In this document: piece by piece, positions 1-64,000 of the stretch
How positions within the stretch are numbered: the first letter of the stretch is position 1
Layout: the number at the start of each line of letters is the position of its first letter
The notes under the pieces: generated by a model
Seen by the model: only the letters and a program-made list of their open reading frames with translations
Databases searched by the model: none
What the model was told of the DNA's origin: nothing
Made by a program: the position numbers and the translations under genes
Source: Streptomyces spectabilis
GTDB taxonomy: Bacteria; Actinomycetota; Actinomycetes; Streptomycetales; Streptomycetaceae
Direction of reading: 5' to 3'
Length of the DNA: 64,000 nucleotides
Assembly: GCF_008704795.1 (NCBI RefSeq)
Contig: NZ_CP023690.1
Location: 6,644,501 to 6,708,500 of the forward strand

Positions 1-683
1 TGCGGCAGCGCCCACCAGCCCGCCGCCACCGTCGCCGCGAAGACGGCCGTGGCCACGGCCGCCGCCCGGTACCGCCGGGTGAGCAGCAGATACACGACGA
101 ACAGGCCGGGGGTGAGCTTCAGACCCGCCGCCAGGCCGATGCCCACGCCCTTCCAGAGGCGGCGGTCGGGCGTGGCCAGATCGGTCAGGACGAGCGCGAG
201 CAGGACCAGATTGACCTGCCCGAAGTCCAGGTTCTGCAGCACCGGCTCGGTCCACAGCGCGAGGCCGCACACCGCGAGGGCGCACCCGGCGGTGGCCGGG
301 CCTGGGCGGCGCCCCGCCGTGCGGGCCGCCGCCCAGGCGGAGAGCGCCATCGCCACCAACGAGACCACCGCCATCAGCCGGGCGGCGGCGGTCAGGTCCA
401 TGTCGCTCAGGGCGCGGAAGGGGAGCAGGGCGACGGGCGGATAGAGGTACGGCAGCGCGTGCACGCCGAACCTCCCGCCGTACAGCTCGTGCTCCGGCGC
501 GGTCGCCGCGTCCAGGTAGACGCTCAGGTCCGCGGGGGTGCGGTGCGCCGTGTACGTCGGGTCGTTGATCAGGCTCCACCACGCGGTGAGCGACAGGGCC
601 AGGGCGAGGGCTCCGGCTCCGAGCACCGCGGGTCCTGGCCAGGGGCCTTTCGCCCCGGGGAGTTGCATGCGCATGCCGGGCAT
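1..683 (-). CDS. GT87-type polyprenyl-phosphate mannosyltransferase, partial
   Basis: The gene runs off the left edge; about 227 N-terminal residues are visible. They show several hydrophobic segments, an early loop with YLYPPVALLPF, the motif FGQVNLVLL and the segment GLKLTPGLFVVYLLL, all typical of the GT87/DUF2029 membrane glycosyltransferases. Family members use polyprenyl-phosphate mannose to extend cell-envelope glycans on the outer face of the membrane; that role is inferred here. Three in-frame ATGs lie at 683, 674 and 668. The first is chosen because GGGGAGG sits six bases before it. It is transcribed away from gatC, and the 370-bp gap between the two holds a palindromic repeat. Confidence 0.8.
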   Translation of the reverse strand, partial: MPGMRMQLPGAKGPWPGPAVLGAGALALALSLTAWWSLINDPTYTAHRTPADLSVYLDAATAPEHELYGGRFGVHALPYLYPPVALLPFRALSDMDLTAAARLMAVVSLVAMALSAWAAARTAGRRPGPATAGCALAVCGLALWTEPVLQNLDFGQVNLVLLALVLTDLATPDRRLWKGVGIGLAAGLKLTPGLFVVYLLLTRRYRAAAVATAVFAATVAAGWWALP

Positions 684-783
684 GCTGCGCCTCCCCAGGG
701 CCGGGGCTGGGGCAGCACACCGGGACCGGGCAATTGTCGTACCGCGACGTCCCTCGCGGGGCGCCCCACTGTGCCCATCAGCG

Positions 784-907
784 CGCTCCGCGCCTCGTCC
801 TCAAACGCCGGACGGGCTGAATGTCTCCGGTGCGGGCCGCAGAAGAAGTGCGGCCCGCAGCGGCAGGATCCAGCCCGTCCGGCGTTTGAGGACGAGCGCG
901 CAGCGCG
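784..907. repeat. Intergenic palindromic repeat, copy 1
   Basis: Long imperfect inverted repeat. The left arm (about 784-819) contains CCTCGTCCTCAAACGCCGG and the right arm (about 871-907) is its near-exact reverse complement. Between the arms sits a perfect 11-bp hairpin, TGCGGGCCGCA at 831-841 pairing with 849-859 around a 7-nt loop. Related arms recur near 15.9, 25.8 and 27.7 kb. It fills most of the gap between the divergent GT87 and gatC genes; no gene was found in it. Confidence 0.85.
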
Positions 908-1005
908 AGAAAAGGGGTGGGCGGGCGGGAGGAGCCCGGGCCGGTGGACCGTCGAGCGCGCCCCCGCGAGAGGAAAGCGTTTCGCGGTCAGCCGTGCGCG
1001 CCCCA

Positions 1006-1011
1006 TAGGAT
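1006..1011 (+). promoter_or_regulatory. Probable -10 element of the gat operon
   Basis: TAGGAT lies 41 bases upstream of the gatC start and is the best -10 match in the gap. No clear -35 box is visible at the right distance. Confidence 0.4.
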
Positions 1012-1051
1012 TGGGTCCACATCCATCACGCTCACCCCAGAGGATCGCTGC

Positions 1052-1348
1052 ATGCCTGGCATCACGCGCGAGGAGGTCGCACACCTCGCCCGCCTTGCAC
1101 GTCTGGAGTTGAAGGACGAAGAGCTCGACCACTTCGCCGGACAGCTCGACGACATCATCGGCGCGGTCGCCCGCGTCTCGGAGGTCGCCGACCAAGACGT
1201 ACCGCCGACCTCCCACCCGCTGCCGCTGACGAACGTCATGCGCGCGGACGAGGTCCGTCCGTCGCTCACCCCCGAGCAGGCGCTCTCGGGCGCCCCGGCC
1301 CAGGAGCAGCAGCGTTTCAAGGTGCCGCAGATCCTGGGGGAGGACTAA
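1052..1348 (+). CDS. gatC: Asp-tRNA(Asn)/Glu-tRNA(Gln) amidotransferase subunit C
   Basis: 98 residues, the usual GatC length. The start [20 protein letters not shown], the internal [16 protein letters not shown] and the tail ending [10 protein letters not shown] are typical of the family. GatC is the small structural subunit that wraps around GatA and GatB in the GatCAB complex, which converts misacylated Glu-tRNA(Gln) and Asp-tRNA(Asn) to the correct amides in bacteria lacking the matching synthetases. The ATG at 1052 is chosen over upstream in-frame starts because an AGAGGA ribosome site lies just before it and homology begins there. First gene of gatC-gatA-small ORF-gatB; gatA starts six bases after its stop. 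Confidence 0.97.
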
Positions 1349-1354
1349 CCGAAC

Positions 1355-2844
<1,490 letters not shown>

Positions 2845-2848
<4 letters not shown>

Positions 2849-3090
2849 GCAACAAGACGCTGGCCAAGGCCAAGGGCTTCAAGAAGTCCAGGACCGGCAC
2901 GTATCTGTCCATCGGCACCACCGCTTTCGGCGCGCTCAGCACGCTCAAGCAGGTCAAGAAGGCCCGCGCCGAGCACGACGCGCTGCAGCTCGTCGACGCC
3001 GTCGTCTCCGCGGCCGCCATCGTCACCGGCATCGCCATCCTGGTGCGCGAGCTCAAGCGCATCGGTGACGACGACGTTCTGCTCGGCTGA
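2845..3090 (+). CDS. Small membrane-anchored protein between gatA and gatB
   Basis: 81 residues starting at a GTG that overlaps the gatA stop (GTGA), with GAGGAGG inside the gatA end as ribosome site. The N-terminal third is lysine-rich ([17 protein letters not shown]). A hydrophobic stretch, [15 protein letters not shown], lies near residues 55-70, followed by a charged tail. Third-position G+C matches its neighbours, so it looks genuinely translated. Function unknown. Its position inside the gatCAB operon, 18 bases before gatB, is its most informative property. It could tether or modulate the complex or simply be co-transcribed. Confidence 0.75.
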
Positions 3091-3108
3091 GAGGGAAGTT
3101 CCAACACC

Positions 3109-4626
3109 GTGACTGTCACGACCACCCCCGACCTGGCGTCGTACGAGGACGCGCTGGCGTCGTACGACCCCGTCATGGGCCTCGAGGTCCACGTCGAGCT
3201 CGGCACGAAGACGAAGATGTTCTGCGGCTGCTCCACCGAGCTCAAGCAGGACGCCAACTCGCAGACCTGCCCGACCTGCCTCGGCCTGCCGGGCGCGCTG
3301 CCCGTGGTCAACGCCGTCGGCGTCGAGTCCGCGATCAAGATCGGCCTCGCGCTGCACTGCGAGATCGCCGAGTGGTGCCGCTTCGCCCGGAAGAACTACT
3401 TCTATCCGGACATGCCGAAGAACTTCCAGACCTCCCAGTACGACGAGCCGATCGCCTTCAACGGCTATCTGGACGTCCAGCTGGAGGACGGCGAGGTCTT
3501 CCGCGTGGAGATCGAGCGCGCCCACATGGAGGAGGACACCGGCAAGTCGACGCACGTCGGCGGTGCCACCGGCCGCATCCACGGCGCCTCGCACTCGCTG
3601 CTCGACTACAACCGCGCGGGCATCCCGCTCATCGAGATCGTCACCAAGCCGATCGTCGGTGCCGGGGAGCGGGCCCCCGAGGTCGCCAAGGCGTACGTCG
3701 CCGAGCTGCGCGAGCTCATCAAGGCGCTCGGCGTCTCCGAGGCCCGCATGGAGCAGGGCCAGATGCGCTGCGACGTGAACCTCTCGCTGCGGCCCCGCGG
3801 CCGGGAGAAGTTCGGCACCCGCTCCGAGACGAAGAACGTGAACTCGCTGCGATCCGTGGAGCGCGCCGCGCGCTACGAGATCCAGCGGCACGCGGCCGTG
3901 CTCTCCTCCGGCGGCACGATCGTCCAGGAGACCCGGCACTTCCACGAGGACGACGGCTCCACCACGTCGGGCCGGGTGAAGGAGGAGGCGGAGGACTACC
4001 GCTACTTCCCGGAGCCCGACCTGGTGCCGGTGGCCCCGTCCCGCGAGTGGGTCGAGGCCCTGCGTGCCGAGCTGCCGGAGCTGCCGCTCGCGCAGCGCAA
4101 CCGGCTGCGCGAGGAGTGGGGCGTCTCCGCCCACGACATGCAGGCGATCCTCAACGCCGGTGCGATCGGCCCGATCGTCGCCACCATCAACGCGGGCGCG
4201 GACGCCGTGTCCGCCCGCAAGTGGTGGATGGGCGAGCTGGCGCGCAACGCGAACGAGCAGGGCGTCGACCTCGGCGCACTGCCCATCACGCCGGAGCAGG
4301 TCGCCCGCGTCAGCGCGCTTGTCGCCTCCGGTGACCTGAACGACAAGCTGGCCCGTCAGGTCATCGACGGCGTGCTCAAGGGCGAGGGCGACCCCGACCA
4401 GGTCGTCGAGAAGCGCGGTCTGAAGGTCGTCTCGGACGACGGCGCCCTGACGGCGGCCGTCGAGGAGGCCATCGCGGGCAACCCGGCCATCGCGGACAAG
4501 ATCCGCGGCGGCAAGGTGGCCGCGGCCGGCGCGCTGGTCGGCGCGGTCATGAAGGCCACCCGTGGCCAGGCCGACGCGGCCCGCGTCAAGGAGCTCATCC
4601 TGGAGCAGCTGGGCGTCGAGGGCTGA
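3109..4626 (+). CDS. gatB: Asp-tRNA(Asn)/Glu-tRNA(Gln) amidotransferase subunit B
   Basis: 505 residues, full length. GatB carries the kinase and transamidase site: it phosphorylates the misacylated tRNA and adds the ammonia supplied by GatA. Family hallmarks include [18 protein letters not shown] near the N-terminus, two CxxC-type cysteine pairs (MFCGCST and [11 protein letters not shown]), [18 protein letters not shown], and a C-terminal YqeY-like tRNA-binding region ending [18 protein letters not shown]. The GTG start at 3109 has AGGGAAG about ten bases upstream. Last gene of the gat operon, followed immediately by a strong hairpin. Confidence 0.98.
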
Positions 4627-4629
4627 CAC

Positions 4630-4703
4630 CCGCGCTTCCGCGCACGACAGGGGCGCCGCATCCGATCCGGATGCGGCGCCCCTTCGCGTGCGCGGAAGCG
4701 CGG
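4630..4703 (+). terminator. Nested double-stem terminator after gatB
   Basis: Two perfect stems are nested. An outer 17-bp stem pairs 4630-4646 with 4687-4703. An inner 15-bp stem, GGGGCGCCGCATCCG at 4650-4664, pairs with 4668-4682 around a 3-nt loop. There is no U-tract, as is usual in this genus. Confidence 0.85.
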
Positions 4704-4839
4704 GGGCGGCGGCAAAGCCGGGACGTTCACCGCGACTTCGGTCCTCGGCCTTCCCTCTGCAACCAGGAGTCACTACCGTCCCAGCTCAGCAGACCAATGG
4801 ATCACCGGACAACCATTGGGTGTCGACTGGAGGTTGGGC

Positions 4840-6936
4840 GTGGCAGCGGAGATTTCGCGCAGACGGTTGATGGCAGTGGGCGGCGGCGCGCTCGGCGCCG
4901 CCACGGTCGGTTCCTTCCTGCCGCCGTCCCTTCAGGAGGCGCTCGCGAAGGAGCCGCCGAAGGGCGGTCTCGACGCCATCGAGCACGTCGTGATCCTGAT
5001 GCAGGAGAACCGGTCCTTCGACCACTACTTCGGCACCCTGCGCGGCGTCCGGGGCTTCGGCGACCGCAACGCCGTCCAACTGCCCAGCGGCAAGAGCGTG
5101 TTCGAGCAGCCCGGCGCGGGCAGGTCCGTGCTGCCGTTCCCGGTGCGCGAGGCCGCCGCCACGCAGAAGAAGGACCTGCAGTACATCGGTGCCCTCGACC
5201 ACTCCTGGACCGGCGGCGCCAAGGCCTGGCACGACGGCTGGATGGACGGCTGGGTGACGGCCAAGACCGCCGCCACGATGGCGTACTACACGCGCCAGGA
5301 CATCCCGCTGCACTACGAGCTGGCCGACACCTTCACGATCTGCGACGCCTACCACTCGTCGATCCACACCTCCACCAGCCCCAACCGCAACCACCTGTGG
5401 AGCGGCAAGACCGGGTTCGAGGCGACCGGCGAGCGGGCCGTCGACAACGACGCGTACGACGAGGGCAAGCACCCCGGCTACGACTGGGGGACGTACGCCG
5501 AGCGCCTGGAGAGGGCGGGCGTGAGCTGGCAGACGTACACCGAGTGGGAGAACTTCACCGACAACCAGATCGAGTTCTTCACCACCTTCAAGGCCATCGC
5601 CCGCAAGGCGCTCGCCCAGACGCAGTTCACGTTCATGGAGGCCTTCTACGCCAAGGTCCGCGACGCCAAGGACGAGCCGGAGCGGGCCAAGCTGCTCGCC
5701 GCGCTCGACGCCGGTGTCAAGACGCTGACCAGGCGCGAGCGTTCGCTCTTCGAGCGGGGCCTGCGGCGGGTGCCGACCGGCACCCTTGCCGAGACGTTCG
5801 CGCGGGACGTCGCGCGCGGCAAGCTGGCGAAGGTCAGCTATCTGGTGCCGTCCGCCCTCGACTCCGAGCACCCCTCCGTCTCCTCGCCGATCCACAGCGC
5901 CACCATCGTCTACAAGGTCCTGGACGCGCTCGCCTCGCACCCCGAGGTCTGGCGGCGCACCGCCGTGTTCATCAATTACGACGAGAACGACGGCTTCTTC
6001 GACCACGTGCCGCCGCCCGTGCCGGGCGCCGACGACCCCGACGGCGCCGAGGAGCGCTGGCAGGGCCTGCCGACCGGGCTCGGCGTCCGCGTGCCGATGC
6101 TCGTGGTGTCGCCGTGGAGCGTCGGCGGCTATGTGTCCTCCGAGGTCTTCGACCACACCTCCGTGGTGCGCTTCCTGGAGCGCTGGACCGGGGTGCGCGA
6201 GCCCAACATCGGCGCCTGGCGCCGCCGGGTCACCGGCGATCTGACCGGCGCCTTCGACTTCGACCGGGGCCACCGGCAGCCGGAGGTGGAGCAGCCCGGC
6301 GCGATCCCGCCGTTCAGCGGCCGCTGGCAGCCGCAGCCGCCCGTCCAGCAGTCGATGCCGCGCCAGGAGCCGGGCGTGCGCCGGGCGCGCCCGCTGCCCT
6401 ACCAGCCGGACGCCGACGCCCGGCCCGCCAAGGACGGCACACTCACGGTGCGCCTGCGCAACGGCGGCCGGCGCAGCGCGCACTTCGCGCTCTACCCCTA
6501 CGCGGCGGAGTTCCCGGCACCGCAGCACCAGGACGTCCGGCACGAGGGCCGCTGGTCCGTGCCGCTGCGGGGCGACGCCTACCGCTTCACGGTCACCGGG
6601 CCGAACGGGTTCCGCCGCGAGTTCGCGGGCGGCAAGGACGGCGCCGCCGCCCTCTCCTCGGCGATCACCCGGCGCGAGCTGCATCTGACCCTGGCCAACC
6701 GGGGCAGGAAGCCGCTGGTCTTCACCGTCAAGCCGCTCGGGTACGTGGACGCCGACGACGTCCGGCGGCGCACCCGGACCGTGCGCGTGCGGCCGGGCAG
6801 CAGCCGCACCCTCGCCTGGCGGACGTCGGACGAGCGCGGCTGGTACGACATCGAGGTGACGGCCGCGGGCGACGGGGCCTTCCGGCGGCGTCTGATGGGC
6901 CACATCGAGAACGGCCGCGCGGGCGTGTCGGGCTGA
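4840..6936 (+). CDS. Tat-exported phospholipase C / phosphoesterase
   Basis: 698 residues, the normal size for non-haemolytic (AcpA-superfamily) phospholipase C. It hydrolyses phosphatidylcholine-like lipids or phosphomonoesters outside the cell. The N-terminus has a twin-arginine signal (EISRRRLMAVGG) and a hydrophobic stretch ending near ALA. The phosphoesterase domain opens with IEHVVILMQENRSFDHYFGT, including the metal and nucleophile region, and continues to about residue 480. Two C-terminal beta domains of the DUF756 type follow (for example LRNGGRRSAHFALYP). The GTG at 4840 is chosen because GGAGG lies six bases before it and it gives a normal Tat leader. A stand-alone gene between two hairpins. 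Such enzymes are often phosphate-regulated; only a weak PHO-like half site was seen upstream. Confidence 0.9.
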   Translation: MAAEISRRRLMAVGGGALGAATVGSFLPPSLQEALAKEPPKGGLDAIEHVVILMQENRSFDHYFGTLRGVRGFGDRNAVQLPSGKSVFEQPGAGRSVLPFPVREAAATQKKDLQYIGALDHSWTGGAKAWHDGWMDGWVTAKTAATMAYYTRQDIPLHYELADTFTICDAYHSSIHTSTSPNRNHLWSGKTGFEATGERAVDNDAYDEGKHPGYDWGTYAERLERAGVSWQTYTEWENFTDNQIEFFTTFKAIARKALAQTQFTFMEAFYAKVRDAKDEPERAKLLAALDAGVKTLTRRERSLFERGLRRVPTGTLAETFARDVARGKLAKVSYLVPSALDSEHPSVSSPIHSATIVYKVLDALASHPEVWRRTAVFINYDENDGFFDHVPPPVPGADDPDGAEERWQGLPTGLGVRVPMLVVSPWSVGGYVSSEVFDHTSVVRFLERWTGVREPNIGAWRRRVTGDLTGAFDFDRGHRQPEVEQPGAIPPFSGRWQPQPPVQQSMPRQEPGVRRARPLPYQPDADARPAKDGTLTVRLRNGGRRSAHFALYPYAAEFPAPQHQDVRHEGRWSVPLRGDAYRFTVTGPNGFRREFAGGKDGAAALSSAITRRELHLTLANRGRKPLVFTVKPLGYVDADDVRRRTRTVRVRPGSSRTLAWRTSDERGWYDIEVTAAGDGAFRRRLMGHIENGRAGVSG

Positions 6937-6959
6937 CCCGCCCGACCGGTACGCGGGGT

Positions 6960-6994
6960 GCGGGGGCATACGGGCGTGGCCCGTGTGCCCCCGC
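6960..6994 (+). terminator. Hairpin after the phospholipase gene
   Basis: A 16-bp stem with one G-U pair (6960-6975 with 6979-6994) and a 3-nt loop lies 23 bases after the stop codon. Confidence 0.7.
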
Positions 6995-7261
6995 GTGGCA
7001 TCGGTGGCTCCGTGTGCCCGGATGGAGCTGCCCGAGCTGTTGTGAGGCTGGACACGAAACGGACTAAGGATCTCCGGCGGCTGTCAGAGTGGCTCCGCAT
7101 GGCCCATCTCGGTCATCTCGTCGCACAAGCGGCCACATGATCTTTACCTGTCCATGCCGATCAAGTAGTACATCAAGCAGTAGGCGTGTTCTTTTCGGGT
7201 CAATTGCGATGCTTCCCGGCTGCCCCGACGAGGATTCACGAGTCACTCAGGGAGCCAGTTC
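6995..7261 (+). promoter_or_regulatory. Promoter region of the MMPL gene with a tandem 12-bp repeat
   Basis: A sigma-70-like promoter can be read: TTTACC at 7143-7148, a 17-bp spacer, then TAGTAC at 7166-7171. The -10 lies inside a tandem direct repeat, ATCAAGTAGTAC (7160-7171) followed directly by ATCAAGCAGTAG (7172-7183). This could be an operator. No gene was found in this gap. Confidence 0.5.
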
Positions 7262-9481
7262 GTGGCAGCACTCGCCCGGTGGTGCGTCAAGCACCGCCTC
7301 GTCGCCGTACTGCTCTGGCTCCTCGCACTCGGCTCCACCGCGGCCGCTGCCGCCGCCGTCGGATCGGCGTACTCGAACAACTACGAGGTCCCCGGCACCG
7401 AGTCCGACCGCGCGAGCCGACTCCTCAAGGACGCCTTCCCGACCCTCGGCGGCGACGGCAACACCGTCGTCTGGCACACCGGCGGGGACCAGTCCGTGCG
7501 CTCCGCCGCGGTCGAGCAGACGATGACCGAGACGCTCGACGAGATCGCCGAGCTTCCCGGCGTGGCCTCCGTCACCAGCCCGTACACCGAGCGCGGCGCC
7601 GCCCAGATCAGCGAGAACGGCCGCACCGCGTACGCCACGGTCACCTTCCGTGACCAGCTGGACTCCATCGCCCCCGGCGAGGCGCGCGCCGTCGTGCAGA
7701 CGGCCGAGGCCGCCGAGACCAAGGGCCTGGACGTGGCCCTCGGCGGCGGCGCCGTCGGCCTCACGGAGACCAAGAGCGCCAAGACCGCCGAGATCGTCGG
7801 CGTGGCCGTCGCCGCCGTCGTGCTGTTCCTGGCCTTCGGCTCGCTGGCCGCCTCGCTCCTGCCCATCGCCACGGCCGTCGTCTCCGTCGGCACGGCGTAC
7901 GCGGGCATAGTGCTGCTCGGCCACGTCATGACGGTCGCCGACTTCGCGCCGATGCTCGGCACCCTGATCGGGCTCGGCGTCGGCATCGACTACGCGCTGT
8001 TCATCGTCACGCGCCACCGCAAGGGCCTCAAACGCGGCCTGCCGGTCGCCGAGGCCGCCGAGCGGGCCGTCGCCACCACCGGCCGGGCCGTCGTCTTCGC
8101 GGGCGCCACCGTCTGCATCGCGCTGCTCGGCATGCTGATCCTGCGCCTGAGCTTCCTCAACGGCGTCGCCATCGCCGCCTCCCTGACCGTCGTCCTCACC
8201 GTCGCCGCGTCCGTGACGCTGCTGCCCGCCCTCCTGTCGTTCCTGGGGCCACGCGCGCTCAGCCGCCGTGAGCGGCGCCGGCTCGCCGAGCGTGGGCCCG
8301 AGCCGGAGGTCCCCACCGGGCTCGCCGCCCGCTGGTCCGCCTTCGTGGAGCGGCACCCGAAGCTGCTCGGCGCCCTCGCGGTGGTGGTGATAGCGGTACT
8401 CGCCGTGCCGACGCTCTCGCTCCGCCTCGGCACCTCCGACCAGGGCAACAACCCCGCCACGGCCACCACGCGCCAGGCCTACGACCTGCTCGCGGACGGC
8501 TTCGGGCCCGGCGTGAACGGCCCGCTCACCCTCGTCACGGACGTCCGCGGCGCCCCCGACCGGCTCGCCCTCGACAACCTCGGCGCGACCCTCGAGTCCA
8601 CCCCGGGCGTCGCCTCCGTGAGCCCCGTGACCTACTCCGACGGCAGCGACGCGGCCTTCCTCACCGTCGTACCGGACTCCGCGCCCCAGTCGAAGGCCAC
8701 CAGCGACCTCGTCGACCGGCTCCGCGGCGACGTCCTGCCGCGCGCCGAGAGCGGCACCTCGCTCGACCTCCACGTCGGCGGGGTCACGGCGGGCTACGAC
8801 GACTTCGCGGAGATCATCGTCGGCAAGCTGCCGCTCTTCGTGGGCGTCGTCATCGGCCTCGGCTGTGTGCTGCTGCTCCTCGCCTTCCGCTCGGTCGGCA
8901 TACCGCTGAAGGCCGCCGTCATGAACGTCGCGGCGGTCGCGGCCGCCTTCGGCGTCGTGGTCGCGGTCTTCCAGTGGGGCTGGGGCAGCGAGCTGATGGG
9001 CCTGGGACGCGCGGGCCCCATCGAGCCCTTCCTGCCCGTCATCATGGTCTCGGTCCTCTTCGGCCTCTCCATGGACTACCAGGTCTTCCTGGTCAGCAGG
9101 ATGTACGAGGAGTGGCTGGAGACCGGCGACAACCGCGTGGCCGTCCGCGTCGGCCTCGCCGAGACCAGCCGTGTCATCAACTCCGCGGCCGTCATCATGA
9201 TCTCGGTGTTCCTCGCCTTCGTGCTCAGCGGGGACCGGGTGATCGCGATGTTCGGCATCGCCCTCGCGGCGGCCGTCGCCCTCGACGCGTTCGTCCTGCG
9301 CACCCTGCTCGTGCCCGCCCTCATGCACATGCTCGGCGGCGCCAACTGGTGGCTGCCGCGCAGCCTGGACCGCTGGCTGCCGCGGATCAGTATCGAGGTG
9401 CCCGAGCGCCGGGCACATGCGAAGATCCCCGGACACCGCGAGCGCGACGAGGTCGCGTACGCACAGTTGGAGAAGCGCTAG
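7262..9481 (+). CDS. MMPL-family RND exporter
   Basis: 739 residues. Two similar halves each carry one transmembrane helix, a large extracytoplasmic domain and a five-helix bundle, the MmpL/RND layout. Visible hallmarks are GVGIDYALFIVTRHR in the first half and its counterpart FGLSMDYQVFLVSRMYEEW in the second; the latter contains the Asp-Tyr pair that relays protons. The N-terminal helix is HRLVAVLLWLLALGSTAAAA. These proton-driven pumps export lipids, siderophores or antibiotics; the substrate cannot be read here. The GTG start has AGGGAG nine bases upstream. No regulator is adjacent, although the promoter has a tandem repeat. The acetyltransferase gene starts 26 bases after its stop. Confidence 0.92.
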   Translation: MAALARWCVKHRLVAVLLWLLALGSTAAAAAAVGSAYSNNYEVPGTESDRASRLLKDAFPTLGGDGNTVVWHTGGDQSVRSAAVEQTMTETLDEIAELPGVASVTSPYTERGAAQISENGRTAYATVTFRDQLDSIAPGEARAVVQTAEAAETKGLDVALGGGAVGLTETKSAKTAEIVGVAVAAVVLFLAFGSLAASLLPIATAVVSVGTAYAGIVLLGHVMTVADFAPMLGTLIGLGVGIDYALFIVTRHRKGLKRGLPVAEAAERAVATTGRAVVFAGATVCIALLGMLILRLSFLNGVAIAASLTVVLTVAASVTLLPALLSFLGPRALSRRERRRLAERGPEPEVPTGLAARWSAFVERHPKLLGALAVVVIAVLAVPTLSLRLGTSDQGNNPATATTRQAYDLLADGFGPGVNGPLTLVTDVRGAPDRLALDNLGATLESTPGVASVSPVTYSDGSDAAFLTVVPDSAPQSKATSDLVDRLRGDVLPRAESGTSLDLHVGGVTAGYDDFAEIIVGKLPLFVGVVIGLGCVLLLLAFRSVGIPLKAAVMNVAAVAAAFGVVVAVFQWGWGSELMGLGRAGPIEPFLPVIMVSVLFGLSMDYQVFLVSRMYEEWLETGDNRVAVRVGLAETSRVINSAAVIMISVFLAFVLSGDRVIAMFGIALAAAVALDAFVLRTLLVPALMHMLGGANWWLPRSLDRWLPRISIEVPERRAHAKIPGHRERDEVAYAQLEKR

Positions 9482-9507
9482 CCGCGCAGTCGCCGAGGGA
9501 GAGCCGG

Positions 9508-10065
9508 ATGTTCGCGATACCCGTGGGGGAGGGGGCCGAACTGCGGCCCCTGGAGCCTTGGAACGCCGAGGAGTTCCTGGAACACATCGACCGCGCCCGG
9601 GAGTTCGCCGGCCCCTGGGTGCCGATGACCGTCAAGGTCACGGATCTGGACTCCGCCCGTCAGGTCCTCCAGCGGTACGCCGACAAGCAGGCCGCGGACA
9701 CCGGCCGCCTCTACGGCGTCTGGCTGGACGGCACCCTCGTCGGCGGCGTGTTCTTCCGGGTCTTCGACATCGAGACCGACTCCTGCGAGGTCGGCGTCTG
9801 GCTCCAGCCCTCCGCCACCGGCCGCGGCCTCGTCACCGCCGCCGCCCGCGTCCTCATCGACTGGGCCGTCGACCAGCGCGGCATGCACCGCGTGGAGTGG
9901 CTCGTCTCCTCCCTCAACGATCCCAGCAAGGCCGTGGCCAAGCGGCTCGGCCTGGTCCGCGACGGGGTGCTGCGGGAGAGCTTCCCCTGGCAGGGCATCC
10001 GCCACGACATGGAGGTCTGGTCGGTGCTCGCGCCCGAGTGGCGGGCGGCCCGCGCCGCGCGTTAA
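9508..10065 (+). CDS. RimL-like GNAT acetyltransferase
   Basis: 185 residues. The sequence follows the RimJ/RimL branch of GNAT enzymes: a conserved opening (GAELRPLEPWNAEEFLEHIDRAREF), the beta-4 strand EVGVWLQPSATGRGLVTAAARVLIDWA carrying the acetyl-CoA loop (TGRGLV), and the end HRVEWLVSSLNDPSKAVAKRLGLVRDGVLRE. Such enzymes acetylate protein N-termini, small amines or antibiotics; the target is unknown. The start ATG has GAGGGAGA upstream. Probably co-transcribed with the MMPL exporter 26 bases before it. Confidence 0.85.
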   Translation: MFAIPVGEGAELRPLEPWNAEEFLEHIDRAREFAGPWVPMTVKVTDLDSARQVLQRYADKQAADTGRLYGVWLDGTLVGGVFFRVFDIETDSCEVGVWLQPSATGRGLVTAAARVLIDWAVDQRGMHRVEWLVSSLNDPSKAVAKRLGLVRDGVLRESFPWQGIRHDMEVWSVLAPEWRAARAAR

Positions 10066-10100
10066 GGGGCCTCTCAGACTCCGTCCGTACGGTGCGGAGC

Positions 10101-10679
10101 ATGGGAACGAAGAGCATCGACGAGACGGCCGAGACGGCCGAGACGGCCGAGACGGCCGAGGCGCCTAAGGAGGTACCTCAGACGCCGGAGCTGTCCAAGG
10201 CCCCTGCCGAGGCGGTGACGGAGGAGCCCGAGGACCTCTCCGATCCGGACGAACTCGCCGAGGACGCCGTCCCCGCCGCCGAGCCGCAGGGCGTCGCTCA
10301 GGGCGCGGCCGCCGTCGTCGCCGCCGCGCTCGGCCTGATCGGCCTCTCCGGAGGCTGGCTCGGCACCGTCGCCTCGGCCCGCGAGTCCCTGATCGGCCAG
10401 CTCAACACCTCGCAGGGCGCGAGCGTGGGCCGCCAGGTCCAGGCGGTCTACGGAGACTCCTGGAAGACGACGGCCCTGGTGGCGGGCGCGTTCGCCCTCG
10501 CGGCCCTGGTCGTCGGCGTGGTCGTCCTGCTGCGCCCCGCCTTCGGCGCCCCCGACCGCGTCCAGGCCCCCTGGATCAAGTCGGTGGCCTGGGCGGGCGT
10601 GGCCCTGGGAGCCATCGGCCTGGCCTTGGCCGTGGCCAAGTACACGGACCTGCTGCTGGGCTTGCCTTCGACGAGTTAG
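10101..10679 (+). CDS. Three-helix membrane protein with Glu-Thr-Ala repeat tail
   Basis: 192 residues, function not recognised. Residues 1-65 are acidic and disordered-looking and contain four perfect 9-bp repeats (GAGACGGCC, 10122-10157) coding for ETA units. Three transmembrane helices follow at about residues 70-95, 117-140 and 155-185, separated by short loops; the first loop contains ESLIGQLNTSQGASVGRQVQAVYG. The acidic tail is probably cytoplasmic. The start is the first ATG that gives the whole tail, but the ribosome site is weak. It lies 35 bases after the acetyltransferase and may belong to the same transcript. Confidence 0.75.
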   Translation: MGTKSIDETAETAETAETAEAPKEVPQTPELSKAPAEAVTEEPEDLSDPDELAEDAVPAAEPQGVAQGAAAVVAAALGLIGLSGGWLGTVASARESLIGQLNTSQGASVGRQVQAVYGDSWKTTALVAGAFALAALVVGVVVLLRPAFGAPDRVQAPWIKSVAWAGVALGAIGLALAVAKYTDLLLGLPSTS

Positions 10680-10835
10680 GCCCCGGCCGGGATCGGGGAT
10701 AAGGCACCCCCCTCACACCTAAGGCCCCCAGCCCGCTGGAAGATGCGGAACCTTCCCGATGTGCCGGACCCCCCTGGGAAACGAAAGTGGAGTCATCGCA
10801 GAGAGCGAGACACCACCACCCAGGGGGACACGAAA

Positions 10836-11033
10836 ATGTTCGACTACGAACTCCACCAGTTCCGCACCGCCGAGCTCGCCGCCCAGGCCGCCCACCACGG
10901 CCTCGTACGGGAGGCGCTCAAGGCCGCGAAGACGCGCAGGGCACTCGGCCGGGAAGCGGCCGAGGCCCGCCTGACCGCCGAGCGCACCCGGCCCACCACC
11001 CACCGCGCCGACCGCTACAGCCGCGCCGCCTGA
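10836..11033 (+). CDS. Small charged protein of unknown function
   Basis: 65 residues, MFDYELHQFRTAELAAQAAH onward, almost entirely helical by composition and rich in Ala, Arg and Glu with no hydrophobic segment. AGGGGG lies eight bases before the ATG, and third codon positions are nearly all G or C, so it is likely real. I do not recognise a function. It sits directly upstream of the large LAL regulator in the same direction, and the two may be co-transcribed. Confidence 0.65.
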   Translation: MFDYELHQFRTAELAAQAAHHGLVREALKAAKTRRALGREAAEARLTAERTRPTTHRADRYSRAA

Positions 11034-11101
11034 CCGCGGCCCCGGCCCCTCCCATGTCGCGCACAGCGAAACCCACTCCCACAAAACCGCAGCTCTGTGC
11101 G

Positions 11102-14100
11102 ATGCTCACCGCTGTGGAGACCAGGTCCGTCAGCCCCGTCTTCGTCGGCCGAGCCGACGAACTGCGCGTACTGAACGACGCGCTCGCCCGCGCCGTCGAG
11201 CCCGCCGCGGGTGAACCGCAGGCCTTGCTGCTCGGCGGCGAGGCCGGTGTCGGCAAGACGCGCCTCATCGAGGAGTTCGAGGCCGCGGCGCTCGCCGCGG
11301 GCGCCCTCGTGGTGGTCGGCGGCTGTGTGGAGATCGGCGCCGACGGTCTGCCCTTCGCCCCCTTCTCCGCCGCCCTGCGCGCCCTGCGCGAGCAGCTGCC
11401 TGCCGAGTTCGCGGCGGCCGCGGCCGGTCAGGAGGAGGAACTGGCGCGACTGCTCCCGGAGTTGTGCGAGGGAGCCCGGCGCCCGCAGTCCACCGGCGGC
11501 AGGGCCGGCGAGGAGGCCATGGGCCGGCTCTTCGAGCTCACCGCCCGCCTCCTGGAGCGCATGGCCGCCGACCGCACCGTCGTCATGGTCCTGGAGGACC
11601 TGCACTGGGCGGACGCCTCCACCCGCCACCTGCTCTCGTACCTCTTCCGCACGCTGCGCAGCGGCCGTCTCGTCGTCCTCGCCAGCTACCGCGCCGACGA
11701 CATCCACCGCCGCCACCCGCTGCGCCCCCTGCTCGCCGAGCTGGACCGCCTGCGCACGGTCCGCCGCGTCGAACTCGCCCGCTTCAGCCGGGACGAAGTG
11801 GCCCACCAGATGGCCGGCATCCTCGCCGCCGAGCCCGCCCCGAAGCTGGTCGACGACGTCTTCGAGCGCTCCGACGGCAACGCCTTCTTCGTCGAGGAAC
11901 TCGCCGTCGCCTCGCACGGCGGCAACTGCGCCGCCCTCACCGACTCGCTGCGCGACCTGCTCCTCGTCCGCGTCGAGGACCTGCCCGACGACGCCCAGAA
12001 GGTGGCGCGGATCGTCGCCGAGGGCGGCTCGACCGTCGAGTACGACCTGCTCGCCGCGGTCGCCGACCTCAGTGAGGACGACCTGATCGACGCGCTGCGG
12101 GCCGCCGTCGGCGCCAACATCCTCCTCGCCTCGCCCGGCGGCGACGGCTACCGCTTCCGGCACTCCCTGGTGCGCGAAGCCGTCGGCGACGACCTGCTGC
12201 CCGGCGAGCGCTCCCGCATCAACCGCCGCTTCGCCACCGTCCTGGAGGCCGACCCCGCCCTGGTCCCCGCCGACCAGCGCGCCGCCCGCCTCGCCAGCTA
12301 CTGGTACCACGCCCACGACGCCGCGAAGGCGCTGCCCGCCGTCCTCAACGCGTCCGTCGTGGCCCGCAGCCGGCACGCCTACGCCGAGCAACTGCGGCTC
12401 CTGGAGCGCGCGATGGAGCTGTGGGACGCGGCCCCCGATGACGTGCGCGCCCTGCTGCGCCCCGTCGACTACACCGAGGTCTACCCGCCCTGCGGCTGCG
12501 ACCCCGCCAGCACCCCGCTGCGCTATCTGGACCTGATGGCCGAGGCGGCCGTCGCGGGCCGGCTGTGCGGCGAGCGCGAACGCGCCCTGAAGATCACCAA
12601 GCGTGCCCTGCGCCACCTGGAGGACGAGCAGGACGCGCTGCGCTCCGCCTGGTTCTGGGTGCAGCGCTCCCGCCTTGTGCAGAGCCTCGCCCGCGGCGAC
12701 GGCTGGAAGGAGCTGGCCACCGCGCAGGACCTGGTGCGCGGCCACGCTCCGTCGGAGGTGCACGCCGAGGTTTTCACCATGGTCGCGGGCTGGCAGATGC
12801 TGCACCAGCCGGGCCCGGAGAGCCTCGTCGCCGCCGAGCAGGCCGTCGAGTACGCCCGCATGGTCGGCGCCTCCGAGATCGAGCTGAACGCCCGGCTCAC
12901 CCTGGGCGGCCTGGTCGTCGACACCGGCGACATCGACGCCGGGCTCGCCGAGATGTACGCGGTCCGGGACCGGGTCACCGCCGACGAGGTCGTCACCGTG
13001 CTCTGCCGCTGCTACATCAACCTGCCCTCCGTGCTCGAAGGCATCGGCCGCCACCGCGAGTCCCTCGACCTCCTCGACGAGGGCATCAAGCTCGCCCAGC
13101 GGTACGGCCTGCGCGAGTCCGAGGCCTGGATGTGGGCCAACCGCTCCGAGTCCCTGTACTCCCTCGGCCGCTGGGACGACGCCGTCGACTCCGCGAGCCG
13201 CGCCGTCCTGAGCGCCAAGCCGCGCGGCGGCGCCGGGGTGCGCCTCGCCTACTTCGCGCTCGCCCGCGGCGACATGGCCGAGGCCGCCCGCCACCACGCC
13301 GAGGCCTGGCGGCACTTCGGCACACACGACTCCATACCCCAGAACACCCTTCCGCTGGCCCGCATCGCCCTCGGGATCGCCGCGGGCGAGGGCCGCATCC
13401 TCGACGCCCGCGCCGAATTCCGCCGGACCGTCGGCGACGGGCTCCCGCCCGGCACCCAGCGGTACGGCTGGCCGCTGGTCCTCGCCGCCGCCACCGCCGA
13501 GGCCGAGGCCCGCGGCCTCGCGATCGCCGCACCGGGCCGCGACGAATCCCTGCACCTGATCCGCACCACCGCGAAGTCCCTGGCCACCCGCGTGCCCGTC
13601 TGGCAGGCGTACGAACGCTGGGTCCGCGCCGAACTCCTGCGCGCCGAGGGCCACGCGACCTCCGACGACTGGCTTGAGGTCCTCACCGCCATCTCCCCCC
13701 TGGAGCGGCCCTACGACCTCGCGCGCGTCCGGCACCGCCTCGCGGAGGCGCTGCTCTCGCCCGGGGCCCCGGGCGGCACCGACCGGGACCGGGCCGCCGA
13801 GCTGCTGCGGCAGGCGGCCGCGGTGGGCGAGCACCTGAGCGCCCGCCCCCTCGTCGAGGCCGTCACCCAGCTCGCCCAGCGGGCCCGCCTCCCGCTGACC
13901 GGATCGATGTCCTCCGCCCCGGCCGACCCCGCCGAGGAGCTCGGCCTGACCACCCGCGAACGCGCCGTGCTCCGCCTGGTCGCCGCGGGCCGCAGCAACC
14001 GCCAGATCGCCGAGGAGCTGTTCATCTCCCCGAAGACGGCGAGCGTCCACGTCTCCAACATCCTCGCCAAGCTGGGCGTCGCGGGCCGCGGCGAGGCGGC

Positions 14101-14161
14101 GGCCCTCGCGCACCGGCTCGGCCTCTTCACCGCGGACGAGGAGTCCCTGGTCGCCGGGTGA
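11102..14161 (+). CDS. LAL-family (AAA ATPase plus LuxR HTH) transcriptional regulator
   Basis: 1019 residues, normal for large ATP-binding LuxR regulators. The N-terminal ATPase has a Walker A motif at residues 46-53 (GEAGVGKT) and a Walker B near 160-170 (VVMVLEDLHWADA). A long TPR-like helical middle follows, then a C-terminal LuxR helix-turn-helix at about 946-993 (LTTRERAVLRLVAAGRSNRQIAEELF). LAL proteins activate transcription in an ATP- and ligand-dependent way; the targets are not evident. The start is uncertain: ATG 11102 and ATG 11054 are in frame and neither has a good ribosome site. 11102 is preferred because the conserved text begins there. A short GC hairpin follows the stop. 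Confidence 0.9.
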   Translation: MLTAVETRSVSPVFVGRADELRVLNDALARAVEPAAGEPQALLLGGEAGVGKTRLIEEFEAAALAAGALVVVGGCVEIGADGLPFAPFSAALRALREQLPAEFAAAAAGQEEELARLLPELCEGARRPQSTGGRAGEEAMGRLFELTARLLERMAADRTVVMVLEDLHWADASTRHLLSYLFRTLRSGRLVVLASYRADDIHRRHPLRPLLAELDRLRTVRRVELARFSRDEVAHQMAGILAAEPAPKLVDDVFERSDGNAFFVEELAVASHGGNCAALTDSLRDLLLVRVEDLPDDAQKVARIVAEGGSTVEYDLLAAVADLSEDDLIDALRAAVGANILLASPGGDGYRFRHSLVREAVGDDLLPGERSRINRRFATVLEADPALVPADQRAARLASYWYHAHDAAKALPAVLNASVVARSRHAYAEQLRLLERAMELWDAAPDDVRALLRPVDYTEVYPPCGCDPASTPLRYLDLMAEAAVAGRLCGERERALKITKRALRHLEDEQDALRSAWFWVQRSRLVQSLARGDGWKELATAQDLVRGHAPSEVHAEVFTMVAGWQMLHQPGPESLVAAEQAVEYARMVGASEIELNARLTLGGLVVDTGDIDAGLAEMYAVRDRVTADEVVTVLCRCYINLPSVLEGIGRHRESLDLLDEGIKLAQRYGLRESEAWMWANRSESLYSLGRWDDAVDSASRAVLSAKPRGGAGVRLAYFALARGDMAEAARHHAEAWRHFGTHDSIPQNTLPLARIALGIAAGEGRILDARAEFRRTVGDGLPPGTQRYGWPLVLAAATAEAEARGLAIAAPGRDESLHLIRTTAKSLATRVPVWQAYERWVRAELLRAEGHATSDDWLEVLTAISPLERPYDLARVRHRLAEALLSPGAPGGTDRDRAAELLRQAAAVGEHLSARPLVEAVTQLAQRARLPLTGSMSSAPADPAEELGLTTRERAVLRLVAAGRSNRQIAEELFISPKTASVHVSNILAKLGVAGRGEAAALAHRLGLFTADEESLVAG

Positions 14162-14182
14162 CCGGGGCCCGCCAGGCCCCGG
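14162..14182 (+). terminator. Short GC hairpin after the LAL gene
   Basis: CCGGGGCC pairs with GGCCCCGG around a 5-nt loop directly after the stop codon. The stem is only 8 bp, so termination is likely but not strong. Confidence 0.5.
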
Positions 14183-14245
14183 CCCGCTTCCCGGGCACTC
14201 GCTTACCCTGGGGAACAGGACCGTCGTCAGCCTTCGGGAGGCACT

Positions 14246-14533
14246 GTGTTCAACGTGTTCGAGCAGCTCTTCGCGCCCGGGCGCAAGCACACCGACGACG
14301 AGAAGAAGCGCCTTGAGCTGACGCGCGTCGACGTGGACGACGGGGACCCCGGCAAGGGGCCCATAGACCTGTCCTCCGGCAAGGTGGTCGTCCGGCTCCC
14401 GACACAGGGAGCGGAAGACACCCACCCCACACCGGGCCCGGCCTCCGCCGAACCTGCGCCCGCCCCCGGGTCCGCTTCCGCTTCTGCCTCCGGATCCGGG
14501 CCCCGCTCGGAGGAGGCGCCGCCTGCCGGTTGA
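14246..14533 (+). CDS. Small conserved actinobacterial protein (DUF6191-like)
   Basis: 95 residues. The first half (MFNVFEQLFAPGRKHTDDEK, then RLELTRVDVDDGDPGKGPIDLSSGKVVVRL) resembles a short protein family common in Streptomyces that I recall as DUF6191. The second half is a low-complexity Pro-Ala-Ser tail. It has no signal peptide or membrane segment. GGGAGG stands four bases before the GTG start. It converges on the sugar dehydrogenase with a 29-bp gap. Function unknown; the family name is from memory. Confidence 0.7.
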   Translation: MFNVFEQLFAPGRKHTDDEKKRLELTRVDVDDGDPGKGPIDLSSGKVVVRLPTQGAEDTHPTPGPASAEPAPAPGSASASASGSGPRSEEAPPAG

Positions 14534-14562
14534 GCCCGGCTCCGGCTCCGCCCGAGCGTGCG

Positions 14563-15741
14563 CTACTTCACCTCCACCTCCAGGATCTTGTCGTCCCCCT
14601 TCTCCGGGGTGCCGCGCGAATCCGTCTCGCTTGTCACCAGCCACAGCTTGTCGCCGCCCGCCGCGAGGACCGTGCGCAGTCTGCCGTGCTCCTCGGTGAG
14701 GAACGCCTCCGTCCCCGGCTCCCCGCCCGCCCCGCGCACCGGGACCCGCCACAGCCGCTGGCCGCGCAGGCCCGCCATCCAGACCGAGCCCTCCGCATAG
14801 GCGACACCGCTCGGTGAGGCCTCGGACGTCTTCCACTGGGCCACCGGGTCGTGGAAGCCCTCCTCCTTGGCGTCCGCTTCGTCCTTGCCCTCAACCTCGG
14901 GCCAGCCGTAGTTGTCTCCCGCCTTGATCTCGTTCAGCTCGTCCCAGGTGTCCTGGCCGAACTCCGAGGCCCACAGGCGCTTCTGCTCGTCCCAGGCGAG
15001 ACCCTGGACGTTCCGGTGGCCGTACGAATACACCGGGGAGTTCTCGAAGGGGTTGCCCGGGGCCGGCTCGCCGTCCGGGGTCAGCCGGAGGATCTTGCCG
15101 CCGAGGGACTTCTTGTCCTGGGCGAGGCCGGTGTCGCCGGTCTCTCCCGTGCCCACGTACAGCAGCTTGTCCGGGCCGAAGGCGATCCGGCCGCCGTTGT
15201 GGATCGAGCCCTTGGGGATGCCCTTGAAGATCGTGTCGGGAGCGCCGAGGCGCTGGTCCGCGGGCTTCGCCTCGTCGTAGAGCATGCGGGCCACGCGGTT
15301 GTCGGAAGCCGTCGTGAAGTACGCGTACACGAAGTGGTCCGTGGCGTAGGTCGGGGAGAGGGCGAGGCCCATCAGGCCGCCCTCGCCGCCGGGGGCCACC
15401 CCGGGCACCGTGCCGACCTCGGTCTTCTTGCCGGTGGCGCCGTCGACGTGGGTGATCGTGCCCTCGTCCCGGGACGAGACGAGCAGGTCGCCGCCCGGGA
15501 GCGCGGCGAGCCCCCACGGTGACTTCAGGCCCGTGGCCAGGGTCTTGGTGACCTTGGCCGAGCCCTTCTCCGGGGGTGGCGTGGCGCCGTCGTCCGGCGC
15601 GGAGCCGGTGGGGCCCGAGGTGCCGGACCCGGTGCGTTTGCCGCCGTCCGCGGGGTCGGCGTCGTCCGACGAGCATCCGGTGGCCAGGAGGAGGGTGGTG
15701 GCCAAGGTGGCTGTCACGGCGAAACGTTGAGGACTCAGCAC
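14563..15741 (-). CDS. Lipoprotein PQQ-type glucose/sorbosone dehydrogenase
   Basis: 392 residues. A lipoprotein signal with lipobox LLLATGC anchors it on the outer face of the membrane. A Ser/Pro-rich linker follows, then a six-bladed beta-propeller of the soluble glucose/sorbosone dehydrogenase family: LATGLKSPWGLAALPGGDLLV, GGEGGLMGLALSP, NGGRIAFGPDKLLYVGTGETGD and SYGHRNVQGLAWDEQ. The HRN segment belongs to the active-site region that holds the base in PQQ enzymes. It probably oxidises aldose sugars. GTG 15741 is chosen over GTG 15783 because it gives a clean signal peptide and has AAGGGA upstream. The gap before it contains repeat copy 2. Confidence 0.85.
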   Translation of the reverse strand: MLSPQRFAVTATLATTLLLATGCSSDDADPADGGKRTGSGTSGPTGSAPDDGATPPPEKGSAKVTKTLATGLKSPWGLAALPGGDLLVSSRDEGTITHVDGATGKKTEVGTVPGVAPGGEGGLMGLALSPTYATDHFVYAYFTTASDNRVARMLYDEAKPADQRLGAPDTIFKGIPKGSIHNGGRIAFGPDKLLYVGTGETGDTGLAQDKKSLGGKILRLTPDGEPAPGNPFENSPVYSYGHRNVQGLAWDEQKRLWASEFGQDTWDELNEIKAGDNYGWPEVEGKDEADAKEEGFHDPVAQWKTSEASPSGVAYAEGSVWMAGLRGQRLWRVPVRGAGGEPGTEAFLTEEHGRLRTVLAAGGDKLWLVTSETDSRGTPEKGDDKILEVEVK

Positions 15742-15879
15742 GGCGGGGATCCCTTCGGTACGGCGCTTCTCCTGTTCATACACCGCCCGACCCCCACAGG
15801 TTCCCGAGCCCTCGCGGTGCGCCCCAGGCCCGCCCCTTCCCGATCAAGGGGGCTCCGCCCCCTTGGACCCCCGTTTGTC

Positions 15880-15997
15880 GGCGCTCCGCGCCTCGTCCTC
15901 AAACGCCGGACGGGCTGGATGTCTCCGGTGCGCGCCGGATCTCGTCCGCGGACCGCAGCGGCACCATTCAGCCTGTCCGGCGATTGAGGACGAGGCC
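15880..15997. repeat. Intergenic palindromic repeat, copy 2
   Basis: Inverted repeat with the same arms as copy 1: CCTCGTCCTCAAACGCCGG near 15891-15909, and near 15970-15995 a degenerate partner reading CCTGTCCGGCGATTGAGG. The right arm carries several substitutions. A GGGGGCTCCGCCCCC hairpin precedes it at about 15849. Located between two minus-strand genes; no coding sequence was seen in 15742-16023. Confidence 0.8.
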
Positions 15998-16023
15998 GAA
16001 GGCCGATCAACCGGGAACCAGCC

Positions 16024-17016
16024 TCAGTCCCACGACCCCTGTGCGGCGGGCAGGGCCGCGAGGGTGGCCAAGTCCTTCGGCGAGAGCCGGAGCCGCGCCG
16101 CCCCCGCGTTCTCGCGGGCCCAGCGGTCCCGCTTCGCGCCGGGGATCGGGACCACCTGGGCGCCCTGCGCGAGCACCCACGCCAGGGCCACCTGCGCGGG
16201 CGTCGCGCCGTGGCGCGCCGCGACCCGGCGCAGGCCCACCACCAGCGGCTGGTTGGCGGCCATCATCTCGGCGGTGAAGCGCGGATGCCGGGCGCGCAGG
16301 TCGTCCGGCTCGAAGCCCTGCCCCGGCGTCAGCGTGCCTGTGAGGAAGCCGTTGCCCAGCGGCATCGCGGCCAGGAAGCCGACGCCCCGCGCCGCGCACC
16401 AGGGGAGCAGCGCGTCGAGGGCCTCGGGCGACCACACCGAGAGCTCGGCCTCCACCGCCGTCACGGGGAAGACCTGCTGGACCCGTTCGAGCTGGCGGAT
16501 CGTGAGGTCGTGCATCCCGCCGCCGGACCGCCGCCGCGCCCGCGCTCCGACCGCGCACAGGCCGAGCGCCCGCACCTTCCCGGCGGTGACCAGGTCGGCC
16601 ATCGCGCCCCAGGTCTCCTCGATCGGTACCTCCGGGTCGGCGCGGTGCAGCTGGTAGAGGTCGATGGTGTCGGTCTGGAGCCGCCGCAGCGACGCGTCGC
16701 AGGCGCGCTTCACATAGCCGGGGCGGCCGTTGGCGACGACGTGCTGGTCGCCCACGAGGAGCCCGCACTTGGTCGACACGAAGGCCTCGGCGCGCCGTTC
16801 CCTGAGCACCCGGCCGACGAGCAGTTCGTTGGTGAACGGGCCGTACATGTCCGCCGTGTCGAGGAGCGTCGTGCCCTGGTCGAGCGCCGCGTGCACGGTC
16901 CGCATCGAGGCGTCACCGCGCTGACGCGAACCGGAGTACGCCCAGCTCATCGGCATGCAGCCGAGTCCGACGGCGCCCACCCCGAGCGCCCCCGCGCCGA
17001 TCGTCCTGCGCTCCAC
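16024..17016 (-). CDS. Aldo/keto reductase
   Basis: 330 residues, standard for the (alpha/beta)8-barrel aldo/keto reductases that reduce carbonyls with NADPH in the cytoplasm. The opening (RRTIGAGALGVGAVGLGCMPMSWAY), the catalytic Asp-Tyr region (LLDTADMYGPFTNELLVGRVL), the lysine strand (EAFVSTKCGL), the histidine strand (DLYQLHRADPEVPIEETWGAMADLV) and the NADPH loop (VVPIPGAKR) are all present. The loop after GLCAVGARARRRSGGGM is longer and more basic than usual. GTG 17016 is chosen because GGGAGGG lies nine bases upstream. Divergent from the D-2-hydroxyacid dehydrogenase, with a 126-bp shared promoter gap. Confidence 0.88.
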   Translation of the reverse strand: MERRTIGAGALGVGAVGLGCMPMSWAYSGSRQRGDASMRTVHAALDQGTTLLDTADMYGPFTNELLVGRVLRERRAEAFVSTKCGLLVGDQHVVANGRPGYVKRACDASLRRLQTDTIDLYQLHRADPEVPIEETWGAMADLVTAGKVRALGLCAVGARARRRSGGGMHDLTIRQLERVQQVFPVTAVEAELSVWSPEALDALLPWCAARGVGFLAAMPLGNGFLTGTLTPGQGFEPDDLRARHPRFTAEMMAANQPLVVGLRRVAARHGATPAQVALAWVLAQGAQVVPIPGAKRDRWARENAGAARLRLSPKDLATLAALPAAQGSWD

Positions 17017-17142
17017 CTGGTCGAACCCTCCCGCCGTCCCGCGATCCCCCGACCGTCCGTGATCTTTCGTCCGGGCGGCACCAAACGTAACCTCTGCCTC
17101 CCGGCACACGGCGTGCGCCCTGTTCGCATTAGCCTCCTGACC

Positions 17143-18093
17143 ATGACAACTGACGTATGGCTGCCGTTCGAAGAGACCGACGTCGAGGGTCTGCCCGCCG
17201 CGTCCGACGCCGGTCTGGCCTACCGCTACTGGGACGGCGGCCCGGACTACCCCGCCGATCCGGCCCACTGCGCGTTCTACGTGGTGCCGTACATGAAGAG
17301 CACCGACGTGGTGGTGCCCCCGATGGCCGCCATGACGTCCCTGCGGGTCGTGCAGACGCTGACGGCGGGCATCGACGCCCTGGAGCCGGGCCTGAAGTTC
17401 CTCCCGCCCGGTGTCCAGCTGTGCAACGCGCGCGGTGTGCACGAGGCCAGCACCGCCGAGTTGGCGCTGACGCTGATCCTCGCCTCCTTGCGGGGCGTTC
17501 CGCGGTTCGTGGAGGGACAGCGGGTGCAGGAGTGGCGCTCGGGGTTCTATCCGGCGCTCGCCGACAAGTCCGTTCTCATCGTGGGGTACGGATCGATCGG
17601 CGCCGCGATCGAGGACCGGCTCGCGCCCTTTGAGTGCGCGCGGGTGGCGCGCGTCGCGCGCACCGAGCGCACCACGGCGCGCGGTGTGGTGCACTCGCTC
17701 GGCCAACTGCCCCGACTGCTTCCCGAAGCGGACGTGGTGGTGCTGTCCACGCCCCTCACGGAGACCACCCGCGGTCTGGTGGACGCCGATTTCCTGGCGC
17801 GCATGAAGGACGGCGCGCTGCTCGTGAACGTGGCCCGCGGCCCGGTGGTCGACACCAAGGCGCTGGTCCCCGAGCTGGAGAGCGGCCGTCTCACCGCGGC
17901 CCTGGACGTCACGGACCCGGAGCCGCTGCCCGCGGGTCACCCGTTGTGGGGGAGTCCCGGTGTCCTTATCAGCCCGCACGTGGGGGGCTCGTCGTCCGCG
18001 TTCCTGCCGCGCGCCCGGCGCCTGTTGACCGCCCAGCTGCGGCGGTACGTCACCGGGGAGCCGCTGTCCAACGTCGTTCTGACGACGCCGTGA
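17143..18093 (+). CDS. D-isomer 2-hydroxyacid dehydrogenase
   Basis: 316 residues, usual for the family. It interconverts 2-oxo acids and D-2-hydroxyacids with NAD(P)H. The nucleotide fold shows SVLIVGYGSIGAAIEDRL (GxGxxG). The catalytic Arg is in NVARGPVVDT, the Glu in DVTDPEPLPAGHPLW, and the His in ISPHVGGSS, so all three catalytic residues are kept. The substrate is not evident; the N-terminal half is more divergent than the cofactor half. The ATG has no clear ribosome site, and a leaderless transcript is possible. A weak stem-loop (18150-18163) follows. Confidence 0.9.
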   Translation: MTTDVWLPFEETDVEGLPAASDAGLAYRYWDGGPDYPADPAHCAFYVVPYMKSTDVVVPPMAAMTSLRVVQTLTAGIDALEPGLKFLPPGVQLCNARGVHEASTAELALTLILASLRGVPRFVEGQRVQEWRSGFYPALADKSVLIVGYGSIGAAIEDRLAPFECARVARVARTERTTARGVVHSLGQLPRLLPEADVVVLSTPLTETTRGLVDADFLARMKDGALLVNVARGPVVDTKALVPELESGRLTAALDVTDPEPLPAGHPLWGSPGVLISPHVGGSSSAFLPRARRLLTAQLRRYVTGEPLSNVVLTTP

Positions 18094-18852
18094 CCCCGAT
18101 GACCTCGTGAGCCCAAGGGTGTCGTAACCCGTCGCAATCCCAATATTCAGGGCTTCGGAGCCCGGCCCTCCGGCCTGCGGCGGCTTCACAAGTCGGTCAG
18201 GAACGGTCGATATCCGGCGCACCGTGACCGGCTGGAACCGGCGTTGCGCCTTCTCTGCACGCTCCGCACTCACTCGTGTGCGCCGCGTGTCCATATTGAC
18301 GGGCGTAGTCACGCAGCGTAGAGCAGACCTGTCCCTGAGTGACGAGGCTGGTGTATCGTCCCGACAGGGGCTGCGCCGTGCACCGTTCGGCGCCGGGGAT
18401 CGAGTACCGAGACTGCGAGGGGGGCGACGGGCGATGCACGGCCTATGGGCGAACGATCCGAAGCGGCGGGACCACCGCCCGCGAATCTCGCGCACACCGG
18501 CCCGCGGGCGTCGGCACTGCGCCCGGCGGCACCGGCATCCGCACCGCGCCGCACGGGGCCGTCCGCAGCGGTCGGAGGTCGGCGCATGGCAGCCGTCAGG
18601 GCGGACGAGCGACCGCCGTCGCAGGGACCCCGCGCCCCCTGGGGGACGGCCCCGGGGCAAGTGTCCCCCCACTGTCCCGTCGACGGGACCGGGATGCTAT
18701 GGCCCCGTGACGGGTGGGGCCCGTGGTGCGACGAAGCGCCCCCCGCACCCGGTCGCGCCGGAAGACTTCCCGCCCCCGGGCGCGACGGACCGCGCGGTGC
18801 GTGGGCGCGCCGCCCGTGGCCGTGGCACCGGCGCACGGAGCGGGGCGGCCCG
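18094..18852 (+). other. Long gap before the GGDEF/EAL gene, with promoter and possible N-terminal extension
   Basis: A good promoter lies at 18296-18324: TTGACG, a 17-bp spacer, TAGAGC. From 18445 an open frame continues into the GGDEF/EAL gene. Its third-position G+C is about 79 percent by my count against nearly all G/C downstream, and its product is Pro/Arg-rich low-complexity text. I treat 18445-18852 as probable untranslated leader, but an extended protein cannot be excluded. GGGCTTCGGAGCCC at 18150-18163 may end the upstream gene. Confidence 0.55.
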
Positions 18853-21800
18853 ATGAGCGGGCAGACGGCCTCCGCGTCCGTCCTCGACGGCGGGCTCGGC
18901 GCCCCCTTGCCCTCGCCGGGAGCGCCCATGGCGCGGCGCCCGGCACCGAGCGGCGGCACGGGCCTGCTCTCGCAGGTCTTCCTGCTGCTGATCTGCGGCG
19001 GCTATGCCACCGGGTCCGCCCTCGGCTGGGGCTCCACCCGGCTCGCGCTCATCATGGGCGACTTCGGCCTCAGCGCCGCCGCCGCGGCCGCCGCGGTCTC
19101 CTGCTTCTTCTACTCCCGCACCCGGCGCAGCCGCTTTCGACCCGCGTGGCTGCTGTTCGCGCTCTCCTCCGCGATGGCGGCCTGCGGAAACGCGGTGTGG
19201 GGATGGCACGAGGTCGTCCTGGGGCAGCGTGTGCCCGAGCGCGGCTTCGCGGACCTGTTCTTCCTGTGCTTCGCGCCGCCCGCGATCATCGGCCTGCTCG
19301 TGCTCGCCAAGCGCCCGGTCACCAAGGCCGGCTGGGTGTGCCTCGGGCTCGACGCCTGGCTCATCGGCGGCTCGCTGCTCACGCTCTCCTGGAGCCTCGC
19401 CCTCGCGCACACCGCGCAGTTCGAAGGCCCGGGCGTCGCGCACGCCGCGCTGTCGCTCGCGTACCCGCTCCTGGACATCGCCCTCGTCAGCATGGTCCTG
19501 GCGCTGCACTTCAGGCGCTCATCGGCGAACCGCACCGCCGTGAACACCGCGATCGGGGCCCTCGCGCTCACCGTGATGTGCGACGCCCTGTTCACCTCGC
19601 CGCTGCTGCACGCCAGCTACCGCTCCGGCCAGCTGCTCGACGCGGGCTGGTTCGCCGGTTCCCTGCTCCTCGCCTACGCCCCGTGGGCGACGCCCCGGCA
19701 GGGACGCGCCGACACGGACCCCACGCGCCTGGGGCACCGCCCGTACGACAGGCCGCGCGCCGCGAGCGTGCGCGACGTACGAGGCGCCCGTGACCCCCAC
19801 GACGTACGGGACGTGCGGGACGTGCACACCGCGCGGGATCCGCGTGACGTACGGGACGTGCGGGACGGGCGTGATCCGCGCGACCACGAGCGGGGCGACG
19901 CCGTGCGGTACGCGACGACCCGGCCCATCGCCGGCTCGCTCGCCGCCCTCACGCCGTACCTGGCCGCCGCCGTCTGCACGCTCGGGATCCTCTACAACGT
20001 CCTGAACGGCCGCAGCGTCGACGAGGTCGTGCTCTTCACCGCGGGCACCGTCGTCCTCGCGCTCGTCGTGCGGCAGGGCATCATGCTGCTCGACAACATC
20101 ACGCTCACCCAGGAACTGGCCCAGAAGGAGAACCACTTCCGCTCCCTGGTGCAGGGTTCCAGCGACGTCATCATGATCGCCGCCCCGAGCGGCATCCTGC
20201 GGTACGTCAGCCCTGCCGCCGCCGGGGTCTACGGCCGCGAGGCGGACGACCTCGTCGGCTCCGAGCTGGCCACGCTCATGCACCCGGAGGACCTCGGCCG
20301 CGTGGTCCACGAGGTGCGCCGCTTCCTCGCCGCCAACCCCGTGGAGGAGCCCACGACGCGGATCGAGTGCCGCTTCAAGTCCGGCAGCGGTGAATGGCTC
20401 AATGTGGAGTCCACCGTCAACCGCCACCACGGCGGTCTCATCTTCAACAGCCGGGACGTGACCGAACGGGTGCGCCTCCAGGCGCAGTTGCAGCACAACG
20501 CCGAGCACGATCCGCTCACCGACCTGCCCAACCGGGCACTCTTCACCCGCCGAGTCGCGCAAGCGCTCGGCGGTCGCAGAGTCACCGACCGGGGCACGGC
20601 CGTCCTCTTCATCGACCTCGACGGCTTCAAGGCCGTCAACGACACCATCGGCCACCAGGCGGGCGACGAACTCCTCGTGATGGCCGCCCAGCGCCTCCAG
20701 GAGGCCGTCCGCTCGTCGGACACCGCCTCGCGCCTCGGCGGCGACGAGTTCGCCGCCCTCATCGTCGGCGACGGCACCCGCGACCAGGCCGCGCGCGAGA
20801 AGCACATCATGGAGCTGGCCGACCGGCTGCGGCTCAGACTCTCCCAGCCGTACGACATCGACGGCAACGATGTCCGGGTGGCCGCGTCCATCGGCGTCGC
20901 CTTCGCCGAGCCGGGCGTCGGCGCGGGCGAGCTGCTGCGCAACGCCGACCTCGCGATGTACCGCGCGAAGGCGGCGGGCAAGGGCCGCGTGGAGCTGTAC
21001 GCGCCCCAGATGCAGGCCGACGTCGCCCGCAAGGCCGAGCTCGCCACCCGGCTGCGCAGCGCCCTGCACGAGGGCGAGTTCACGCTCCTGCACCAGCCCG
21101 TCGTGGCCCTCGACAGTGGCCGGATCACCTCGGTCGCCGCCCAGGCGCGGTGGCGCTCGGCCCAGGGCATCATGTTCACGCCCGCCGAGTTCCTGCGCAC
21201 CGCCGAGGACGGCGACCGCACCGCCGAGCTGGGCCGCTGGCTGCTCCAGGAGGCCGTCGAGCAGGCCGCGGACCGCGCTCTCGCCGGGCACGCGATGCCC
21301 GTCTCCGTACGGATCGGCGCGCGCCGCCTGGTCGACCGCTCCCTGCCGCTGGGCTCCCTCGAAGCCCTGCTCACCCGGCACGGGCTGCCGTCCGGCGCGC
21401 TCGTCATCGAGCTCGCGGACAGCGACCCGCGGGTCTCCCTCGACGAGCTCGAGCGCCGCCTCACCTCCCTGCGGCGGCTCGGCGTCCGGGTCGCGCTCGA
21501 CGGCTTCGGCAGCGGCTGCGCGGCGATCACGGCGCTGCGGCGGCTCCCCGTCGACGTCCTGAAGCTGGACCGCGGGCTCGTCGAGGGCGTCGTGGAGTCC
21601 GCGCGCCTGCACAAGATCACGGCCGGTCTCCTGCGCATCGCCACCGACCTCGGCCTCGACTCGGTCGCCGACGGCGTGGACCACCCCGAGCAGGTCGTGG
21701 CGCTGCGCGCGATGGGCTGCACGCACGGGCAGGGCATGGCGTTCTCCGGCCCGCTCGACGAGTACCGGCTGCGCCGGGCGCTCGCGATGGGGGAGTACCC

Positions 21801-21960
21801 GGTGCCGCGCGGCCCGGTGGAGCCGGTGTGCGTGGGCGGTCCCGCCGTGGCGCCCCCGGACGCCTTCGGCGGCGCGAGCGCGGCCTATGTGTCCGGGACG
21901 GTGGCCGGGGCCACCCCGTTCGGCCGCTCACATGCTGAGACGCCCGTCCCACCTACTTGA
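18853..21960 (+). CDS. cdgD: Membrane PAS-GGDEF-EAL cyclic-di-GMP protein (probable CdgD)
   Basis: 1035 residues from the preferred ATG. About eight transmembrane helices (residues 40-280) lead into a cytoplasmic-type Arg-Asp-Val repeat linker (304-350) and two more helices (about 360-420). A PAS domain follows (from 427, ENHFRSLVQGSSDVIMIAAP), then GGDEF (motif intact, residues 629-633) and an EAL domain. The EAL signature is degenerate: A763-Q764-A765 replaces EAL, the Asn of VSVN is Arg (VSVRIG), and DDFG reads DGFG. Diguanylate cyclase activity is therefore plausible, but phosphodiesterase activity is unlikely. Streptomyces CdgD is encoded directly upstream of ilvB, which supports the name. 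Alternative start: ATG 18445. Its stop codon overlaps the TTGACA upstream of the ilvB leader. Confidence 0.85.
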   Translation: MSGQTASASVLDGGLGAPLPSPGAPMARRPAPSGGTGLLSQVFLLLICGGYATGSALGWGSTRLALIMGDFGLSAAAAAAAVSCFFYSRTRRSRFRPAWLLFALSSAMAACGNAVWGWHEVVLGQRVPERGFADLFFLCFAPPAIIGLLVLAKRPVTKAGWVCLGLDAWLIGGSLLTLSWSLALAHTAQFEGPGVAHAALSLAYPLLDIALVSMVLALHFRRSSANRTAVNTAIGALALTVMCDALFTSPLLHASYRSGQLLDAGWFAGSLLLAYAPWATPRQGRADTDPTRLGHRPYDRPRAASVRDVRGARDPHDVRDVRDVHTARDPRDVRDVRDGRDPRDHERGDAVRYATTRPIAGSLAALTPYLAAAVCTLGILYNVLNGRSVDEVVLFTAGTVVLALVVRQGIMLLDNITLTQELAQKENHFRSLVQGSSDVIMIAAPSGILRYVSPAAAGVYGREADDLVGSELATLMHPEDLGRVVHEVRRFLAANPVEEPTTRIECRFKSGSGEWLNVESTVNRHHGGLIFNSRDVTERVRLQAQLQHNAEHDPLTDLPNRALFTRRVAQALGGRRVTDRGTAVLFIDLDGFKAVNDTIGHQAGDELLVMAAQRLQEAVRSSDTASRLGGDEFAALIVGDGTRDQAAREKHIMELADRLRLRLSQPYDIDGNDVRVAASIGVAFAEPGVGAGELLRNADLAMYRAKAAGKGRVELYAPQMQADVARKAELATRLRSALHEGEFTLLHQPVVALDSGRITSVAAQARWRSAQGIMFTPAEFLRTAEDGDRTAELGRWLLQEAVEQAADRALAGHAMPVSVRIGARRLVDRSLPLGSLEALLTRHGLPSGALVIELADSDPRVSLDELERRLTSLRRLGVRVALDGFGSGCAAITALRRLPVDVLKLDRGLVEGVVESARLHKITAGLLRIATDLGLDSVADGVDHPEQVVALRAMGCTHGQGMAFSGPLDEYRLRRALAMGEYPVPRGPVEPVCVGGPAVAPPDAFGGASAAYVSGTVAGATPFGRSHAETPVPPT
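21931..21949 (+). promoter_or_regulatory. Element shared with cimA, upstream of the ilvB leader
   Basis: The 19-mer CATGCTGAGACGCCCGTCC matches 59495-59513 upstream of the cimA leader at 17 of 19 positions. It lies 63 bases before the leader-peptide ATG, inside the end of the preceding coding sequence. TTGACA (21957-21962), an 18-bp spacer and GAGGGT (21981-21986) form a possible promoter that would start transcription close to the leader ATG. Confidence 0.6.
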
Positions 21961-21993
21961 CAGTGGTGGCGCGCCGGGGGGAGGGTCAGTGCC

Positions 21994-22035
21994 ATGCGCA
22001 CCCGAATTCTCGTACTTGGAAAGCGCGTCGGCTGA
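21994..22035 (+). CDS. ilvB leader peptide
   Basis: Thirteen-residue peptide MRTRILVLGKRVG with a run of Ile-Leu-Val-Leu and a later Val, encoded between a possible promoter and a terminator in front of ilvB. GGGGAGG at 21978-21984 could serve as ribosome site if transcription starts further upstream. The composition is what a ribosome-mediated attenuator for branched-chain amino acid genes needs: starvation for Ile, Leu or Val stalls the ribosome and lets the terminator be bypassed. The ORF is directly visible; its function is inferred from this layout. Confidence 0.75.
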   Translation: MRTRILVLGKRVG

Positions 22036-22091
22036 AGCTGGTGAGCCCGGTCCCGATACCGGAGGAACCCAGCGACCGCACCCGGCGCGCT

Positions 22092-22125
22092 CCCCTCGCT
22101 TGCCCCACGGCACGAGGGGTTTTTT
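22092..22125 (+). terminator. ilvB attenuator (intrinsic terminator)
   Basis: CCCCTCG (22092-22098) pairs with CGAGGGG (22113-22119), with an extra TGC/GCA pairing inside. Six T residues (22120-22125) follow at once, rare in this G+C-rich sequence. A short hairpin, CCGGT/ACCGG, lies between the leader stop and this stem. About 100 bases separate the T-tract from the ilvB start. Confidence 0.85.
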
Positions 22126-22224
22126 GTTGCATCAGCACTGCCAAACCCAGGCAAAAACCCCGCTAAATCCCCGCCGAACGTTTCAAGCGGGACCTCAGCG
22201 AAATCCCTCAGCTTCGAGAAGAGA

Positions 22225-24087
22225 ATGCCGATGACCGAGCAGGCCACCGGGGCCAGCCATCCGCAGCCGCGGCCCCGATCCTCTGGACAGCAGCAGTCCG
22301 CGCCCGTCGAGCACGTCACGGGTGCGCAGTCCCTGATCCGTTCGCTCGAGGAAGTCGGGGCCGACACCGTATTCGGCATTCCCGGAGGCGCGATCCTCCC
22401 GGCGTACGACCCGATGATGGACTCCACGCGCGTCCGTCACATCCTGGTCCGCCACGAGCAGGGCGCGGGCCACGCGGCCACCGGTTACGCCCAGGCCACC
22501 GGCAGGGTCGGCGTCTGCATGGCCACCTCGGGCCCCGGTGCCACCAACCTGGTCACGCCCATCGCGGACGCCCACATGGACTCGGTGCCGCTCGTCGCCA
22601 TCACCGGCCAGGTCTCCTCCAAGGCCATCGGCACGGACGCCTTCCAGGAGGCGGACATCGTCGGCATCACCATGCCGATCACCAAGCACAACTTCCTGGT
22701 CACCAAGGCCGAGGACATCCCGCGCACCATCGCGGAGGCCTTCCACATCGCCTCCACGGGCCGCCCGGGCCCCGTCCTCGTCGACATCGCCAAGGACGCG
22801 CTGCAGGCGCGGACCACGTTCTCCTGGCCGCCGCAGCAGGAGCTGCCCGGCTACCGCCCGGTGACCAAGCCGCACGCCAAGCAGATCCGCGAGGCGGCGA
22901 AGCTCATCACCGCCGCGAAGCGCCCCGTCCTGTACGTCGGCGGCGGCGTCATCAAGGCCGGCGCCACCGCCGAGCTGAAGGTCCTCGCCGAGCTCACCGG
23001 CGCGCCCGTCACCACCACCCTGATGGCGCTCGGCGCGTTCCCCGACAGCCACCCGCTGCACGTGGGCATGCCGGGCATGCACGGTGCGGTCACCGCCGTC
23101 ACCGCGCTGCAGAAGGCCGACCTGATCGTCGCCCTCGGCGCCCGCTTCGACGACCGCGTCACCGGCAAGCTGGACAGCTTCGCCCCGTTCGCGAAGATCG
23201 TGCACGCCGACATCGACCCGGCCGAGATCGGCAAGAACCGCGCCGCCGACGTGCCGATCGTCGGCGACGCCCGCGAGGTCATCGCCGACCTCGTCCAGGC
23301 CATCCAGGCCGAGCACACCGCGGGCCACACCGGCGACTACACCGCCTGGTGGGCCGACCTGAACCGCTGGCGCGACACGTACCCGCTCGGCTACGACCAC
23401 CCCGACAACGGCCAGCTCGCGCCGCAGCAGGTCATCGAGCGCATCGGCCAACTGGCGCCCGAGGGCACGGTCTTCGCCGCGGGTGTCGGCCAGCACCAGA
23501 TGTGGGCCGCGCACTTCATCCAGTACGAGCGGCCCGCGACCTGGCTCAACTCCGGCGGCGCGGGAACGATGGGCTACGCCGTCCCGGCCGCGATGGGCGC
23601 CAAGGCCGGTGAGCCCGACAAGACCGTCTGGGCCATCGACGGCGACGGCTGCTTCCAGATGACCAATCAGGAGCTGACCACCTGCGCCCTGAACAACATC
23701 CCGATCAAGGTCGCCATCATCAACAACGGCGCCCTGGGGATGGTCCGCCAGTGGCAGACGCTGTTCTACAACCAGCGCTACTCCAACACGGTCCTGCACT
23801 CCGGCCCCGGCGCCGACGGCAAGCAGCCGAGCGCGGGCACCCGCGTCCCGGACTTCGTCAAGCTGTCCGAGGCGATGGGCTGTTACGCGATCCGCTGTGA
23901 GGACCCGGCCGACCTCGACAAGGTCATCGAGGAGGCCAACGCCATCAACGACCGCCCCGTCGTGATCGACTTCATCGTCCACGAGGACGCCCAGGTCTGG
24001 CCGATGGTCGCGGCGGGCACCTCGAACGACGAGGTCATGGCCGCCCGGGGCGTGCGCCCCGACTTCGGCGACGGCGAAGACGACTGA
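22225..24087 (+). CDS. ilvB: Acetolactate synthase large subunit
   Basis: 620 residues, full length for the catalytic subunit of acetohydroxyacid synthase. This thiamine-diphosphate and FAD enzyme condenses pyruvate with pyruvate or 2-oxobutyrate in Val/Leu/Ile synthesis. The catalytic Glu is E78 in [15 protein letters not shown], followed by [20 protein letters not shown]. The ThDP-binding motif starts at [14 protein letters not shown]. The first 30 residues are a variable Pro/Gln-rich extension. Regulated by the leader-peptide attenuator upstream. ilvH follows after 26 bases, and ilvC follows ilvH after 86. Confidence 0.98.
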
Positions 24088-24113
24088 GAGCACCAGGAAG
24101 AAGGACAGACCCC

Positions 24114-25732
<1,619 letters not shown>

Positions 25733-25741
25733 GGCTCACGT

Positions 25742-25776
25742 CGGCGGGGCCGGGGCGCACCGCCCCGGCCCCGCCG
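25742..25776 (+). terminator. Terminator of the ilvBHC operon
   Basis: A perfect 16-bp stem (25742-25757 with 25761-25776) with loop CAC starts nine bases after the ilvC stop. Confidence 0.85.
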
Positions 25777-25802
25777 CTCTCCGTGAGGACTCTCCGTGAG
25801 GG

Positions 25803-25850
25803 CACGGGGCTCCGCCCCGGACCCCGCTCCTCAAACGCCGGAGGGGCTGA
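25803..25850. repeat. Intergenic palindromic repeat, partial copy 3
   Basis: A GGGGCTCCGCCCC hairpin is followed by CTCCTCAAACGCCGGAGGGG, which is one arm of the family seen at 0.8, 15.9 and 27.7 kb; the opposite arm is missing. The rest of the gap to serA (25851-26058) holds a possible -10, TACACT at 25940-25945, and no gene. Confidence 0.65.
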
Positions 25851-26058
25851 TTCCAGGCCGAGCTCCTAGTTGTCCGTGGCGGCCATCCTCGTCCGGGTGA
25901 TCCTTCCAGTCAGGCGCATAAGGCCCCCGCAGACGCCACTACACTGCAAACCACATTCGCGTCAGGCCCACAGCGTCGTGCGTCTTCCACGCGGCTAGCC
26001 ACCTCCACCGCCTGCGGCCGTCGGGACGGCCGTCCGCATTGGACTTGTGAGGACTCAC

Positions 26059-27663
26059 GTGAGCACTGCTGCCAACGGCAAACCGGTCGTACTCATCGCT
26101 GAAGAGCTGTCGCCCGCGACCGTCGAAGCCCTGGGCCCCGACTTCGAGATCCGGCGCTGCAACGGCGCGGACCGCGCGGAGCTGCTGCCCGCCATCGCCG
26201 ACGTCGACGCCATCCTGGTCCGCTCCGCGACCAAGGTCGACGCCGAGGCCATCGCCGCCGCCCGCAAGCTGAAGGTCGTCGCCCGCGCGGGCGTCGGCCT
26301 CGACAACGTCGACGTCTCCGCCGCCACCAAGGCGGGCGTCATGGTGGTGAACGCCCCCACCTCGAACATCGTCACCGCCGCCGAGCTGGCCTGTGGCCTG
26401 CTCCTGGCCACCGCCCGCAACATCCCGCAGGCCAACACGGCGCTGAAGAACGGCGAGTGGAAGCGCTCCAAGTACACCGGGGTGGAGCTGGCCGAGAAGA
26501 CCCTCGGCGTCGTCGGCCTCGGCCGCATCGGCGCGCTCGTGGCGCAGCGGATGTCCGCGTTCGGCATGAAGGTCGTCGCCTACGACCCGTACGTACAGCC
26601 CGCGCGCGCCGCGCAGATGGGCGTGAAGGTGCTCTCCCTCGACGAGCTGCTCGAGGTCTCGGACTTCATCACCGTGCACCTGCCGAAGACGCCCGAGACG
26701 GTGGGCCTCATCGGCGACGACGCGCTGCACAAGGTCAAGCCGGCGGTGCGGATCGTGAACGCCGCCCGCGGCGGCATCGTGGACGAGGAAGCGCTGTACT
26801 CCGCGCTCAAGGAGGGCCGCGTCGCGGGTGCCGGCCTCGATGTGTACGCGAAGGAGCCGTGCACCGACTCCCCGCTGTTCGAGCTCGACCAGGTCGTGTG
26901 CACCCCGCACCTCGGCGCGTCCACCGACGAGGCGCAGGAGAAGGCGGGCATCTCGGTCGCCAAGTCCGTGCGGCTCGCGCTCGCGGGCGAGCTGGTCCCC
27001 GACGCGGTGAACGTCCAGGGCGGTGTCATCGCCGAGGACGTGCGCCCCGGACTGCCGCTCGCCGAGAAGCTCGGCCGGATCTTCACCGCCCTCGCGGGCG
27101 AGGTCGCGGTCCGGCTCGACGTCGAGGTGTACGGCGAGATCACCCAGCACGACGTGAAGGTGCTCGAACTGTCCGCGCTCAAGGGCGTGTTCGAGGACGT
27201 CGTCGACGAGACCGTCTCGTACGTGAACGCGCCGCTGTTCGCGCAGGAGCGCGGCGTCGAGGTGCGGCTCACCACCTCCTCGGAGTCGCCCGACCACCGC
27301 AACGTGGTCACCGTGCGCGGCACGCTCGGCGACGGCGAGGAGGTCGCGGTGTCCGGCACGCTCGCCGGACCCAAGAACCACCAGAAGATCGTCGCGGTCG
27401 GCGACTACGACGTGGACCTGGCGCTCGCCGACCACATGGTCGTGCTGCGGTACGCGGACCGGCCCGGTGTCGTCGGCACCGTCGGGCGCGTCCTCGGGGA
27501 GGCCGGGATCAACATCGCGGGCATGCAGGTCGCTCGCGCTGACGTGGGCGGGGAGGCACTGGCCGTCCTCACCGTCGACGACACCGTGCCGGCCGGGGTG
27601 CTGGCGGAGGTCGCCGCCGAGATCGGGGCCACGTCCGCCCGTTCGGTGAACCTGGCCGACTGA
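26059..27663 (+). CDS. serA: D-3-phosphoglycerate dehydrogenase
   Basis: 534 residues, the long SerA form with catalytic, intervening (ASB) and C-terminal ACT domains. It catalyses the first step of serine synthesis, 3-phosphoglycerate to 3-phosphohydroxypyruvate with NAD. The NAD motif is TLGVVGLGRIGALVAQR. The catalytic Arg (NAARGGIVDEEAL), Glu (DVYAKEPC) and His (TPHLGASTDEAQ) are all present. The ACT domain starts near YADRPGVVGTVGRVLGEAGINI and suggests serine feedback control. GTG 26059 is preferred over GTG 26047 because GAGG lies just upstream. It sits after ilvBHC but has its own promoter region and shares a bidirectional terminator with the MFS gene. Confidence 0.97.
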   Translation: MSTAANGKPVVLIAEELSPATVEALGPDFEIRRCNGADRAELLPAIADVDAILVRSATKVDAEAIAAARKLKVVARAGVGLDNVDVSAATKAGVMVVNAPTSNIVTAAELACGLLLATARNIPQANTALKNGEWKRSKYTGVELAEKTLGVVGLGRIGALVAQRMSAFGMKVVAYDPYVQPARAAQMGVKVLSLDELLEVSDFITVHLPKTPETVGLIGDDALHKVKPAVRIVNAARGGIVDEEALYSALKEGRVAGAGLDVYAKEPCTDSPLFELDQVVCTPHLGASTDEAQEKAGISVAKSVRLALAGELVPDAVNVQGGVIAEDVRPGLPLAEKLGRIFTALAGEVAVRLDVEVYGEITQHDVKVLELSALKGVFEDVVDETVSYVNAPLFAQERGVEVRLTTSSESPDHRNVVTVRGTLGDGEEVAVSGTLAGPKNHQKIVAVGDYDVDLALADHMVVLRYADRPGVVGTVGRVLGEAGINIAGMQVARADVGGEALAVLTVDDTVPAGVLAEVAAEIGATSARSVNLAD

Positions 27664-27689
27664 CGGGTCCCGCCTTCATCGGCGCTTCG

Positions 27690-27744
27690 CGCCTCGTCCT
27701 CAAACGCCGGACGGGCTGGAACTTTCCAGCCCGTCCGGCGTTTG
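27690..27744. terminator. Bidirectional terminator formed by repeat copy 4
   Basis: A perfect 20-bp stem (27701-27720 with 27725-27744) has the 4-nt loop ACTT. The stem sequence, CAAACGCCGGACGGGCTGGA, is the palindromic repeat family in its most compact form. It lies between the convergent serA and MFS genes and can serve both. Confidence 0.88.
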
Positions 27745-27756
27745 CGTGCGCCCTGC

Positions 27757-29259
27757 TCAGCGCAGCGCCCTCGCCGCCAGGGCCGCCGCCGCGAGCAGGA
27801 CGAGGGCACCCGCCAGGGCCGCGATGTGCATGCCGCTGGTGAAGGCGGTCCGGGCCGCGGCCGTCAGGGCGTCCGCCGCCGTGGGCGGGAGCTGGGAGGC
27901 GACCGCCACGGCGCCGCCCAGGGTCTCGCGGGCCGCGTCCGGGGCCGTGTCCGGCATCTCGTGGCGGAACACCGCCGTGCCGATGGAGCCCAGGACCGCC
28001 ATCCCGAGGGCGCCGCCGAACTCCTGGCCCGTCTCCAGGAGGGACGAGGCCGCGCCCGCCTTCTCCGCGGGGGCCGCCCCGAGCGCCAGGTCCGTCAGCT
28101 GGGAGCCCACGACCACGGCCCCGCAGGCGAGCACCCCGGCCCCGGCGAGCACCGTCCACATCGCGTCCGTACCGGCGGCGAAGAGCAGGCCGTAGCCGCA
28201 GGCCGAGAGCGCGAAGCCGCCCGCGACCACGTGGGCCCGCGCCGCGCCCCCGCGCACCGCCGCCGTCGCGACCGGCGCGGCGAAGCCGATGAGGACCGAG
28301 GGGAGCAGCGCCCACAGCGCGGCCTCCAGCGCGCTCTTGCCGAGCACCGACTGGAGGTACTGCGTGGTGAAGTACGCCGAACCGAGCATCGCGAAGGACG
28401 AGATGAGGTTCAGCGCGACGGCGGTCCCGAAGCCCCGGCCGCCGCGGAAGAGGGCGGGGGAGATCAGCGGCGACGACGCGGTGAGCTGACGGCGCACGAA
28501 GAGCACGGCGAAGAGGGCGCCGACCACGAGTGAGGCGACGTACGGCCACCGCACCCCCTGGGACGGCAGCTCCTTGAGGCCGTAGACCACGGGCAGCACC
28601 GCCGCGAGGGACAGGGGCACGCTCAGCAGGTCGAAGCGGCCCGGACGCGGGTCCTTGGACTCGGGGATGAGGACGGGCGCGAGGATCAGGAGCAGCACCA
28701 TCGCGGGCAGGTTGACCAGGAAGACAGAGCCCCACCAGAAGAACTCGACGAGGACGCCGCTGAGCACCGAGCCGAGCGCGACGCCGCCGACCATGACCCC
28801 CGACCAGATGCCGATCGCCGTGGCGCGCTGACCGGGGTCGCGGAACAGGGTGCGGACCAGCGCCATCGTGGACGGCATCAGGGTCGCGCCGCCGATGCCG
28901 AGGACCGCGCGGGCGGCGATGAGCAGCTCCGGGCTCGTGGCGTAGGCGGCGGTGAGGGACGCCGCGCCGAAGGCGGCCGCGCCGATCAGCAGGAGCTTGC
29001 GGCGGCCGATGCGGTCGCCGAGCGAGCCCATGGTCATCAGCAGACCCGCGAGCACGAACGCGTAGATGTCGAAGATCCACAGCTGCTGGGTGCCGCTGGG
29101 CTCCAGGTCGGCGTTCAAGGCGGGGACCGCGAAGTAGAGGACCGACACGTCCATCGACACGAGCAGCAGCGGCAGCATCAGGACGGCCAGGGCCGTCCAC
29201 TCCTTGCGGCCCGCGCGGTCGGTGGCGGGGGCGGGCGGAGGCGGGGTTGTCGTGGTCAT
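27757..29259 (-). CDS. MFS drug exporter, DHA2 type
   Basis: 500 residues with about 14 hydrophobic helices. The segment RRKEWTALAVLMLPLLLVSM-type start, LYFAVPALNADLEPSGTQQL, the loop MTMGSLGDRIGRRKLLLIG (MFS motif A) and ARAVLGIGGATLMPSTMALV (motif C-like region) fit QacA/SmvA-type proton antiporters. It probably exports cationic drugs or related compounds. ATG 29259 is chosen; a longer frame upstream reads through the operator region and is not credible. Divergent from the tetR gene, with three operator-like boxes in the 97-bp gap. Confidence 0.9.
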   Translation of the reverse strand: MTTTTPPPPAPATDRAGRKEWTALAVLMLPLLLVSMDVSVLYFAVPALNADLEPSGTQQLWIFDIYAFVLAGLLMTMGSLGDRIGRRKLLLIGAAAFGAASLTAAYATSPELLIAARAVLGIGGATLMPSTMALVRTLFRDPGQRATAIGIWSGVMVGGVALGSVLSGVLVEFFWWGSVFLVNLPAMVLLLILAPVLIPESKDPRPGRFDLLSVPLSLAAVLPVVYGLKELPSQGVRWPYVASLVVGALFAVLFVRRQLTASSPLISPALFRGGRGFGTAVALNLISSFAMLGSAYFTTQYLQSVLGKSALEAALWALLPSVLIGFAAPVATAAVRGGAARAHVVAGGFALSACGYGLLFAAGTDAMWTVLAGAGVLACGAVVVGSQLTDLALGAAPAEKAGAASSLLETGQEFGGALGMAVLGSIGTAVFRHEMPDTAPDAARETLGGAVAVASQLPPTAADALTAAARTAFTSGMHIAALAGALVLLAAAALAARALR

Positions 29260-29283
29260 GGGGCAGGACTGTACGGTCGTCTT

Positions 29284-29334
29284 AGACGGTTGTCTAGAAC
29301 GACTGTGTAAGACGCTTGTCTTGGACGGTTGTCT
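29284..29334. promoter_or_regulatory. Three 12-bp operator boxes between MFS and tetR
   Basis: AGACGGTTGTCT at 29284-29295, AGACGCTTGTCT at 29310-29321 and GGACGGTTGTCT at 29323-29334 share the palindromic frame AGAC-N4-GTCT, with starts 26 and 13 bp apart. A promoter for the tetR gene overlaps them: TTGGAC (29321-29326), an 18-bp spacer and TAGGGT (29345-29350), only six bases before the tetR ATG. Most likely the autoregulatory operator of the TetR protein. Confidence 0.75.
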
Positions 29335-29356
29335 GGGGCGGGCGTAGGGTGCGCGC

Positions 29357-29962
29357 ATGGGACACCGTGAGGATCTGCTCGCAGGGGCCAAGCGCTGCCT
29401 GCTGGAGAAGGGCTTCGTGCGCACGACGGCGCGCGACGTCGTCAAGGAGTCGGGTACGAATCTCGCGTCGATCGGCTATCACTACGGCTCGAAGGACGCG
29501 CTGCTCGCCGAGGCCTACATCTCGCTCATCGAGGACCTCGGCGACGGCTTCGTGGGGCCGCCCGACGGCGACGCGGGACCCGGCGGTTCGCTGGAGCGGT
29601 TCGAGAAGATGTGGGGCAACGTCATCCAGTCGTTCCCCGAGGCGCGCGGGATCTGGATGCTGACCCTTGAGTTCATCACCCAGGGCGAGCGGCTCGCCGG
29701 GGTGCGGGACATCATGGTCAAGGCCCAGGTCCAGGGCCGCGCCGGGCTCGCCGCGCTCCTGCTCGACCTCGACGACACCGCCGTGCCGGAGGACGTCGTG
29801 AACGCCGAGGGGCGGCTCTACACGACCCTGCTCAACGGCCTCATGGTGCAGTGGCTCTTCGACCCGGGCTCGGCCACCACGGCCGGGCAGCTCACGGAGG
29901 GGCTGCGGCGGGTGGCTGAGCGGGCCTCGGCGGCGGAGGGCCGGCGGCTACCGCAGTCGTGA
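29357..29962 (+). CDS. TetR-family repressor of the MFS exporter
   Basis: 201 residues. N-terminal [23 protein letters not shown], then [30 protein letters not shown], the classic TetR DNA-binding unit. The C-terminal ligand domain is divergent. No ribosome site precedes the ATG, and the -10 TAGGGT ends seven bases before it, so the mRNA is probably leaderless. It is divergent from the exporter gene and most likely represses both through the boxes in the gap. Its 3' end overlaps the end of the convergent pucR-type gene by 15 bp. Confidence 0.9.
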
Positions 29963-31117
29963 CGCCTTCAGGGTCATGTGCAGGAGCAGCCGGTCCTCGC
30001 CCTCGTCCAGGTCCAGCTTCGTGAGCTGCTCCACGCGCGAGAGGCGGTAGTAGAGCGTCTGGCGGTGGATGCCCAGCTCCGCCGCGGCGCGGCCCGCCTG
30101 GCCCGCGCAGTCGAGGAACACCTCGGCGGTGCGGGCCAGTTCGCGGTGCGCGGGGGTCAGCAGCGCGCGGGCCACCGCGTCCTGGGCGGCCTCCGCGGGC
30201 AGCGCGGTGAGGAGGCGGTAGGGGCCGATGTCCGACCAGCGGGCGAGCGGCCCGAGCCGGGGTTCGGCGAGCGCCGCGCGGGCCGCGGCCGACGCCTCCG
30301 CCCAGGCCGCGCCCAGGTCCTCGAGGCCGTGCCGGGCGCCCGCGACCCCGGCCGTCGCGCCACCGCCCGCCGACTCCACGAGCCGGGACGCCGTCGTGAG
30401 CGCCGGGGTCAGGGCGTCCGCCGAGCGCAGCCGCACCATCACCGCGAGGGACTGGCCCACCGCGCCCGTCGTGGTCCACGGCACCGTGCACAGGGCCGTC
30501 GCCCCCGGCACGGTCCGCAGCGCGGGCGCGTCCTCCGGGCCCGCCGCGGGCCACGGCGCCACGCACACCACCGCGTGCAGGCTCTCGCCGCGCGCGCCGA
30601 GCGCCGTGCGGAGCGCCGCCAGGGCCATGTCCCGCTGCCAGCCGCGCTCCGCCGTCAGGACCGCCCGGAACTCACGGGTCAGATCGGCGCCCGCCTGTGC
30701 CTCGTCGGCGAGGAGCGCGCCGATGCGGGCGGCCACCTCCATGGCGGCGCCGAGCCGCTCCTCCGCGGGGCCCGGCTCGTCGTCGAGCAGCCACACATAG
30801 CCCAGGGCGTAGCCCCGGTGGCGTACGGGGAGGCAGATCCGGCCGCGGTGCACGCCCGCCTCCGGGGTCGGCGGGATGCGGACCGGGGTGGTGGCGCGCG
30901 TGATGCCGAAGCTCTCGAACCAGGAGCGGACCGCCGCCGTGGAGCGGCGGGTGAGGATCGAGCGGGTGCGGACCGGGTCGAGGTCGGCCGCCTCGAAGCC
31001 GTCACCGCCGTCGTGGGCGCCGAAGGCGATCAGTTCGAAGTCGCGGTTCTCCAGGGTCGCGGGCGCGCCGAGCAGGGCCGAGATCTCGTCGACCAGTTCC
31101 TGGTAGTCGCCCTTCAC
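29948..31117 (-). CDS. PucR-type regulator of proline catabolism
   Basis: 389 residues. The C-terminal PucR-type HTH is clear: [20 protein letters not shown], then [40 protein letters not shown]. The N-terminal two thirds is a sensor region without recognised motifs. The GTG start has GGAAGG upstream. It is divergent from the proline dehydrogenase gene, so it is the likely proline-responsive activator of the two catabolic genes. A 20-bp perfect palindrome lies in the shared gap. Confidence 0.88.
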
Positions 31118-31212
31118 CGGGCCCTTCCTTCGCTCCGTGCGGGCTGTGCCGCCTGCCCGGTTCCCTCGTCGTCAATGCTTTCGAGAGCCATTCTCGCGCA
31201 GTCGGGCGTCCG

Positions 31213-31232
31213 TCTCAGACATCTGTCTGAGA
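31213..31232. promoter_or_regulatory. Perfect 20-bp palindrome upstream of the proline genes
   Basis: TCTCAGACA (31213-31221) and TGTCTGAGA (31224-31232) are exact reverse complements separated by two bases. It stands about 95 bp from the regulator start and 144 bp from the proline dehydrogenase start, a good position for an activator or autoregulatory site. A second small palindrome, AGGATC/GATCCT, lies near 31269-31285. Confidence 0.65.
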
Positions 31233-31375
31233 TCCAGCCCACGGATGCGTGACAGGTGTCGATGGCTCAGGATCGGAGGGATCCTTAGGTTTCACGGTGG
31301 TTCTCCGTGCCGTACCAGTTTTGTCGCAAAAATGATGCCGGTGCGGCTTCGTTCGTACTCCCGTGGAGGTGCCCC

Positions 31376-32302
31376 GTGCTGGGTCCCGTGATCCTTGCCG
31401 CGTCACGCAGTGACAAGATGCGTCGTTTCGTTTCGGCGGCGCCGGGCACCAAGCAGGTCGTCGACCGCTTCATCGCCGGTGAGACCGTCGACCAGGTCGT
31501 CCCGATCGTCGAGGACGCGGTCGGCAAGGGCCTGGAGGTCACCCTCGACGTCGTCGGCGAGGACATCACCACCGTCGAGCAGTCCCACGCCGCGCGCGAC
31601 GCCTATCTGGAGCTCATCGACCGCCTCAAGGACCTCGGCTTCGGCGAGAAGGCCGAGATGTCCGTGAAGCTGTCCATGTTCGGCCAAGCGCTGGAGGGCG
31701 GCCACGAGCTGGCCCTCGCGAACGTCCGCCCGGTCGTCGAGGCCGCCGCCGCCATCGGCACCACCGTCACGCTGGACGCCGAGGACCACACCACCCTGGA
31801 CTCGATGTTCGCCATCCACGACGAGCTGCGGAAGGACTTCCCGCAGACCGGCTGTGTGATCCAGGCCTATCTGTTCCGCACCGAGGACGACGCCCGCCGC
31901 CTGGCCGCCAACGGCAGCCGCGTGCGCATCGTGAAGGGCGCGTACAAGGAGCCCGCCGAGGTCGCGTACCAGGACAAGGCGGAGATCGACAAGGCGTACG
32001 TCCGCATCCTGAAGATCCTGATGGACGGCGAGGGCTATCCGATGATCGGGTCCCACGACCCGCGCCTGATCGCCATCACCCAGGAGCTGGCCCGGCGCGC
32101 CGGGCGCAAACTGGACGAGTACGAATTCCAGATGCTGTACGGCATCCGCAGCGAGGAGCACCTGCGGCTCGCCGCGGAGGGCCACCGCATGCGCGTCTAC
32201 ACCGCCTACGGCACCGACTGGTACGGCTACTTCATGCGCCGTCTCGCGGAGAAGCCGGCGAACCTGCTGTTCTTCGGCCGCTCCATCCTCACCAAGGGCT
32301 GA
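31376..32302 (+). CDS. Proline dehydrogenase
   Basis: 308 residues, the stand-alone PRODH found in Gram-positive bacteria. It oxidises L-proline to pyrroline-5-carboxylate with FAD at the membrane face. The barrel motifs include MSVKLSMFG, TVTLDAEDHTTLDS, VIQAYLFRTEDDARRLA, RVRIVKGAYKEP and YEFQMLYGIRSEEHLRLA. Near the C-terminus YTAYGTDWYGYFMRRLAEKP carries the paired arginines that bind the proline carboxylate. GTG 31376 is chosen because GGAGG is seven bases upstream. Co-transcribed with the P5C dehydrogenase gene 53 bases downstream. Confidence 0.95.
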   Translation: MLGPVILAASRSDKMRRFVSAAPGTKQVVDRFIAGETVDQVVPIVEDAVGKGLEVTLDVVGEDITTVEQSHAARDAYLELIDRLKDLGFGEKAEMSVKLSMFGQALEGGHELALANVRPVVEAAAAIGTTVTLDAEDHTTLDSMFAIHDELRKDFPQTGCVIQAYLFRTEDDARRLAANGSRVRIVKGAYKEPAEVAYQDKAEIDKAYVRILKILMDGEGYPMIGSHDPRLIAITQELARRAGRKLDEYEFQMLYGIRSEEHLRLAAEGHRMRVYTAYGTDWYGYFMRRLAEKPANLLFFGRSILTKG

Positions 32303-32355
32303 GCCGCCCGCCCCTCCCGCACAGAGCCCCCGCACAAAAAGGAGCCAAGGAACTC

Positions 32356-33987
32356 ATGGACGCTGTGACCCAGGTCCCCGCCCCGGTCAACGAGCCGGTA
32401 CACGGCTACGCCCCGGGCTCCCCGGAGCGCGCCCGGCTCGAGGCCAAGCTCAAGGAGCTGTCCGAGAACCCGATCGAGCTGCCGATGACCATCGGCGGCG
32501 AGAAGCGCCTCGGCGGCGGCGAGCCGTTCGAGGTCGTCCAGCCGCACAACCACAAGGCCGTCATCGGCACCGGCCGCGGCGCCACGCAGCAGGACGCCCA
32601 GGACGCGATCGACGCCGCGCTCGCCGCCGCCCCTGCCTGGCGCGCGATGGCCTTCGACGACCGCGCCGCGATCATCCTGCGCGCCGCCGAGCTGCTGTCC
32701 ACGACGTGGCGCGAGACGCTGGCCGCCTCCACCATGCTCGGCCAGTCCAAGACCGCCCAGCAGGCCGAGATCGACACGCCCTGCGAGCTCGTCGACTTCT
32801 GGCGCTTCAATGTGAAGTACGCCCGTGACCTGCTCGCCGAGCAGCCCCCGGCGAACTCCACCGGCGTCTGGAACCGTCTGGACCACCGCCCGCTCGAGGG
32901 CTTCGTCTACGCGATCACGCCGTTCAACTTCACGGCCATCGCGGGCAACCTGCCGACCGCCCCGGCCCTGATGGGCAACGTGGTCGTGTGGAAGCCGTCC
33001 CCGACGCAGACCCACGCCGCCGTCCTGCTCATGCAGCTCCTGGAGGAGGCGGGCCTGCCCAAGGGCGTCATCAACCTGGTGACCGGCGACGGCATCGCCG
33101 TCTCCGACGTGGCCCTGCACCACCCGGACCTGGCCGGCATCCACTTCACCGGCTCGACCCGCACCTTCCAGCACCTGTGGAAGACGGTCGGCACGAACAT
33201 CGAGAAGTACCGCTCCTACCCGCGCATCGTGGGCGAGACGGGCGGCAAGGACTTTGTGGTGGCGCACCCCAGCGCCGACCGCGCCGTCCTGAAGACCGCG
33301 CTGACCCGCGGCTCCTTCGAGTTCCAGGGCCAGAAGTGCTCGGCCACCTCGCGCGCCTACATCCCGGCCTCCATCTGGAACGACGGGTTCAAGGAGGAGT
33401 TCGCGGCCGAGGTCGACGGCATCAAGATGGGTGACGTCACCGACCTGTCGAACTTCATCGGCGCCGTCATCGACGACCGCGCGTTCGCCAAGAACAAGGC
33501 GGCGATCGACCGGGCCAAGGCCGACGAGACCTGCACGATCGTCGCGGGCGGCAGCTACGACGACTCCGAGGGCTACTTCGTGCGCCCGACGGTCGTCGAG
33601 TGCACCGACCCGGCCAACGAGGTCTTCAAGGACGAGTACTTCGGCCCGTTCCTGGCCGTGTACGTCTACGAGGACGACAAGTACGACGAGATGCTGACCC
33701 AGATGGAGTCGGTGTCGGCCTACGCGCTCACCGGCTCGGTCATCTCCAAGGACCGCGCGGCGGCCGCGTACACGATGGAGAAGCTCCGCTACGCCGCGGG
33801 CAACTTCTACATCAACGACAAGTCGACCGGCGCCGTCGTCGGCCAGCAGCCCTTCGGCGGCGGCCGTGCCTCCGGCACCAACGACAAGGCGGGCGCCCCG
33901 CAGAACCTGATGCGCTGGACCCTGACCCGCGCCATCAAGGAGACGCTGGTCGCGCCGACCGACTACGGCTACCCGCACATGGGCTGA
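32356..33987 (+). CDS. pruA: L-glutamate gamma-semialdehyde (P5C) dehydrogenase
   Basis: 543 residues, typical of monofunctional P5CDH. It oxidises glutamate semialdehyde to glutamate with NAD, completing proline use. The catalytic Cys is C328 in FEFQGQKCSATSRAYI. The NAD site shows VYAITPFNFTAIAGNLPTAP and IHFTGSTRTFQHLWKTVG. C-terminal NDKSTGAVVGQQPFGGGRASGTNDKAG is a P5CDH hallmark. AAAAGGAG precedes the ATG. It forms a two-gene operon with proline dehydrogenase; the pair equals a split PutA. A hairpin follows. Confidence 0.96.
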   Translation: MDAVTQVPAPVNEPVHGYAPGSPERARLEAKLKELSENPIELPMTIGGEKRLGGGEPFEVVQPHNHKAVIGTGRGATQQDAQDAIDAALAAAPAWRAMAFDDRAAIILRAAELLSTTWRETLAASTMLGQSKTAQQAEIDTPCELVDFWRFNVKYARDLLAEQPPANSTGVWNRLDHRPLEGFVYAITPFNFTAIAGNLPTAPALMGNVVVWKPSPTQTHAAVLLMQLLEEAGLPKGVINLVTGDGIAVSDVALHHPDLAGIHFTGSTRTFQHLWKTVGTNIEKYRSYPRIVGETGGKDFVVAHPSADRAVLKTALTRGSFEFQGQKCSATSRAYIPASIWNDGFKEEFAAEVDGIKMGDVTDLSNFIGAVIDDRAFAKNKAAIDRAKADETCTIVAGGSYDDSEGYFVRPTVVECTDPANEVFKDEYFGPFLAVYVYEDDKYDEMLTQMESVSAYALTGSVISKDRAAAAYTMEKLRYAAGNFYINDKSTGAVVGQQPFGGGRASGTNDKAGAPQNLMRWTLTRAIKETLVAPTDYGYPHMG

Positions 33988-34022
33988 CGCCCCCCCCCGA
34001 GGGCGCACGCCCTCATGAACCC

Positions 34023-34059
34023 CCGCCCCCGGCTTGGGCCCCACCCCGGCCGGGGGCGG
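34023..34059 (+). terminator. Terminator of the proline operon
   Basis: CCGCCCCCGGC (34023-34033) pairs perfectly with GCCGGGGGCGG (34049-34059) around a 15-nt loop, 36 bases after the stop. Confidence 0.7.
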
Positions 34060-34110
34060 TGTCGTATAGGTTGCGACGACACGACAGCGCGCGACCCAGG
34101 GGGCTAGCGG

Positions 34111-34773
34111 GTGGACGATCCGAAGAACCGGCCGTCGGTGGTCCTGTTCGACCTCGGCAACGTGCTGTTCCGCGACCCGTGGGAAACGCTGCTCTTGACC
34201 GAGGGAGAGGGCCTCGCCGACCGCCTCGGGCTCGATCGCGACGAGGTCGACACGGTCGGGCGGCGGCTCTGGCGCCGGTTCAGCGTGGTCGAGGCGGAAG
34301 AGGGCGAGTACTGGGAGGAGTTGGGGCGCGAGCTCGGCAGGAAGGTCCCGCCCTCACTGGTCGAGGAGCTGGAGGACCGCCTCCTCGTCGCCAACCCGGC
34401 GGCAGCCGAACTCCTCGCCGCGGCCTCGGACGCCGGGGCGCGGCCGGTGGGCATCGCCTCGAACAACACGTCCTTCTGGTACGCGAAGCAGGCCGAGCGT
34501 CTGTCCCTGCACCAGTGGTTGGACCCCCGACTCGTCTTCCTCTCTCATGAGTTGGGCGTCACGAAGGGCGCAAGGGGCCGCGGCCTCCTCGAAGCGGCCG
34601 CCGAGCGCGTGCACCCGCCGTCGACCCTTCTGATCGAGGACCGCGCGGGCAATCTGCGCCGCGCGCGAGGGCTCGGCTTCCGGACGGCGGCGTACGCGTT
34701 CGAGGGAGCGGCGCCTTCGGAGGGCCGACCGGTCGCTGACGCGCGGGAACTGCTGAGGAGGCTCTCGGCATGA
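34111..34773 (+). CDS. HAD-superfamily hydrolase (YihX-like)
   Basis: 220 residues. The HAD motifs can be read in order: nucleophile D14 in VVLFDLGNVLF, motif II in PVGIASNNT, motif III Lys in ELGVTKGARGRG and motif IV in TLLIEDRAGNLRRARGLG. The FDLGNV form, with Gly where many HAD phosphatases have the second Asp, is typical of the YihX/sugar-phosphatase branch, so the role of the acid/base residue may differ. The substrate is unknown. GTG 34111 has AGGGGG upstream. Its stop overlaps the start of the next gene (ATGA), so the two are probably translated together. Confidence 0.82.
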   Translation: MDDPKNRPSVVLFDLGNVLFRDPWETLLLTEGEGLADRLGLDRDEVDTVGRRLWRRFSVVEAEEGEYWEELGRELGRKVPPSLVEELEDRLLVANPAAAELLAAASDAGARPVGIASNNTSFWYAKQAERLSLHQWLDPRLVFLSHELGVTKGARGRGLLEAAAERVHPPSTLLIEDRAGNLRRARGLGFRTAAYAFEGAAPSEGRPVADARELLRRLSA

Positions 34774-35447
34774 GCGTGCCGCCGCCCTCGTCGGACCCCT
34801 CCGCGCGGCCGCCCCGCAAGGGCCCCGCGGGGGTGCGGCCCCCGGACGCCGAGGCGGGCCTCACGGCTGCGTCGCCGGTGATCGCCACGCTCCTCGCCGA
34901 GTACAACTCGCTGCGGCAGGAGAGCCTCCAGGCCATCACCAACCGCATCCAGATCATGAACTTCGCGTTCACCTCGCTCGCGGTGGTCGTCGCGGCCGTG
35001 CTGACGTCCGACCTGTCCCGCGGCGTCCTGATCCCGGCCTGCCTGGTCTTCGTGCCCGCGGCCGCCAAGGCGAGCCTGCTGATCTGGCTGGGCGAGTACC
35101 ACCGGTCGCAGCGGGCGGGCCAGGGCGTCGCCGTGGTCGAGCGCCGGATCAACGCGCTGCTCGGCGGCCCCGCCGTGCTCAGCTGGGAGTCCCGCCTCGT
35201 CTCCTCCGGTACGCACATGGGGTATCCGTACGTGGCGACGGCCGCGTTCATCCTGAGCACCGGCGTGCTCGCAGAGGTCCTCGGCGCCTACTTCCTCATC
35301 GAGCGGTACGCGGGCGGCGGCACGCCCTGGGACGACGTCGCGCTCGGCGGGGCCGTGCTGCTCTACGCGGTGATGACCGAGGCGGTCTTCCTGCGGTTCT
35401 TCCGGGTGCGGTGGCGGGCCATCCGGAGCGCGACGCACAGCGGATAG
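34770..35447 (+). CDS. Four-helix membrane protein of unknown function
   Basis: 225 residues, not recognised. A Pro-rich N-terminal tail (residues 1-35) is followed by an amphipathic helix, LLAEYNSLRQESLQAITNRI. Hydrophobic segments lie at about 65-80, 88-108, 155-175 and 190-208. The arrangement resembles small bacterial membrane proteins with an EYN-LR-type helix before the first membrane span, but no catalytic motif is visible. It overlaps the HAD gene by four bases with GAGGAGG just upstream, so a shared function with the phosphatase is likely. Confidence 0.75.
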   Translation: MSVPPPSSDPSARPPRKGPAGVRPPDAEAGLTAASPVIATLLAEYNSLRQESLQAITNRIQIMNFAFTSLAVVVAAVLTSDLSRGVLIPACLVFVPAAAKASLLIWLGEYHRSQRAGQGVAVVERRINALLGGPAVLSWESRLVSSGTHMGYPYVATAAFILSTGVLAEVLGAYFLIERYAGGGTPWDDVALGGAVLLYAVMTEAVFLRFFRVRWRAIRSATHSG

Positions 35448-35455
35448 CGCGGGGG

Positions 35456-36334
35456 CTAGGCCTGCGCGCGGCGGCCGAGGAAGTTCTCGATCAGGTCCGC
35501 GATCTGCCCGGCGTGCGTCTCCAGGGCGAAGTGGCCCGTGGGGAGCAGGTGCACCTCGGCCTCGGGCAGGTCGCGCTGGAAGGCGGTCGCGCCCGCGCGC
35601 ACGAAGATCTGGTCGTGTGCGCCCCACACCGCGAGCAGCGGCACCTGGCTCTCGCGGAAGTACGCCTGGAAGTCCGGGTACAGCGCGATGTTGCCGCCGT
35701 AGTCGCCCATCAGGCCGAGCTGGACGGCGTCCTGCCCCGCTCGCGCCATCGCCGCGGTGTCGTGCTCCCACGCGTCGGGGCTGATCAGGTCGAGGTAGCG
35801 CTCGGGGACGCCGTGTGTGTACTGCCACTTGATGCCTTCGGGGGAGCGGATCTCCCGCACGGCCGCGGCCGTCTCCTCGTTCGGGTCCTTGATGTACGCG
35901 AAGACGGGCGCCCAGGCCTCGGCGCCGAGGCCCTCCTCGTACGCGTTGCCGTTCTGCGTGACGATCGCCGTGATCCGTCCGGGGTGGGCGAGCGCGAGGC
36001 GCAGACCGATCGGCGCGCCGTAGTCCTGGACGTACAGCGCGAACCGGGTCAGGCCGATCCGCTCGGTGAACTCGGCGGTGATCTCGGCCAGTTCGGCGAA
36101 GGTGTACGAGAAGGTGTCGGCGGCGGGCGCCGCGGAGCGGCCGAAGCCGATGTGGTCAGGGGCGATGACGCGGTAGCGGTGGGCGAGGAGCGGGATGAGG
36201 TCCCGGAACATGTGCGAGCTGGACGGGAAGCCGTGCAGCAGGAGCAGCACGGGGGCGTCGGCGGGCCCCGCCTCGCGGTAGAAGACCTCGTGGCCGCGGA
36301 CGGTGGTGGTGCGGTGGTGGACCTGGGCGCTCAT
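35456..36334 (-). CDS. Alpha/beta hydrolase, epoxide hydrolase/haloalkane dehalogenase type
   Basis: 292 residues. The oxyanion motif HGFPSSSHMF (from residue 34) and the nucleophile elbow FALYVQDYGAPIG with D104 point to the Asp-nucleophile branch of alpha/beta hydrolases (epoxide hydrolases, haloalkane dehalogenases). The acid is in AVWGAHDQIF and the base His in LLPTGHFALETH. It is therefore likely to open epoxides or cleave C-halogen bonds rather than esters. ATG 36334 has GAGGGG upstream. Divergent from the old yellow enzyme gene; the gap contains operator-like palindromes. Confidence 0.87.
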   Translation of the reverse strand: MSAQVHHRTTTVRGHEVFYREAGPADAPVLLLLHGFPSSSHMFRDLIPLLAHRYRVIAPDHIGFGRSAAPAADTFSYTFAELAEITAEFTERIGLTRFALYVQDYGAPIGLRLALAHPGRITAIVTQNGNAYEEGLGAEAWAPVFAYIKDPNEETAAAVREIRSPEGIKWQYTHGVPERYLDLISPDAWEHDTAAMARAGQDAVQLGLMGDYGGNIALYPDFQAYFRESQVPLLAVWGAHDQIFVRAGATAFQRDLPEAEVHLLPTGHFALETHAGQIADLIENFLGRRAQA

Positions 36335-36394
36335 TCTTCTAACCCCTCATGCTGACTTTGGTGGTTGGCGTGCGGTAAGTGCACCACGCTTCTG

Positions 36395-36466
36395 CCTAAC
36401 TGGTCAAGATGAATTGAAAGGTTAGGTCGGAGCGGACTTGAAACTGACACCTGTGTCAGCTTCTAC
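36395..36466 (+). promoter_or_regulatory. Operator and promoter of the old yellow enzyme gene
   Basis: The palindrome CTGACACCTGTGTCAG at 36444-36459 (7-bp arms, 2-bp centre) fills the spacer of a promoter: TTGAAA (36438-36443), 17 bp, TTCTAC (36461-36466). A second inverted repeat, CCTAAC (36395-36400) and GTTAGG (36421-36426), lies upstream. The position fits a repressor binding between -35 and -10; no regulator gene is adjacent. Confidence 0.55.
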
Positions 36467-36475
36467 CGTTGCGGC

Positions 36476-37585
36476 ATGACGCAGAACACGCTCCTCACCC
36501 CGTACGCCGCCCCCTTCGGCCACCTCCCCAACCGCATGGTCATGGCCCCCATGACCCGCTTCCGCGGCGAGGAGGACGGCACCCCGCAGCCGATCGTCGC
36601 CGACTACTACGCCCAGCGGGCGAGCGCCGGGCTCATCGTCACGGAGGGCATCTGGCCCAGCAGCCGCGGCCAGAGCGGCTGGCGCATCCCCGGCCTGGAG
36701 ACGGCCGCGCACGTCGCGGGCTGGCGGCGGGTCACCGAGGCCGTGCACGCCGCGGGCGGGCGGATCTACGCCCAGCTCATGCACGGCGGCCGGCACGGCC
36801 ACCCGCTGTCGCGCATCGACGGCGACGCGCCCGCCGCCCCGTCCGTCGTGGTCTCGCCCGAGCTGGTGCACGTGCGTGACGGCGGCAAGGCCGAGCCCGT
36901 GACCCCGCGCGTGATGACCGTCGACGACATCCGCACCGCCGTCGACGACCACGTGGCCGCGGCCCGCAACGCCATCGAGGCGGGCTTCGACGGCGTCGAA
37001 CTGCACGGCGCCAACAGCTACTTGATCCACCAGTTCCTCGCCGACAACACCAACCTCCGCGACGACGCGTACGGCAGGGGGTCGATGGAGAACCGCATCC
37101 GGTTCGCGGTGGAGGTGGTGCGCGCGGTCGCCGACGCCATCGGCGCGGAGCGGCTCGGCCTGCGGCTCTCGCCCGGCAACCCGCAGTTCGGCATGTACGA
37201 GGCCGACCCGGGACCGGTCTACCGCGCGCTGCTCGACGAGATCGACGGCCTCGGCCTGGCCTATCTGCACCTCACCGACAACGACCGCTACCCCGCCCTC
37301 GACGACCTGCGCCCCCACTGGAGCGGCACCCTCATCGCCAACGTCGGCGAGAACGGCGACCCGACGACCAAGGAGGCGGGCGAGGCCGTCGTCGCCGACG
37401 GCCGCGCCGACCTCGTCTCCTACGGCAGGGCGTTCCTCACCACTCCGGACCTGCCGCACCGCTTCGCCGTGGGCGCGCCGCCGAACGACCTCGACGCGGC
37501 GCACCTGTACACGAACGGCGCCGAGGGGTACACCGACTACCCCGCCCTCGGCGCCCGGGAGCTTCAGACCTCCACGAGCACCTGA
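36476..37585 (+). CDS. Old yellow enzyme family flavin oxidoreductase
   Basis: 369 residues. This FMN ene-reductase family reduces activated C=C bonds or nitro compounds with NADPH. The start NTLLTPYAAPFGHLPNRMVM, the AQLMHGGRHGHP strand, the substrate-anchoring His/Asn pair in GVELHGANSYLIHQFL, NLRDDAYGRGSMENRIRF and the phosphate-binding end (VSYGRAFLTTPDLPHRF) are all present. The ATG lies only about ten bases after the predicted -10, so the leader is very short. Its 3' end overlaps the convergent nitroreductase-fold gene by 22 bp. Confidence 0.93.
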   Translation: MTQNTLLTPYAAPFGHLPNRMVMAPMTRFRGEEDGTPQPIVADYYAQRASAGLIVTEGIWPSSRGQSGWRIPGLETAAHVAGWRRVTEAVHAAGGRIYAQLMHGGRHGHPLSRIDGDAPAAPSVVVSPELVHVRDGGKAEPVTPRVMTVDDIRTAVDDHVAAARNAIEAGFDGVELHGANSYLIHQFLADNTNLRDDAYGRGSMENRIRFAVEVVRAVADAIGAERLGLRLSPGNPQFGMYEADPGPVYRALLDEIDGLGLAYLHLTDNDRYPALDDLRPHWSGTLIANVGENGDPTTKEAGEAVVADGRADLVSYGRAFLTTPDLPHRFAVGAPPNDLDAAHLYTNGAEGYTDYPALGARELQTSTST

Positions 37586-38295
37586 TCGAGGGACTTGCGC
37601 ACCAGATCGGGCACCTGGCAGTCCGGTGCCGGATAGCCGACGGGGATCACCGCGAACGCCTTCTCGTTCTCCGGCCGTCCGAGCACCTCGGACAGGAACC
37701 GCATCGGGCTCGGCGTGTGGATCAGGGCGGCGAGCCCCGACAGGTGCAGCGCGGACAGGAGCATGCCGACCGCGATGCCGACCGACTCGTCGACGTAGTA
37801 GTGCTTGTGCTTGGTGCCGTCGTCGCCGAGCCAGTACCGCTGCTGGAAGACGACGATCAGCGCGGGCGCGTCCGTCAGGTGCGGCTTCACCTCGTCCGTG
37901 CCCAGCGGGCGCAGCGCGGCCAGCCACTCCTCGCCGAGCCGCCCGTCGTACGAGATCCGCTCCTCGTGCTCGGCGGCCTCCCGGATGCGGCGGCGCACCT
38001 CGGGGTCCCGCACCAGGACGAACGTCCACGGCTGCTGGTGCGCGCCCGAGGGCGCGGTCGCCGCGCACGCGACGGCGTCCCGTACGACCTGCGGCGGCAC
38101 GGGGTCCGACGAGAACTGCCGCACGGTGCGGCGCTCGTCCATCCGCTCCCTCAACTCGGCGGCGTGCGCGAGGGATTCGGCCTGGGGCATGCGGGCGGGG
38201 CGGTAGGGAACCGAGCGGTAGGGCTGCCCGTGGATCGGTGTCCAGCGGTCGGCGGGGTGTCCGGTCTCCGGCTTGTGCTGTTCGGTATCAGGCAT
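37564..38295 (-). CDS. Iodotyrosine-deiodinase-like nitroreductase-fold flavoprotein
   Basis: 243 residues. It has the nitroreductase fold but matches the iodotyrosine deiodinase (IYD) branch: RRTVRQFSSDPVPPQVV, TAPSGAHQQPWTFVLV, the lid region EERISYDGRLGEEWLAALR, HYYVDESVGIAVGMLLSAL, and the end ALIHTPSP, LGRPENEKAFAVIPVGYP, VPDLVRKSLDQVLVEV. The lid residues that hold the halotyrosine zwitterion in known enzymes (Glu, Tyr four later, Lys 21 after the Tyr) are present as E112, Y116 and K137. Reductive dehalogenation of halotyrosines is therefore the best guess, with NAD(P)H quinone or nitro reduction as the fallback. No ribosome site precedes the ATG; CAGAAT stands six bases upstream, so it may be leaderless. 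Confidence 0.85.
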   Translation of the reverse strand: MPDTEQHKPETGHPADRWTPIHGQPYRSVPYRPARMPQAESLAHAAELRERMDERRTVRQFSSDPVPPQVVRDAVACAATAPSGAHQQPWTFVLVRDPEVRRRIREAAEHEERISYDGRLGEEWLAALRPLGTDEVKPHLTDAPALIVVFQQRYWLGDDGTKHKHYYVDESVGIAVGMLLSALHLSGLAALIHTPSPMRFLSEVLGRPENEKAFAVIPVGYPAPDCQVPDLVRKSLDQVLVEV

Positions 38296-38378
38296 GCCTC
38301 GATTCTGGGACCGGGGGCGGCGGTGCGCCATGGTGCGTACCAATGGAATGCGCGGGAGGTGCCCTCCGCGCGGGTCCG

Positions 38379-39563
38379 TCAGCTCCAGCCCGCCACGATC
38401 AGGCCGAGGCCTGTCGCGAACCCGCCGCCGAGCAGGGCCAGATACGCGCCGTAGCGGCGGCGCAGCCGGTGGGCCAGGAAGCCGAACGCGCCGAACCCGA
38501 GGCCCACGGTGAGGGTGCGGGAGCCGCGCGAGAGCGCCGACTCGGCCAGCCAGTCGCGGGCCGGGACCTCCGCGCGGCCCGCCTCGGCCGCGTACACCTT
38601 GAACGGGACGCCGTTCCACGGCTGGTGCCGGACCGCCGCCGCGCCCTCGGCGGCCAGCTCCTGGCGCACCTCGGCGCGCATCCGGTCCGTGGTGAGGGGG
38701 TGCGGCAACTGCACGCCGGAACCGGCCAGTTGCAGTGCCAGGAGGCCGCCGGTGAGGCTGCCGCCCAGGGCCGCGAGGGCCAGCTTGAGGGACCTGCGGG
38801 GCACCGCCGCGCACGCGATTGCGAGGAGCAGCTCCGGCATCAGCGGCCAGCTCAGCGCCTCCGCGCACGCCCACGCGAACGCCAGCGGCAGGCCCAAGGG
38901 GGAGCAGGCCGCCGCCGCGACCCGCTTGCGCGTACGGGAGTCCGGCAGGGGCTCGTCCGCGGTGCGGCGGTGCAGCTCCGCCACCGCCGCCCGGGCCTCC
39001 TGCGGCGTCACCGTCGGCGGCAGCGGCTCGCCGATCGTCACGCGGACCAGGGACGGGCGCAGCCTGCCGTGTTTCGGGAGGAGGCGGTCCGTGCCGGCGA
39101 TGCCCACGGGGACGACCGGCACGTCCGCCTCCCGGGCCAGGACCAGGGCGCCCTTGTGGAACGTGCCGAGTTCGCCGCGGCGGGCCCGGGTGCCCTCCGG
39201 GAACAGCACCACCGCGTGGCCCGCGCGCAGCGCGTCCGCCCGGGCCAGGAGGTCGTCCATGCCGCCTCCCGTGCGGCGCACGGGGAAGCCCGCGGCCAGG
39301 CGCGCGCACACCCGGCGCCTCCAGGGGGAGGCGAACCAGTAGTCCGCCGCGGCGGCGATGGTGGGGGAGTGGCGCGCGTCCAGGGCGGCCAGCAGGGCCG
39401 CGGTGTCGGCGTGGGAGGTGTGGTTGGCCACGACCACGCAGCCGCCGTCCGGCAGGGCGCCCTCGCGGGTGATGCCGCCGGTGAGGGTGAGCAGGGTGCG
39501 CCACAGCACGGCCCTCGCGGCGGCGCCCCAGGCCCGCGCGAGGGGCTCGCTCCCCGTCTTCAC
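38379..39563 (-). CDS. Acyltransferase (PlsC) fused to a VTT/YqaA-like membrane domain
   Basis: 394 residues. Residues 1-210 form a PlsC-type 1-acylglycerol-phosphate acyltransferase: H48-x4-D53 in VVVANHTSHADT, FPEGTR at 121-126, and VPVVPVGIAGTDRLLP. Residues about 215-394 are a membrane domain (LSWPLMPELLLAIACAAVPR, ALGGSLTGGLLALQL, GVPFKVYAAEAG, then a C-terminal helix pair) resembling YqaA/DedA VTT proteins, which are linked to lipid scrambling. Start GTG overlaps the stop of the cdsA-like gene (GTGA). Last gene of a three-gene phospholipid cassette. The VTT assignment is from motif resemblance and is less sure than PlsC. Confidence 0.82.
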   Translation of the reverse strand: MKTGSEPLARAWGAAARAVLWRTLLTLTGGITREGALPDGGCVVVANHTSHADTAALLAALDARHSPTIAAAADYWFASPWRRRVCARLAAGFPVRRTGGGMDDLLARADALRAGHAVVLFPEGTRARRGELGTFHKGALVLAREADVPVVPVGIAGTDRLLPKHGRLRPSLVRVTIGEPLPPTVTPQEARAAVAELHRRTADEPLPDSRTRKRVAAAACSPLGLPLAFAWACAEALSWPLMPELLLAIACAAVPRRSLKLALAALGGSLTGGLLALQLAGSGVQLPHPLTTDRMRAEVRQELAAEGAAAVRHQPWNGVPFKVYAAEAGRAEVPARDWLAESALSRGSRTLTVGLGFGAFGFLAHRLRRRYGAYLALLGGGFATGLGLIVAGWS

Positions 39564-40423
39564 AGGCCCACCGCCATCGTCAGGAGCAGGGCCAGGAGCA
39601 GCGAGTCCACCCGGTCCAGGAGGCCGCCGAAGCCGGGGAGCCAGGTGCCCGCGTCCTTGACGCCCGCCTCGCGCTTCACCATGGACTCCAGGAGGTCGCC
39701 CAGGACGCAGCCGACGAGCACCGCCGCCCACAGCGTGAGCGTGAGGGCCCCGACCGCCGCCAGGGCCAGGGCCGTCGCCGCCGCGGTGCCGAGCACTCCC
39801 GCCCACGTCTTGTTGGGGGACAGCGGGGAGAGGGGGCGGGCCAGCGGGCCTCCGCGGCCCAGCGCCGTGCCCGCGCACCACGCGCCGACGTCCCCGAAGG
39901 CCACCGCCACGCCCAGCGCCACCGCCGTGCCGTCCAACAGGACCAGGCCGGTGAGGGAGACCGGGATCCAGAGCACCCCGAAGAGCGTGCGGCACGCCCG
40001 TGTGAAGCCGTGCTCGGTGTCGCCGGTCAGGAGCGCGGGCAGGGCCGACATGATCAGGAGGGCGGCGAACGCGCGCAGATCGAGCCCCGCGGGCGCGAGC
40101 CAGGCCGCCGCGGGCAGCAGGACGGCCGCGACGCCGAGCACCGCCCGCTCGCCGCGCTCGAGGCGGGCCATCCGGGCGTACTCCGCCACGGCGACCACGC
40201 CGAGCCCGGCCGCCAGGGCGAACGCCCCCGCCCGGCCCGCCCAGAGCGCGCCGAGGAACAGCGGCGCCGCGAGCGCCCAGGTCCGCCAGCGCCTGCGCAG
40301 CTCGGCCCGCATCCGGACCCGGGACGGCAGCGCGGCGACGGCGACGCCGCCCGCACCGAGGGCTCCGGCCACCACGGGCACGGCCCGCGCGGCCGCCTCG
40401 CCCGCCACGAAGGCGACGCTCAT
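39560..40423 (-). CDS. Phosphatidate cytidylyltransferase family protein
   Basis: 287 residues with about eight hydrophobic helices. The C-terminal half contains the CDP-diglyceride synthase signature: AFGDVGAWCAGTALGRGGPL, LSPNKTWAGVLGTAAATAL, GDLLESMVKREAGVKDAGTWLPGFGGLLDRVDSLL. The catalytic acidic and Lys residues of that signature are intact. It should convert phosphatidic acid and CTP to CDP-diacylglycerol. The N-terminal 75 residues are less conserved. It overlaps the CDP-alcohol transferase gene upstream and the acyltransferase gene downstream by four bases each, so the three are translationally coupled. Probably a second CdsA besides a housekeeping one. Confidence 0.88.
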   Translation of the reverse strand: MSVAFVAGEAAARAVPVVAGALGAGGVAVAALPSRVRMRAELRRRWRTWALAAPLFLGALWAGRAGAFALAAGLGVVAVAEYARMARLERGERAVLGVAAVLLPAAAWLAPAGLDLRAFAALLIMSALPALLTGDTEHGFTRACRTLFGVLWIPVSLTGLVLLDGTAVALGVAVAFGDVGAWCAGTALGRGGPLARPLSPLSPNKTWAGVLGTAAATALALAAVGALTLTLWAAVLVGCVLGDLLESMVKREAGVKDAGTWLPGFGGLLDRVDSLLLALLLTMAVGL

Positions 40424-41022
40424 CGGGTCCCCAACTCCCCCCACAGGCGCCCGCACCGGGCGGCCGCCGTCAGCGCGGAGCCCGCGGCGATCGCCACGAG
40501 CACGGGTGCCGCCAGACCGGACGCGGCGGCCACCACGACGAGCGCGCAGCGCTCCGTCTTGCCCACCGGGCCGCCGTTCAGGCGCTCCGCGCCCGCCGCC
40601 GCGCCCGCGAGGGAGACCCAGGACGGGAGCGTCGCCGCGAGGGCGGCCGTCGCCACGAGCCACAGCGGGGCCAGCGGCAGGAAGCCCGCGAGCACCACCA
40701 AGTCGGCCGCCCTGTCGCCGAGTTCGTTGAGCAGGGCCCCGCGCCGCGTCGTGCGGCCGGTGTCGCGGGCCAGCGCGCCGTCCAGGTTCGCGCACGCCAG
40801 GCGCGCCGCGAGCAGGACCGCCGCCGGGAGCGCGGCGAGCGGCGCGGGCAGCCACGCGAGGGCCGCTGCCGCGCCCGCGGCACACCCCACGCCCGCCGCC
40901 GTCAGCGCGTCCGGCGACACACCGCGGCGGGCGAGCGCACCGCGCACGCCGGACAGCTTGGCGGCGTACCAGGGCTTGAGGGCGTAGAGGCCGAGGCCGT
41001 GGGAGCCGGGGGAACCGTTCAT
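40420..41022 (-). CDS. CDP-alcohol phosphatidyltransferase-like membrane protein
   Basis: 200 residues, several membrane helices. The CDP-alcohol phosphotransferase motif is recognisable at about residues 78-107 (NLDGALARDTGRTTRRGALL, then NELGDRAAD) but altered. Of the four metal-binding aspartates, the first is A78 and the third is N99; D81 and D103 remain. It may therefore have unusual metal use, a different reaction, or low activity. Homologues transfer phosphatidyl groups from CDP-diacylglycerol to alcohols such as glycerol phosphate or inositol. First gene of the coupled cassette with the cytidylyltransferase and acyltransferase, and divergent from the AAC(2')-like gene. Confidence 0.8.
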   Translation of the reverse strand: MNGSPGSHGLGLYALKPWYAAKLSGVRGALARRGVSPDALTAAGVGCAAGAAAALAWLPAPLAALPAAVLLAARLACANLDGALARDTGRTTRRGALLNELGDRAADLVVLAGFLPLAPLWLVATAALAATLPSWVSLAGAAAGAERLNGGPVGKTERCALVVVAAASGLAAPVLVAIAAGSALTAAARCGRLWGELGTR

Positions 41023-41098
41023 GCCGTCGACTCTGCCGCCGCCCGGGCCCCGGCAAATCGGGATGCGTACTCAAGTGCCGCCTAAGTACCGTGAGCGC

Positions 41099-41635
41099 GT
41101 GACCACGCAGACCGCCCTCCGCACCGCGCACACCGCGGAACTCGCCCCCGCCGACCTCGCCGCCGCCCGCGCCCTCATGGACCTCGCCTTCGACGGGGAC
41201 TTCTCCGACGAGGACTGGGACCACGGGCTCGGCGGTCTGCACGCCCTCGTCCACGACGCCGACGGGGAGCTGCTCGCGCACGGCTCCGTCGTGCAGCGGC
41301 GCGTCCTGCACAACGGCCGTTCGCTGCGCGTCGGTTACGTGGAAGCCGTCGCCACCCGCCCCGACCGGCAGCGGCAGGGCCTCGGCGCGCAGGTCATGAG
41401 CGCCCTGGAGGGAATCGTCGAGCGGGCCTACGACCTGGGCGTCCTCTCACCGTCCGAGGAGGGCGAGAAGCTGTACCTCGCGCACGGCTGGCGGACCTGG
41501 CCGGGCCTCGTCGGGACGCTCGGCCCCGAGGGCGTGGAGGAGATGCCCGACGAGGACGCCCCCATGCTGTACGGCGCGGACCTCGACCCGGCGCATCCGC
41601 TGCTGATCGACTGGCGCGACGGGGACGTTTTCTGA
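41099..41635 (+). CDS. Aminoglycoside 2'-N-acetyltransferase-like GNAT protein
   Basis: 178 residues from the GTG. The sequence follows the AAC(2')-I family closely: AFDGDFSDEDWDHGLGGLHALV, LLAHGSVVQRRVLHNGRSLR, VGYVEAVATRPDRQRQGLGA (acetyl-CoA loop), MSALEGIVERAYDLGVLSPS, YLAHGWRTWPG and the ending DWRDGDVF. Family members acetylate the 2'-amino group of aminoglycosides. In mycobacteria they are chromosomal with modest resistance effect, so another cellular role is possible. GTG 41099 is preferred; ATG 41063 would add twelve residues. Neither has a good ribosome site. Transcribed alone, divergent from the phospholipid cassette. Confidence 0.85.
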   Translation: MTTQTALRTAHTAELAPADLAAARALMDLAFDGDFSDEDWDHGLGGLHALVHDADGELLAHGSVVQRRVLHNGRSLRVGYVEAVATRPDRQRQGLGAQVMSALEGIVERAYDLGVLSPSEEGEKLYLAHGWRTWPGLVGTLGPEGVEEMPDEDAPMLYGADLDPAHPLLIDWRDGDVF

Positions 41636-41663
41636 GGGCGTTCTCGCGGTTCCGCGCCCGGGC

Positions 41664-42662
41664 TCACGTTCGTGCCCGCACGATCATCTTCCCCACGTTC
41701 TCGCCCCGCAGCATCCCCAGGAACGCCTCGACGATCCGGTCGAAGCCGTCCACCACCGTCTCGTCGAGACCGATCCGGCCGCTGAGCAGATGCGGGACCA
41801 CGTACGCGTACAACTCCTCCTGTACGTCGTAGTAGTCACGGACGAGGAAGCCCTCCATGCGCAGGCTCTTCTCCACGATCTCCGAGAGGTTGCGGGGCGC
41901 GGCCAGGGCCCGGGTGCTGTTGTACTGCGCGACCGTGCCGACGCGGAGGATGCGGCCGCGGTCGCGCAGGCCCTCGATCGCCGCCTCCAGCTGCTCGCCG
42001 CCGACGTTGTCGACGTAGAGGTCCACGCCGCCGGGCGCCGCCTTCGCGAGCAGCGCGGCGGCCGGTCCTTCGTGGTAGTCGAAGGCGTCGTCGTAGCCGA
42101 CGTGTTCCTTGAGGTAGGCGACTTTCGCCGCCGAGCCCGCGCTGCCGACGACCCGGCCCGCGCCGAGGAGCTTCGCGAGGCGCCCGGCGGCCGTGCCGAC
42201 GCCGCCCGCCGCCGCCGACACGAACAGGTCGTCGCCCGCGCGCACCGGCGTGATCCGGGTCAGGCCGACGTACGCGGTCAGGCCGGTGCCGCCCAGGATG
42301 CCCAGATGCGCGGAGAGGGGCACCCCCTCGAAGCGCGGCAGGACGCGGGCCTCCCGCGGCGTCACCACCGCGTGCGTGCGCCAGCCCTTGCGGTGGAAGA
42401 CGATCTCGCCCTCCGGGAGCGACGGCTCGCGCGAGGCGATCACCCGCCCCAGGGTGCGGCCCTCCAGCGGCGCGTCGAGCGCGAAGTCGCCGTCCATCAT
42501 TTCGCGGTGGTAGGGGTCCACCGACCAGTAGAGGTTCTCCACGAGCGCCGAGCCCGGCGCGGGCCCCTCAAGCGCCGACTCCACGAACGCGAAGTGCGCG
42601 GGCGAGGGGAAGCCGTGCGGGCGGGCGGTCTGCTGGACGGTCAGGGCCGTGTCGCTGGTCAT
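41664..42662 (-). CDS. Zinc-free MDR oxidoreductase, 15-oxoprostaglandin reductase type
   Basis: 332 residues. It belongs to the LTB4-dehydrogenase/YfmJ branch of medium-chain reductases: ENLYWSVDPYHREMMDG, GILGGTGLTAYVGLTRI, the NADPH motif FVSAAAGGVGTAAGRLAKLLGA, GVDLYVDNVGGEQLEAAI and a C-terminal region with EGFLVRDYYD. It lacks the zinc ligands of alcohol dehydrogenases and should reduce alpha,beta-unsaturated carbonyls with NADPH. Divergent from a LysR gene whose box lies in the 132-bp gap, so it is the probable LysR target. Converges on the AAC(2')-like gene. Confidence 0.9.
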   Translation of the reverse strand: MTSDTALTVQQTARPHGFPSPAHFAFVESALEGPAPGSALVENLYWSVDPYHREMMDGDFALDAPLEGRTLGRVIASREPSLPEGEIVFHRKGWRTHAVVTPREARVLPRFEGVPLSAHLGILGGTGLTAYVGLTRITPVRAGDDLFVSAAAGGVGTAAGRLAKLLGAGRVVGSAGSAAKVAYLKEHVGYDDAFDYHEGPAAALLAKAAPGGVDLYVDNVGGEQLEAAIEGLRDRGRILRVGTVAQYNSTRALAAPRNLSEIVEKSLRMEGFLVRDYYDVQEELYAYVVPHLLSGRIGLDETVVDGFDRIVEAFLGMLRGENVGKMIVRART

Positions 42663-42708
42663 GCCGGGAAACGTACGGCGGGAATGCCCCCGCGCGGCAG
42701 AGGGTTCG

Positions 42709-42735
42709 GCTCATGGAACGCGGTGAACCATGAGC
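42709..42735. promoter_or_regulatory. LysR-type box between oxidoreductase and lysR genes
   Basis: GCTCATGG (42709-42716) and CCATGAGC (42728-42735) are exact inverted 8-mers separated by 11 bp, the spacing of LysR recognition sites. A third half site, CTCATGGG, follows at about 42740-42747. The layout fits autorepression plus activation of the divergent oxidoreductase gene. Confidence 0.7.
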
Positions 42736-42794
42736 GCTCCTCATGGGCGCAGGTGGCACGCCCCTCGTGGGCAGGGAAGGACGAGTGGGAACGG

Positions 42795-43721
42795 ATGGCC
42801 GAGCACGACCTCGCCCCGCACGAGCTGCGGATCATCGTGGCCGTCGCGGACACCCGCAGCTTCTCCGGCGCCGCCGCGGCCCTCGGCCTGACGCAGTCCG
42901 CCGTCTCGCACTCGGTGCGCGGCACGGAGCAGAAGATCGGCGCCGTGCTCTTCGAGCGCGGCCGCGGGGGAGCCGCGCCCACCGCGGCGGGCGAGAGCGC
43001 CGTCGCCCATGCCCGGCGCGTGCTGCGGCTCCTGGAGACCCTCGCCGCCGAGGCGCGCGCCGCCGCCGACGGTGGCGGCCCGGTCGCCGTCGCCGGGCCG
43101 CTGCGCATCGCCGCGTTCCGCAGCGCGGCCCTGCATCTGCTCCCGGCCGCGCTCACGCGGCTGCGCGCCCGCCACCCCGGCATCGAGCCCGAGGTCCGCG
43201 TGGTGCGGGAGCTGGGGCGCGGCACCGCGGGCGAGGTCGCCGACGGCCGCGCCGACGTCGGCATCGCCACCATCGGCACGACCTCACCGGTACCGGCCGG
43301 GCTCGTCGGCGGCGTACTGGTGGAGGAGCCCTACGCGTTCGTGCACCCGGCAGGGCATCCGGACCCGCGCTCCCTGCCCCTCGTCGACTGGGCCGAGAAC
43401 TGCACCTCGTACACCCGCGACTGGTGGGCGCGGCAGGACTGGCTGCCGCGGGCCACCACGCGGACCGAGGACGACGGCGCGGTGCTCGCGCTGGTGAGCG
43501 CCGGGCACGCCATGGCGGTCATGCCCGCCCTGTCGCTCACGGGGGCGCCGCCGAGCGTGGCGGTCACCGATCTCGGGCCCGGCCGGCCGACCCGCTCCGT
43601 GGGCTATGTCACTACGCCCGAGCAGGCCGCGACGCACGTGGTCAGAGCGCTGATCCGGGAGCTGAGAGCGGCCGCCGCGGAGGCCGCCGTCTCAAATAGT
43701 AGGAAGCCCGAGTATTTGTAG
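42795..43721 (+). CDS. LysR-family transcriptional regulator
   Basis: 308 residues. The winged HTH is in the first 65 residues (LRIIVAVADTRSFSGAAAAL, GLTQSAVSHSVRGTEQKIGA, LFERGRG), followed by the periplasmic-binding-like effector domain (PLRIAAFRSAALHLLPAALTRL, GEVADGRADVGIATIG). ATG 42795 has GGGA upstream; a longer in-frame reading crosses the operator and is rejected. Divergent from the MDR oxidoreductase, its likely target. The last nine residues (SNSRKPEYL) are coded by unusually A+T-rich DNA that can form a hairpin spanning the stop codon. Confidence 0.9.
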   Translation: MAEHDLAPHELRIIVAVADTRSFSGAAAALGLTQSAVSHSVRGTEQKIGAVLFERGRGGAAPTAAGESAVAHARRVLRLLETLAAEARAAADGGGPVAVAGPLRIAAFRSAALHLLPAALTRLRARHPGIEPEVRVVRELGRGTAGEVADGRADVGIATIGTTSPVPAGLVGGVLVEEPYAFVHPAGHPDPRSLPLVDWAENCTSYTRDWWARQDWLPRATTRTEDDGAVLALVSAGHAMAVMPALSLTGAPPSVAVTDLGPGRPTRSVGYVTTPEQAATHVVRALIRELRAAAAEAAVSNSRKPEYL

Positions 43722-43725
43722 AGAC
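43689..43725 (+). terminator. A+T-rich hairpin spanning the lysR stop
   Basis: GTCTCAAATA (43689-43698) pairs with TATTTG plus GAGAC (43713-43718 and 43721-43725) with a two-base bulge; the stop codon lies within it. Such an A+T-rich stem is exceptional in this window. It could be a terminator or an operator for the small gene downstream. Confidence 0.5.
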
Positions 43726-43908
43726 AGAAAGCGGAAGCTGTCCTAGCTTTGTAGGAGCCGAACGTCTCGCTCGATCAAGCGAACGGCGGATGTGAGCACG
43801 GCCCCGCGCAGGCGAACCCTGCGGCCCCGCTCCCCGCCCTTTCCGGCGTCTCGTAACCCTTTGCGTCCCCTTTTCCGCGGACGCCTGGTTCGAAGGAGTC
43901 GAATACCC

Positions 43909-44037
43909 ATGGCCGAGACGACCGTCCGACGAGTCCGCCGCAGCCTCCGCCCCAGCGACACCGAGCGCAAGAACGCCGCCGCCGCCCTCCAGCGGGCCCT
44001 CGACCGCAGGGACAACGGCGGCGAGACGGGGCACTGA
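43909..44037 (+). CDS. Small basic protein of unknown function
   Basis: 42 residues, MAETTVRRVRRSLRPSDTER onward, strongly charged, with no membrane segment or cysteine. AAGGAG lies ten bases before the ATG, and the codons fit the genome, so I judge it real. An in-frame GTG at 43792 would add 39 Arg/Pro-rich residues that look non-coding. Function unknown. It converges with the purple acid phosphatase gene 12 bp away and lies behind the unusual A+T-rich stretch at 43689-43760. Confidence 0.65.
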   Translation: MAETTVRRVRRSLRPSDTERKNAAAALQRALDRRDNGGETGH

Positions 44038-44049
44038 GCCGCCCCGCGG

Positions 44050-45639
44050 CTACGCGCCGCGCACGATCTCGAAGTGGTCGACGCGCTCGCCGCTCTCGGC
44101 GAGCGCGGAGACCGTGAGCCTGGGGTGCGCCCCGGCCGTCACCTCCACCGCGAGGAACGAGAAGCCGGTGTAGCGCACGCGTGACCACTCCACGGTGTCC
44201 GGGTCGGGCAGGCGGAGCTTGGTCCAGTGGAAGGTGAGGACCGACTCCCGGTCCTTCACCCGGCCCTCGTAGCTGTCCTTCACCCCGGCCGGGAAGCCGT
44301 AGAGGTCCTTGCCCGCGCCGCCCGCGGTGACGTACACGATGCCGTCGCGCGTCGGATCGGTCGACGCTCCGACCGGTACGGGCCTGCCGACCTCGCCGCC
44401 CTTGATGGCGTCGGTCCGCTCGTACACGTGGTTGTGGCCGTTGATCACCAGGTCCACCTGGTGCTTGGCGAACAGCGGCACCCACGCGTCGCGCACCCCG
44501 CCGTCGGAGCCGTGCGTCGACGTCGAGTACGCGCAGTGGTGGAAGAAGACGACGACGAAGTCGACGTCGTCGTCCGCGCGCAGCTCGCCCAGGCGCCGGT
44601 CGAGCCACGCGGTCTGCCTGCCGTCCGAGTAGCCCTTGTTGGCGGGTATCTCGTACGACACGTCGTTGGCGTCGAGCGCCACGACGCCGACGTTGCCGTA
44701 GCGGAACGAGTAGACGCCGGGCGCGTCGGCGGGGTCGAAGCCGTTGTCCGGCAGCGACCAGCGGGCCGACTGGCCGCCGTAGCCGTTCGGCGAGTACCAG
44801 GCCTCCATGTCGTGGTTGCCGGTCGTCACCATCCACGGCACGGACTTCGCCACCGACTCCGTCTGCGCGAGGAACTGGTCCCACACGCGGGCGTCGTACT
44901 TGTCCGTGTCCTTGCCGTGCCCGGTGGTGTCCGCGTAGCAGATGTCGCCCGCGTGCAGATGGAACGACGGGTTCTGCCCCAGGATCAACTGGTCGTTGGC
45001 GAGCGCGTGATAGCTCACGCCCTGGTCGCCGAAGGCCGTGAAGACGAACTTCTCCGGTCGCGCCGGCGCGGTGCGGAACGTGCCGATCGTGCCCGAGCGC
45101 TCGGGCGACGCCGGGTCGAAGCCGTCGTGGCCGACGCCGTAGTAATACGTCGTGCCCGGCCTCAGACCGTCCAGGGCCGCGTGCAGGTAGTACTGCTCGA
45201 CCGCGGGGAGCTTCCGTGAGAGCGACGGCGTGCGCAGGTCCCGGACCTCCGCCGGGATCCTCTGGCTCAGCTCCCAGGGCTCCGTACCCACGCGCAGGTA
45301 CGGGGATTTGACCGCCAGCGGCACCTGCCAGGAGACGCGCAGCTGCGTCCGCGGATCGGCGCCGAAGGCCAGGTGGCGGCCGAAGGGCGCGACGAGACGG
45401 CCGTCCACGCGCACCGGTGCGGCCGGCGCCGCGAGCGGGTGCGCCGCCGTCGGGCGCTCGGCGTACGCGCTGCCCGAGCTGCCCGCGAGCAGACCGAGCC
45501 CGCCCGCGGCGCCCGCGGTCGCGAAGGAACCGGCGAGCACCCTGCGCCGGGAGAGCTTCGCGCGCAGGTACTCGTGCTGCTCGGCCATCGTCATCCGCCG
45601 TGCGAGCCGCTCGGGTATGCCGACATCGGGAGTCTCCAT
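44050..45639 (-). CDS. Tat-exported purple acid phosphatase
   Basis: 529 residues. N-terminal Tat signal (KLSRRRVLAGSFATAGAAGG, cut near AYA), then a fibronectin-like PAP N domain (FGADPRTQLRVSWQVPLAVK; LRPGTTYYYGVGHDG) and a metallophosphoesterase domain. The metal ligands are in FTAFGDQGVS, HAGDICYAD, TTGNHDMEAW, VVVFFHHCAYS and LVINGHNHVYERT, all intact. The product should release phosphate from organic esters outside the cell. ATG 45639 has GGGAAG upstream. TTCACCCGCA on the coding strand (45681-45690) resembles one half of a PHO box, so phosphate control is possible. Confidence 0.92.
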   Translation of the reverse strand: METPDVGIPERLARRMTMAEQHEYLRAKLSRRRVLAGSFATAGAAGGLGLLAGSSGSAYAERPTAAHPLAAPAAPVRVDGRLVAPFGRHLAFGADPRTQLRVSWQVPLAVKSPYLRVGTEPWELSQRIPAEVRDLRTPSLSRKLPAVEQYYLHAALDGLRPGTTYYYGVGHDGFDPASPERSGTIGTFRTAPARPEKFVFTAFGDQGVSYHALANDQLILGQNPSFHLHAGDICYADTTGHGKDTDKYDARVWDQFLAQTESVAKSVPWMVTTGNHDMEAWYSPNGYGGQSARWSLPDNGFDPADAPGVYSFRYGNVGVVALDANDVSYEIPANKGYSDGRQTAWLDRRLGELRADDDVDFVVVFFHHCAYSTSTHGSDGGVRDAWVPLFAKHQVDLVINGHNHVYERTDAIKGGEVGRPVPVGASTDPTRDGIVYVTAGGAGKDLYGFPAGVKDSYEGRVKDRESVLTFHWTKLRLPDPDTVEWSRVRYTGFSFLAVEVTAGAHPRLTVSALAESGERVDHFEIVRGA

Positions 45640-45778
45640 GACGTGGGAACTTCCCAGGGGCGTCCAACTCCCGCCATACCTGCGGGTGAAGAGAGCATGT
45701 CCGTGTGGTGGCGTACGCGCGGAGGGAACGGGTCTGTCCACATCGCGGACGGCCCGTGTCATTGGATGGGACGAACGG

Positions 45779-45784
45779 TAGGGT
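45779..45784 (+). promoter_or_regulatory. -10 element of leuB, leaderless type
   Basis: TAGGGT ends six bases before the leuB ATG, with no ribosome site between them. The same hexamer stands at the same distance before the tetR gene at 29357. No clear -35 is seen. Confidence 0.5.
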
Positions 45785-45790
45785 GCCGTC

Positions 45791-46831
45791 ATGTCTCGCA
45801 GCATCAATCTCGCAGTGATCCCCGGTGATGGGATCGGCCAGGAAGTCGTGGCCCAGGGGCTCAAGGTCCTCAACGCCGTCCTCCCGCAGGATGTGAAGCT
45901 GGAGACCAAGGAGTACGACTTCGGCGCGCGGCGCTACCACGCCACCGGGGAGACCCTCACCGACGCCGACCTCGCGGACCTGAAGAAGCACGACGCGATC
46001 CTGCTCGGCGCCATCGGCGACCCGTCGGTGCCCTCCGGCGTCCTGGAGCGCGGCTTCCTGCTCAAGCTCCGCTTCGCCTTCGACCACCATGTGAACCTGC
46101 GTCCGAGCAAGCTCCTGCCGGGCGTCGCGACCCCGCTCGCCGGGCAGCCCGAGATCGACTTCGTCGTCGTCCGCGAAGGCACCGAGGGCCCCTACACGGG
46201 CAACGGCGGCACCATCCGCCAGGGCACCGAGCACGAGGTCGCCACCGAGGTCTCCGTCAACACCGCCTTCGGCGTGGAGCGCGTCGTGCGCGACGCCTTC
46301 GCCCGCGCCCAGGCGCGGCCGCGCAAGAAGCTCGCGCTGATCCACAAGAACAACGTGCTCGCCTTCGCCGGCCACCTGTGGACGAACGTCTTCAACAAGG
46401 TGGCCGCGGAGTTCCCCGACGTCACCACCGAGTACATGCACGTGGACGCGGCGACGATCTACCTCGTCACCCAGCCCGAGCGCTTCGACGTGATCGTCAC
46501 CGACAACCTCTTCGGCGACATCATCACCGACCTCGCCGCGGCCGTCTCCGGCGGCATCGGCGTCGCGGCCTCCGGCAACATCAACCCCGCCCGCGCGTTC
46601 CCGTCGATGTTCGAGCCGGTGCACGGCTCGGCGCCCGACATCGCGGGCCAGGGCAAGGCCGACCCGACCGCGACCGTGCTCTCCGTCGCCCTGCTCCTGC
46701 GCCACCTCGGGTACGACGCCGAGGCGGCCCGGGTCGAGGAGGCCGTCTCCACCGACCTCGGCGCCCGCGGGACCACCGTGCGCAGCACCGACGAGATCGG
46801 CGACGCGCTCGCCGTACGCGTAGCGGGCTGA
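45791..46831 (+). CDS. leuB: 3-isopropylmalate dehydrogenase
   Basis: 346 residues, the actinobacterial length. It oxidatively decarboxylates 3-isopropylmalate in leucine synthesis with NAD and Mg2+. It starts [20 protein letters not shown]. The substrate and metal motifs follow in [50 protein letters not shown] and [20 protein letters not shown], with the NAD loop [20 protein letters not shown]. The ATG lies directly after a -10-like TAGGGT, so the mRNA is probably leaderless and no attenuator precedes it. A 13-bp hairpin follows, then ilvE. Confidence 0.97.
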
Positions 46832-46856
46832 TCCGTCGGCAGCAGCTCCCTTCCTT

Positions 46857-46892
46857 GAAGCCGCCGGGTCATCATGGGCACCCGGCGGCTTC
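46857..46892 (+). terminator. Terminator of leuB
   Basis: A perfect 13-bp stem (46857-46869 with 46880-46892) with a 10-nt loop, 25 bases after the stop. Confidence 0.85.
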
Positions 46893-47087
46893 TCGTATCC
46901 GGTCACCGGGTGTCACCATCGGATCCCAGGGGCCGCAGATCCCGCCGTTTCGTGCACGGCACCCCACGAGCGATAATCGGACGTGGGGCCGCGAAGCGGC
47001 GCACACCCGTACGTCGTGAGCAGCACGCGCGTACGGTCTGAGTGAGCGCGGTCCGTCACACACGAAACCGGTGAAGGACACGCAACC

Positions 47088-48176
47088 ATGACGACGCCCA
47101 CGATCGAGCTGAAGCCCTCCTCGACCCCGGCCCAGGCCGCGGAGCGCGAGGCGGTGCTCGCCAACCCCGGGTTCGGCCGCCACTTCACCGACCACATGGT
47201 GACGATCCGCTGGACCGAGGGCCGCGGCTGGCACGACGGCCAGCTCGTGCCCTACGGCCCGCTCTCGCTCGACCCGGCGACGAACGTCCTGCACTACGCG
47301 CAGGAGATCTTCGAGGGCATGAAGGCCTACCGCCAGCCCGACGGCTCGGTCGCCCTGTTCCGCCCCGAGGCCAACGCCCGCCGCTTCCAGTCCTCCGCGC
47401 GCCGCCTGGCCATGCCGGAGCTGCCGGTCGAGACCTTCATCGAGGCCTGTGACGCGCTGGTGCGCCAGGACATCGACTGGGTGCCGGGCCACGGCGGCGA
47501 GGAGTCCCTGTATCTGCGCCCGTTCATGATCGCGACCGAGGCGAGCCTCGGTGTGAAGCCCGCCAACGAGTACCTCTTCGTGGTCATCGCCTCCCCGGCG
47601 GGCGCCTACTTCCCCGGCGGCGTCAAGCCCGTCTCGATCTGGCTCTCCGAGGACCGCGTGCGCGCCGTCCCCGGCGGCATGGGCGACGCCAAGACCGGCG
47701 GCAACTACGCCGCGTCGCTGCTCGCGCAGGCCGAGGCCGCGCAGAAGGGCTGCGACCAGGTCGCCTACCTCGACGCCGTCGAGCACAAGTGGGTCGAGGA
47801 ACTGGGCGGCATGAACCTGTACTTCGTGTACGGGGACAGGATCGTGACCCCCTCGCTCTCCGGCTCCATCCTGGAGGGCATCACGCGCGACTCCCTCCTG
47901 ACCGTCGCCCGCGACCTCGGCTATGTGTCCGAGGAGGCCCGCGTCTCCATCGACCAGTGGCAGGCCGACACGGAGAACGGCACGCTCACGGAGGTCTTCG
48001 CCTGCGGCACGGCCGCCGTGATCACGCCCGTCGGCACCGTCAAGGCGCAGCGCGGCGAGTGGACGCAGAGCGAGGGCCGGCCCGGTGAGGTCACCATGAG
48101 GCTCCGCGAGGCGCTGCTCGACATCCAGCGCGGCGTGCGCGAGGACGAGCACGGCTGGATGCACCGCCTGGGCTGA
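47088..48176 (+). CDS. ilvE: Branched-chain amino acid aminotransferase
   Basis: 362 residues, the group that includes mycobacterial and mammalian BCATs. This PLP enzyme performs the last step of Val, Leu and Ile synthesis and the first of their breakdown. The PLP lysine is K202 in [35 protein letters not shown] and [19 protein letters not shown] are family signatures, as is [22 protein letters not shown] precedes the ATG. It has its own promoter region (46893-47087) and a strong hairpin after it, so it is monocistronic. Confidence 0.97.
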
Positions 48177-48201
48177 GCCCCCGTCCGAATCATCCGTCCC
48201 C

Positions 48202-48240
48202 GAGGGCCGGGCCCGGCAGCCACTGCCGGGCCCGGCCCTC
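48202..48240. terminator. Bidirectional terminator between ilvE and tetR
   Basis: A perfect 17-bp stem (48202-48218 with 48224-48240) with loop GCCAC lies between the convergent ilvE and tetR genes. Confidence 0.88.
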
Positions 48241-48260
48241 GTGCGTCCGGACCGGCGGCC

Positions 48261-48923
48261 CTAGTCCGCCTTGACGCGCGCGGTCAGGGCCAGGCTCTCG
48301 GGCAGGGCCGCGCAGGCCCGGCGGAAGGCGGCGGCGAGGTCCGCGCGGGTCGGGGTGCCCGCCTCCGCCGTCCAGGCCTCCAGGCCGCGGCGCCACGCGG
48401 CCACGAGCAGGTCGACGGCCAGGTGCGCGCGCAGCCGGTCCGGGTCGTGCGCGGCGCCGCCGAGGTCGAAGCGGCGTACGACGACGTCCAGGGCGGCCCG
48501 CCCCGTGCGGTCGCAGAAGGCGAGGCCGTGCGCGTCCATCGACGGGTGGTGCGCGGCGAGGCGGCGGCTGAGCAGCACGCGGTGCGCCCACTCCTCGCCG
48601 GGCATCCGGTCGAGGGCGGCGAGCAGGACGTCGCGGAGGAGCTCGCTCAGCGGACCGCCGTCGGGCCGGGCCGTGCCCAGTTCGTCGAGGAACGCCGTCC
48701 ACAGGTCGTGCAGCGGCGCCATCGCCACGTCTTCCTTGCTGGTGAAGGTGCGGAAGAAGGTCCGCTTGGACACCTCCACGGCGTCGCACAGCTCGTCGAG
48801 CGTGACGTGGTCGAAGCCGCGCTCCGTGAACAGCTCCAGGGCCGTGTCGATGAGCGCCTGGCGGGTGCGGAGCTTCTTGCGCTCGCGCAGGGACAGGGGA
48901 GCGGCGGCTCGGGCGGTGTCCAT
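48261..48923 (-). CDS. TetR-family regulator
   Basis: 220 residues. HTH: RTRQALIDTALELFTERGFD, HVTLDELCDAVEVSKRTFFRTFTSKEDVAM, a standard TetR DNA-binding unit with the FFRTF form of the YYHF motif. The remaining ligand domain has no recognised motif. Divergent from the quinone-oxidoreductase-like gene with a 98-bp gap holding a 15-bp palindrome, so it most likely represses itself and that gene. Confidence 0.9.
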   Translation of the reverse strand: MDTARAAAPLSLRERKKLRTRQALIDTALELFTERGFDHVTLDELCDAVEVSKRTFFRTFTSKEDVAMAPLHDLWTAFLDELGTARPDGGPLSELLRDVLLAALDRMPGEEWAHRVLLSRRLAAHHPSMDAHGLAFCDRTGRAALDVVVRRFDLGGAAHDPDRLRAHLAVDLLVAAWRRGLEAWTAEAGTPTRADLAAAFRRACAALPESLALTARVKAD

Positions 48924-48954
48924 GAGGGGAGTGTAGTCGGGTAGCCAATGCCTC

Positions 48955-48984
48955 TTGATGGCTTATGCCACTCAGTGGCACTAT
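48955..48984 (+). promoter_or_regulatory. Promoter with TetR operator for the MDR gene
   Basis: The perfect palindrome TGCCACT-C-AGTGGCA (48966-48980) lies between TTGATG (48955-48960) and CACTAT (48979-48984), a promoter with an 18-bp spacer. A repressor there would block polymerase directly. Confidence 0.6.
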
Positions 48985-49021
48985 GGCGGCACCTGCTTCC
49001 TCATCCGAAAGGGGTGCCCTC

Positions 49022-49954
49022 ATGCGCGCCCTCCTCGTCGACCCCTCCGCCCCGGCCGGTCTGCGCCTCGGCACGGCGCCCGACCCCGAACCCGCCGCGC
49101 ACCAGGCTCTGGTCCGGGTGACCGCGACCTCCCTGAACCACGGCGAGGTCACCCTGCTCGTGCCGGGCGCGGAGCCGGGCGCCGTGCTCGGCTGGGACGC
49201 GGCCGGATATGTGGAGCGGGCGGCCGCCGACGGCTCCGGTCCCGCCGCGGGCACCCCGGTGGTGACCGTGGGGGAGGCCGGGGGCTGGGCCGAACTCCGG
49301 GCGGTCGACACCGCGTTGCTCGGCGCCGTGCCCGAGGGCGCGGACCTCGGCGTCATCAGCACCGTGCCCGTCGCCGGGGCCAGCGCGCTGCGGGCCCTGC
49401 ACCGGCTCGGGCCGCTCCTCGGGCGGCGCGTCCTGGTCACCGGGGCGACGGGCGGCGTCGGCCGGTACGCGGTGCAGCTCGCGCGGCAGGGCGGGGCGTA
49501 CGTCGTGGCCACGACCGGTGACCCGGACGCGCACGGGGAACTGCTGCGGGGGCTCGGCGCGCACGAGGTCCTCGCCGACCCCGCCGACGCCGGGCCGGAC
49601 GTGGACGGCGTGGTGGACCTGGTGGGCGGGCGCCAGCTCGTCGCCGCGTACGAGACGCTGGCCGCCGGGGGGACGCTGGTGTCCGTGGGGCACGCGGGCG
49701 GTGACGACGAGCACTTCGCGCACGGCGTGCTGTACGGGGACCTGGGGCGGCACGACCGGTCGGTCGTGAGCTTCTTCCTCCTCGGCGGGGGCGCCCCCCT
49801 GGGCCGGGACCTGGCGTGGCTGGCCGGCCGCGTCGCCTCCGGCGCTCTCGACGCCGGGGTGGCCTGGCGGGGCCCGTGGACCGAGGCGGCCGAGGCCGCG
49901 GAGGCCCTGCGGGGCAGGCGCCTGCACGGCAAGGCGGTCCTGGACCTGGCCTAG
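49022..49954 (+). CDS. Zinc-free quinone oxidoreductase-like MDR protein
   Basis: 310 residues. The GroES-like half (LVRVTATSLNHGEVTLLVPG) and the NADPH motif RRVLVTGATGGVGRYAVQLARQGGAYVVATTG identify a medium-chain reductase without zinc ligands, of the quinone oxidoreductase type. The C-terminal end, LRGRRLHGKAVLDL, is typical. The substrate is not evident. ATG 49022 has AAAGGGG upstream; an in-frame ATG at 48965 would lie within the operator. Its stop overlaps that of the convergent permease gene by four bases. Probably induced by the ligand of the divergent TetR. Confidence 0.87.
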   Translation: MRALLVDPSAPAGLRLGTAPDPEPAAHQALVRVTATSLNHGEVTLLVPGAEPGAVLGWDAAGYVERAAADGSGPAAGTPVVTVGEAGGWAELRAVDTALLGAVPEGADLGVISTVPVAGASALRALHRLGPLLGRRVLVTGATGGVGRYAVQLARQGGAYVVATTGDPDAHGELLRGLGAHEVLADPADAGPDVDGVVDLVGGRQLVAAYETLAAGGTLVSVGHAGGDDEHFAHGVLYGDLGRHDRSVVSFFLLGGGAPLGRDLAWLAGRVASGALDAGVAWRGPWTEAAEAAEALRGRRLHGKAVLDLA

Positions 49955-51342
49955 GCCCGGGAAGGGGCGGGCCCGGGGTGCGCCGCGTAAGCGGCACCCC
50001 CCACCGCCCCCGACAGCAGGAAGCTCACGTCCACCCCGCCGGTCAGGCCGAGCAGCGGCCCCTCGTAGGAGGGGAGGGACACCGAGAGCAGGCCCACCGC
50101 CGCGCCGAGCGCCCACGCACCCGTGGCCCACGGGTTCCAGCCGCCCCGGAACCAGTAGATCCCGCCCCGCGCGCGGCGGTTGAAGACCTGGAGGGCGTCG
50201 GCGTCGTACACGCCGCGGCAGCGCGCGAACCCGATGAGCGTGATGACGGCCCAGGGCGTGCCGACGGCCGTGAGCAGCAGCACGAAGGACGTCATCGCGT
50301 CCTGCGCGGCCCAGGCGAAGTGCCCGGCGAACACGCACCCCGTGGCGAGCACCGCCACGGTGCACGTGGCCCGCGCCCGCGACGCCCGCGGCACGATCGC
50401 GTCCAGGTCGAGCCCCATCGAGTACAGCATCAGGCCCGCGTTGCCGACGGACCCGGCGGACGCGGCGAGCAGCAGCGGGACCAGGTACCAGCCGGGTGCC
50501 GCCGCGACCAGCGGCCCGGCGTAGTCGAGCGCCGCCCTCGCCGCGTACGCCGTGAAGGTGCCGAAGAGCTGGGGGACCAGGAGCCCCGCGACCAGGCCGA
50601 GACAGGTCGCCCGCAGGACCGAGCCCGAGGTGTGCCGGGCGGGGGAGACGTACCGGGTGTAGTCGCCGAGCAGGGTGATGAAGGCGATGGGCCCGGACAG
50701 GCCCGCGGCCACCAGGGCGAGGGCCCAGGTCGGCCAGAAGGAGCCGAGCGCGTAGCCGCCCGCTTCGGGCGGCGCGGCCGCGGTGAAGCCGGGCGCGTAC
50801 GCCACGACGCCGAGGGCGAGCAGCGCGGTCATGCCGACGGCGAGCATGCGGGAGAGCCGCAGCAGCGCCTGGTAGCCGTACACCGCGCCGCCCACGGTCG
50901 CCGCCGCGAGCAGCGCGTACACGACGGCGTACGTGAACCCGCCGGTGGGAAGGGCGCACAGCCGGTGCAGGGTGCCCACCATCACGTCGCCGCCGATCCA
51001 CAGCGTCAGGGCGGTGTAGCCGAGCGAGAGCAGCAGCCCGACCACCGAGCCGACCAGGCGGCCGCGCACGCCGAACTGGGCGCCGGACGACGTGGACAGG
51101 TTCGTGGCGGTGCGCAGCGACACCAGGGCGAGGGGCGCGGTCAGCGCGGTGCCGGCCAGGGTGCCCGCCACCACCGCCGACACGGACTGCCACCAGCTCA
51201 GGCCGAACGACACCGGCAGCCAGCCGAAGACGATCACGCCGAGGCAGAGGTTGGAGCCGAGGAGGATCGCGACCACGTCACGGGGGCCGCTGGTGCGCTC
51301 CTCCTCGGGGACGGTGTCGACTCCGCGCTGTTCGATCGGCAT
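49951..51342 (-). CDS. NCS1-family purine/cytosine permease
   Basis: 463 residues, about 12 helices. The features SNLCLGVIVFGWLPVSFGLS, TNLSTSSGAQFGVRGRLVGS, a GLMLYSMGLDLDAIVP segment and FARCRGVYDADAL fit the NCS1 nucleobase:cation symporters (cytosine, purines, allantoin, hydantoin). The substrate is unknown. ATG 51342 has AGGGG upstream. It is divergent from the urease-like operon, and each of the two genes has the same 13-bp box before it, so the permease probably imports a nitrogen source processed by those enzymes. Confidence 0.9.
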   Translation of the reverse strand: MPIEQRGVDTVPEEERTSGPRDVVAILLGSNLCLGVIVFGWLPVSFGLSWWQSVSAVVAGTLAGTALTAPLALVSLRTATNLSTSSGAQFGVRGRLVGSVVGLLLSLGYTALTLWIGGDVMVGTLHRLCALPTGGFTYAVVYALLAAATVGGAVYGYQALLRLSRMLAVGMTALLALGVVAYAPGFTAAAPPEAGGYALGSFWPTWALALVAAGLSGPIAFITLLGDYTRYVSPARHTSGSVLRATCLGLVAGLLVPQLFGTFTAYAARAALDYAGPLVAAAPGWYLVPLLLAASAGSVGNAGLMLYSMGLDLDAIVPRASRARATCTVAVLATGCVFAGHFAWAAQDAMTSFVLLLTAVGTPWAVITLIGFARCRGVYDADALQVFNRRARGGIYWFRGGWNPWATGAWALGAAVGLLSVSLPSYEGPLLGLTGGVDVSFLLSGAVGGAAYAAHPGPAPSRA

Positions 51343-51365
51343 GAAGGGCCCCTGACGCTGTGTTT

Positions 51366-51454
51366 GAGTGGCGTTCAATGTGGGATACGCCGCACTGCCG
51401 CGTCAATGGGTGAACCTTCCGTGTTCTCGAATCTTTGCTTAGAGTGGCGTTCAA
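51366..51454. promoter_or_regulatory. Pair of 13-bp direct repeats between permease and urease genes
   Basis: GAGTGGCGTTCAA occurs at 51366-51378 (24 bp from the permease start) and again at 51442-51454 (30 bp from the urease start), in the same orientation. The second overlaps a -10-like TAGAGT (51440-51445). The TetR protein encoded at the end of the urease operon is the natural candidate to bind both. Confidence 0.65.
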
Positions 51455-51483
51455 ATGTGCGGCAGGGATACGAGGTGCCTGGC

Positions 51484-52170
51484 ATGCGACTGACCCCCAC
51501 CGAACGCGACCGGCTGCTGCTCTTCGGCGCGGCCGAGCTCGCCCGGGCCCGCAGGGCGCGCGGCCTTAGGCTCAACGTGCCCGAGGCGACCGCCCTCATC
51601 GCCGACACCGTGTGCGAGGCGGCGCGCGACGGCGCCCGGCTCGCCGAGGCCGTCGAGCGGGCCCGGTCCGTGCTCGGCCCGGACGACGTGCTCCCGGGCG
51701 TCGCGGACGTGGTGACCGAGGTCCACGTGGAGGCCGTCTTCGACGACGGCTCCCGGCTCGCCGTCGTGTCCCGGCCGATCGGCGGCGACGGCGGGGGCGA
51801 GCGGGCACCGGGCGCCCTCCTGCCGGGACCCGCGCACGCGGACCCCGCACCGGTGGCGGCCCTCGCCGTGCACAACACCGCCACCGTCCCGGTCTCGGTG
51901 ACCTCGCACTTCCACTTCTTCGAGGCCAACCCCCGGCTCGACTTCGACCGCGCCGCCGCTTACGGCATGCGGCTCGCCGTCCCCGCCGGGTCCTCGGTGC
52001 GCTTCGGGCCCGGCGAGCGCGTCGACGTCGGGCTCGTGCCGATCGGCGGCGACCGCGTCGCGATCGGCTTCGCAGGCCTTGTCGACGGCGCGCTCGACGC
52101 GCCGGGCGCGAAGGAAGAGGCCCTGCGCAGGGCCGCCGCCTGTGGCTACCTGGGAGCGAGGACACGATGA
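51484..52170 (+). CDS. Urease gamma-beta fusion subunit of a divergent urease
   Basis: 228 residues. Residues 1-100 are a urease gamma subunit (MRLTPTERDRLLLFGAAELA, LNVPEATALIADTVCEAARD). From about 120 onward the text is the beta subunit (VHNTATVPVSVTSHFHFFEA, NPRLDFDRAAAYGMRLAVPA, GSSVRFGPGE). Fusion of UreA and UreB is known in some actinobacteria. GAGG stands nine bases before the ATG. Its stop overlaps the ureC start (ATGA). No ureD, ureE, ureF or ureG accessory gene is found nearby, so nickel loading would depend on genes elsewhere. Confidence 0.88.
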   Translation: MRLTPTERDRLLLFGAAELARARRARGLRLNVPEATALIADTVCEAARDGARLAEAVERARSVLGPDDVLPGVADVVTEVHVEAVFDDGSRLAVVSRPIGGDGGGERAPGALLPGPAHADPAPVAALAVHNTATVPVSVTSHFHFFEANPRLDFDRAAAYGMRLAVPAGSSVRFGPGERVDVGLVPIGGDRVAIGFAGLVDGALDAPGAKEEALRRAAACGYLGARTR

Positions 52171-53855
52171 GCATCGATCCGTACGCCTACGCCGCGACCC
52201 ACGGCCCCCGCGCCGGGGACCGCGTCCGGCTCGGCGACTCCGGCCTGACCGTCCGCGTCGAGTCCGACGCGCAGCGGTACGGCGACGAGTTCCTCGCCGG
52301 ATTCGGCAAGACCGCCCGCGACGGACTGCACCTCAAGGCCGCGGCCGTCCGCGACACCTGCGACGTCGTGATCAGCAACGTCCTCGTCATCGACGCGGCG
52401 CAGGGCATCAGGAAGGTGTCCATCGGCATCCGCGAGGGCCGGATCGCCGCGATCGGACGGGCCGGGAACCCCGACACCCTCGACGGCGTGGACGTCGTCG
52501 TCGGCACCGGTACGTCCATCGTGTCCGGCGAAGGACTCATCGCCACCGCCGGAGCCGTGGACACCCACGTCCACCTCCTTTCGCCGCGCATCATGGAGGC
52601 CTCGCTGGCCTCCGGCGTCACCACGGTCATCGGGCAGGAGTTCGGGCCCGTGTGGGGCGTCGGCGTGAACTCGCCCTGGGCGCTGCGGCACGCGTTCAAC
52701 GCCTTCGACGCCTGGCCCGTCAACATCGGCTTCCTGGGCCGGGGTTCGTCGTCGGACCCGGCCCCGCTGGTCGAGGCCCTCGCCGAGGGCGGCGCGAGCG
52801 GCTTCAAGGTGCACGAGGACATGGGCGCCCACACCCGCGCCCTCGACACCGCGCTGCGCGTCGCCGAGGAGCACGACGTCCAGGTCGCCCTGCACAGCGA
52901 CGGCCTGAACGAGTGCCTGTCGGTGGAGGACACCCTGAAGGTCCTGGAAGGGCGCACCATCCACGCCTTCCACATCGAGGGGTGCGGCGGCGGCCACGTA
53001 CCGAACGTCCTGAAGATGGCGGGCGTGCCGAACGTCATCGGGTCCTCCACCAACCCCACCCTGCCCTTCGGCCGGGACGCCGTGGCCGAGCACTACGGGA
53101 TGATCGTCTCCGTCCACGACCTGAAGACGGACCTGCCCGGCGACGCCGCCATGGCCCGCGACCGCATCCGCGCCGGGACCATGGGCGCGGAGGACGTGCT
53201 GCACGACCTCGGCGCCATCGGCATCACCTCGTCCGACGCGCAGGGCATGGGCCGCGCCGGGGAGACCGTGCGGCGCACCTTCGCCATGGCCGGGAAGATG
53301 AAGGCCGACCTCGGCCCGATGGAGGGCGACGGCCCCGACGACGACAACGCGCGCGTCCTGCGCTACATCGCCAAGCTCACCCTCAACCCCGCCATCGCGC
53401 ACGGCCTCGCCCACGAGGTCGGCTCGATCGAGACCGGCAAGCTCGCCGACATCGTGCTGTGGCGGCCCGAGTTCTTCGGCGCCAAGCCGCAGCTCGTACT
53501 GAAGGCCGGATTCCCCGCCTACGGCGTCGTCGGCGATCCGAACGCCGCGACCGACACCTGCGAACCCCTCGTCCTCGGGCCGCAGTTCGGGGCGTACGGC
53601 GCGACCGCGGCCGACCTCTCCGTCGCCTTCGTCGCCCAGGCCGCCGTGGGCCAGGGCAACGACCTCATGCCCACGCGCCGCCGCCGCGTCGCCGTGCGCG
53701 GCACCCGCGGCATCGGCCCCGCGGACCTGCGCCTGAACTCCCGTACGGGCGCCGTCGACGTGGACCAGCGCACCGGCCTCGTCACCCTCGACGGCGACCC
53801 GCTGCGCTCCGAGCCCGCCGACTCGGTGTCCCTCAACCGCCTGTACTTCCTCTGA
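52167..53855 (+). CDS. Divergent urease alpha subunit (urease-like amidohydrolase)
   Basis: 562 residues, close to normal UreC length. The nickel site is complete: HVH in AGAVDTHVHLLSP, the carbamylated lysine K214 in SGFKVHEDMG, His in VALHSDGLNE and AFHIEGCGGGH, and Asp in SSDAQGMGR. The mobile flap differs from standard ureases. Where those read V-C-H-H-L, this has S-V316, H317, D318-L, so the catalytic His is kept but the flap Cys and the neighbouring His are lost. EDWG is EDMG and SQAMGR is AQGMGR. Either a slow urease or an enzyme for a substituted urea. Coupled to the gamma-beta gene and followed after 27 bases by agmatine deiminase. Confidence 0.85.
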   Translation: MSIDPYAYAATHGPRAGDRVRLGDSGLTVRVESDAQRYGDEFLAGFGKTARDGLHLKAAAVRDTCDVVISNVLVIDAAQGIRKVSIGIREGRIAAIGRAGNPDTLDGVDVVVGTGTSIVSGEGLIATAGAVDTHVHLLSPRIMEASLASGVTTVIGQEFGPVWGVGVNSPWALRHAFNAFDAWPVNIGFLGRGSSSDPAPLVEALAEGGASGFKVHEDMGAHTRALDTALRVAEEHDVQVALHSDGLNECLSVEDTLKVLEGRTIHAFHIEGCGGGHVPNVLKMAGVPNVIGSSTNPTLPFGRDAVAEHYGMIVSVHDLKTDLPGDAAMARDRIRAGTMGAEDVLHDLGAIGITSSDAQGMGRAGETVRRTFAMAGKMKADLGPMEGDGPDDDNARVLRYIAKLTLNPAIAHGLAHEVGSIETGKLADIVLWRPEFFGAKPQLVLKAGFPAYGVVGDPNAATDTCEPLVLGPQFGAYGATAADLSVAFVAQAAVGQGNDLMPTRRRRVAVRGTRGIGPADLRLNSRTGAVDVDQRTGLVTLDGDPLRSEPADSVSLNRLYFL

Positions 53856-53882
53856 CGCCCCACCCTCGCCAAGGAACCCGCC

Positions 53883-54908
53883 ATGACGCTGTACATGCCC
53901 CCGGAGTGGGCCCCGCACGACCGCACCTGGATGGCCTGGCCAGGCCCCAACACCACCTTCCAGGACCCGGACGACCTGGCCGCGTCGCGCCGGGCCTGGG
54001 CGGCCGTCGCCCGGGCCGTGCGCCGCTTCGAGCCGGTCACCATGGTGTGCGGCCCCGGCCAGACCGGCTCCGCGAGGCAGCTCCTCGGCCCGGACGTGGA
54101 CGTCGTCGAGCGGGAGCTCGACGACGCCTGGATGCGCGACATCGGCCCCACCTTCGTGCGCGACACCGCCACCGGCGGCCTGGCCGCCGTGGACTGGGTG
54201 TTCAACGGCTGGGGCGCCCAGGAGTGGGCCAGCTGGGAGCACGACGCGAAGATCGCCCGGCACGTCGCGGACCTCGCGGGCGCCCCCGTGCACGCCTCGC
54301 CGCTCGTGAACGAGGGCGGCGGCATCCACGTCGACGGCGAGGGCACCGTGCTGCTCACCGAGACCGTGCAGCTCGGCCCCGAGCGCAACCCCGGCTGGAC
54401 CAAGGAGCGGGTCGAGGCCGAGATCCACGCGCGCCTGGGCACCACCGAGGCGATCTGGCTGCCCCGCGGCCTCACCGCCGACTACCCGGGCCACGGCTTC
54501 GGCACCCTCGGCCACGTCGACATCGTGGCCGCCTTCGCCGCGCCCGGCGTCGTCCTCGTGCACAGCCAGCAGGACCCGGCCCACCCGGACTTCGAGGTCA
54601 GCAAGGAGGTCGCGGGCCTGCTGCGCGGGCGCACGGACGCCCGCGGCCGCGCCCTGGAAGTCGTCGAGGTGCCCGCGCCCACCGTCCTCGCCGACGACGA
54701 GGGCTGGGTCGACCACTCGTATATCAACCACTACCTGTGCAACGGCGGCGTGGTCCTGTGCGGCTTCGACGACCCCCGCGACGAGCTCGCCGCGGGCATC
54801 TTCCGGCGCCTTTTCCCGCGCCGCACGGTCACGCTCGTCGACGCCCGTACGATCTTTGCCGGAGGCGGCGGCATTCACTGCGTCACCCAGCAGCAGCCAA
54901 GGATCTGA
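53883..54908 (+). CDS. aguA: Agmatine deiminase
   Basis: 341 residues, full length for the peptidyl-arginine-deiminase-like family. It hydrolyses agmatine to N-carbamoylputrescine and ammonia. The catalytic Cys is C333 in GGGGIHCVTQQQP. Other signatures are PPEWAPHDRTWMAWPGPNTT, DDAWMRDIGPTFV, VNEGGGIHVDGEGTVLLTE and GHGFGTLGHVDIVAAF. AAGGA precedes the ATG. No N-carbamoylputrescine amidase gene follows, as it would in a classical agmatine pathway; instead the gene shares an operon with the divergent urease and a TetR gene. Confidence 0.94.
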   Translation: MTLYMPPEWAPHDRTWMAWPGPNTTFQDPDDLAASRRAWAAVARAVRRFEPVTMVCGPGQTGSARQLLGPDVDVVERELDDAWMRDIGPTFVRDTATGGLAAVDWVFNGWGAQEWASWEHDAKIARHVADLAGAPVHASPLVNEGGGIHVDGEGTVLLTETVQLGPERNPGWTKERVEAEIHARLGTTEAIWLPRGLTADYPGHGFGTLGHVDIVAAFAAPGVVLVHSQQDPAHPDFEVSKEVAGLLRGRTDARGRALEVVEVPAPTVLADDEGWVDHSYINHYLCNGGVVLCGFDDPRDELAAGIFRRLFPRRTVTLVDARTIFAGGGGIHCVTQQQPRI

Positions 54909-54923
54909 CGGCGGGAGCACCAC

Positions 54924-55553
54924 GTGGCCGAAGCGAGCCCCTCGGGCAGCGCGCGCAGGAACGCGCCCCCGCGCGAAGACGTCCTCGCCGCGGCCATGGA
55001 GATGATCGCCGAGCGCGGCCTGGAGAAGCTCACCATGGCCGCGCTCGGCCGCGAGGTCGGCATGAGCAGCGGCCACCTCCTCTACTACTTCGGCTCCAAG
55101 GACGAGCTGCTCCTGCGCACCCTGGAGTGGAGCGAGGGCCGGCTCGGCGCGCGGCGGCGCAGGCTCCTCGCCCAGGACGCCTCGGCCCGCGAGCGCCTGG
55201 ACGCCTACGTCGACCTGTACGTGCCCAAGGGCCACCGCGACCCGCACTGGACGCTCTGGCTGGAGGTGTGGAACCGCTCGCTCAACGCCGACGCGGGCGG
55301 CCGCGACCGGCAGGCCGCCATCGAGGGCGCCTGGCACCGCGACCTGGTGGCGCTGCTCGCCGAGGGCGTCTCGCACGGCGAGTTCCGAGCCGTCGACCCC
55401 GACCGGGTCGCGACCCGCCTCCGGGCGCTGCTCGACGGCCTGAGCATCCATCTGGCGATCGGTCTGCGCGGCACGGACAGGGCCCAAGTCCTCGGCCATG
55501 CCCGGGAGTTCACCGACCAGACACTCGGCCCCCGACCCGTCGCGGACGCTTGA
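54924..55553 (+). CDS. TetR-family regulator of the urease-agmatine deiminase operon
   Basis: 209 residues starting at GTG, 15 bases after aguA. HTH: REDVLAAAMEMIAERGLEKL, TMAALGREVGMSSGHLLYYFGSKDELLLRTLEW, with the YYF motif of BetI-like TetR proteins, and a C-terminal domain of that branch (LRALLDGLSIHLAIGL). It is the last gene of the operon and would sense a polyamine, purine or urea-like ligand. Likely sites are the 13-bp repeats between the permease and the first urease gene. Confidence 0.88.
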   Translation: MAEASPSGSARRNAPPREDVLAAAMEMIAERGLEKLTMAALGREVGMSSGHLLYYFGSKDELLLRTLEWSEGRLGARRRRLLAQDASARERLDAYVDLYVPKGHRDPHWTLWLEVWNRSLNADAGGRDRQAAIEGAWHRDLVALLAEGVSHGEFRAVDPDRVATRLRALLDGLSIHLAIGLRGTDRAQVLGHAREFTDQTLGPRPVADA

Positions 55554-55666
55554 GGCCCCGTCCAGGTTGTACGCGTTCCGACTGATTGACCCCCGCGCCC
55601 GGCGTGCGCTTGCATCCGATGGGCCCCTGGCACCGGGCCGGGGCCCCTGCCTTCCGGGGGGAACGC

Positions 55667-56968
55667 ATGGCCCAGGACCAGCGGAAGAAGAGACGGGGCC
55701 GAGCCGCGAGGGCGGCGGGCGCGAGCGCCCTGGCCGGCCTCCTCGCGGTGGCGGTCCTGCCCGCGGCCGTCGCGGCGCCCGCGCCGCACGCACCGGCGGG
55801 GGCCGCCGGGACCACCCGCCTGATCAGCGCCGCCGTCGACGGCGGCGCGGCGAACGGCCCCTCCGGCAACCCGGTCGTGAGCGCCGACGGCCGGATCGCC
55901 GTCTTCACCTCGCAGGCGAGCAACCTCGTCCACGGCGACACCAACGACCGGGCCGACCTGTTCGTCCGCGAGCTGCGCCGCGGCAGGACCCAGCGCGTCG
56001 TGGACCCCCTCGGTGAACTCTCCGCACCGGCGCTCAGCGCGGACGGCCGCCACCTCGCCTACACGGCGCGGGACGGCGACACGACCGCCGTCGTCGTCCG
56101 CGACCTGCGCACGGGCCGCACCGAGCGCGCCGACGTCGACCTGCCGATGCCCTTCGAGAGCGGCTACGCGCCCGCGCTCTCCGCCGACGGCCGCACCGTC
56201 GCCTTCACCGTCGACGACACCGACCACACCACCACCGGGGCCCAGGCCGTCTACGTGCGCGACCTGCGTGCGCGGCGCACCGAGCGCGTCAGCTTCCCCG
56301 TCGACGGCGAGGAGGGCTTCCGCGGCTTCCGCGCCCCGACGATCAGCGCCGACGGCAGGACGGTGGCCTACCAGACCGTGCACGGCACCCCGCCGCGCGG
56401 CGACTGGGCCGACCTCTACGTCCACGACCGCGACACCGGCGGCGAGACGCAGGCCGACACCACGTACGACGGCAGCCCCGCGGACGGCGCCGCCACCGGC
56501 CCGCTGCTCAGCGCGGACGGCACCACGCTGGTCTTCGACTCCGGCGCCTCCAACCTCGTCCCGGGCCGGGACCCCAACGACAGCGTCAACCCCTTCGTCC
56601 GCGATCTGCGCACCGGCAGGGTCACCCGCGTCGACGCGGCCCTGCCCGGCCCCCAGGGCGTCCTGTCCGTCGACGGGGTCTCGGCCGACGGCAGGAAGCT
56701 GCTGCTCGACACCTGGCCGGTCCACACCGTCGACGACGCCGAGTACGTCCGGAACCTGCGCACGGGCGCCGACAGGCTGGTGTCGCCGGACAAGGACGGC
56801 AGGCCCGCGAACGCCGTGGACGCCCGCATGGACGCCCGCGCCCGGACCGTCGTCTTCACCGGCTTCGACGACGACCGCTTCGTGGCCGGGGACACCAACG
56901 GCGTCCCGGACGTGTTCGCCCGCACGGTCCGCCAGGAGGCGAACCCATGCGCCACGTCAGGCCCCTGA
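55667..56968 (+). CDS. Secreted TolB-like beta-propeller protein 1
   Basis: 433 residues. A basic start and hydrophobic core (RKKRRGRAARAAGASALAGL, then LAVAVLPAAVAAPAP) give a Sec signal peptide. The mature part is a string of six or so PD40/TolB-type blades, each with a variant of SADGRTVAF followed by YVRDLRTGRTERV. The end DTNGVPDVFARTV is shared with the next two proteins. GGGGGAA lies close before the ATG. No catalytic residues are evident; binding or envelope roles are possible. Overlaps the next paralogue by 22 bp. Confidence 0.85.
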   Translation: MAQDQRKKRRGRAARAAGASALAGLLAVAVLPAAVAAPAPHAPAGAAGTTRLISAAVDGGAANGPSGNPVVSADGRIAVFTSQASNLVHGDTNDRADLFVRELRRGRTQRVVDPLGELSAPALSADGRHLAYTARDGDTTAVVVRDLRTGRTERADVDLPMPFESGYAPALSADGRTVAFTVDDTDHTTTGAQAVYVRDLRARRTERVSFPVDGEEGFRGFRAPTISADGRTVAYQTVHGTPPRGDWADLYVHDRDTGGETQADTTYDGSPADGAATGPLLSADGTTLVFDSGASNLVPGRDPNDSVNPFVRDLRTGRVTRVDAALPGPQGVLSVDGVSADGRKLLLDTWPVHTVDDAEYVRNLRTGADRLVSPDKDGRPANAVDARMDARARTVVFTGFDDDRFVAGDTNGVPDVFARTVRQEANPCATSGP

Positions 56969-58035
56969 CCCTTTTGGGCGCGGCCCTGGTAACCGTGCTC
57001 GGCGCCACCGCCCCGACCGCCGCCGAAGCGGCCCCGCAGGTACCGCGCACCGAACGCGTCAGCACCGCGGCCGACGGCGCCCAGCTCGACGGGCCCTCCG
57101 GCGACGCCGCGCTCAGCGGCGACGGCCGCCGCGTCGCGTTCGTGACGCGGGCTCCGGGCCTCGGCTGCGCGCCGTTCCTGCCCTGCCTCAAGGTCAAGGA
57201 CCTGACCACCGGCGACCTGACCGGCATCGACATCGGTGGCGGCCACCTCTACAGCGCGCCCCTGCTCAGCGCGGACGGCGACCGCGTCGCCTTCACCGCG
57301 GGCACGCGCTTCACGGCGCCCTACGTGTACGACACCACCACCGGCACCGCGCAGCGCCTGTGGCCCGAGAACCCGCCCGGCTCCAACGAGCTGGGCGCCG
57401 TGCGGTCCCTGAGCCCCGACGGCACGCACGTCGCGTACACGATCGGCAACCGCCACGGCACCCAGGGCTCCCGGCTGCTGTACGTCCGTGACACCGCCGC
57501 CGGAACCGACGAGCTGATCTCGCCACCGGAGGAGGGCTGGAAGGGCGGGGCGTCCGTGAACGGCGACGGCACCCGCGTCGCGTACCAGACCGGCGGCTAC
57601 AGCGAGGGCCCCGAGGACACGGCGGACGTCTTCCTCAAGGCTCGCGGCACGGCGGAGCGGACCCGGCTCGACGCCGGTCTCGGCACGGCCGAACTGGTCC
57701 GGATCAGCGCCGACGGCCGCCGGGTCCTCTTCAACGCCCAGGGCGGCCTGTACGTCCACGACGCGCGCACCGGCACCACCCGGCGCGTCGCCGAGGGGCG
57801 CGCCAGGTCGGCCACCGCGTCGGCCCGGCACGTCGTGCTGTCCCGGGCCGACGGGCTGCACCTGCTCGACCTGCGCACCGGCCGCAGCACCGCCGCCGGC
57901 CCGCCCGACGCGCGCGCGGGCGTCGGCGCGGTGGCCGCCGGGGGCCGCGCCGTCACGTTCGGTTCGGCGGCGCCCGACCTCGTACCGGACGACACCAACG
58001 GCGAGGCCGACGTCTTCGTACGCCACCTCCGCTGA
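56947..58035 (+). CDS. Secreted TolB-like beta-propeller protein 2
   Basis: 362 residues with a short Sec signal (LTLLGAALVTVLGATAPTAA). Repeated blades (LSADGDRVAFTAG, ISADGRRVLFNAQ) and the ending DTNGEADVFVRHLR show that it is a paralogue of its neighbours, with fewer residues between blades. GGAGG precedes the ATG, which lies inside the end of gene 1, so translation is coupled. Function unknown. Confidence 0.83.
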   Translation: MRHVRPLTLLGAALVTVLGATAPTAAEAAPQVPRTERVSTAADGAQLDGPSGDAALSGDGRRVAFVTRAPGLGCAPFLPCLKVKDLTTGDLTGIDIGGGHLYSAPLLSADGDRVAFTAGTRFTAPYVYDTTTGTAQRLWPENPPGSNELGAVRSLSPDGTHVAYTIGNRHGTQGSRLLYVRDTAAGTDELISPPEEGWKGGASVNGDGTRVAYQTGGYSEGPEDTADVFLKARGTAERTRLDAGLGTAELVRISADGRRVLFNAQGGLYVHDARTGTTRRVAEGRARSATASARHVVLSRADGLHLLDLRTGRSTAAGPPDARAGVGAVAAGGRAVTFGSAAPDLVPDDTNGEADVFVRHLR

Positions 58036-58201
58036 CGACCGATCCGGTGAGGGGGAAGCGAACGGCGTGTCGGACGTGCCCCCGCGCGCCCCCGGGGCGA
58101 ACAGTCGTACCGGCAACCAAGAGCGCCCGTACGGCAGTCCTTACCGACGCCGGAGCCATGGGCGCCGGACCCGCACACTCACCGCACGGGGGAACCGAAC
58201 C

Positions 58202-59455
58202 ATGCACCAGAACACCAAGCGCGCGGCCCTGGCCGCCGCGGTCGTCGTCGCGGCGGTCACGGCGACCGCCCTGCCCACCGCCTTCGCGGCGCCCGCCGCG
58301 CCGCGCACGGTCGGCGTGAGCGTCACGCCCGGCGGCACGGCGGGCAACGCGGCCGTCTCGTCCGCGGTGATCAGCCGCGACGGCAAGGTCGTCGCCTTCG
58401 ACTCGGAGGCGAGCGACCTGGTGGCCGGGGACACGGGCGGCCGCTCCGACGTGTTCGTGCGCACCCTGGCCACCGGCAGGACGGAGCGCGTCGCGCTCGC
58501 GGGCCGCCAGCTCCGCAGCCCCTCGCTCAGCCGCGACGGCCGCTACGTCGCCGTCATCACGGCCCCCGCCGGTGACTACGGAGCGTCCGACGTGCGTCTG
58601 TACGACCGCACGACGAAGAAGTTCCAGCGCCTGGACGTGGAGCTGCCGGACGGCTTCGACGGCAAGGGCGCGGGCACCGTCTCGCTCACTCCGGACGCCC
58701 GCTACGCCGTCTTCGACACCCGGCAGCGCGAGGGCTCCGACGGCCAGGTCGTGTTCCTGCGCGACCGGAAGAAGAAGACCACCGAGCGGATCAGCCACCC
58801 CAACCCCGGCTGGGAGCCGCGCTCCGCGCACACCCCGACGGTCAGCGACGACGGCCGCAAGGTCGTCTACGCGCACAACTACACCAACGGCCCGCGGGGC
58901 GACGACTGGAGCGACGTGTGGCTGCGCGACCGCGCCACCGGACGCCTGACGCAGGTCGACCGCTCCCACGACGGCTCGAAGACCGAGAAGGAGTCCCTCG
59001 AACCGTCCCTCAGCGGCGACGGCCGCAAGGTCGTCTTCGAGTCCCGCGACACCCACCTCGTGCCGAACGACGACGACAAGGCCTGGAACGTCTTCGTCCA
59101 CGACCTCGCCTCCGGCCGGAACCAGCGCGTCCACGGCACCCAGGGCGGCCCCGGCGCGGCCTACACCCGCGCCCCCGCCGTCAGCGCCGACGGCCGCCGC
59201 CTCACCTATATGACGGAGGTGAAGGAGCCCGGCAGCCGGTACGGCACCGAAACGCCCGTCTACGCACGCGACCTGAAGACCGGCAGGACGGTCCTCGTCA
59301 CCCCCGACGCCACGGGCGGCACGGCCTCGGCGAAGGTCGCCCCGGGCGCGCTCTCGGCGAACGGCGAGCGCGTCGCGTTCCTCTCGGCGGACGCGGGCCT
59401 GCTGCCGGGTGACACGAACGACGGCTACGACGCGTTCGTGCGCCACCTCCGCTGA
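58202..59455 (+). CDS. Secreted TolB-like beta-propeller protein 3
   Basis: 417 residues. Sec signal MHQNTKRAALAAAVVVAAVT ending near AFA. Blades such as SRDGKVVAFDSEASDLVAGD and SGDGRKVVFESRDTHLV and the ending DTNDGYDAFVRHLR mirror propellers 1 and 2. The 166-bp gap upstream has no recognisable terminator or promoter, so it may share their transcript; GGGGGAA precedes the ATG. ATG 58202 is chosen over an in-frame GTG at 58067 because it starts the signal peptide. Function unknown. Confidence 0.83.
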   Translation: MHQNTKRAALAAAVVVAAVTATALPTAFAAPAAPRTVGVSVTPGGTAGNAAVSSAVISRDGKVVAFDSEASDLVAGDTGGRSDVFVRTLATGRTERVALAGRQLRSPSLSRDGRYVAVITAPAGDYGASDVRLYDRTTKKFQRLDVELPDGFDGKGAGTVSLTPDARYAVFDTRQREGSDGQVVFLRDRKKKTTERISHPNPGWEPRSAHTPTVSDDGRKVVYAHNYTNGPRGDDWSDVWLRDRATGRLTQVDRSHDGSKTEKESLEPSLSGDGRKVVFESRDTHLVPNDDDKAWNVFVHDLASGRNQRVHGTQGGPGAAYTRAPAVSADGRRLTYMTEVKEPGSRYGTETPVYARDLKTGRTVLVTPDATGGTASAKVAPGALSANGERVAFLSADAGLLPGDTNDGYDAFVRHLR

Positions 59456-59494
59456 GCGGAGCCCGTCCGGCCGACTGCTGTCCGGCGGCGCCCG

Positions 59495-59513
59495 CATGCT
59501 GAGACGGCCGTTC
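59495..59513 (+). promoter_or_regulatory. Element shared with ilvB, upstream of the cimA leader
   Basis: CATGCTGAGACGGCCGTTC differs from the ilvB-upstream copy (21931-21949) at only two of 19 positions. It lies 51 bases before the leader-peptide ATG. TATGGC at 59529-59534 is a possible -10. Unlike the ilvB copy, this one is in non-coding DNA, so its conservation is not explained by protein sequence. Confidence 0.65.
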
Positions 59514-59545
59514 AAGTACGGCCCGGGGTATGGCAGGCTGAGCCC

Positions 59546-59593
59546 ATGCTTACCGCCGTGATTATGGGCAGCAGGCGCGCCGGTCCGCAGTGA
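59546..59593 (+). CDS. cimA leader peptide
   Basis: Fifteen-residue peptide MLTAVIMGSRRAGPQ, containing Leu, Val and Ile within the first six codons. Its stop codon is followed at once by a hairpin (59594-59620) and then by the terminator before cimA. This is the arrangement of a ribosome-mediated attenuator. The ORF is visible; the regulatory role is inferred from the parallel with ilvB. Confidence 0.72.
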   Translation: MLTAVIMGSRRAGPQ

Positions 59594-59670
59594 CCGCCCC
59601 CGTACGACCGTACGGGGCGGCACCGTCTTCGATCCGCGCGCAGACCTCTCGCACCCGCGAGGGGTTTTTT
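59594..59670 (+). terminator. cimA attenuator: pause hairpin and terminator
   Basis: A first stem (59594-59605 with 59610-59620, one bulged C) starts right after the leader stop. The terminator stem CCTCTCGC (59645-59652) pairs with GCGAGGGG (59657-59664, one U-G) and is followed by six T residues (59665-59670). The 3' part, CGAGGGGTTTTTTGTT, is identical to that of the ilvB attenuator. Confidence 0.82.
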
Positions 59671-59772
59671 GTTTTCCGGCCCACCCCAGCCGGACGGACG
59701 TGGCGCGAGGGATCATGAGGATGGTGGAGCCGGTCATCCGGTAGACCGAGATCCGACACAGGAGCCAGAAAG

Positions 59773-61380
59773 ATGACGACGGAAACCAGCCAGCCCGACG
59801 ATTCGTTCCACGTGTTCGACACCACGCTGCGCGACGGAGCGCAGCGCGAGGGCATCAATCTGACCGTCGCGGACAAGCTGACCATCGCCCGGCATCTGGA
59901 CGACTTCGGCGTGGGCTTCATCGAGGGCGGCTGGCCCGGCGCCAATCCGCGCGACACCGAGTTCTTCGCCCGCGCCACGGCGGAGGTCACCTTCAAGAAC
60001 GCGCAGCTCGTCGCGTTCGGCGCCACCCGTCGCGCGGGCGGCAAGGCCGCCGAGGACCCGCAGGTCAAGGCGCTCCTGGACTCCGGAGCCCCGGTGATCA
60101 CACTGGTCGCCAAGTCCCACGACCGGCACGTCGAACTCGCCCTGCGCACCACGCTCGACGAGAACGTGGAGATGGTCCGCGACACCGTCTCCTACCTGCG
60201 CGCGCAGGGCCGCCGCGTCTTCGTCGACTGCGAGCACTTCTTCGACGGCTACCGCGCCAACCCCGAGTACGCCAAGGCCGTCGTGCGGGCCGCGCACGAG
60301 GCGGGCGCGGACGTCGTGGTCCTGTGCGACACCAACGGCGGCATGCTGCCCGCGCAGGTGCAGGCCGTGGTCGCCACCGTCGCCGCCGACACCGGCGCCC
60401 GGCTCGGCATCCACGCCCAGGACGACACCGGCTGCGCGGTCGCCAACACCCTCGCCGCCGTCGACGCGGGCGCCACCCACGTCCAGTGCACCGCCAATGG
60501 CTACGGCGAGCGCGTCGGCAACGCCAACCTCTTCCCGGTCGTCGCCGCCCTGGAGCTGAAGTACGGCAAACAGGTCCTGCCCGAGGGCGCGCTGCGCGAG
60601 ATGACCCGGGTCTCGCACGCCATCGCCGAGGTCGTGAACCTCACCCCGGCCACCCACCAGCCCTACGTCGGCGTCTCGGCCTTCGCGCACAAGGCGGGCC
60701 TGCACGCCTCCGCGATCAAGGTCGACCCGGACCTCTACCAGCACATCGACCCCGAGCTTGTGGGCAACCGCATCCGCATGCTGGTCTCCGACATGGCGGG
60801 CCGCGCCTCCATCGAGCTCAAGGGCAAGGAGCTGGGCGTCGACCTCGGCGGCGACCGCGAGCTGGTCGCCCGGGTCGTGGAGCGCGTCAAGGAGCGCGAG
60901 CTCAAGGGCTACACGTACGAGGCGGCCGACGCGTCCTTCGAGCTGCTCCTGCGGGCGGAGGCCGAAGGACGCTCGCTGTGCTACTTCCGCACCGAGTCCT
61001 GGCGCGCGATCGTCGAGGACCGGCCCGACGGCTCGCACGCCAACGAGGCCACCGTGAAGGTGTGGGCCAAGGGCGAGCGCATCGTGGCGACGGCGGAGGG
61101 CAACGGCCCCGTCAACGCCCTCGACCGGGCCCTGCGCGTCGCCCTGGAGCGGATGTACCCGGAGCTGGCCAAGCTGGAGCTCGTGGACTACAAGGTCCGC
61201 ATCCTGGAGGGCAAGCACGGCACCACCTCCACCACCCGCGTGCTCATCTCCACCTCGGACGGCGACGGCGAGTGGTCGACCGTCGGCGTCGCGGACAACG
61301 TGATCGCCGCGTCCTGGCAGGCCCTGGAGGACGCCGTCACCTACGGCCTGCTCAAGGCCGGGGTCGAGCCCGCCGAGTAG
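59773..61380 (+). CDS. cimA: Citramalate synthase
   Basis: 535 residues, right for the CimA branch of the isopropylmalate synthase family. It condenses pyruvate and acetyl-CoA to (R)-citramalate, a threonine-independent entry to isoleucine. It opens with FHVFDTTLRDGAQREGINLT and GVGFIEGGWPGANPRDTEFF; the metal-binding histidines lie in the GIHAQDDTGCAVANTLAAVD and VGVSAFAHKAGLHASA segments. A C-terminal regulatory (LeuA allosteric-type) domain follows residue 400. AGGAG precedes the ATG. Controlled by the attenuator upstream. A homocitrate or isopropylmalate synthase activity is less likely from the sequence. Confidence 0.93.
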   Translation: MTTETSQPDDSFHVFDTTLRDGAQREGINLTVADKLTIARHLDDFGVGFIEGGWPGANPRDTEFFARATAEVTFKNAQLVAFGATRRAGGKAAEDPQVKALLDSGAPVITLVAKSHDRHVELALRTTLDENVEMVRDTVSYLRAQGRRVFVDCEHFFDGYRANPEYAKAVVRAAHEAGADVVVLCDTNGGMLPAQVQAVVATVAADTGARLGIHAQDDTGCAVANTLAAVDAGATHVQCTANGYGERVGNANLFPVVAALELKYGKQVLPEGALREMTRVSHAIAEVVNLTPATHQPYVGVSAFAHKAGLHASAIKVDPDLYQHIDPELVGNRIRMLVSDMAGRASIELKGKELGVDLGGDRELVARVVERVKERELKGYTYEAADASFELLLRAEAEGRSLCYFRTESWRAIVEDRPDGSHANEATVKVWAKGERIVATAEGNGPVNALDRALRVALERMYPELAKLELVDYKVRILEGKHGTTSTTRVLISTSDGDGEWSTVGVADNVIAASWQALEDAVTYGLLKAGVEPAE

Positions 61381-61422
61381 CCGCGGGAGGTCGTTCGCGC
61401 CCGGGCTGGGTTAGCGTGAAGT

Positions 61423-62736
61423 ATGAGGCCCACCAGACAGGCGGCGTCGCGGCTCACCGTCATCCTGTCCGGACTGCTCCTGGCCCTGGGCGCCACGCTC
61501 GCGCCCGCGGCCCGGGCCGCCACGGACGTCGGGACGGTGGCCGACGCCTTGCGCGAGAACCCCGTGTACGTCGACGGGGCGGCGGCGTCCCAGCTCTCCC
61601 GAGCCGACGCCGACGCCCTCGCCGACAAGATCAAGAAGGCCGACAAGCCGGTCTTCGTCGCCGTGCTCCCGGAGTCGTTCCCCCAGCAGGACCTGTTCCG
61701 CGACCTGCGGACGGCCACGGGGATCACGGGCGTGTACGCGATCCGGCTCGGCGACGCCTTCGATGCCAGGGCCGACAGCACGGCCCTGTCGAACAACGCC
61801 GTCCGGAACCTCTCCTCGCTCGTCCGGGACGAGCCCGTGAAACAGCAGCTCAACGACTTCGTGGACCGGGCACTCACCCAGACGTCGGGCAGCGCGCCCG
61901 CCTCCTGGGGCGACACCGGCGGCAGTGACGGCGCCCCCGTCGGGGCACTGATCGGCGTCGGCGCGGTGATCGCCGCGGGCGGCGCGGGCGCCTACGCGGT
62001 GGCACGCAGCCGGCGCCGCAAGCGCGCCGAGGAGGAGCGCGCGGCCCTGGAGAAGCTGCGCGTCGTCGTCGACGAGGACATCACCGCCTTCGGCGAGGAA
62101 CTGGAACGGCTCGACTTCCACCCCGCCGAGGCCGGCGCCGACGACGCCATGCGCGCCGACTACGAGCGCGCGCTGGACGCGTACGAGAAGGCCAAGTCCT
62201 TCATGGCGGCCGCCGAGCGGTCCGAGCAGGTCCGTGCCGTCACGCAGGCCCTGGAGGACGGCCGCTTCGCGCTCGCCCTGCTGGCCGCGCGCCGCGAGGG
62301 CCGCGCGCTGCCCGAGCGGCGGCCGCCGTGCTTCTTCGACCCCCGGCACGGCCCCTCCGTGAAGGACGCCGAGTGGACCCCGGCGGGCGGCACGTCCCGC
62401 GAGGTCCCGGTGTGCGCGGCCGACGCGGTCCGGCTCGCCGACGGCGAAGAGCCGATGACCCGCACGGTGACCACCGACACCGGCGAGCGCCGCCCCTACT
62501 GGGAGGCGGGCCCGGCCTACGGCCCCTGGGCGGGCGGCTACTTCGGCGGCGGTCTGCTCCCCGGCCTCCTCGTCGGCACGCTGCTCGGCTCGGCCCTGTC
62601 GTCCCCGGCGTACGCCGCGTCGGCGGGCGTACCGGCGGCCGACGGCGGCGACGTCACGGGCGCCGACTTCGACGCGGGCGACTTCGGGGGCGGCGGCGAC
62701 TTCGGCGGGGGCGGGGACTTCGGCGGCGGCTTCTGA
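61423..62736 (+). CDS. Secreted membrane-anchored protein with Gly/Asp-rich tail
   Basis: 437 residues. Sec signal (SRLTVILSGLLLALGATLAP), then an extracellular domain to about residue 165 (DALRENPVYVDGAAASQLSR; KKADKPVFVAVLP) resembling the TPM/YgcG-type domains of Streptomyces membrane proteins. A helix follows (ALIGVGAVIAAGGAGAYAVA), then a cytoplasmic coiled region with two Cys (PPCFFDP, EVPVCAADAV), another hydrophobic stretch, and a tail of DFGGGGDFGGG repeats. The ATG comes five bases after TAGCGT with no ribosome site, so it is probably leaderless. Function unknown. Confidence 0.75.
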   Translation: MRPTRQAASRLTVILSGLLLALGATLAPAARAATDVGTVADALRENPVYVDGAAASQLSRADADALADKIKKADKPVFVAVLPESFPQQDLFRDLRTATGITGVYAIRLGDAFDARADSTALSNNAVRNLSSLVRDEPVKQQLNDFVDRALTQTSGSAPASWGDTGGSDGAPVGALIGVGAVIAAGGAGAYAVARSRRRKRAEEERAALEKLRVVVDEDITAFGEELERLDFHPAEAGADDAMRADYERALDAYEKAKSFMAAAERSEQVRAVTQALEDGRFALALLAARREGRALPERRPPCFFDPRHGPSVKDAEWTPAGGTSREVPVCAADAVRLADGEEPMTRTVTTDTGERRPYWEAGPAYGPWAGGYFGGGLLPGLLVGTLLGSALSSPAYAASAGVPAADGGDVTGADFDAGDFGGGGDFGGGGDFGGGF

Positions 62737-62771
62737 GCCTCTGCGCCGGGGGAGCGGGGGAGCAGGGAAGT

Positions 62772-63380
62772 TCAGGCCTGCCCGGAGTCCTTGATGGCCG
62801 AGATGTCGAAGGTCAGCTTGATCTTGTCGGAGACCAGCACCCCGCCCGTCTCCAGGGCCGCGTTCCACGTCAGGCCCCACTCCGAGCGCAGCAGCTCCGC
62901 CTTGCCCTCGAAGCCGACGCGCTCGTTGCCGAAGGGGTCCGTGGCCGAGCCGTTGAACTCCAGGTCGATGGTGAGCGGCCGGGTGGTGCCGAGGATCGTC
63001 AGATCACCGGTGACGCGGTAGTCGTCGCCGCCGAGCGCCTCCGCCTTGGTCGAACGGAAGGTCATCTTCGGGAACTCCTCCGTCTTGAAGAAGTCCGCGC
63101 TCTTGAGGTGACCGTCGCGGTCCGCGTTGCCGGTGTCGATGCTGTCCATCGTCACGTCGATGACGGCCGTCGACGCGGCCGGGTCGGTGCCGTCGAGGTG
63201 CAGCGAGCCGCTGACGTCGAGGAAGGAGCCCTTGACGTTCGTGACCATGGCGTGCCGGGCGACGAAGCCGATGCTGGTGTGCGTGGGGTCGAGCGTGTAG
63301 TCACCGGTCAGGGCGGCGAGTTCGGGGTTGACGGCGGCGGGCGCGGGGGCGGTGTCGTTCTTGCGGCCGAAGAGTCCCAT
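62772..63380 (-). CDS. YceI-family protein
   Basis: 202 residues. The YceI lipocalin-like fold is clear: GDYTLDPTHTSIGFVARHAM, VTNVKGSFLDVSGSL, HLKSADFFKTEEFPKMTFRS and DFSISAIKDS-like end (FDISAIKDSGQA). YceI proteins bind isoprenoid-type lipids. Unlike the periplasmic form it has no signal peptide but a short basic N-terminus (MGLFGRKND), so it is probably cytoplasmic. AAGGAG precedes the ATG. Likely controlled through the TTCAA-rich palindromes upstream. Converges on the membrane protein gene with a 35-bp gap. Confidence 0.92.
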   Translation of the reverse strand: MGLFGRKNDTAPAPAAVNPELAALTGDYTLDPTHTSIGFVARHAMVTNVKGSFLDVSGSLHLDGTDPAASTAVIDVTMDSIDTGNADRDGHLKSADFFKTEEFPKMTFRSTKAEALGGDDYRVTGDLTILGTTRPLTIDLEFNGSATDPFGNERVGFEGKAELLRSEWGLTWNAALETGGVLVSDKIKLTFDISAIKDSGQA

Positions 63381-63438
63381 GACGTGCTCCTTGGGGGGGC
63401 GGGCCGCGCTACGGGGGAGCTGCGGCCATGAGCAGTTT

Positions 63439-63490
63439 AATGTTCAACAACATTGACTGTAGCGCTGATTTGTTCAATCTTCAACCTTGA
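63439..63490 (-). promoter_or_regulatory. A+T-rich operator region of the yceI gene
   Basis: AATGTT (63439-63444) and AACATT (63449-63454) form a palindrome around CAAC. A second block with TTCAA repeats (GTTCAATCTTCAACCTTGA) lies at about 63472-63490. On the minus strand TTGAAC, 17 bp and AATGTT could be the promoter, with the palindrome over the -10. The pattern resembles MarR-type sites; no marR gene is visible in this window. Confidence 0.5.
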
Positions 63491-63536
63491 TCGTCGCGTG
63501 TTGGCTCGATTACGCCGGGTGGGCGGGGTGGAAGTG

Positions 63537-63733
63537 ATGGCGCCATGCGTGGTGCCACAAGAGGGGGAGCGGTGTGGCGCTCACGGGGGAGGTGGGGCGT
63601 TCGCCGTGCGGGGGTGAGGGGTTCGGCGGTGGCGGCGCGCGCGGCCCGACCTGCTGAAGGTGGAGGAATCGCCGCTGCGGGGGCGCGTTAAGAACTTGCC
63701 ATGGCGCCATTGTGGTGCCATAGTGATGCCATG
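63537..63733 (+). promoter_or_regulatory. Operator array before and over the start of the HicB-like gene
   Basis: ATGGCGCCAT (63701-63710), TGGTGCCAT (63713-63721) and TGATGCCAT (63724-63732) recur with an 11-bp period; the last contains the first two bases of the ATG. A second pair, ATGGCGCCAT (63537-63546) and TGGTGCCAC (63550-63558), lies about 160 bp upstream. One repeat per helical turn fits cooperative binding of a ribbon-helix-helix dimer such as HicB. The rest of 63381-63730 shows no gene. Confidence 0.7.
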
Positions 63734-64000
63734 AATCTCACGCCGTATGTCGACCAACTCCGTCAGGAGCTCGCGGTCGCCGCCGAGGCCGGTGGTGAGG
63801 ATGCTCGCGCGGTGGCCGAGCGTCTGATCGCCCCGCTCGAGTCGGCCACCCGGCTCACGTTGCTGAACGTGCTCTCCGCGGCCATGGACGAGGTTACCCG
63901 AGACCTCGCCCCCGGCTCGGTCGACGTGCGCCTGCGTGGGGGTGACCCGGACTTCGTGGTCACGCCGCCGCCCCTCGCCGACGCGTTCGAGGCGCCGGTC
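63731..64000 (+). CDS. HicB-like antitoxin-type protein, partial
   Basis: The first 90 residues are visible before the right edge: MNLTPYVDQLRQELAVAAEA, a helical stretch RLIAPLESATRLTLLNVLSA and AMDEVTRDLAPGSVDVRLRG. This matches a Streptomyces family annotated as HicB-type antitoxins, in which a ribbon-helix-helix domain follows in the C-terminal half (outside this window). No HicA toxin gene is visible. The ATG is taken because the conserved text begins there; it has no ribosome site and overlaps the last operator repeat, so the mRNA is probably leaderless or has a very short leader. Confidence 0.7.
   Translation, partial: MNLTPYVDQLRQELAVAAEAGGEDARAVAERLIAPLESATRLTLLNVLSAAMDEVTRDLAPGSVDVRLRGGDPDFVVTPPPLADAFEAPV

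Follow-up and report, generated by a model that had tools for sequence, protein, structure and literature searches.

Why do two genes that lie 37 kb apart share a sequence upstream of their leader peptides and the end of their attenuators? The window (the whole 64,000-nucleotide stretch of Streptomyces spectabilis DNA that was analysed) carries ilvB, for the acetolactate synthase large subunit (22225-24087; Pfam and TIGR00118 searches), and cimA, for citramalate synthase (59773-61380; Pfam, and TIGR00977 above its cut-off), both on the forward strand like every feature of the window placed below. A first-pass annotation had noticed a 19-mer 63 and 51 bp before the two leaders and had proposed a common regulator of a dispersed regulon together with duplicated leader units. 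The positions and distances were reproduced: the ilvB copy, CATGCTGAGACGCCCGTCC, lies at 21931-21949 (leader ATG at 21994) and the cimA copy, CATGCTGAGACGGCCGTTC, at 59495-59513 (ATG at 59546). The ilvB copy does overlap the end of a coding sequence, namely the last codons of the ORF at 18445-21960, which encodes a PAS-GGDEF-EAL protein.

These two copies were the only matches to the 19-mer in the 64-kb window when up to 3 mismatches were allowed, and the only ones in the 9.8-Mb genome at up to 2 mismatches, the search that had been suggested with the original observation. Eleven more matches genome-wide each had 3 mismatches, and the reversed 19-mer, used as a control, gave 19 matches at up to 3 mismatches versus 13 for the true pattern. 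Conservation of the literal 19-mer in the genus was rejected, as it was found with up to 2 mismatches at only 12 of 41 ilvB loci and 1 of 43 cimA loci. What is kept instead is the core CRCATnnTGAGAC, present at 40/40 readable ilvB and 41/41 primary cimA loci, although the table of invariance leans towards this core because the genus sites were picked by it with up to 2 substitutions. The ilvB locus of one genome (L014 of G010), which reads N at the element, is not among the 40, and two second cimA-like copies without the element (L078 of G024 and L084 of G014) are not among the 41. The pattern matched 104 times in 31 genomes, as against 9 for the reversed pattern, and the cimA operator had at most 1 mismatch in the 13-base core in 114 of 116 named Streptomyces stretches. 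The element is thus kept in relatives, as the core and not as the 19-mer first described, and the refuting condition named with the original observation, a lack of conservation in related genomes, did not come true.

The leuCD region, also proposed for a check, contains the element as well. The palindrome between ndgR and leuC has the same sequence and is near-invariant in 30/30 aligned genus loci (30 of 31 genomes; G001 gave only a fragment). For the wider class, the leuC test covered 49 of the 56 genomes above the cut-off, 47 of the 49 being from outside the genus (left out were G013, G078, G064, G046, G083, G091 and G073). An NdgR/LtbR relative is divergent from leuC in 49/49 loci, with IclR domains in the two that were tested. 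Among the 47 non-genus upstream regions, 32 scored at least 13 of 15, and no control did so (0/47 shuffled regions, 0/28 inside leuC and 0/44 inside the regulator gene; 0/119 in total); single scores of 13 are not decisive, because the largest of 30 shuffles per region attained 13 in several leuC loci. At the other two genes, the class-level operator beat 20 shuffles at only 9/47 cimA and 7/30 ilvB loci, genus members included. The cimA set took in every one of the 46 loci above the cut-off as well as a fragment (G055), and 43 of its members came from outside the genus; the ilvB set came from 30 of 56 genomes.

Because the ndgR-leuC palindrome has the same sequence as the element, we assign the element, as a candidate IclR group-1 operator, to NdgR/LtbR, a regulator of the IclR family; the proposal that one regulator governs a dispersed regulon is supported, and the regulator receives a candidate name. 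In S. coelicolor, ilvB and ndgR-leuC are NdgR targets by EMSA and ChIP-seq (PMC4340878). At ilvB, the distal putative operator CGCTCACATGCTGAGAC (21925-21941; centre 21933, about -61; 40/40 readable genus loci) is followed by a proximal site, TCCCACCTACTTGAC (21947-21961; centre 21954), which lies a single base away from a published NdgR ChIP-seq site (PMC4340878 Table 1) that we assign to ilvB. The two centres are 21 bp apart. This tandem arrangement favours the NdgR/LtbR reading, because it fits the 18-22 bp that PMC8222616 gives for IclR regulators in many but not all groups. At cimA, no second site was seen beside the single predicted operator CGCCCGCATGCTGAGAC (59489-59505; centre 59497, about -49; 41/41 primary genus loci).

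The published NdgR motif, GTCCAC...GTGGAC, differs from the element, and a matrix built from 15 other published NdgR sites gave the two elements low scores (p 0.011 and 0.017 per position). The same matrix nevertheless picked the same register at 40/40 ilvB, 41/41 cimA and 27/30 leuC loci. The published motif was weak as a complete account of the element, and the comparison with ndgR-leuC decided instead; earlier predictions had given no clear NdgR consensus, according to PMC4340878. With this matrix, which includes a published site that we assign to leuB, the top score in the 64 kb goes to a GTCC-type NdgR palindrome, GTCCACATCGCGGAC (45736-45750), 40 bp before leuB (45791-46831). The initial statement that leuB, ilvE, ilvC and serA lack the element holds for the 19-mer, but leuB does have an NdgR palindrome of the published type.

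These discrepancies leave some room for a regulator other than NdgR that binds CRCATnnTGAGAC and has several targets in common with it (ilvB, a sulfurtransferase gene and the ndgR-leuC region). Besides the divergent motif, such a regulator would account for the absence of cimA from the 19 ChIP loci of the published regulon table and for the published ndgR-leuC site, which falls in the ndgR coding start, outside the palindrome (PMC4340878). We nevertheless regard it as unlikely, since the palindrome is kept at the regulator's own promoter region across families that have the regulator, and since both the shape of the palindrome and the spacing of the tandem sites are those of IclR regulators (PMC8222616). 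The GlnR box is GTnAC-n6-GaAAC. GlnR was set aside because this box has another spacing than the element. When the Streptomyces literature was searched for TGAGAC motifs, no regulator was named among the matches listed, and none of the matches listed for NdgR at cimA reported binding there. Compared with the NdgR regulon as described (NdgR in S. coelicolor, LtbR in Corynebacterium, AreB in S. clavuligerus; PMC4340878), the system here has the ilvB, leuB and ndgR-leuC targets, an IclR regulator beside leuC and a published ilvB site adjoining the element, but the element is GTCTCRCATnnTGAGAC-like, not GTCC-type, and an element-bearing cimA is missing from the published table. The shared element is very likely an operator of NdgR/LtbR, with predicted leader attenuators downstream.

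At ilvB, a probable promoter (21957-21986; TTGACA at 21957-21962, 18 bases, GAGGGT at 21981-21986) precedes a leader peptide, MRTRILVLGKRVG (21994-22035), that is letter-for-letter the published IlvL peptide. The final codons of the leader contain the 5′ arm of hairpin P1 (22022-22091; arms 22022-22031 and 22082-22091), and P1 abuts an intrinsic terminator with a U-run (22092-22128); the ilvB fold did not include one locus (L015). S. lividans ilvL is described as leaderless (PMC8079986). Against the attenuation reading, leader-codon changes at S. coelicolor ilvB are reported to have been without effect (PMC1262725). At cimA, the probable -10 (CAGGCT, 59534-59539) lies six bases before the leader ATG, and no conserved -35 was seen by eye in the sequence or the genus rows. 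The leader peptide is MLTAVIMGSRRAGPQ (59546-59593), mostly V/M-LSFAMIIGSRRAGPQ in relatives, and in 41/41 loci its start lies 56-58 bases downstream of the first operator position; in 11 genes of the window, just 3 out of 200 Ile codons are ATT. P1 (59575-59641; arms 59575-59585 and 59631-59641 around a variable hairpin) has a class-wide counterpart in the folds and abuts an intrinsic terminator with a U-run (59642-59673).

Throughout the genus, the cimA leader is followed by a hairpin and a U-run terminator before the gene. Covariation gives almost no support within the genus, because the hairpins at the two genes are nearly invariant (terms of -0.96 and -0.26). Outside the genus, a leader with Ile-Ile precedes cimA at 28/43 loci, in 19 of 27 families, and the test was negative at the remaining 15/43; the same test gave 1 for the reverse strand, no more than 3 in any of 50 shuffles, 0/27 at ilvB and 0/47 at leuC. 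A T-run stands at a distance of 40-62 bases in 23 of the 28 (at most 3 in shuffles), and 14 of these 23 leaders have hairpins better than 60 shuffles. In 24 loci, P1 begins 2-8 bases past the second Ile codon and ends 0-2 bases from the terminator. P1 and the terminator can fold together and are not mutually exclusive, the terminator still forms when the 5′ arm of P1 is absent, and no strong alternative hairpin was seen in the leader folds.

Rfam searches for riboswitches, T-boxes and known leaders at gathering score gave 0 hits in the window and 0 in 9 loci, with only sub-threshold matches by E-value, and our literature searches found no report of a cimA Ile-Ile attenuator, which is apparently undescribed and separate from the ilvB leader. 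The ilvB/IlvL attenuators of Actinobacteria (Seliverstov 2005; S. lividans TK24; C. glutamicum ilvBNC; M. tuberculosis ilvB1) have the same order of control codons, hairpin and abutting terminator, whereas the cimA leader is Ile-Ile only, forms a separate leader lineage and is not in the lists seen in those papers. The products of leuA and cimA belong to the same enzyme superfamily. The LEU element before actinobacterial leuA (PMC1262725) likewise comes with a leader peptide, but it is a pseudoknot with Leu codons and without a terminator, unlike the tandem hairpins and terminator at cimA.

Both attenuators do end identically here, with the 16-base CGAGGGGTTTTTTGTT at 22113-22128 and 59658-59673, the only two places in the 9.8-Mb genome where GAGGGGTTTTTTGTT is found, and this identity, the same order of parts and the similar P1 arms (AGCGCGTCGG and GCGCGCCGGTC) could suggest a recently duplicated unit in which element, leader and terminator were copied together. 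Both terminators could be read in 40 genomes, and only one of these, that of S. spectabilis, has the identical terminator at the two genes; the remainder of the two leaders aligns poorly, and each leader is conserved in its own right (ilvB as IlvL, cimA in the other families counted above). Recent duplication was therefore rejected as very improbable, and the duplicated leader units of the first-pass annotation are not supported; a very old common origin is conceivable, given the common architecture of control codons, hairpin and abutting terminator. Chance likeness of two promoter regions can practically be dismissed: at up to 3 mismatches the reversed 19-mer is as common, and the literal 19-mer is poorly kept, but every primary locus of the genus has the core at a fixed distance, and pattern hits far outnumber those of the reversed pattern.

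In the mechanism that we favour, NdgR/LtbR, encoded divergently from leuC, would bind the element at both genes, as the distal half of a tandem site at ilvB, where the proximal half is the published NdgR site, and as a single operator at cimA. NdgR would probably activate both promoters, because the literature describes it as activating ilvB and because the cimA operator directly precedes a promoter that lacks a conserved -35. Both transcripts would start at or very near the first leader codon, with a presumed leaderless start at cimA, and would encode leader peptides with rare Ile/Val/Leu codons (Ile-Ile at cimA), then P1 and the abutting terminator. When charged tRNA is plentiful, the ribosome would reach the stop codon and transcription would terminate; starvation may lead to read-through, with P1 as the putative switching hairpin.

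In much of the class Actinomycetes, cimA is probably controlled by an ancient isoleucine attenuator that is apparently undescribed: its leader peptide ends in Ile-Ile, a hairpin that retains its pairing despite changes in sequence starts within a few bases of the Ile codons, and a terminator directly adjoins that hairpin. In Streptomyces, cimA would also lie under a predicted NdgR operator, GTCTCRCATnnTGAGAC, which would be the main NdgR recognition sequence at its own promoter. The status of ilvB as an NdgR target and its IlvL leader were known, and cimA stood outside the published regulon. If the reading is true, cimA is a new NdgR target, and the palindrome offers a testable recognition sequence where the previous one was uncertain. 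The palindrome predicts cimA as a further target, along with sites that relatives carry near chorismate mutase/guaA, near aspartokinase and, in one genome, near prephenate dehydratase. A possible use lies in engineering branched-chain precursors in antibiotic producers. For the organism, the citramalate route would be coupled to ilvB and leuCD, and the cimA leader would place the threonine-independent route to isoleucine under a control specific to that amino acid.

The window corresponds to 6644501-6708500 of the 9.8 Mb chromosome, and a genome search found the 19-mer upstream of ilvB and cimA, as the first-pass annotation had claimed, with no other genomic match when up to two mismatches were allowed. 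Comparison of the upstream regions from 41 genomes of the genus showed that the 19-mer overstates the length of the conserved element, which reads CRCATnnTGAGAC. The element was also conserved in relatives: when genus sites were chosen by the core with no more than two substitutions, C5, A8 and T12 to A16 were invariant in 40 of 40 readable ilvB loci and 41 of 41 primary cimA loci. In all 41 genus loci, the leader of cimA has its start codon 56-58 bases past the first operator position. An exact 38-mer match in the cimA leader was present in at least 119 named stretches, the 80 listed titles of which were all Streptomyces; in the 116 of these at least 119 with enough upstream sequence, the core preceding the leader was exact in 105, had one mismatch in 9 and was neither in 2. 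Second cimA-like genes in two relatives (L078 and L084, in G024 and G014) had no operator or leader.

We read the element as a probable operator of NdgR, and the region between ndgR and leuC was compared with it. The gene adjoining leuC encodes an IclR-type protein (two tested), and all 49 class-wide loci examined have a relative, 54-100% identical, encoded on the opposite strand. In an alignment of 30 genus loci, the near-invariant GTCTCAC(T/A)CTGTGAAAC lies between the two genes, and the reverse complement of this palindrome contains the same CACAnnnTGAGAC as the element, of which there is a copy with one mismatch about 160 bp upstream of leuC. When the 350 bases upstream of leuC were scored against the genus-derived consensus GTYYCRCA(T/G)nnTGAGAC, 32 of 47 non-genus loci reached at least 13 of 15, compared with 0/47 single shuffles, 0/28 within leuC and 0/44 within the regulator gene. 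When each locus was shuffled 30 times, the highest shuffled score reached 13 in several loci; thus the set is convincing and single loci are not. The palindrome form and the tandem spacing match those described for IclR regulators (PMC8222616). At ilvB, a second site 21 bp from the element differs by one base from a published NdgR ChIP-seq site, which we assign to ilvB by its position in the table (PMC4340878), and NdgR is described as an ilvB activator (PMC10331944).

Less probably, the element is bound by a second regulator, other than NdgR. This reading is favored by the weak scores (p 0.011 and 0.017 per position) that the elements receive from a matrix of 15 other published NdgR sites; the same matrix selected the same register in 40/40 and 41/41 loci, and in 27/30 at leuC. 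It is also favored by the absence of citramalate synthase from the published NdgR regulon table (PMC4340878), and by the published ndgR-leuC site, which falls in the ndgR start, outside the palindrome of the genus alignment. Also counting against NdgR, the class-wide best operator match exceeded 20 shuffles in few loci (9/47 for cimA and 7/30 for ilvB, genus members included). Two genomes from other families (G094 and G090) had an operator score of 13 at both genes.

The candidate NdgR operator was also sought elsewhere. Across 31 genomes, the pattern YCRCATNNTGAGAC gave 104 matches, versus 9 for the reversed pattern. Besides ilvB and cimA, matches clustered near a sulfurtransferase gene, chorismate mutase/guaA, aspartokinase, a methyltransferase/ABC-F pair and malic enzyme, some of these gene names being based on scores under the family cut-off; 17 of 68 clustered match stretches, including prephenate dehydratase, were partnerless. 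A third exact copy in the S. spectabilis genome (L111:1501-1514) lies between chorismate mutase and guaA, where relatives have a similar site. This genome also has one-mismatch copies near the sulfurtransferase gene and a PanS-like transporter gene (L176 and L166), genes with matches in relatives as well. We regard the sulfurtransferase gene as one of the published NdgR loci, and by our reading a published-type NdgR site lies 22 bp from the element there.

The earlier contrast with leuB, thought to lack the element, does not hold, as the best matrix position of the 64 kb is a GTCC-type NdgR palindrome, GTCCACATCGCGGAC, at 45736-45750, 40 bp upstream of leuB; the matrix of published sites used here includes the one assigned to leuB. 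The second-best match, GACCACCATGTGAAC (46082-46096), lies within the leuB coding sequence. Between ilvN and ilvC, the near-perfect palindrome TTCCGCATTCCGGAA (24650-24664; score 12.2, p 0.00013 per position) could be a further NdgR-type site.

The ilvB leader MRTRILVLGKRVG is identical to IlvL as published for S. lividans (PMC8079986); both this leader and the control of ilvB by NdgR were already known. Among the matches listed in the open-licence literature, there was no report of a cimA attenuator or of NdgR with cimA. The upstream PAS-GGDEF-EAL gene ends in a stop codon (21958-21960) that shares bases with the -35 hexamer in the ilvB promoter. The cimA leader reads V/M-LSFAMIIGSRRAGPQ or close variants in most relatives and MLTAVIMGSRRAGPQ in S. 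spectabilis; of 200 Ile codons counted across 11 genes of the window, 3 are ATT. In one species group (L032, L034, L035 and others), a base is lost after the leader Ile codons and the peptide ends in SSAPVRSDH, not SRRAGPQ, while the RNA arm GCGCGCCGGTCC is unchanged, indicating that the RNA rather than the peptide end is kept. Both leaders fold as a hairpin near the control codons (P1) and an abutting terminator (cimA, z -4.18, 0/200 shuffles as stable; ilvB, z -2.02, 8/200). Only 2/34 and 1/25 pairs changed on both sides within the genus, where the near-invariance of P1 and terminator means that covariation says little. The identical terminators had been taken as a sign of duplication; exact identity occurs in 1 of 40 genomes and thus does not point to a recent event.

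Beyond the genus, 28 of 43 cimA loci (19 of 27 other families) have a short ORF that carries Ile-Ile close to its end, and this ORF test found none in the other 15; controls gave 1 on the reverse strand, a mean of 0.68 (maximum 3) in 50 shuffles, 0/27 at ilvB and 0/47 at leuC. A T-run began 40-62 bases past the leader stop in 23 of the 28 (200 shuffles: mean 0.46, maximum 3), and 14 of these 23 terminator hairpins were better than all 60 shuffles. In 24 loci from 16 families, P1 began 2-8 bases past the second Ile codon and lay 0-2 bases from the terminator; its pairs differed at several positions, a count that leans toward pairing because the pairs were drawn from folds.

In S. coelicolor ilvB, leader-codon changes are reported to have been without effect (PMC1262725). 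In the models for ilvBNC of C. glutamicum and ilvB1 of M. tuberculosis (PMC11857589 and PMC13236596), a stalled ribosome allows an antiterminator to form beside the terminator and a ribosome at the stop codon blocks it. P1 occupies the position of this antiterminator. Because P1 and the terminator are able to form at the same time, and removal of the P1 5′ arm does not abolish the terminator fold, we infer which leader state would be ON by analogy with these models.
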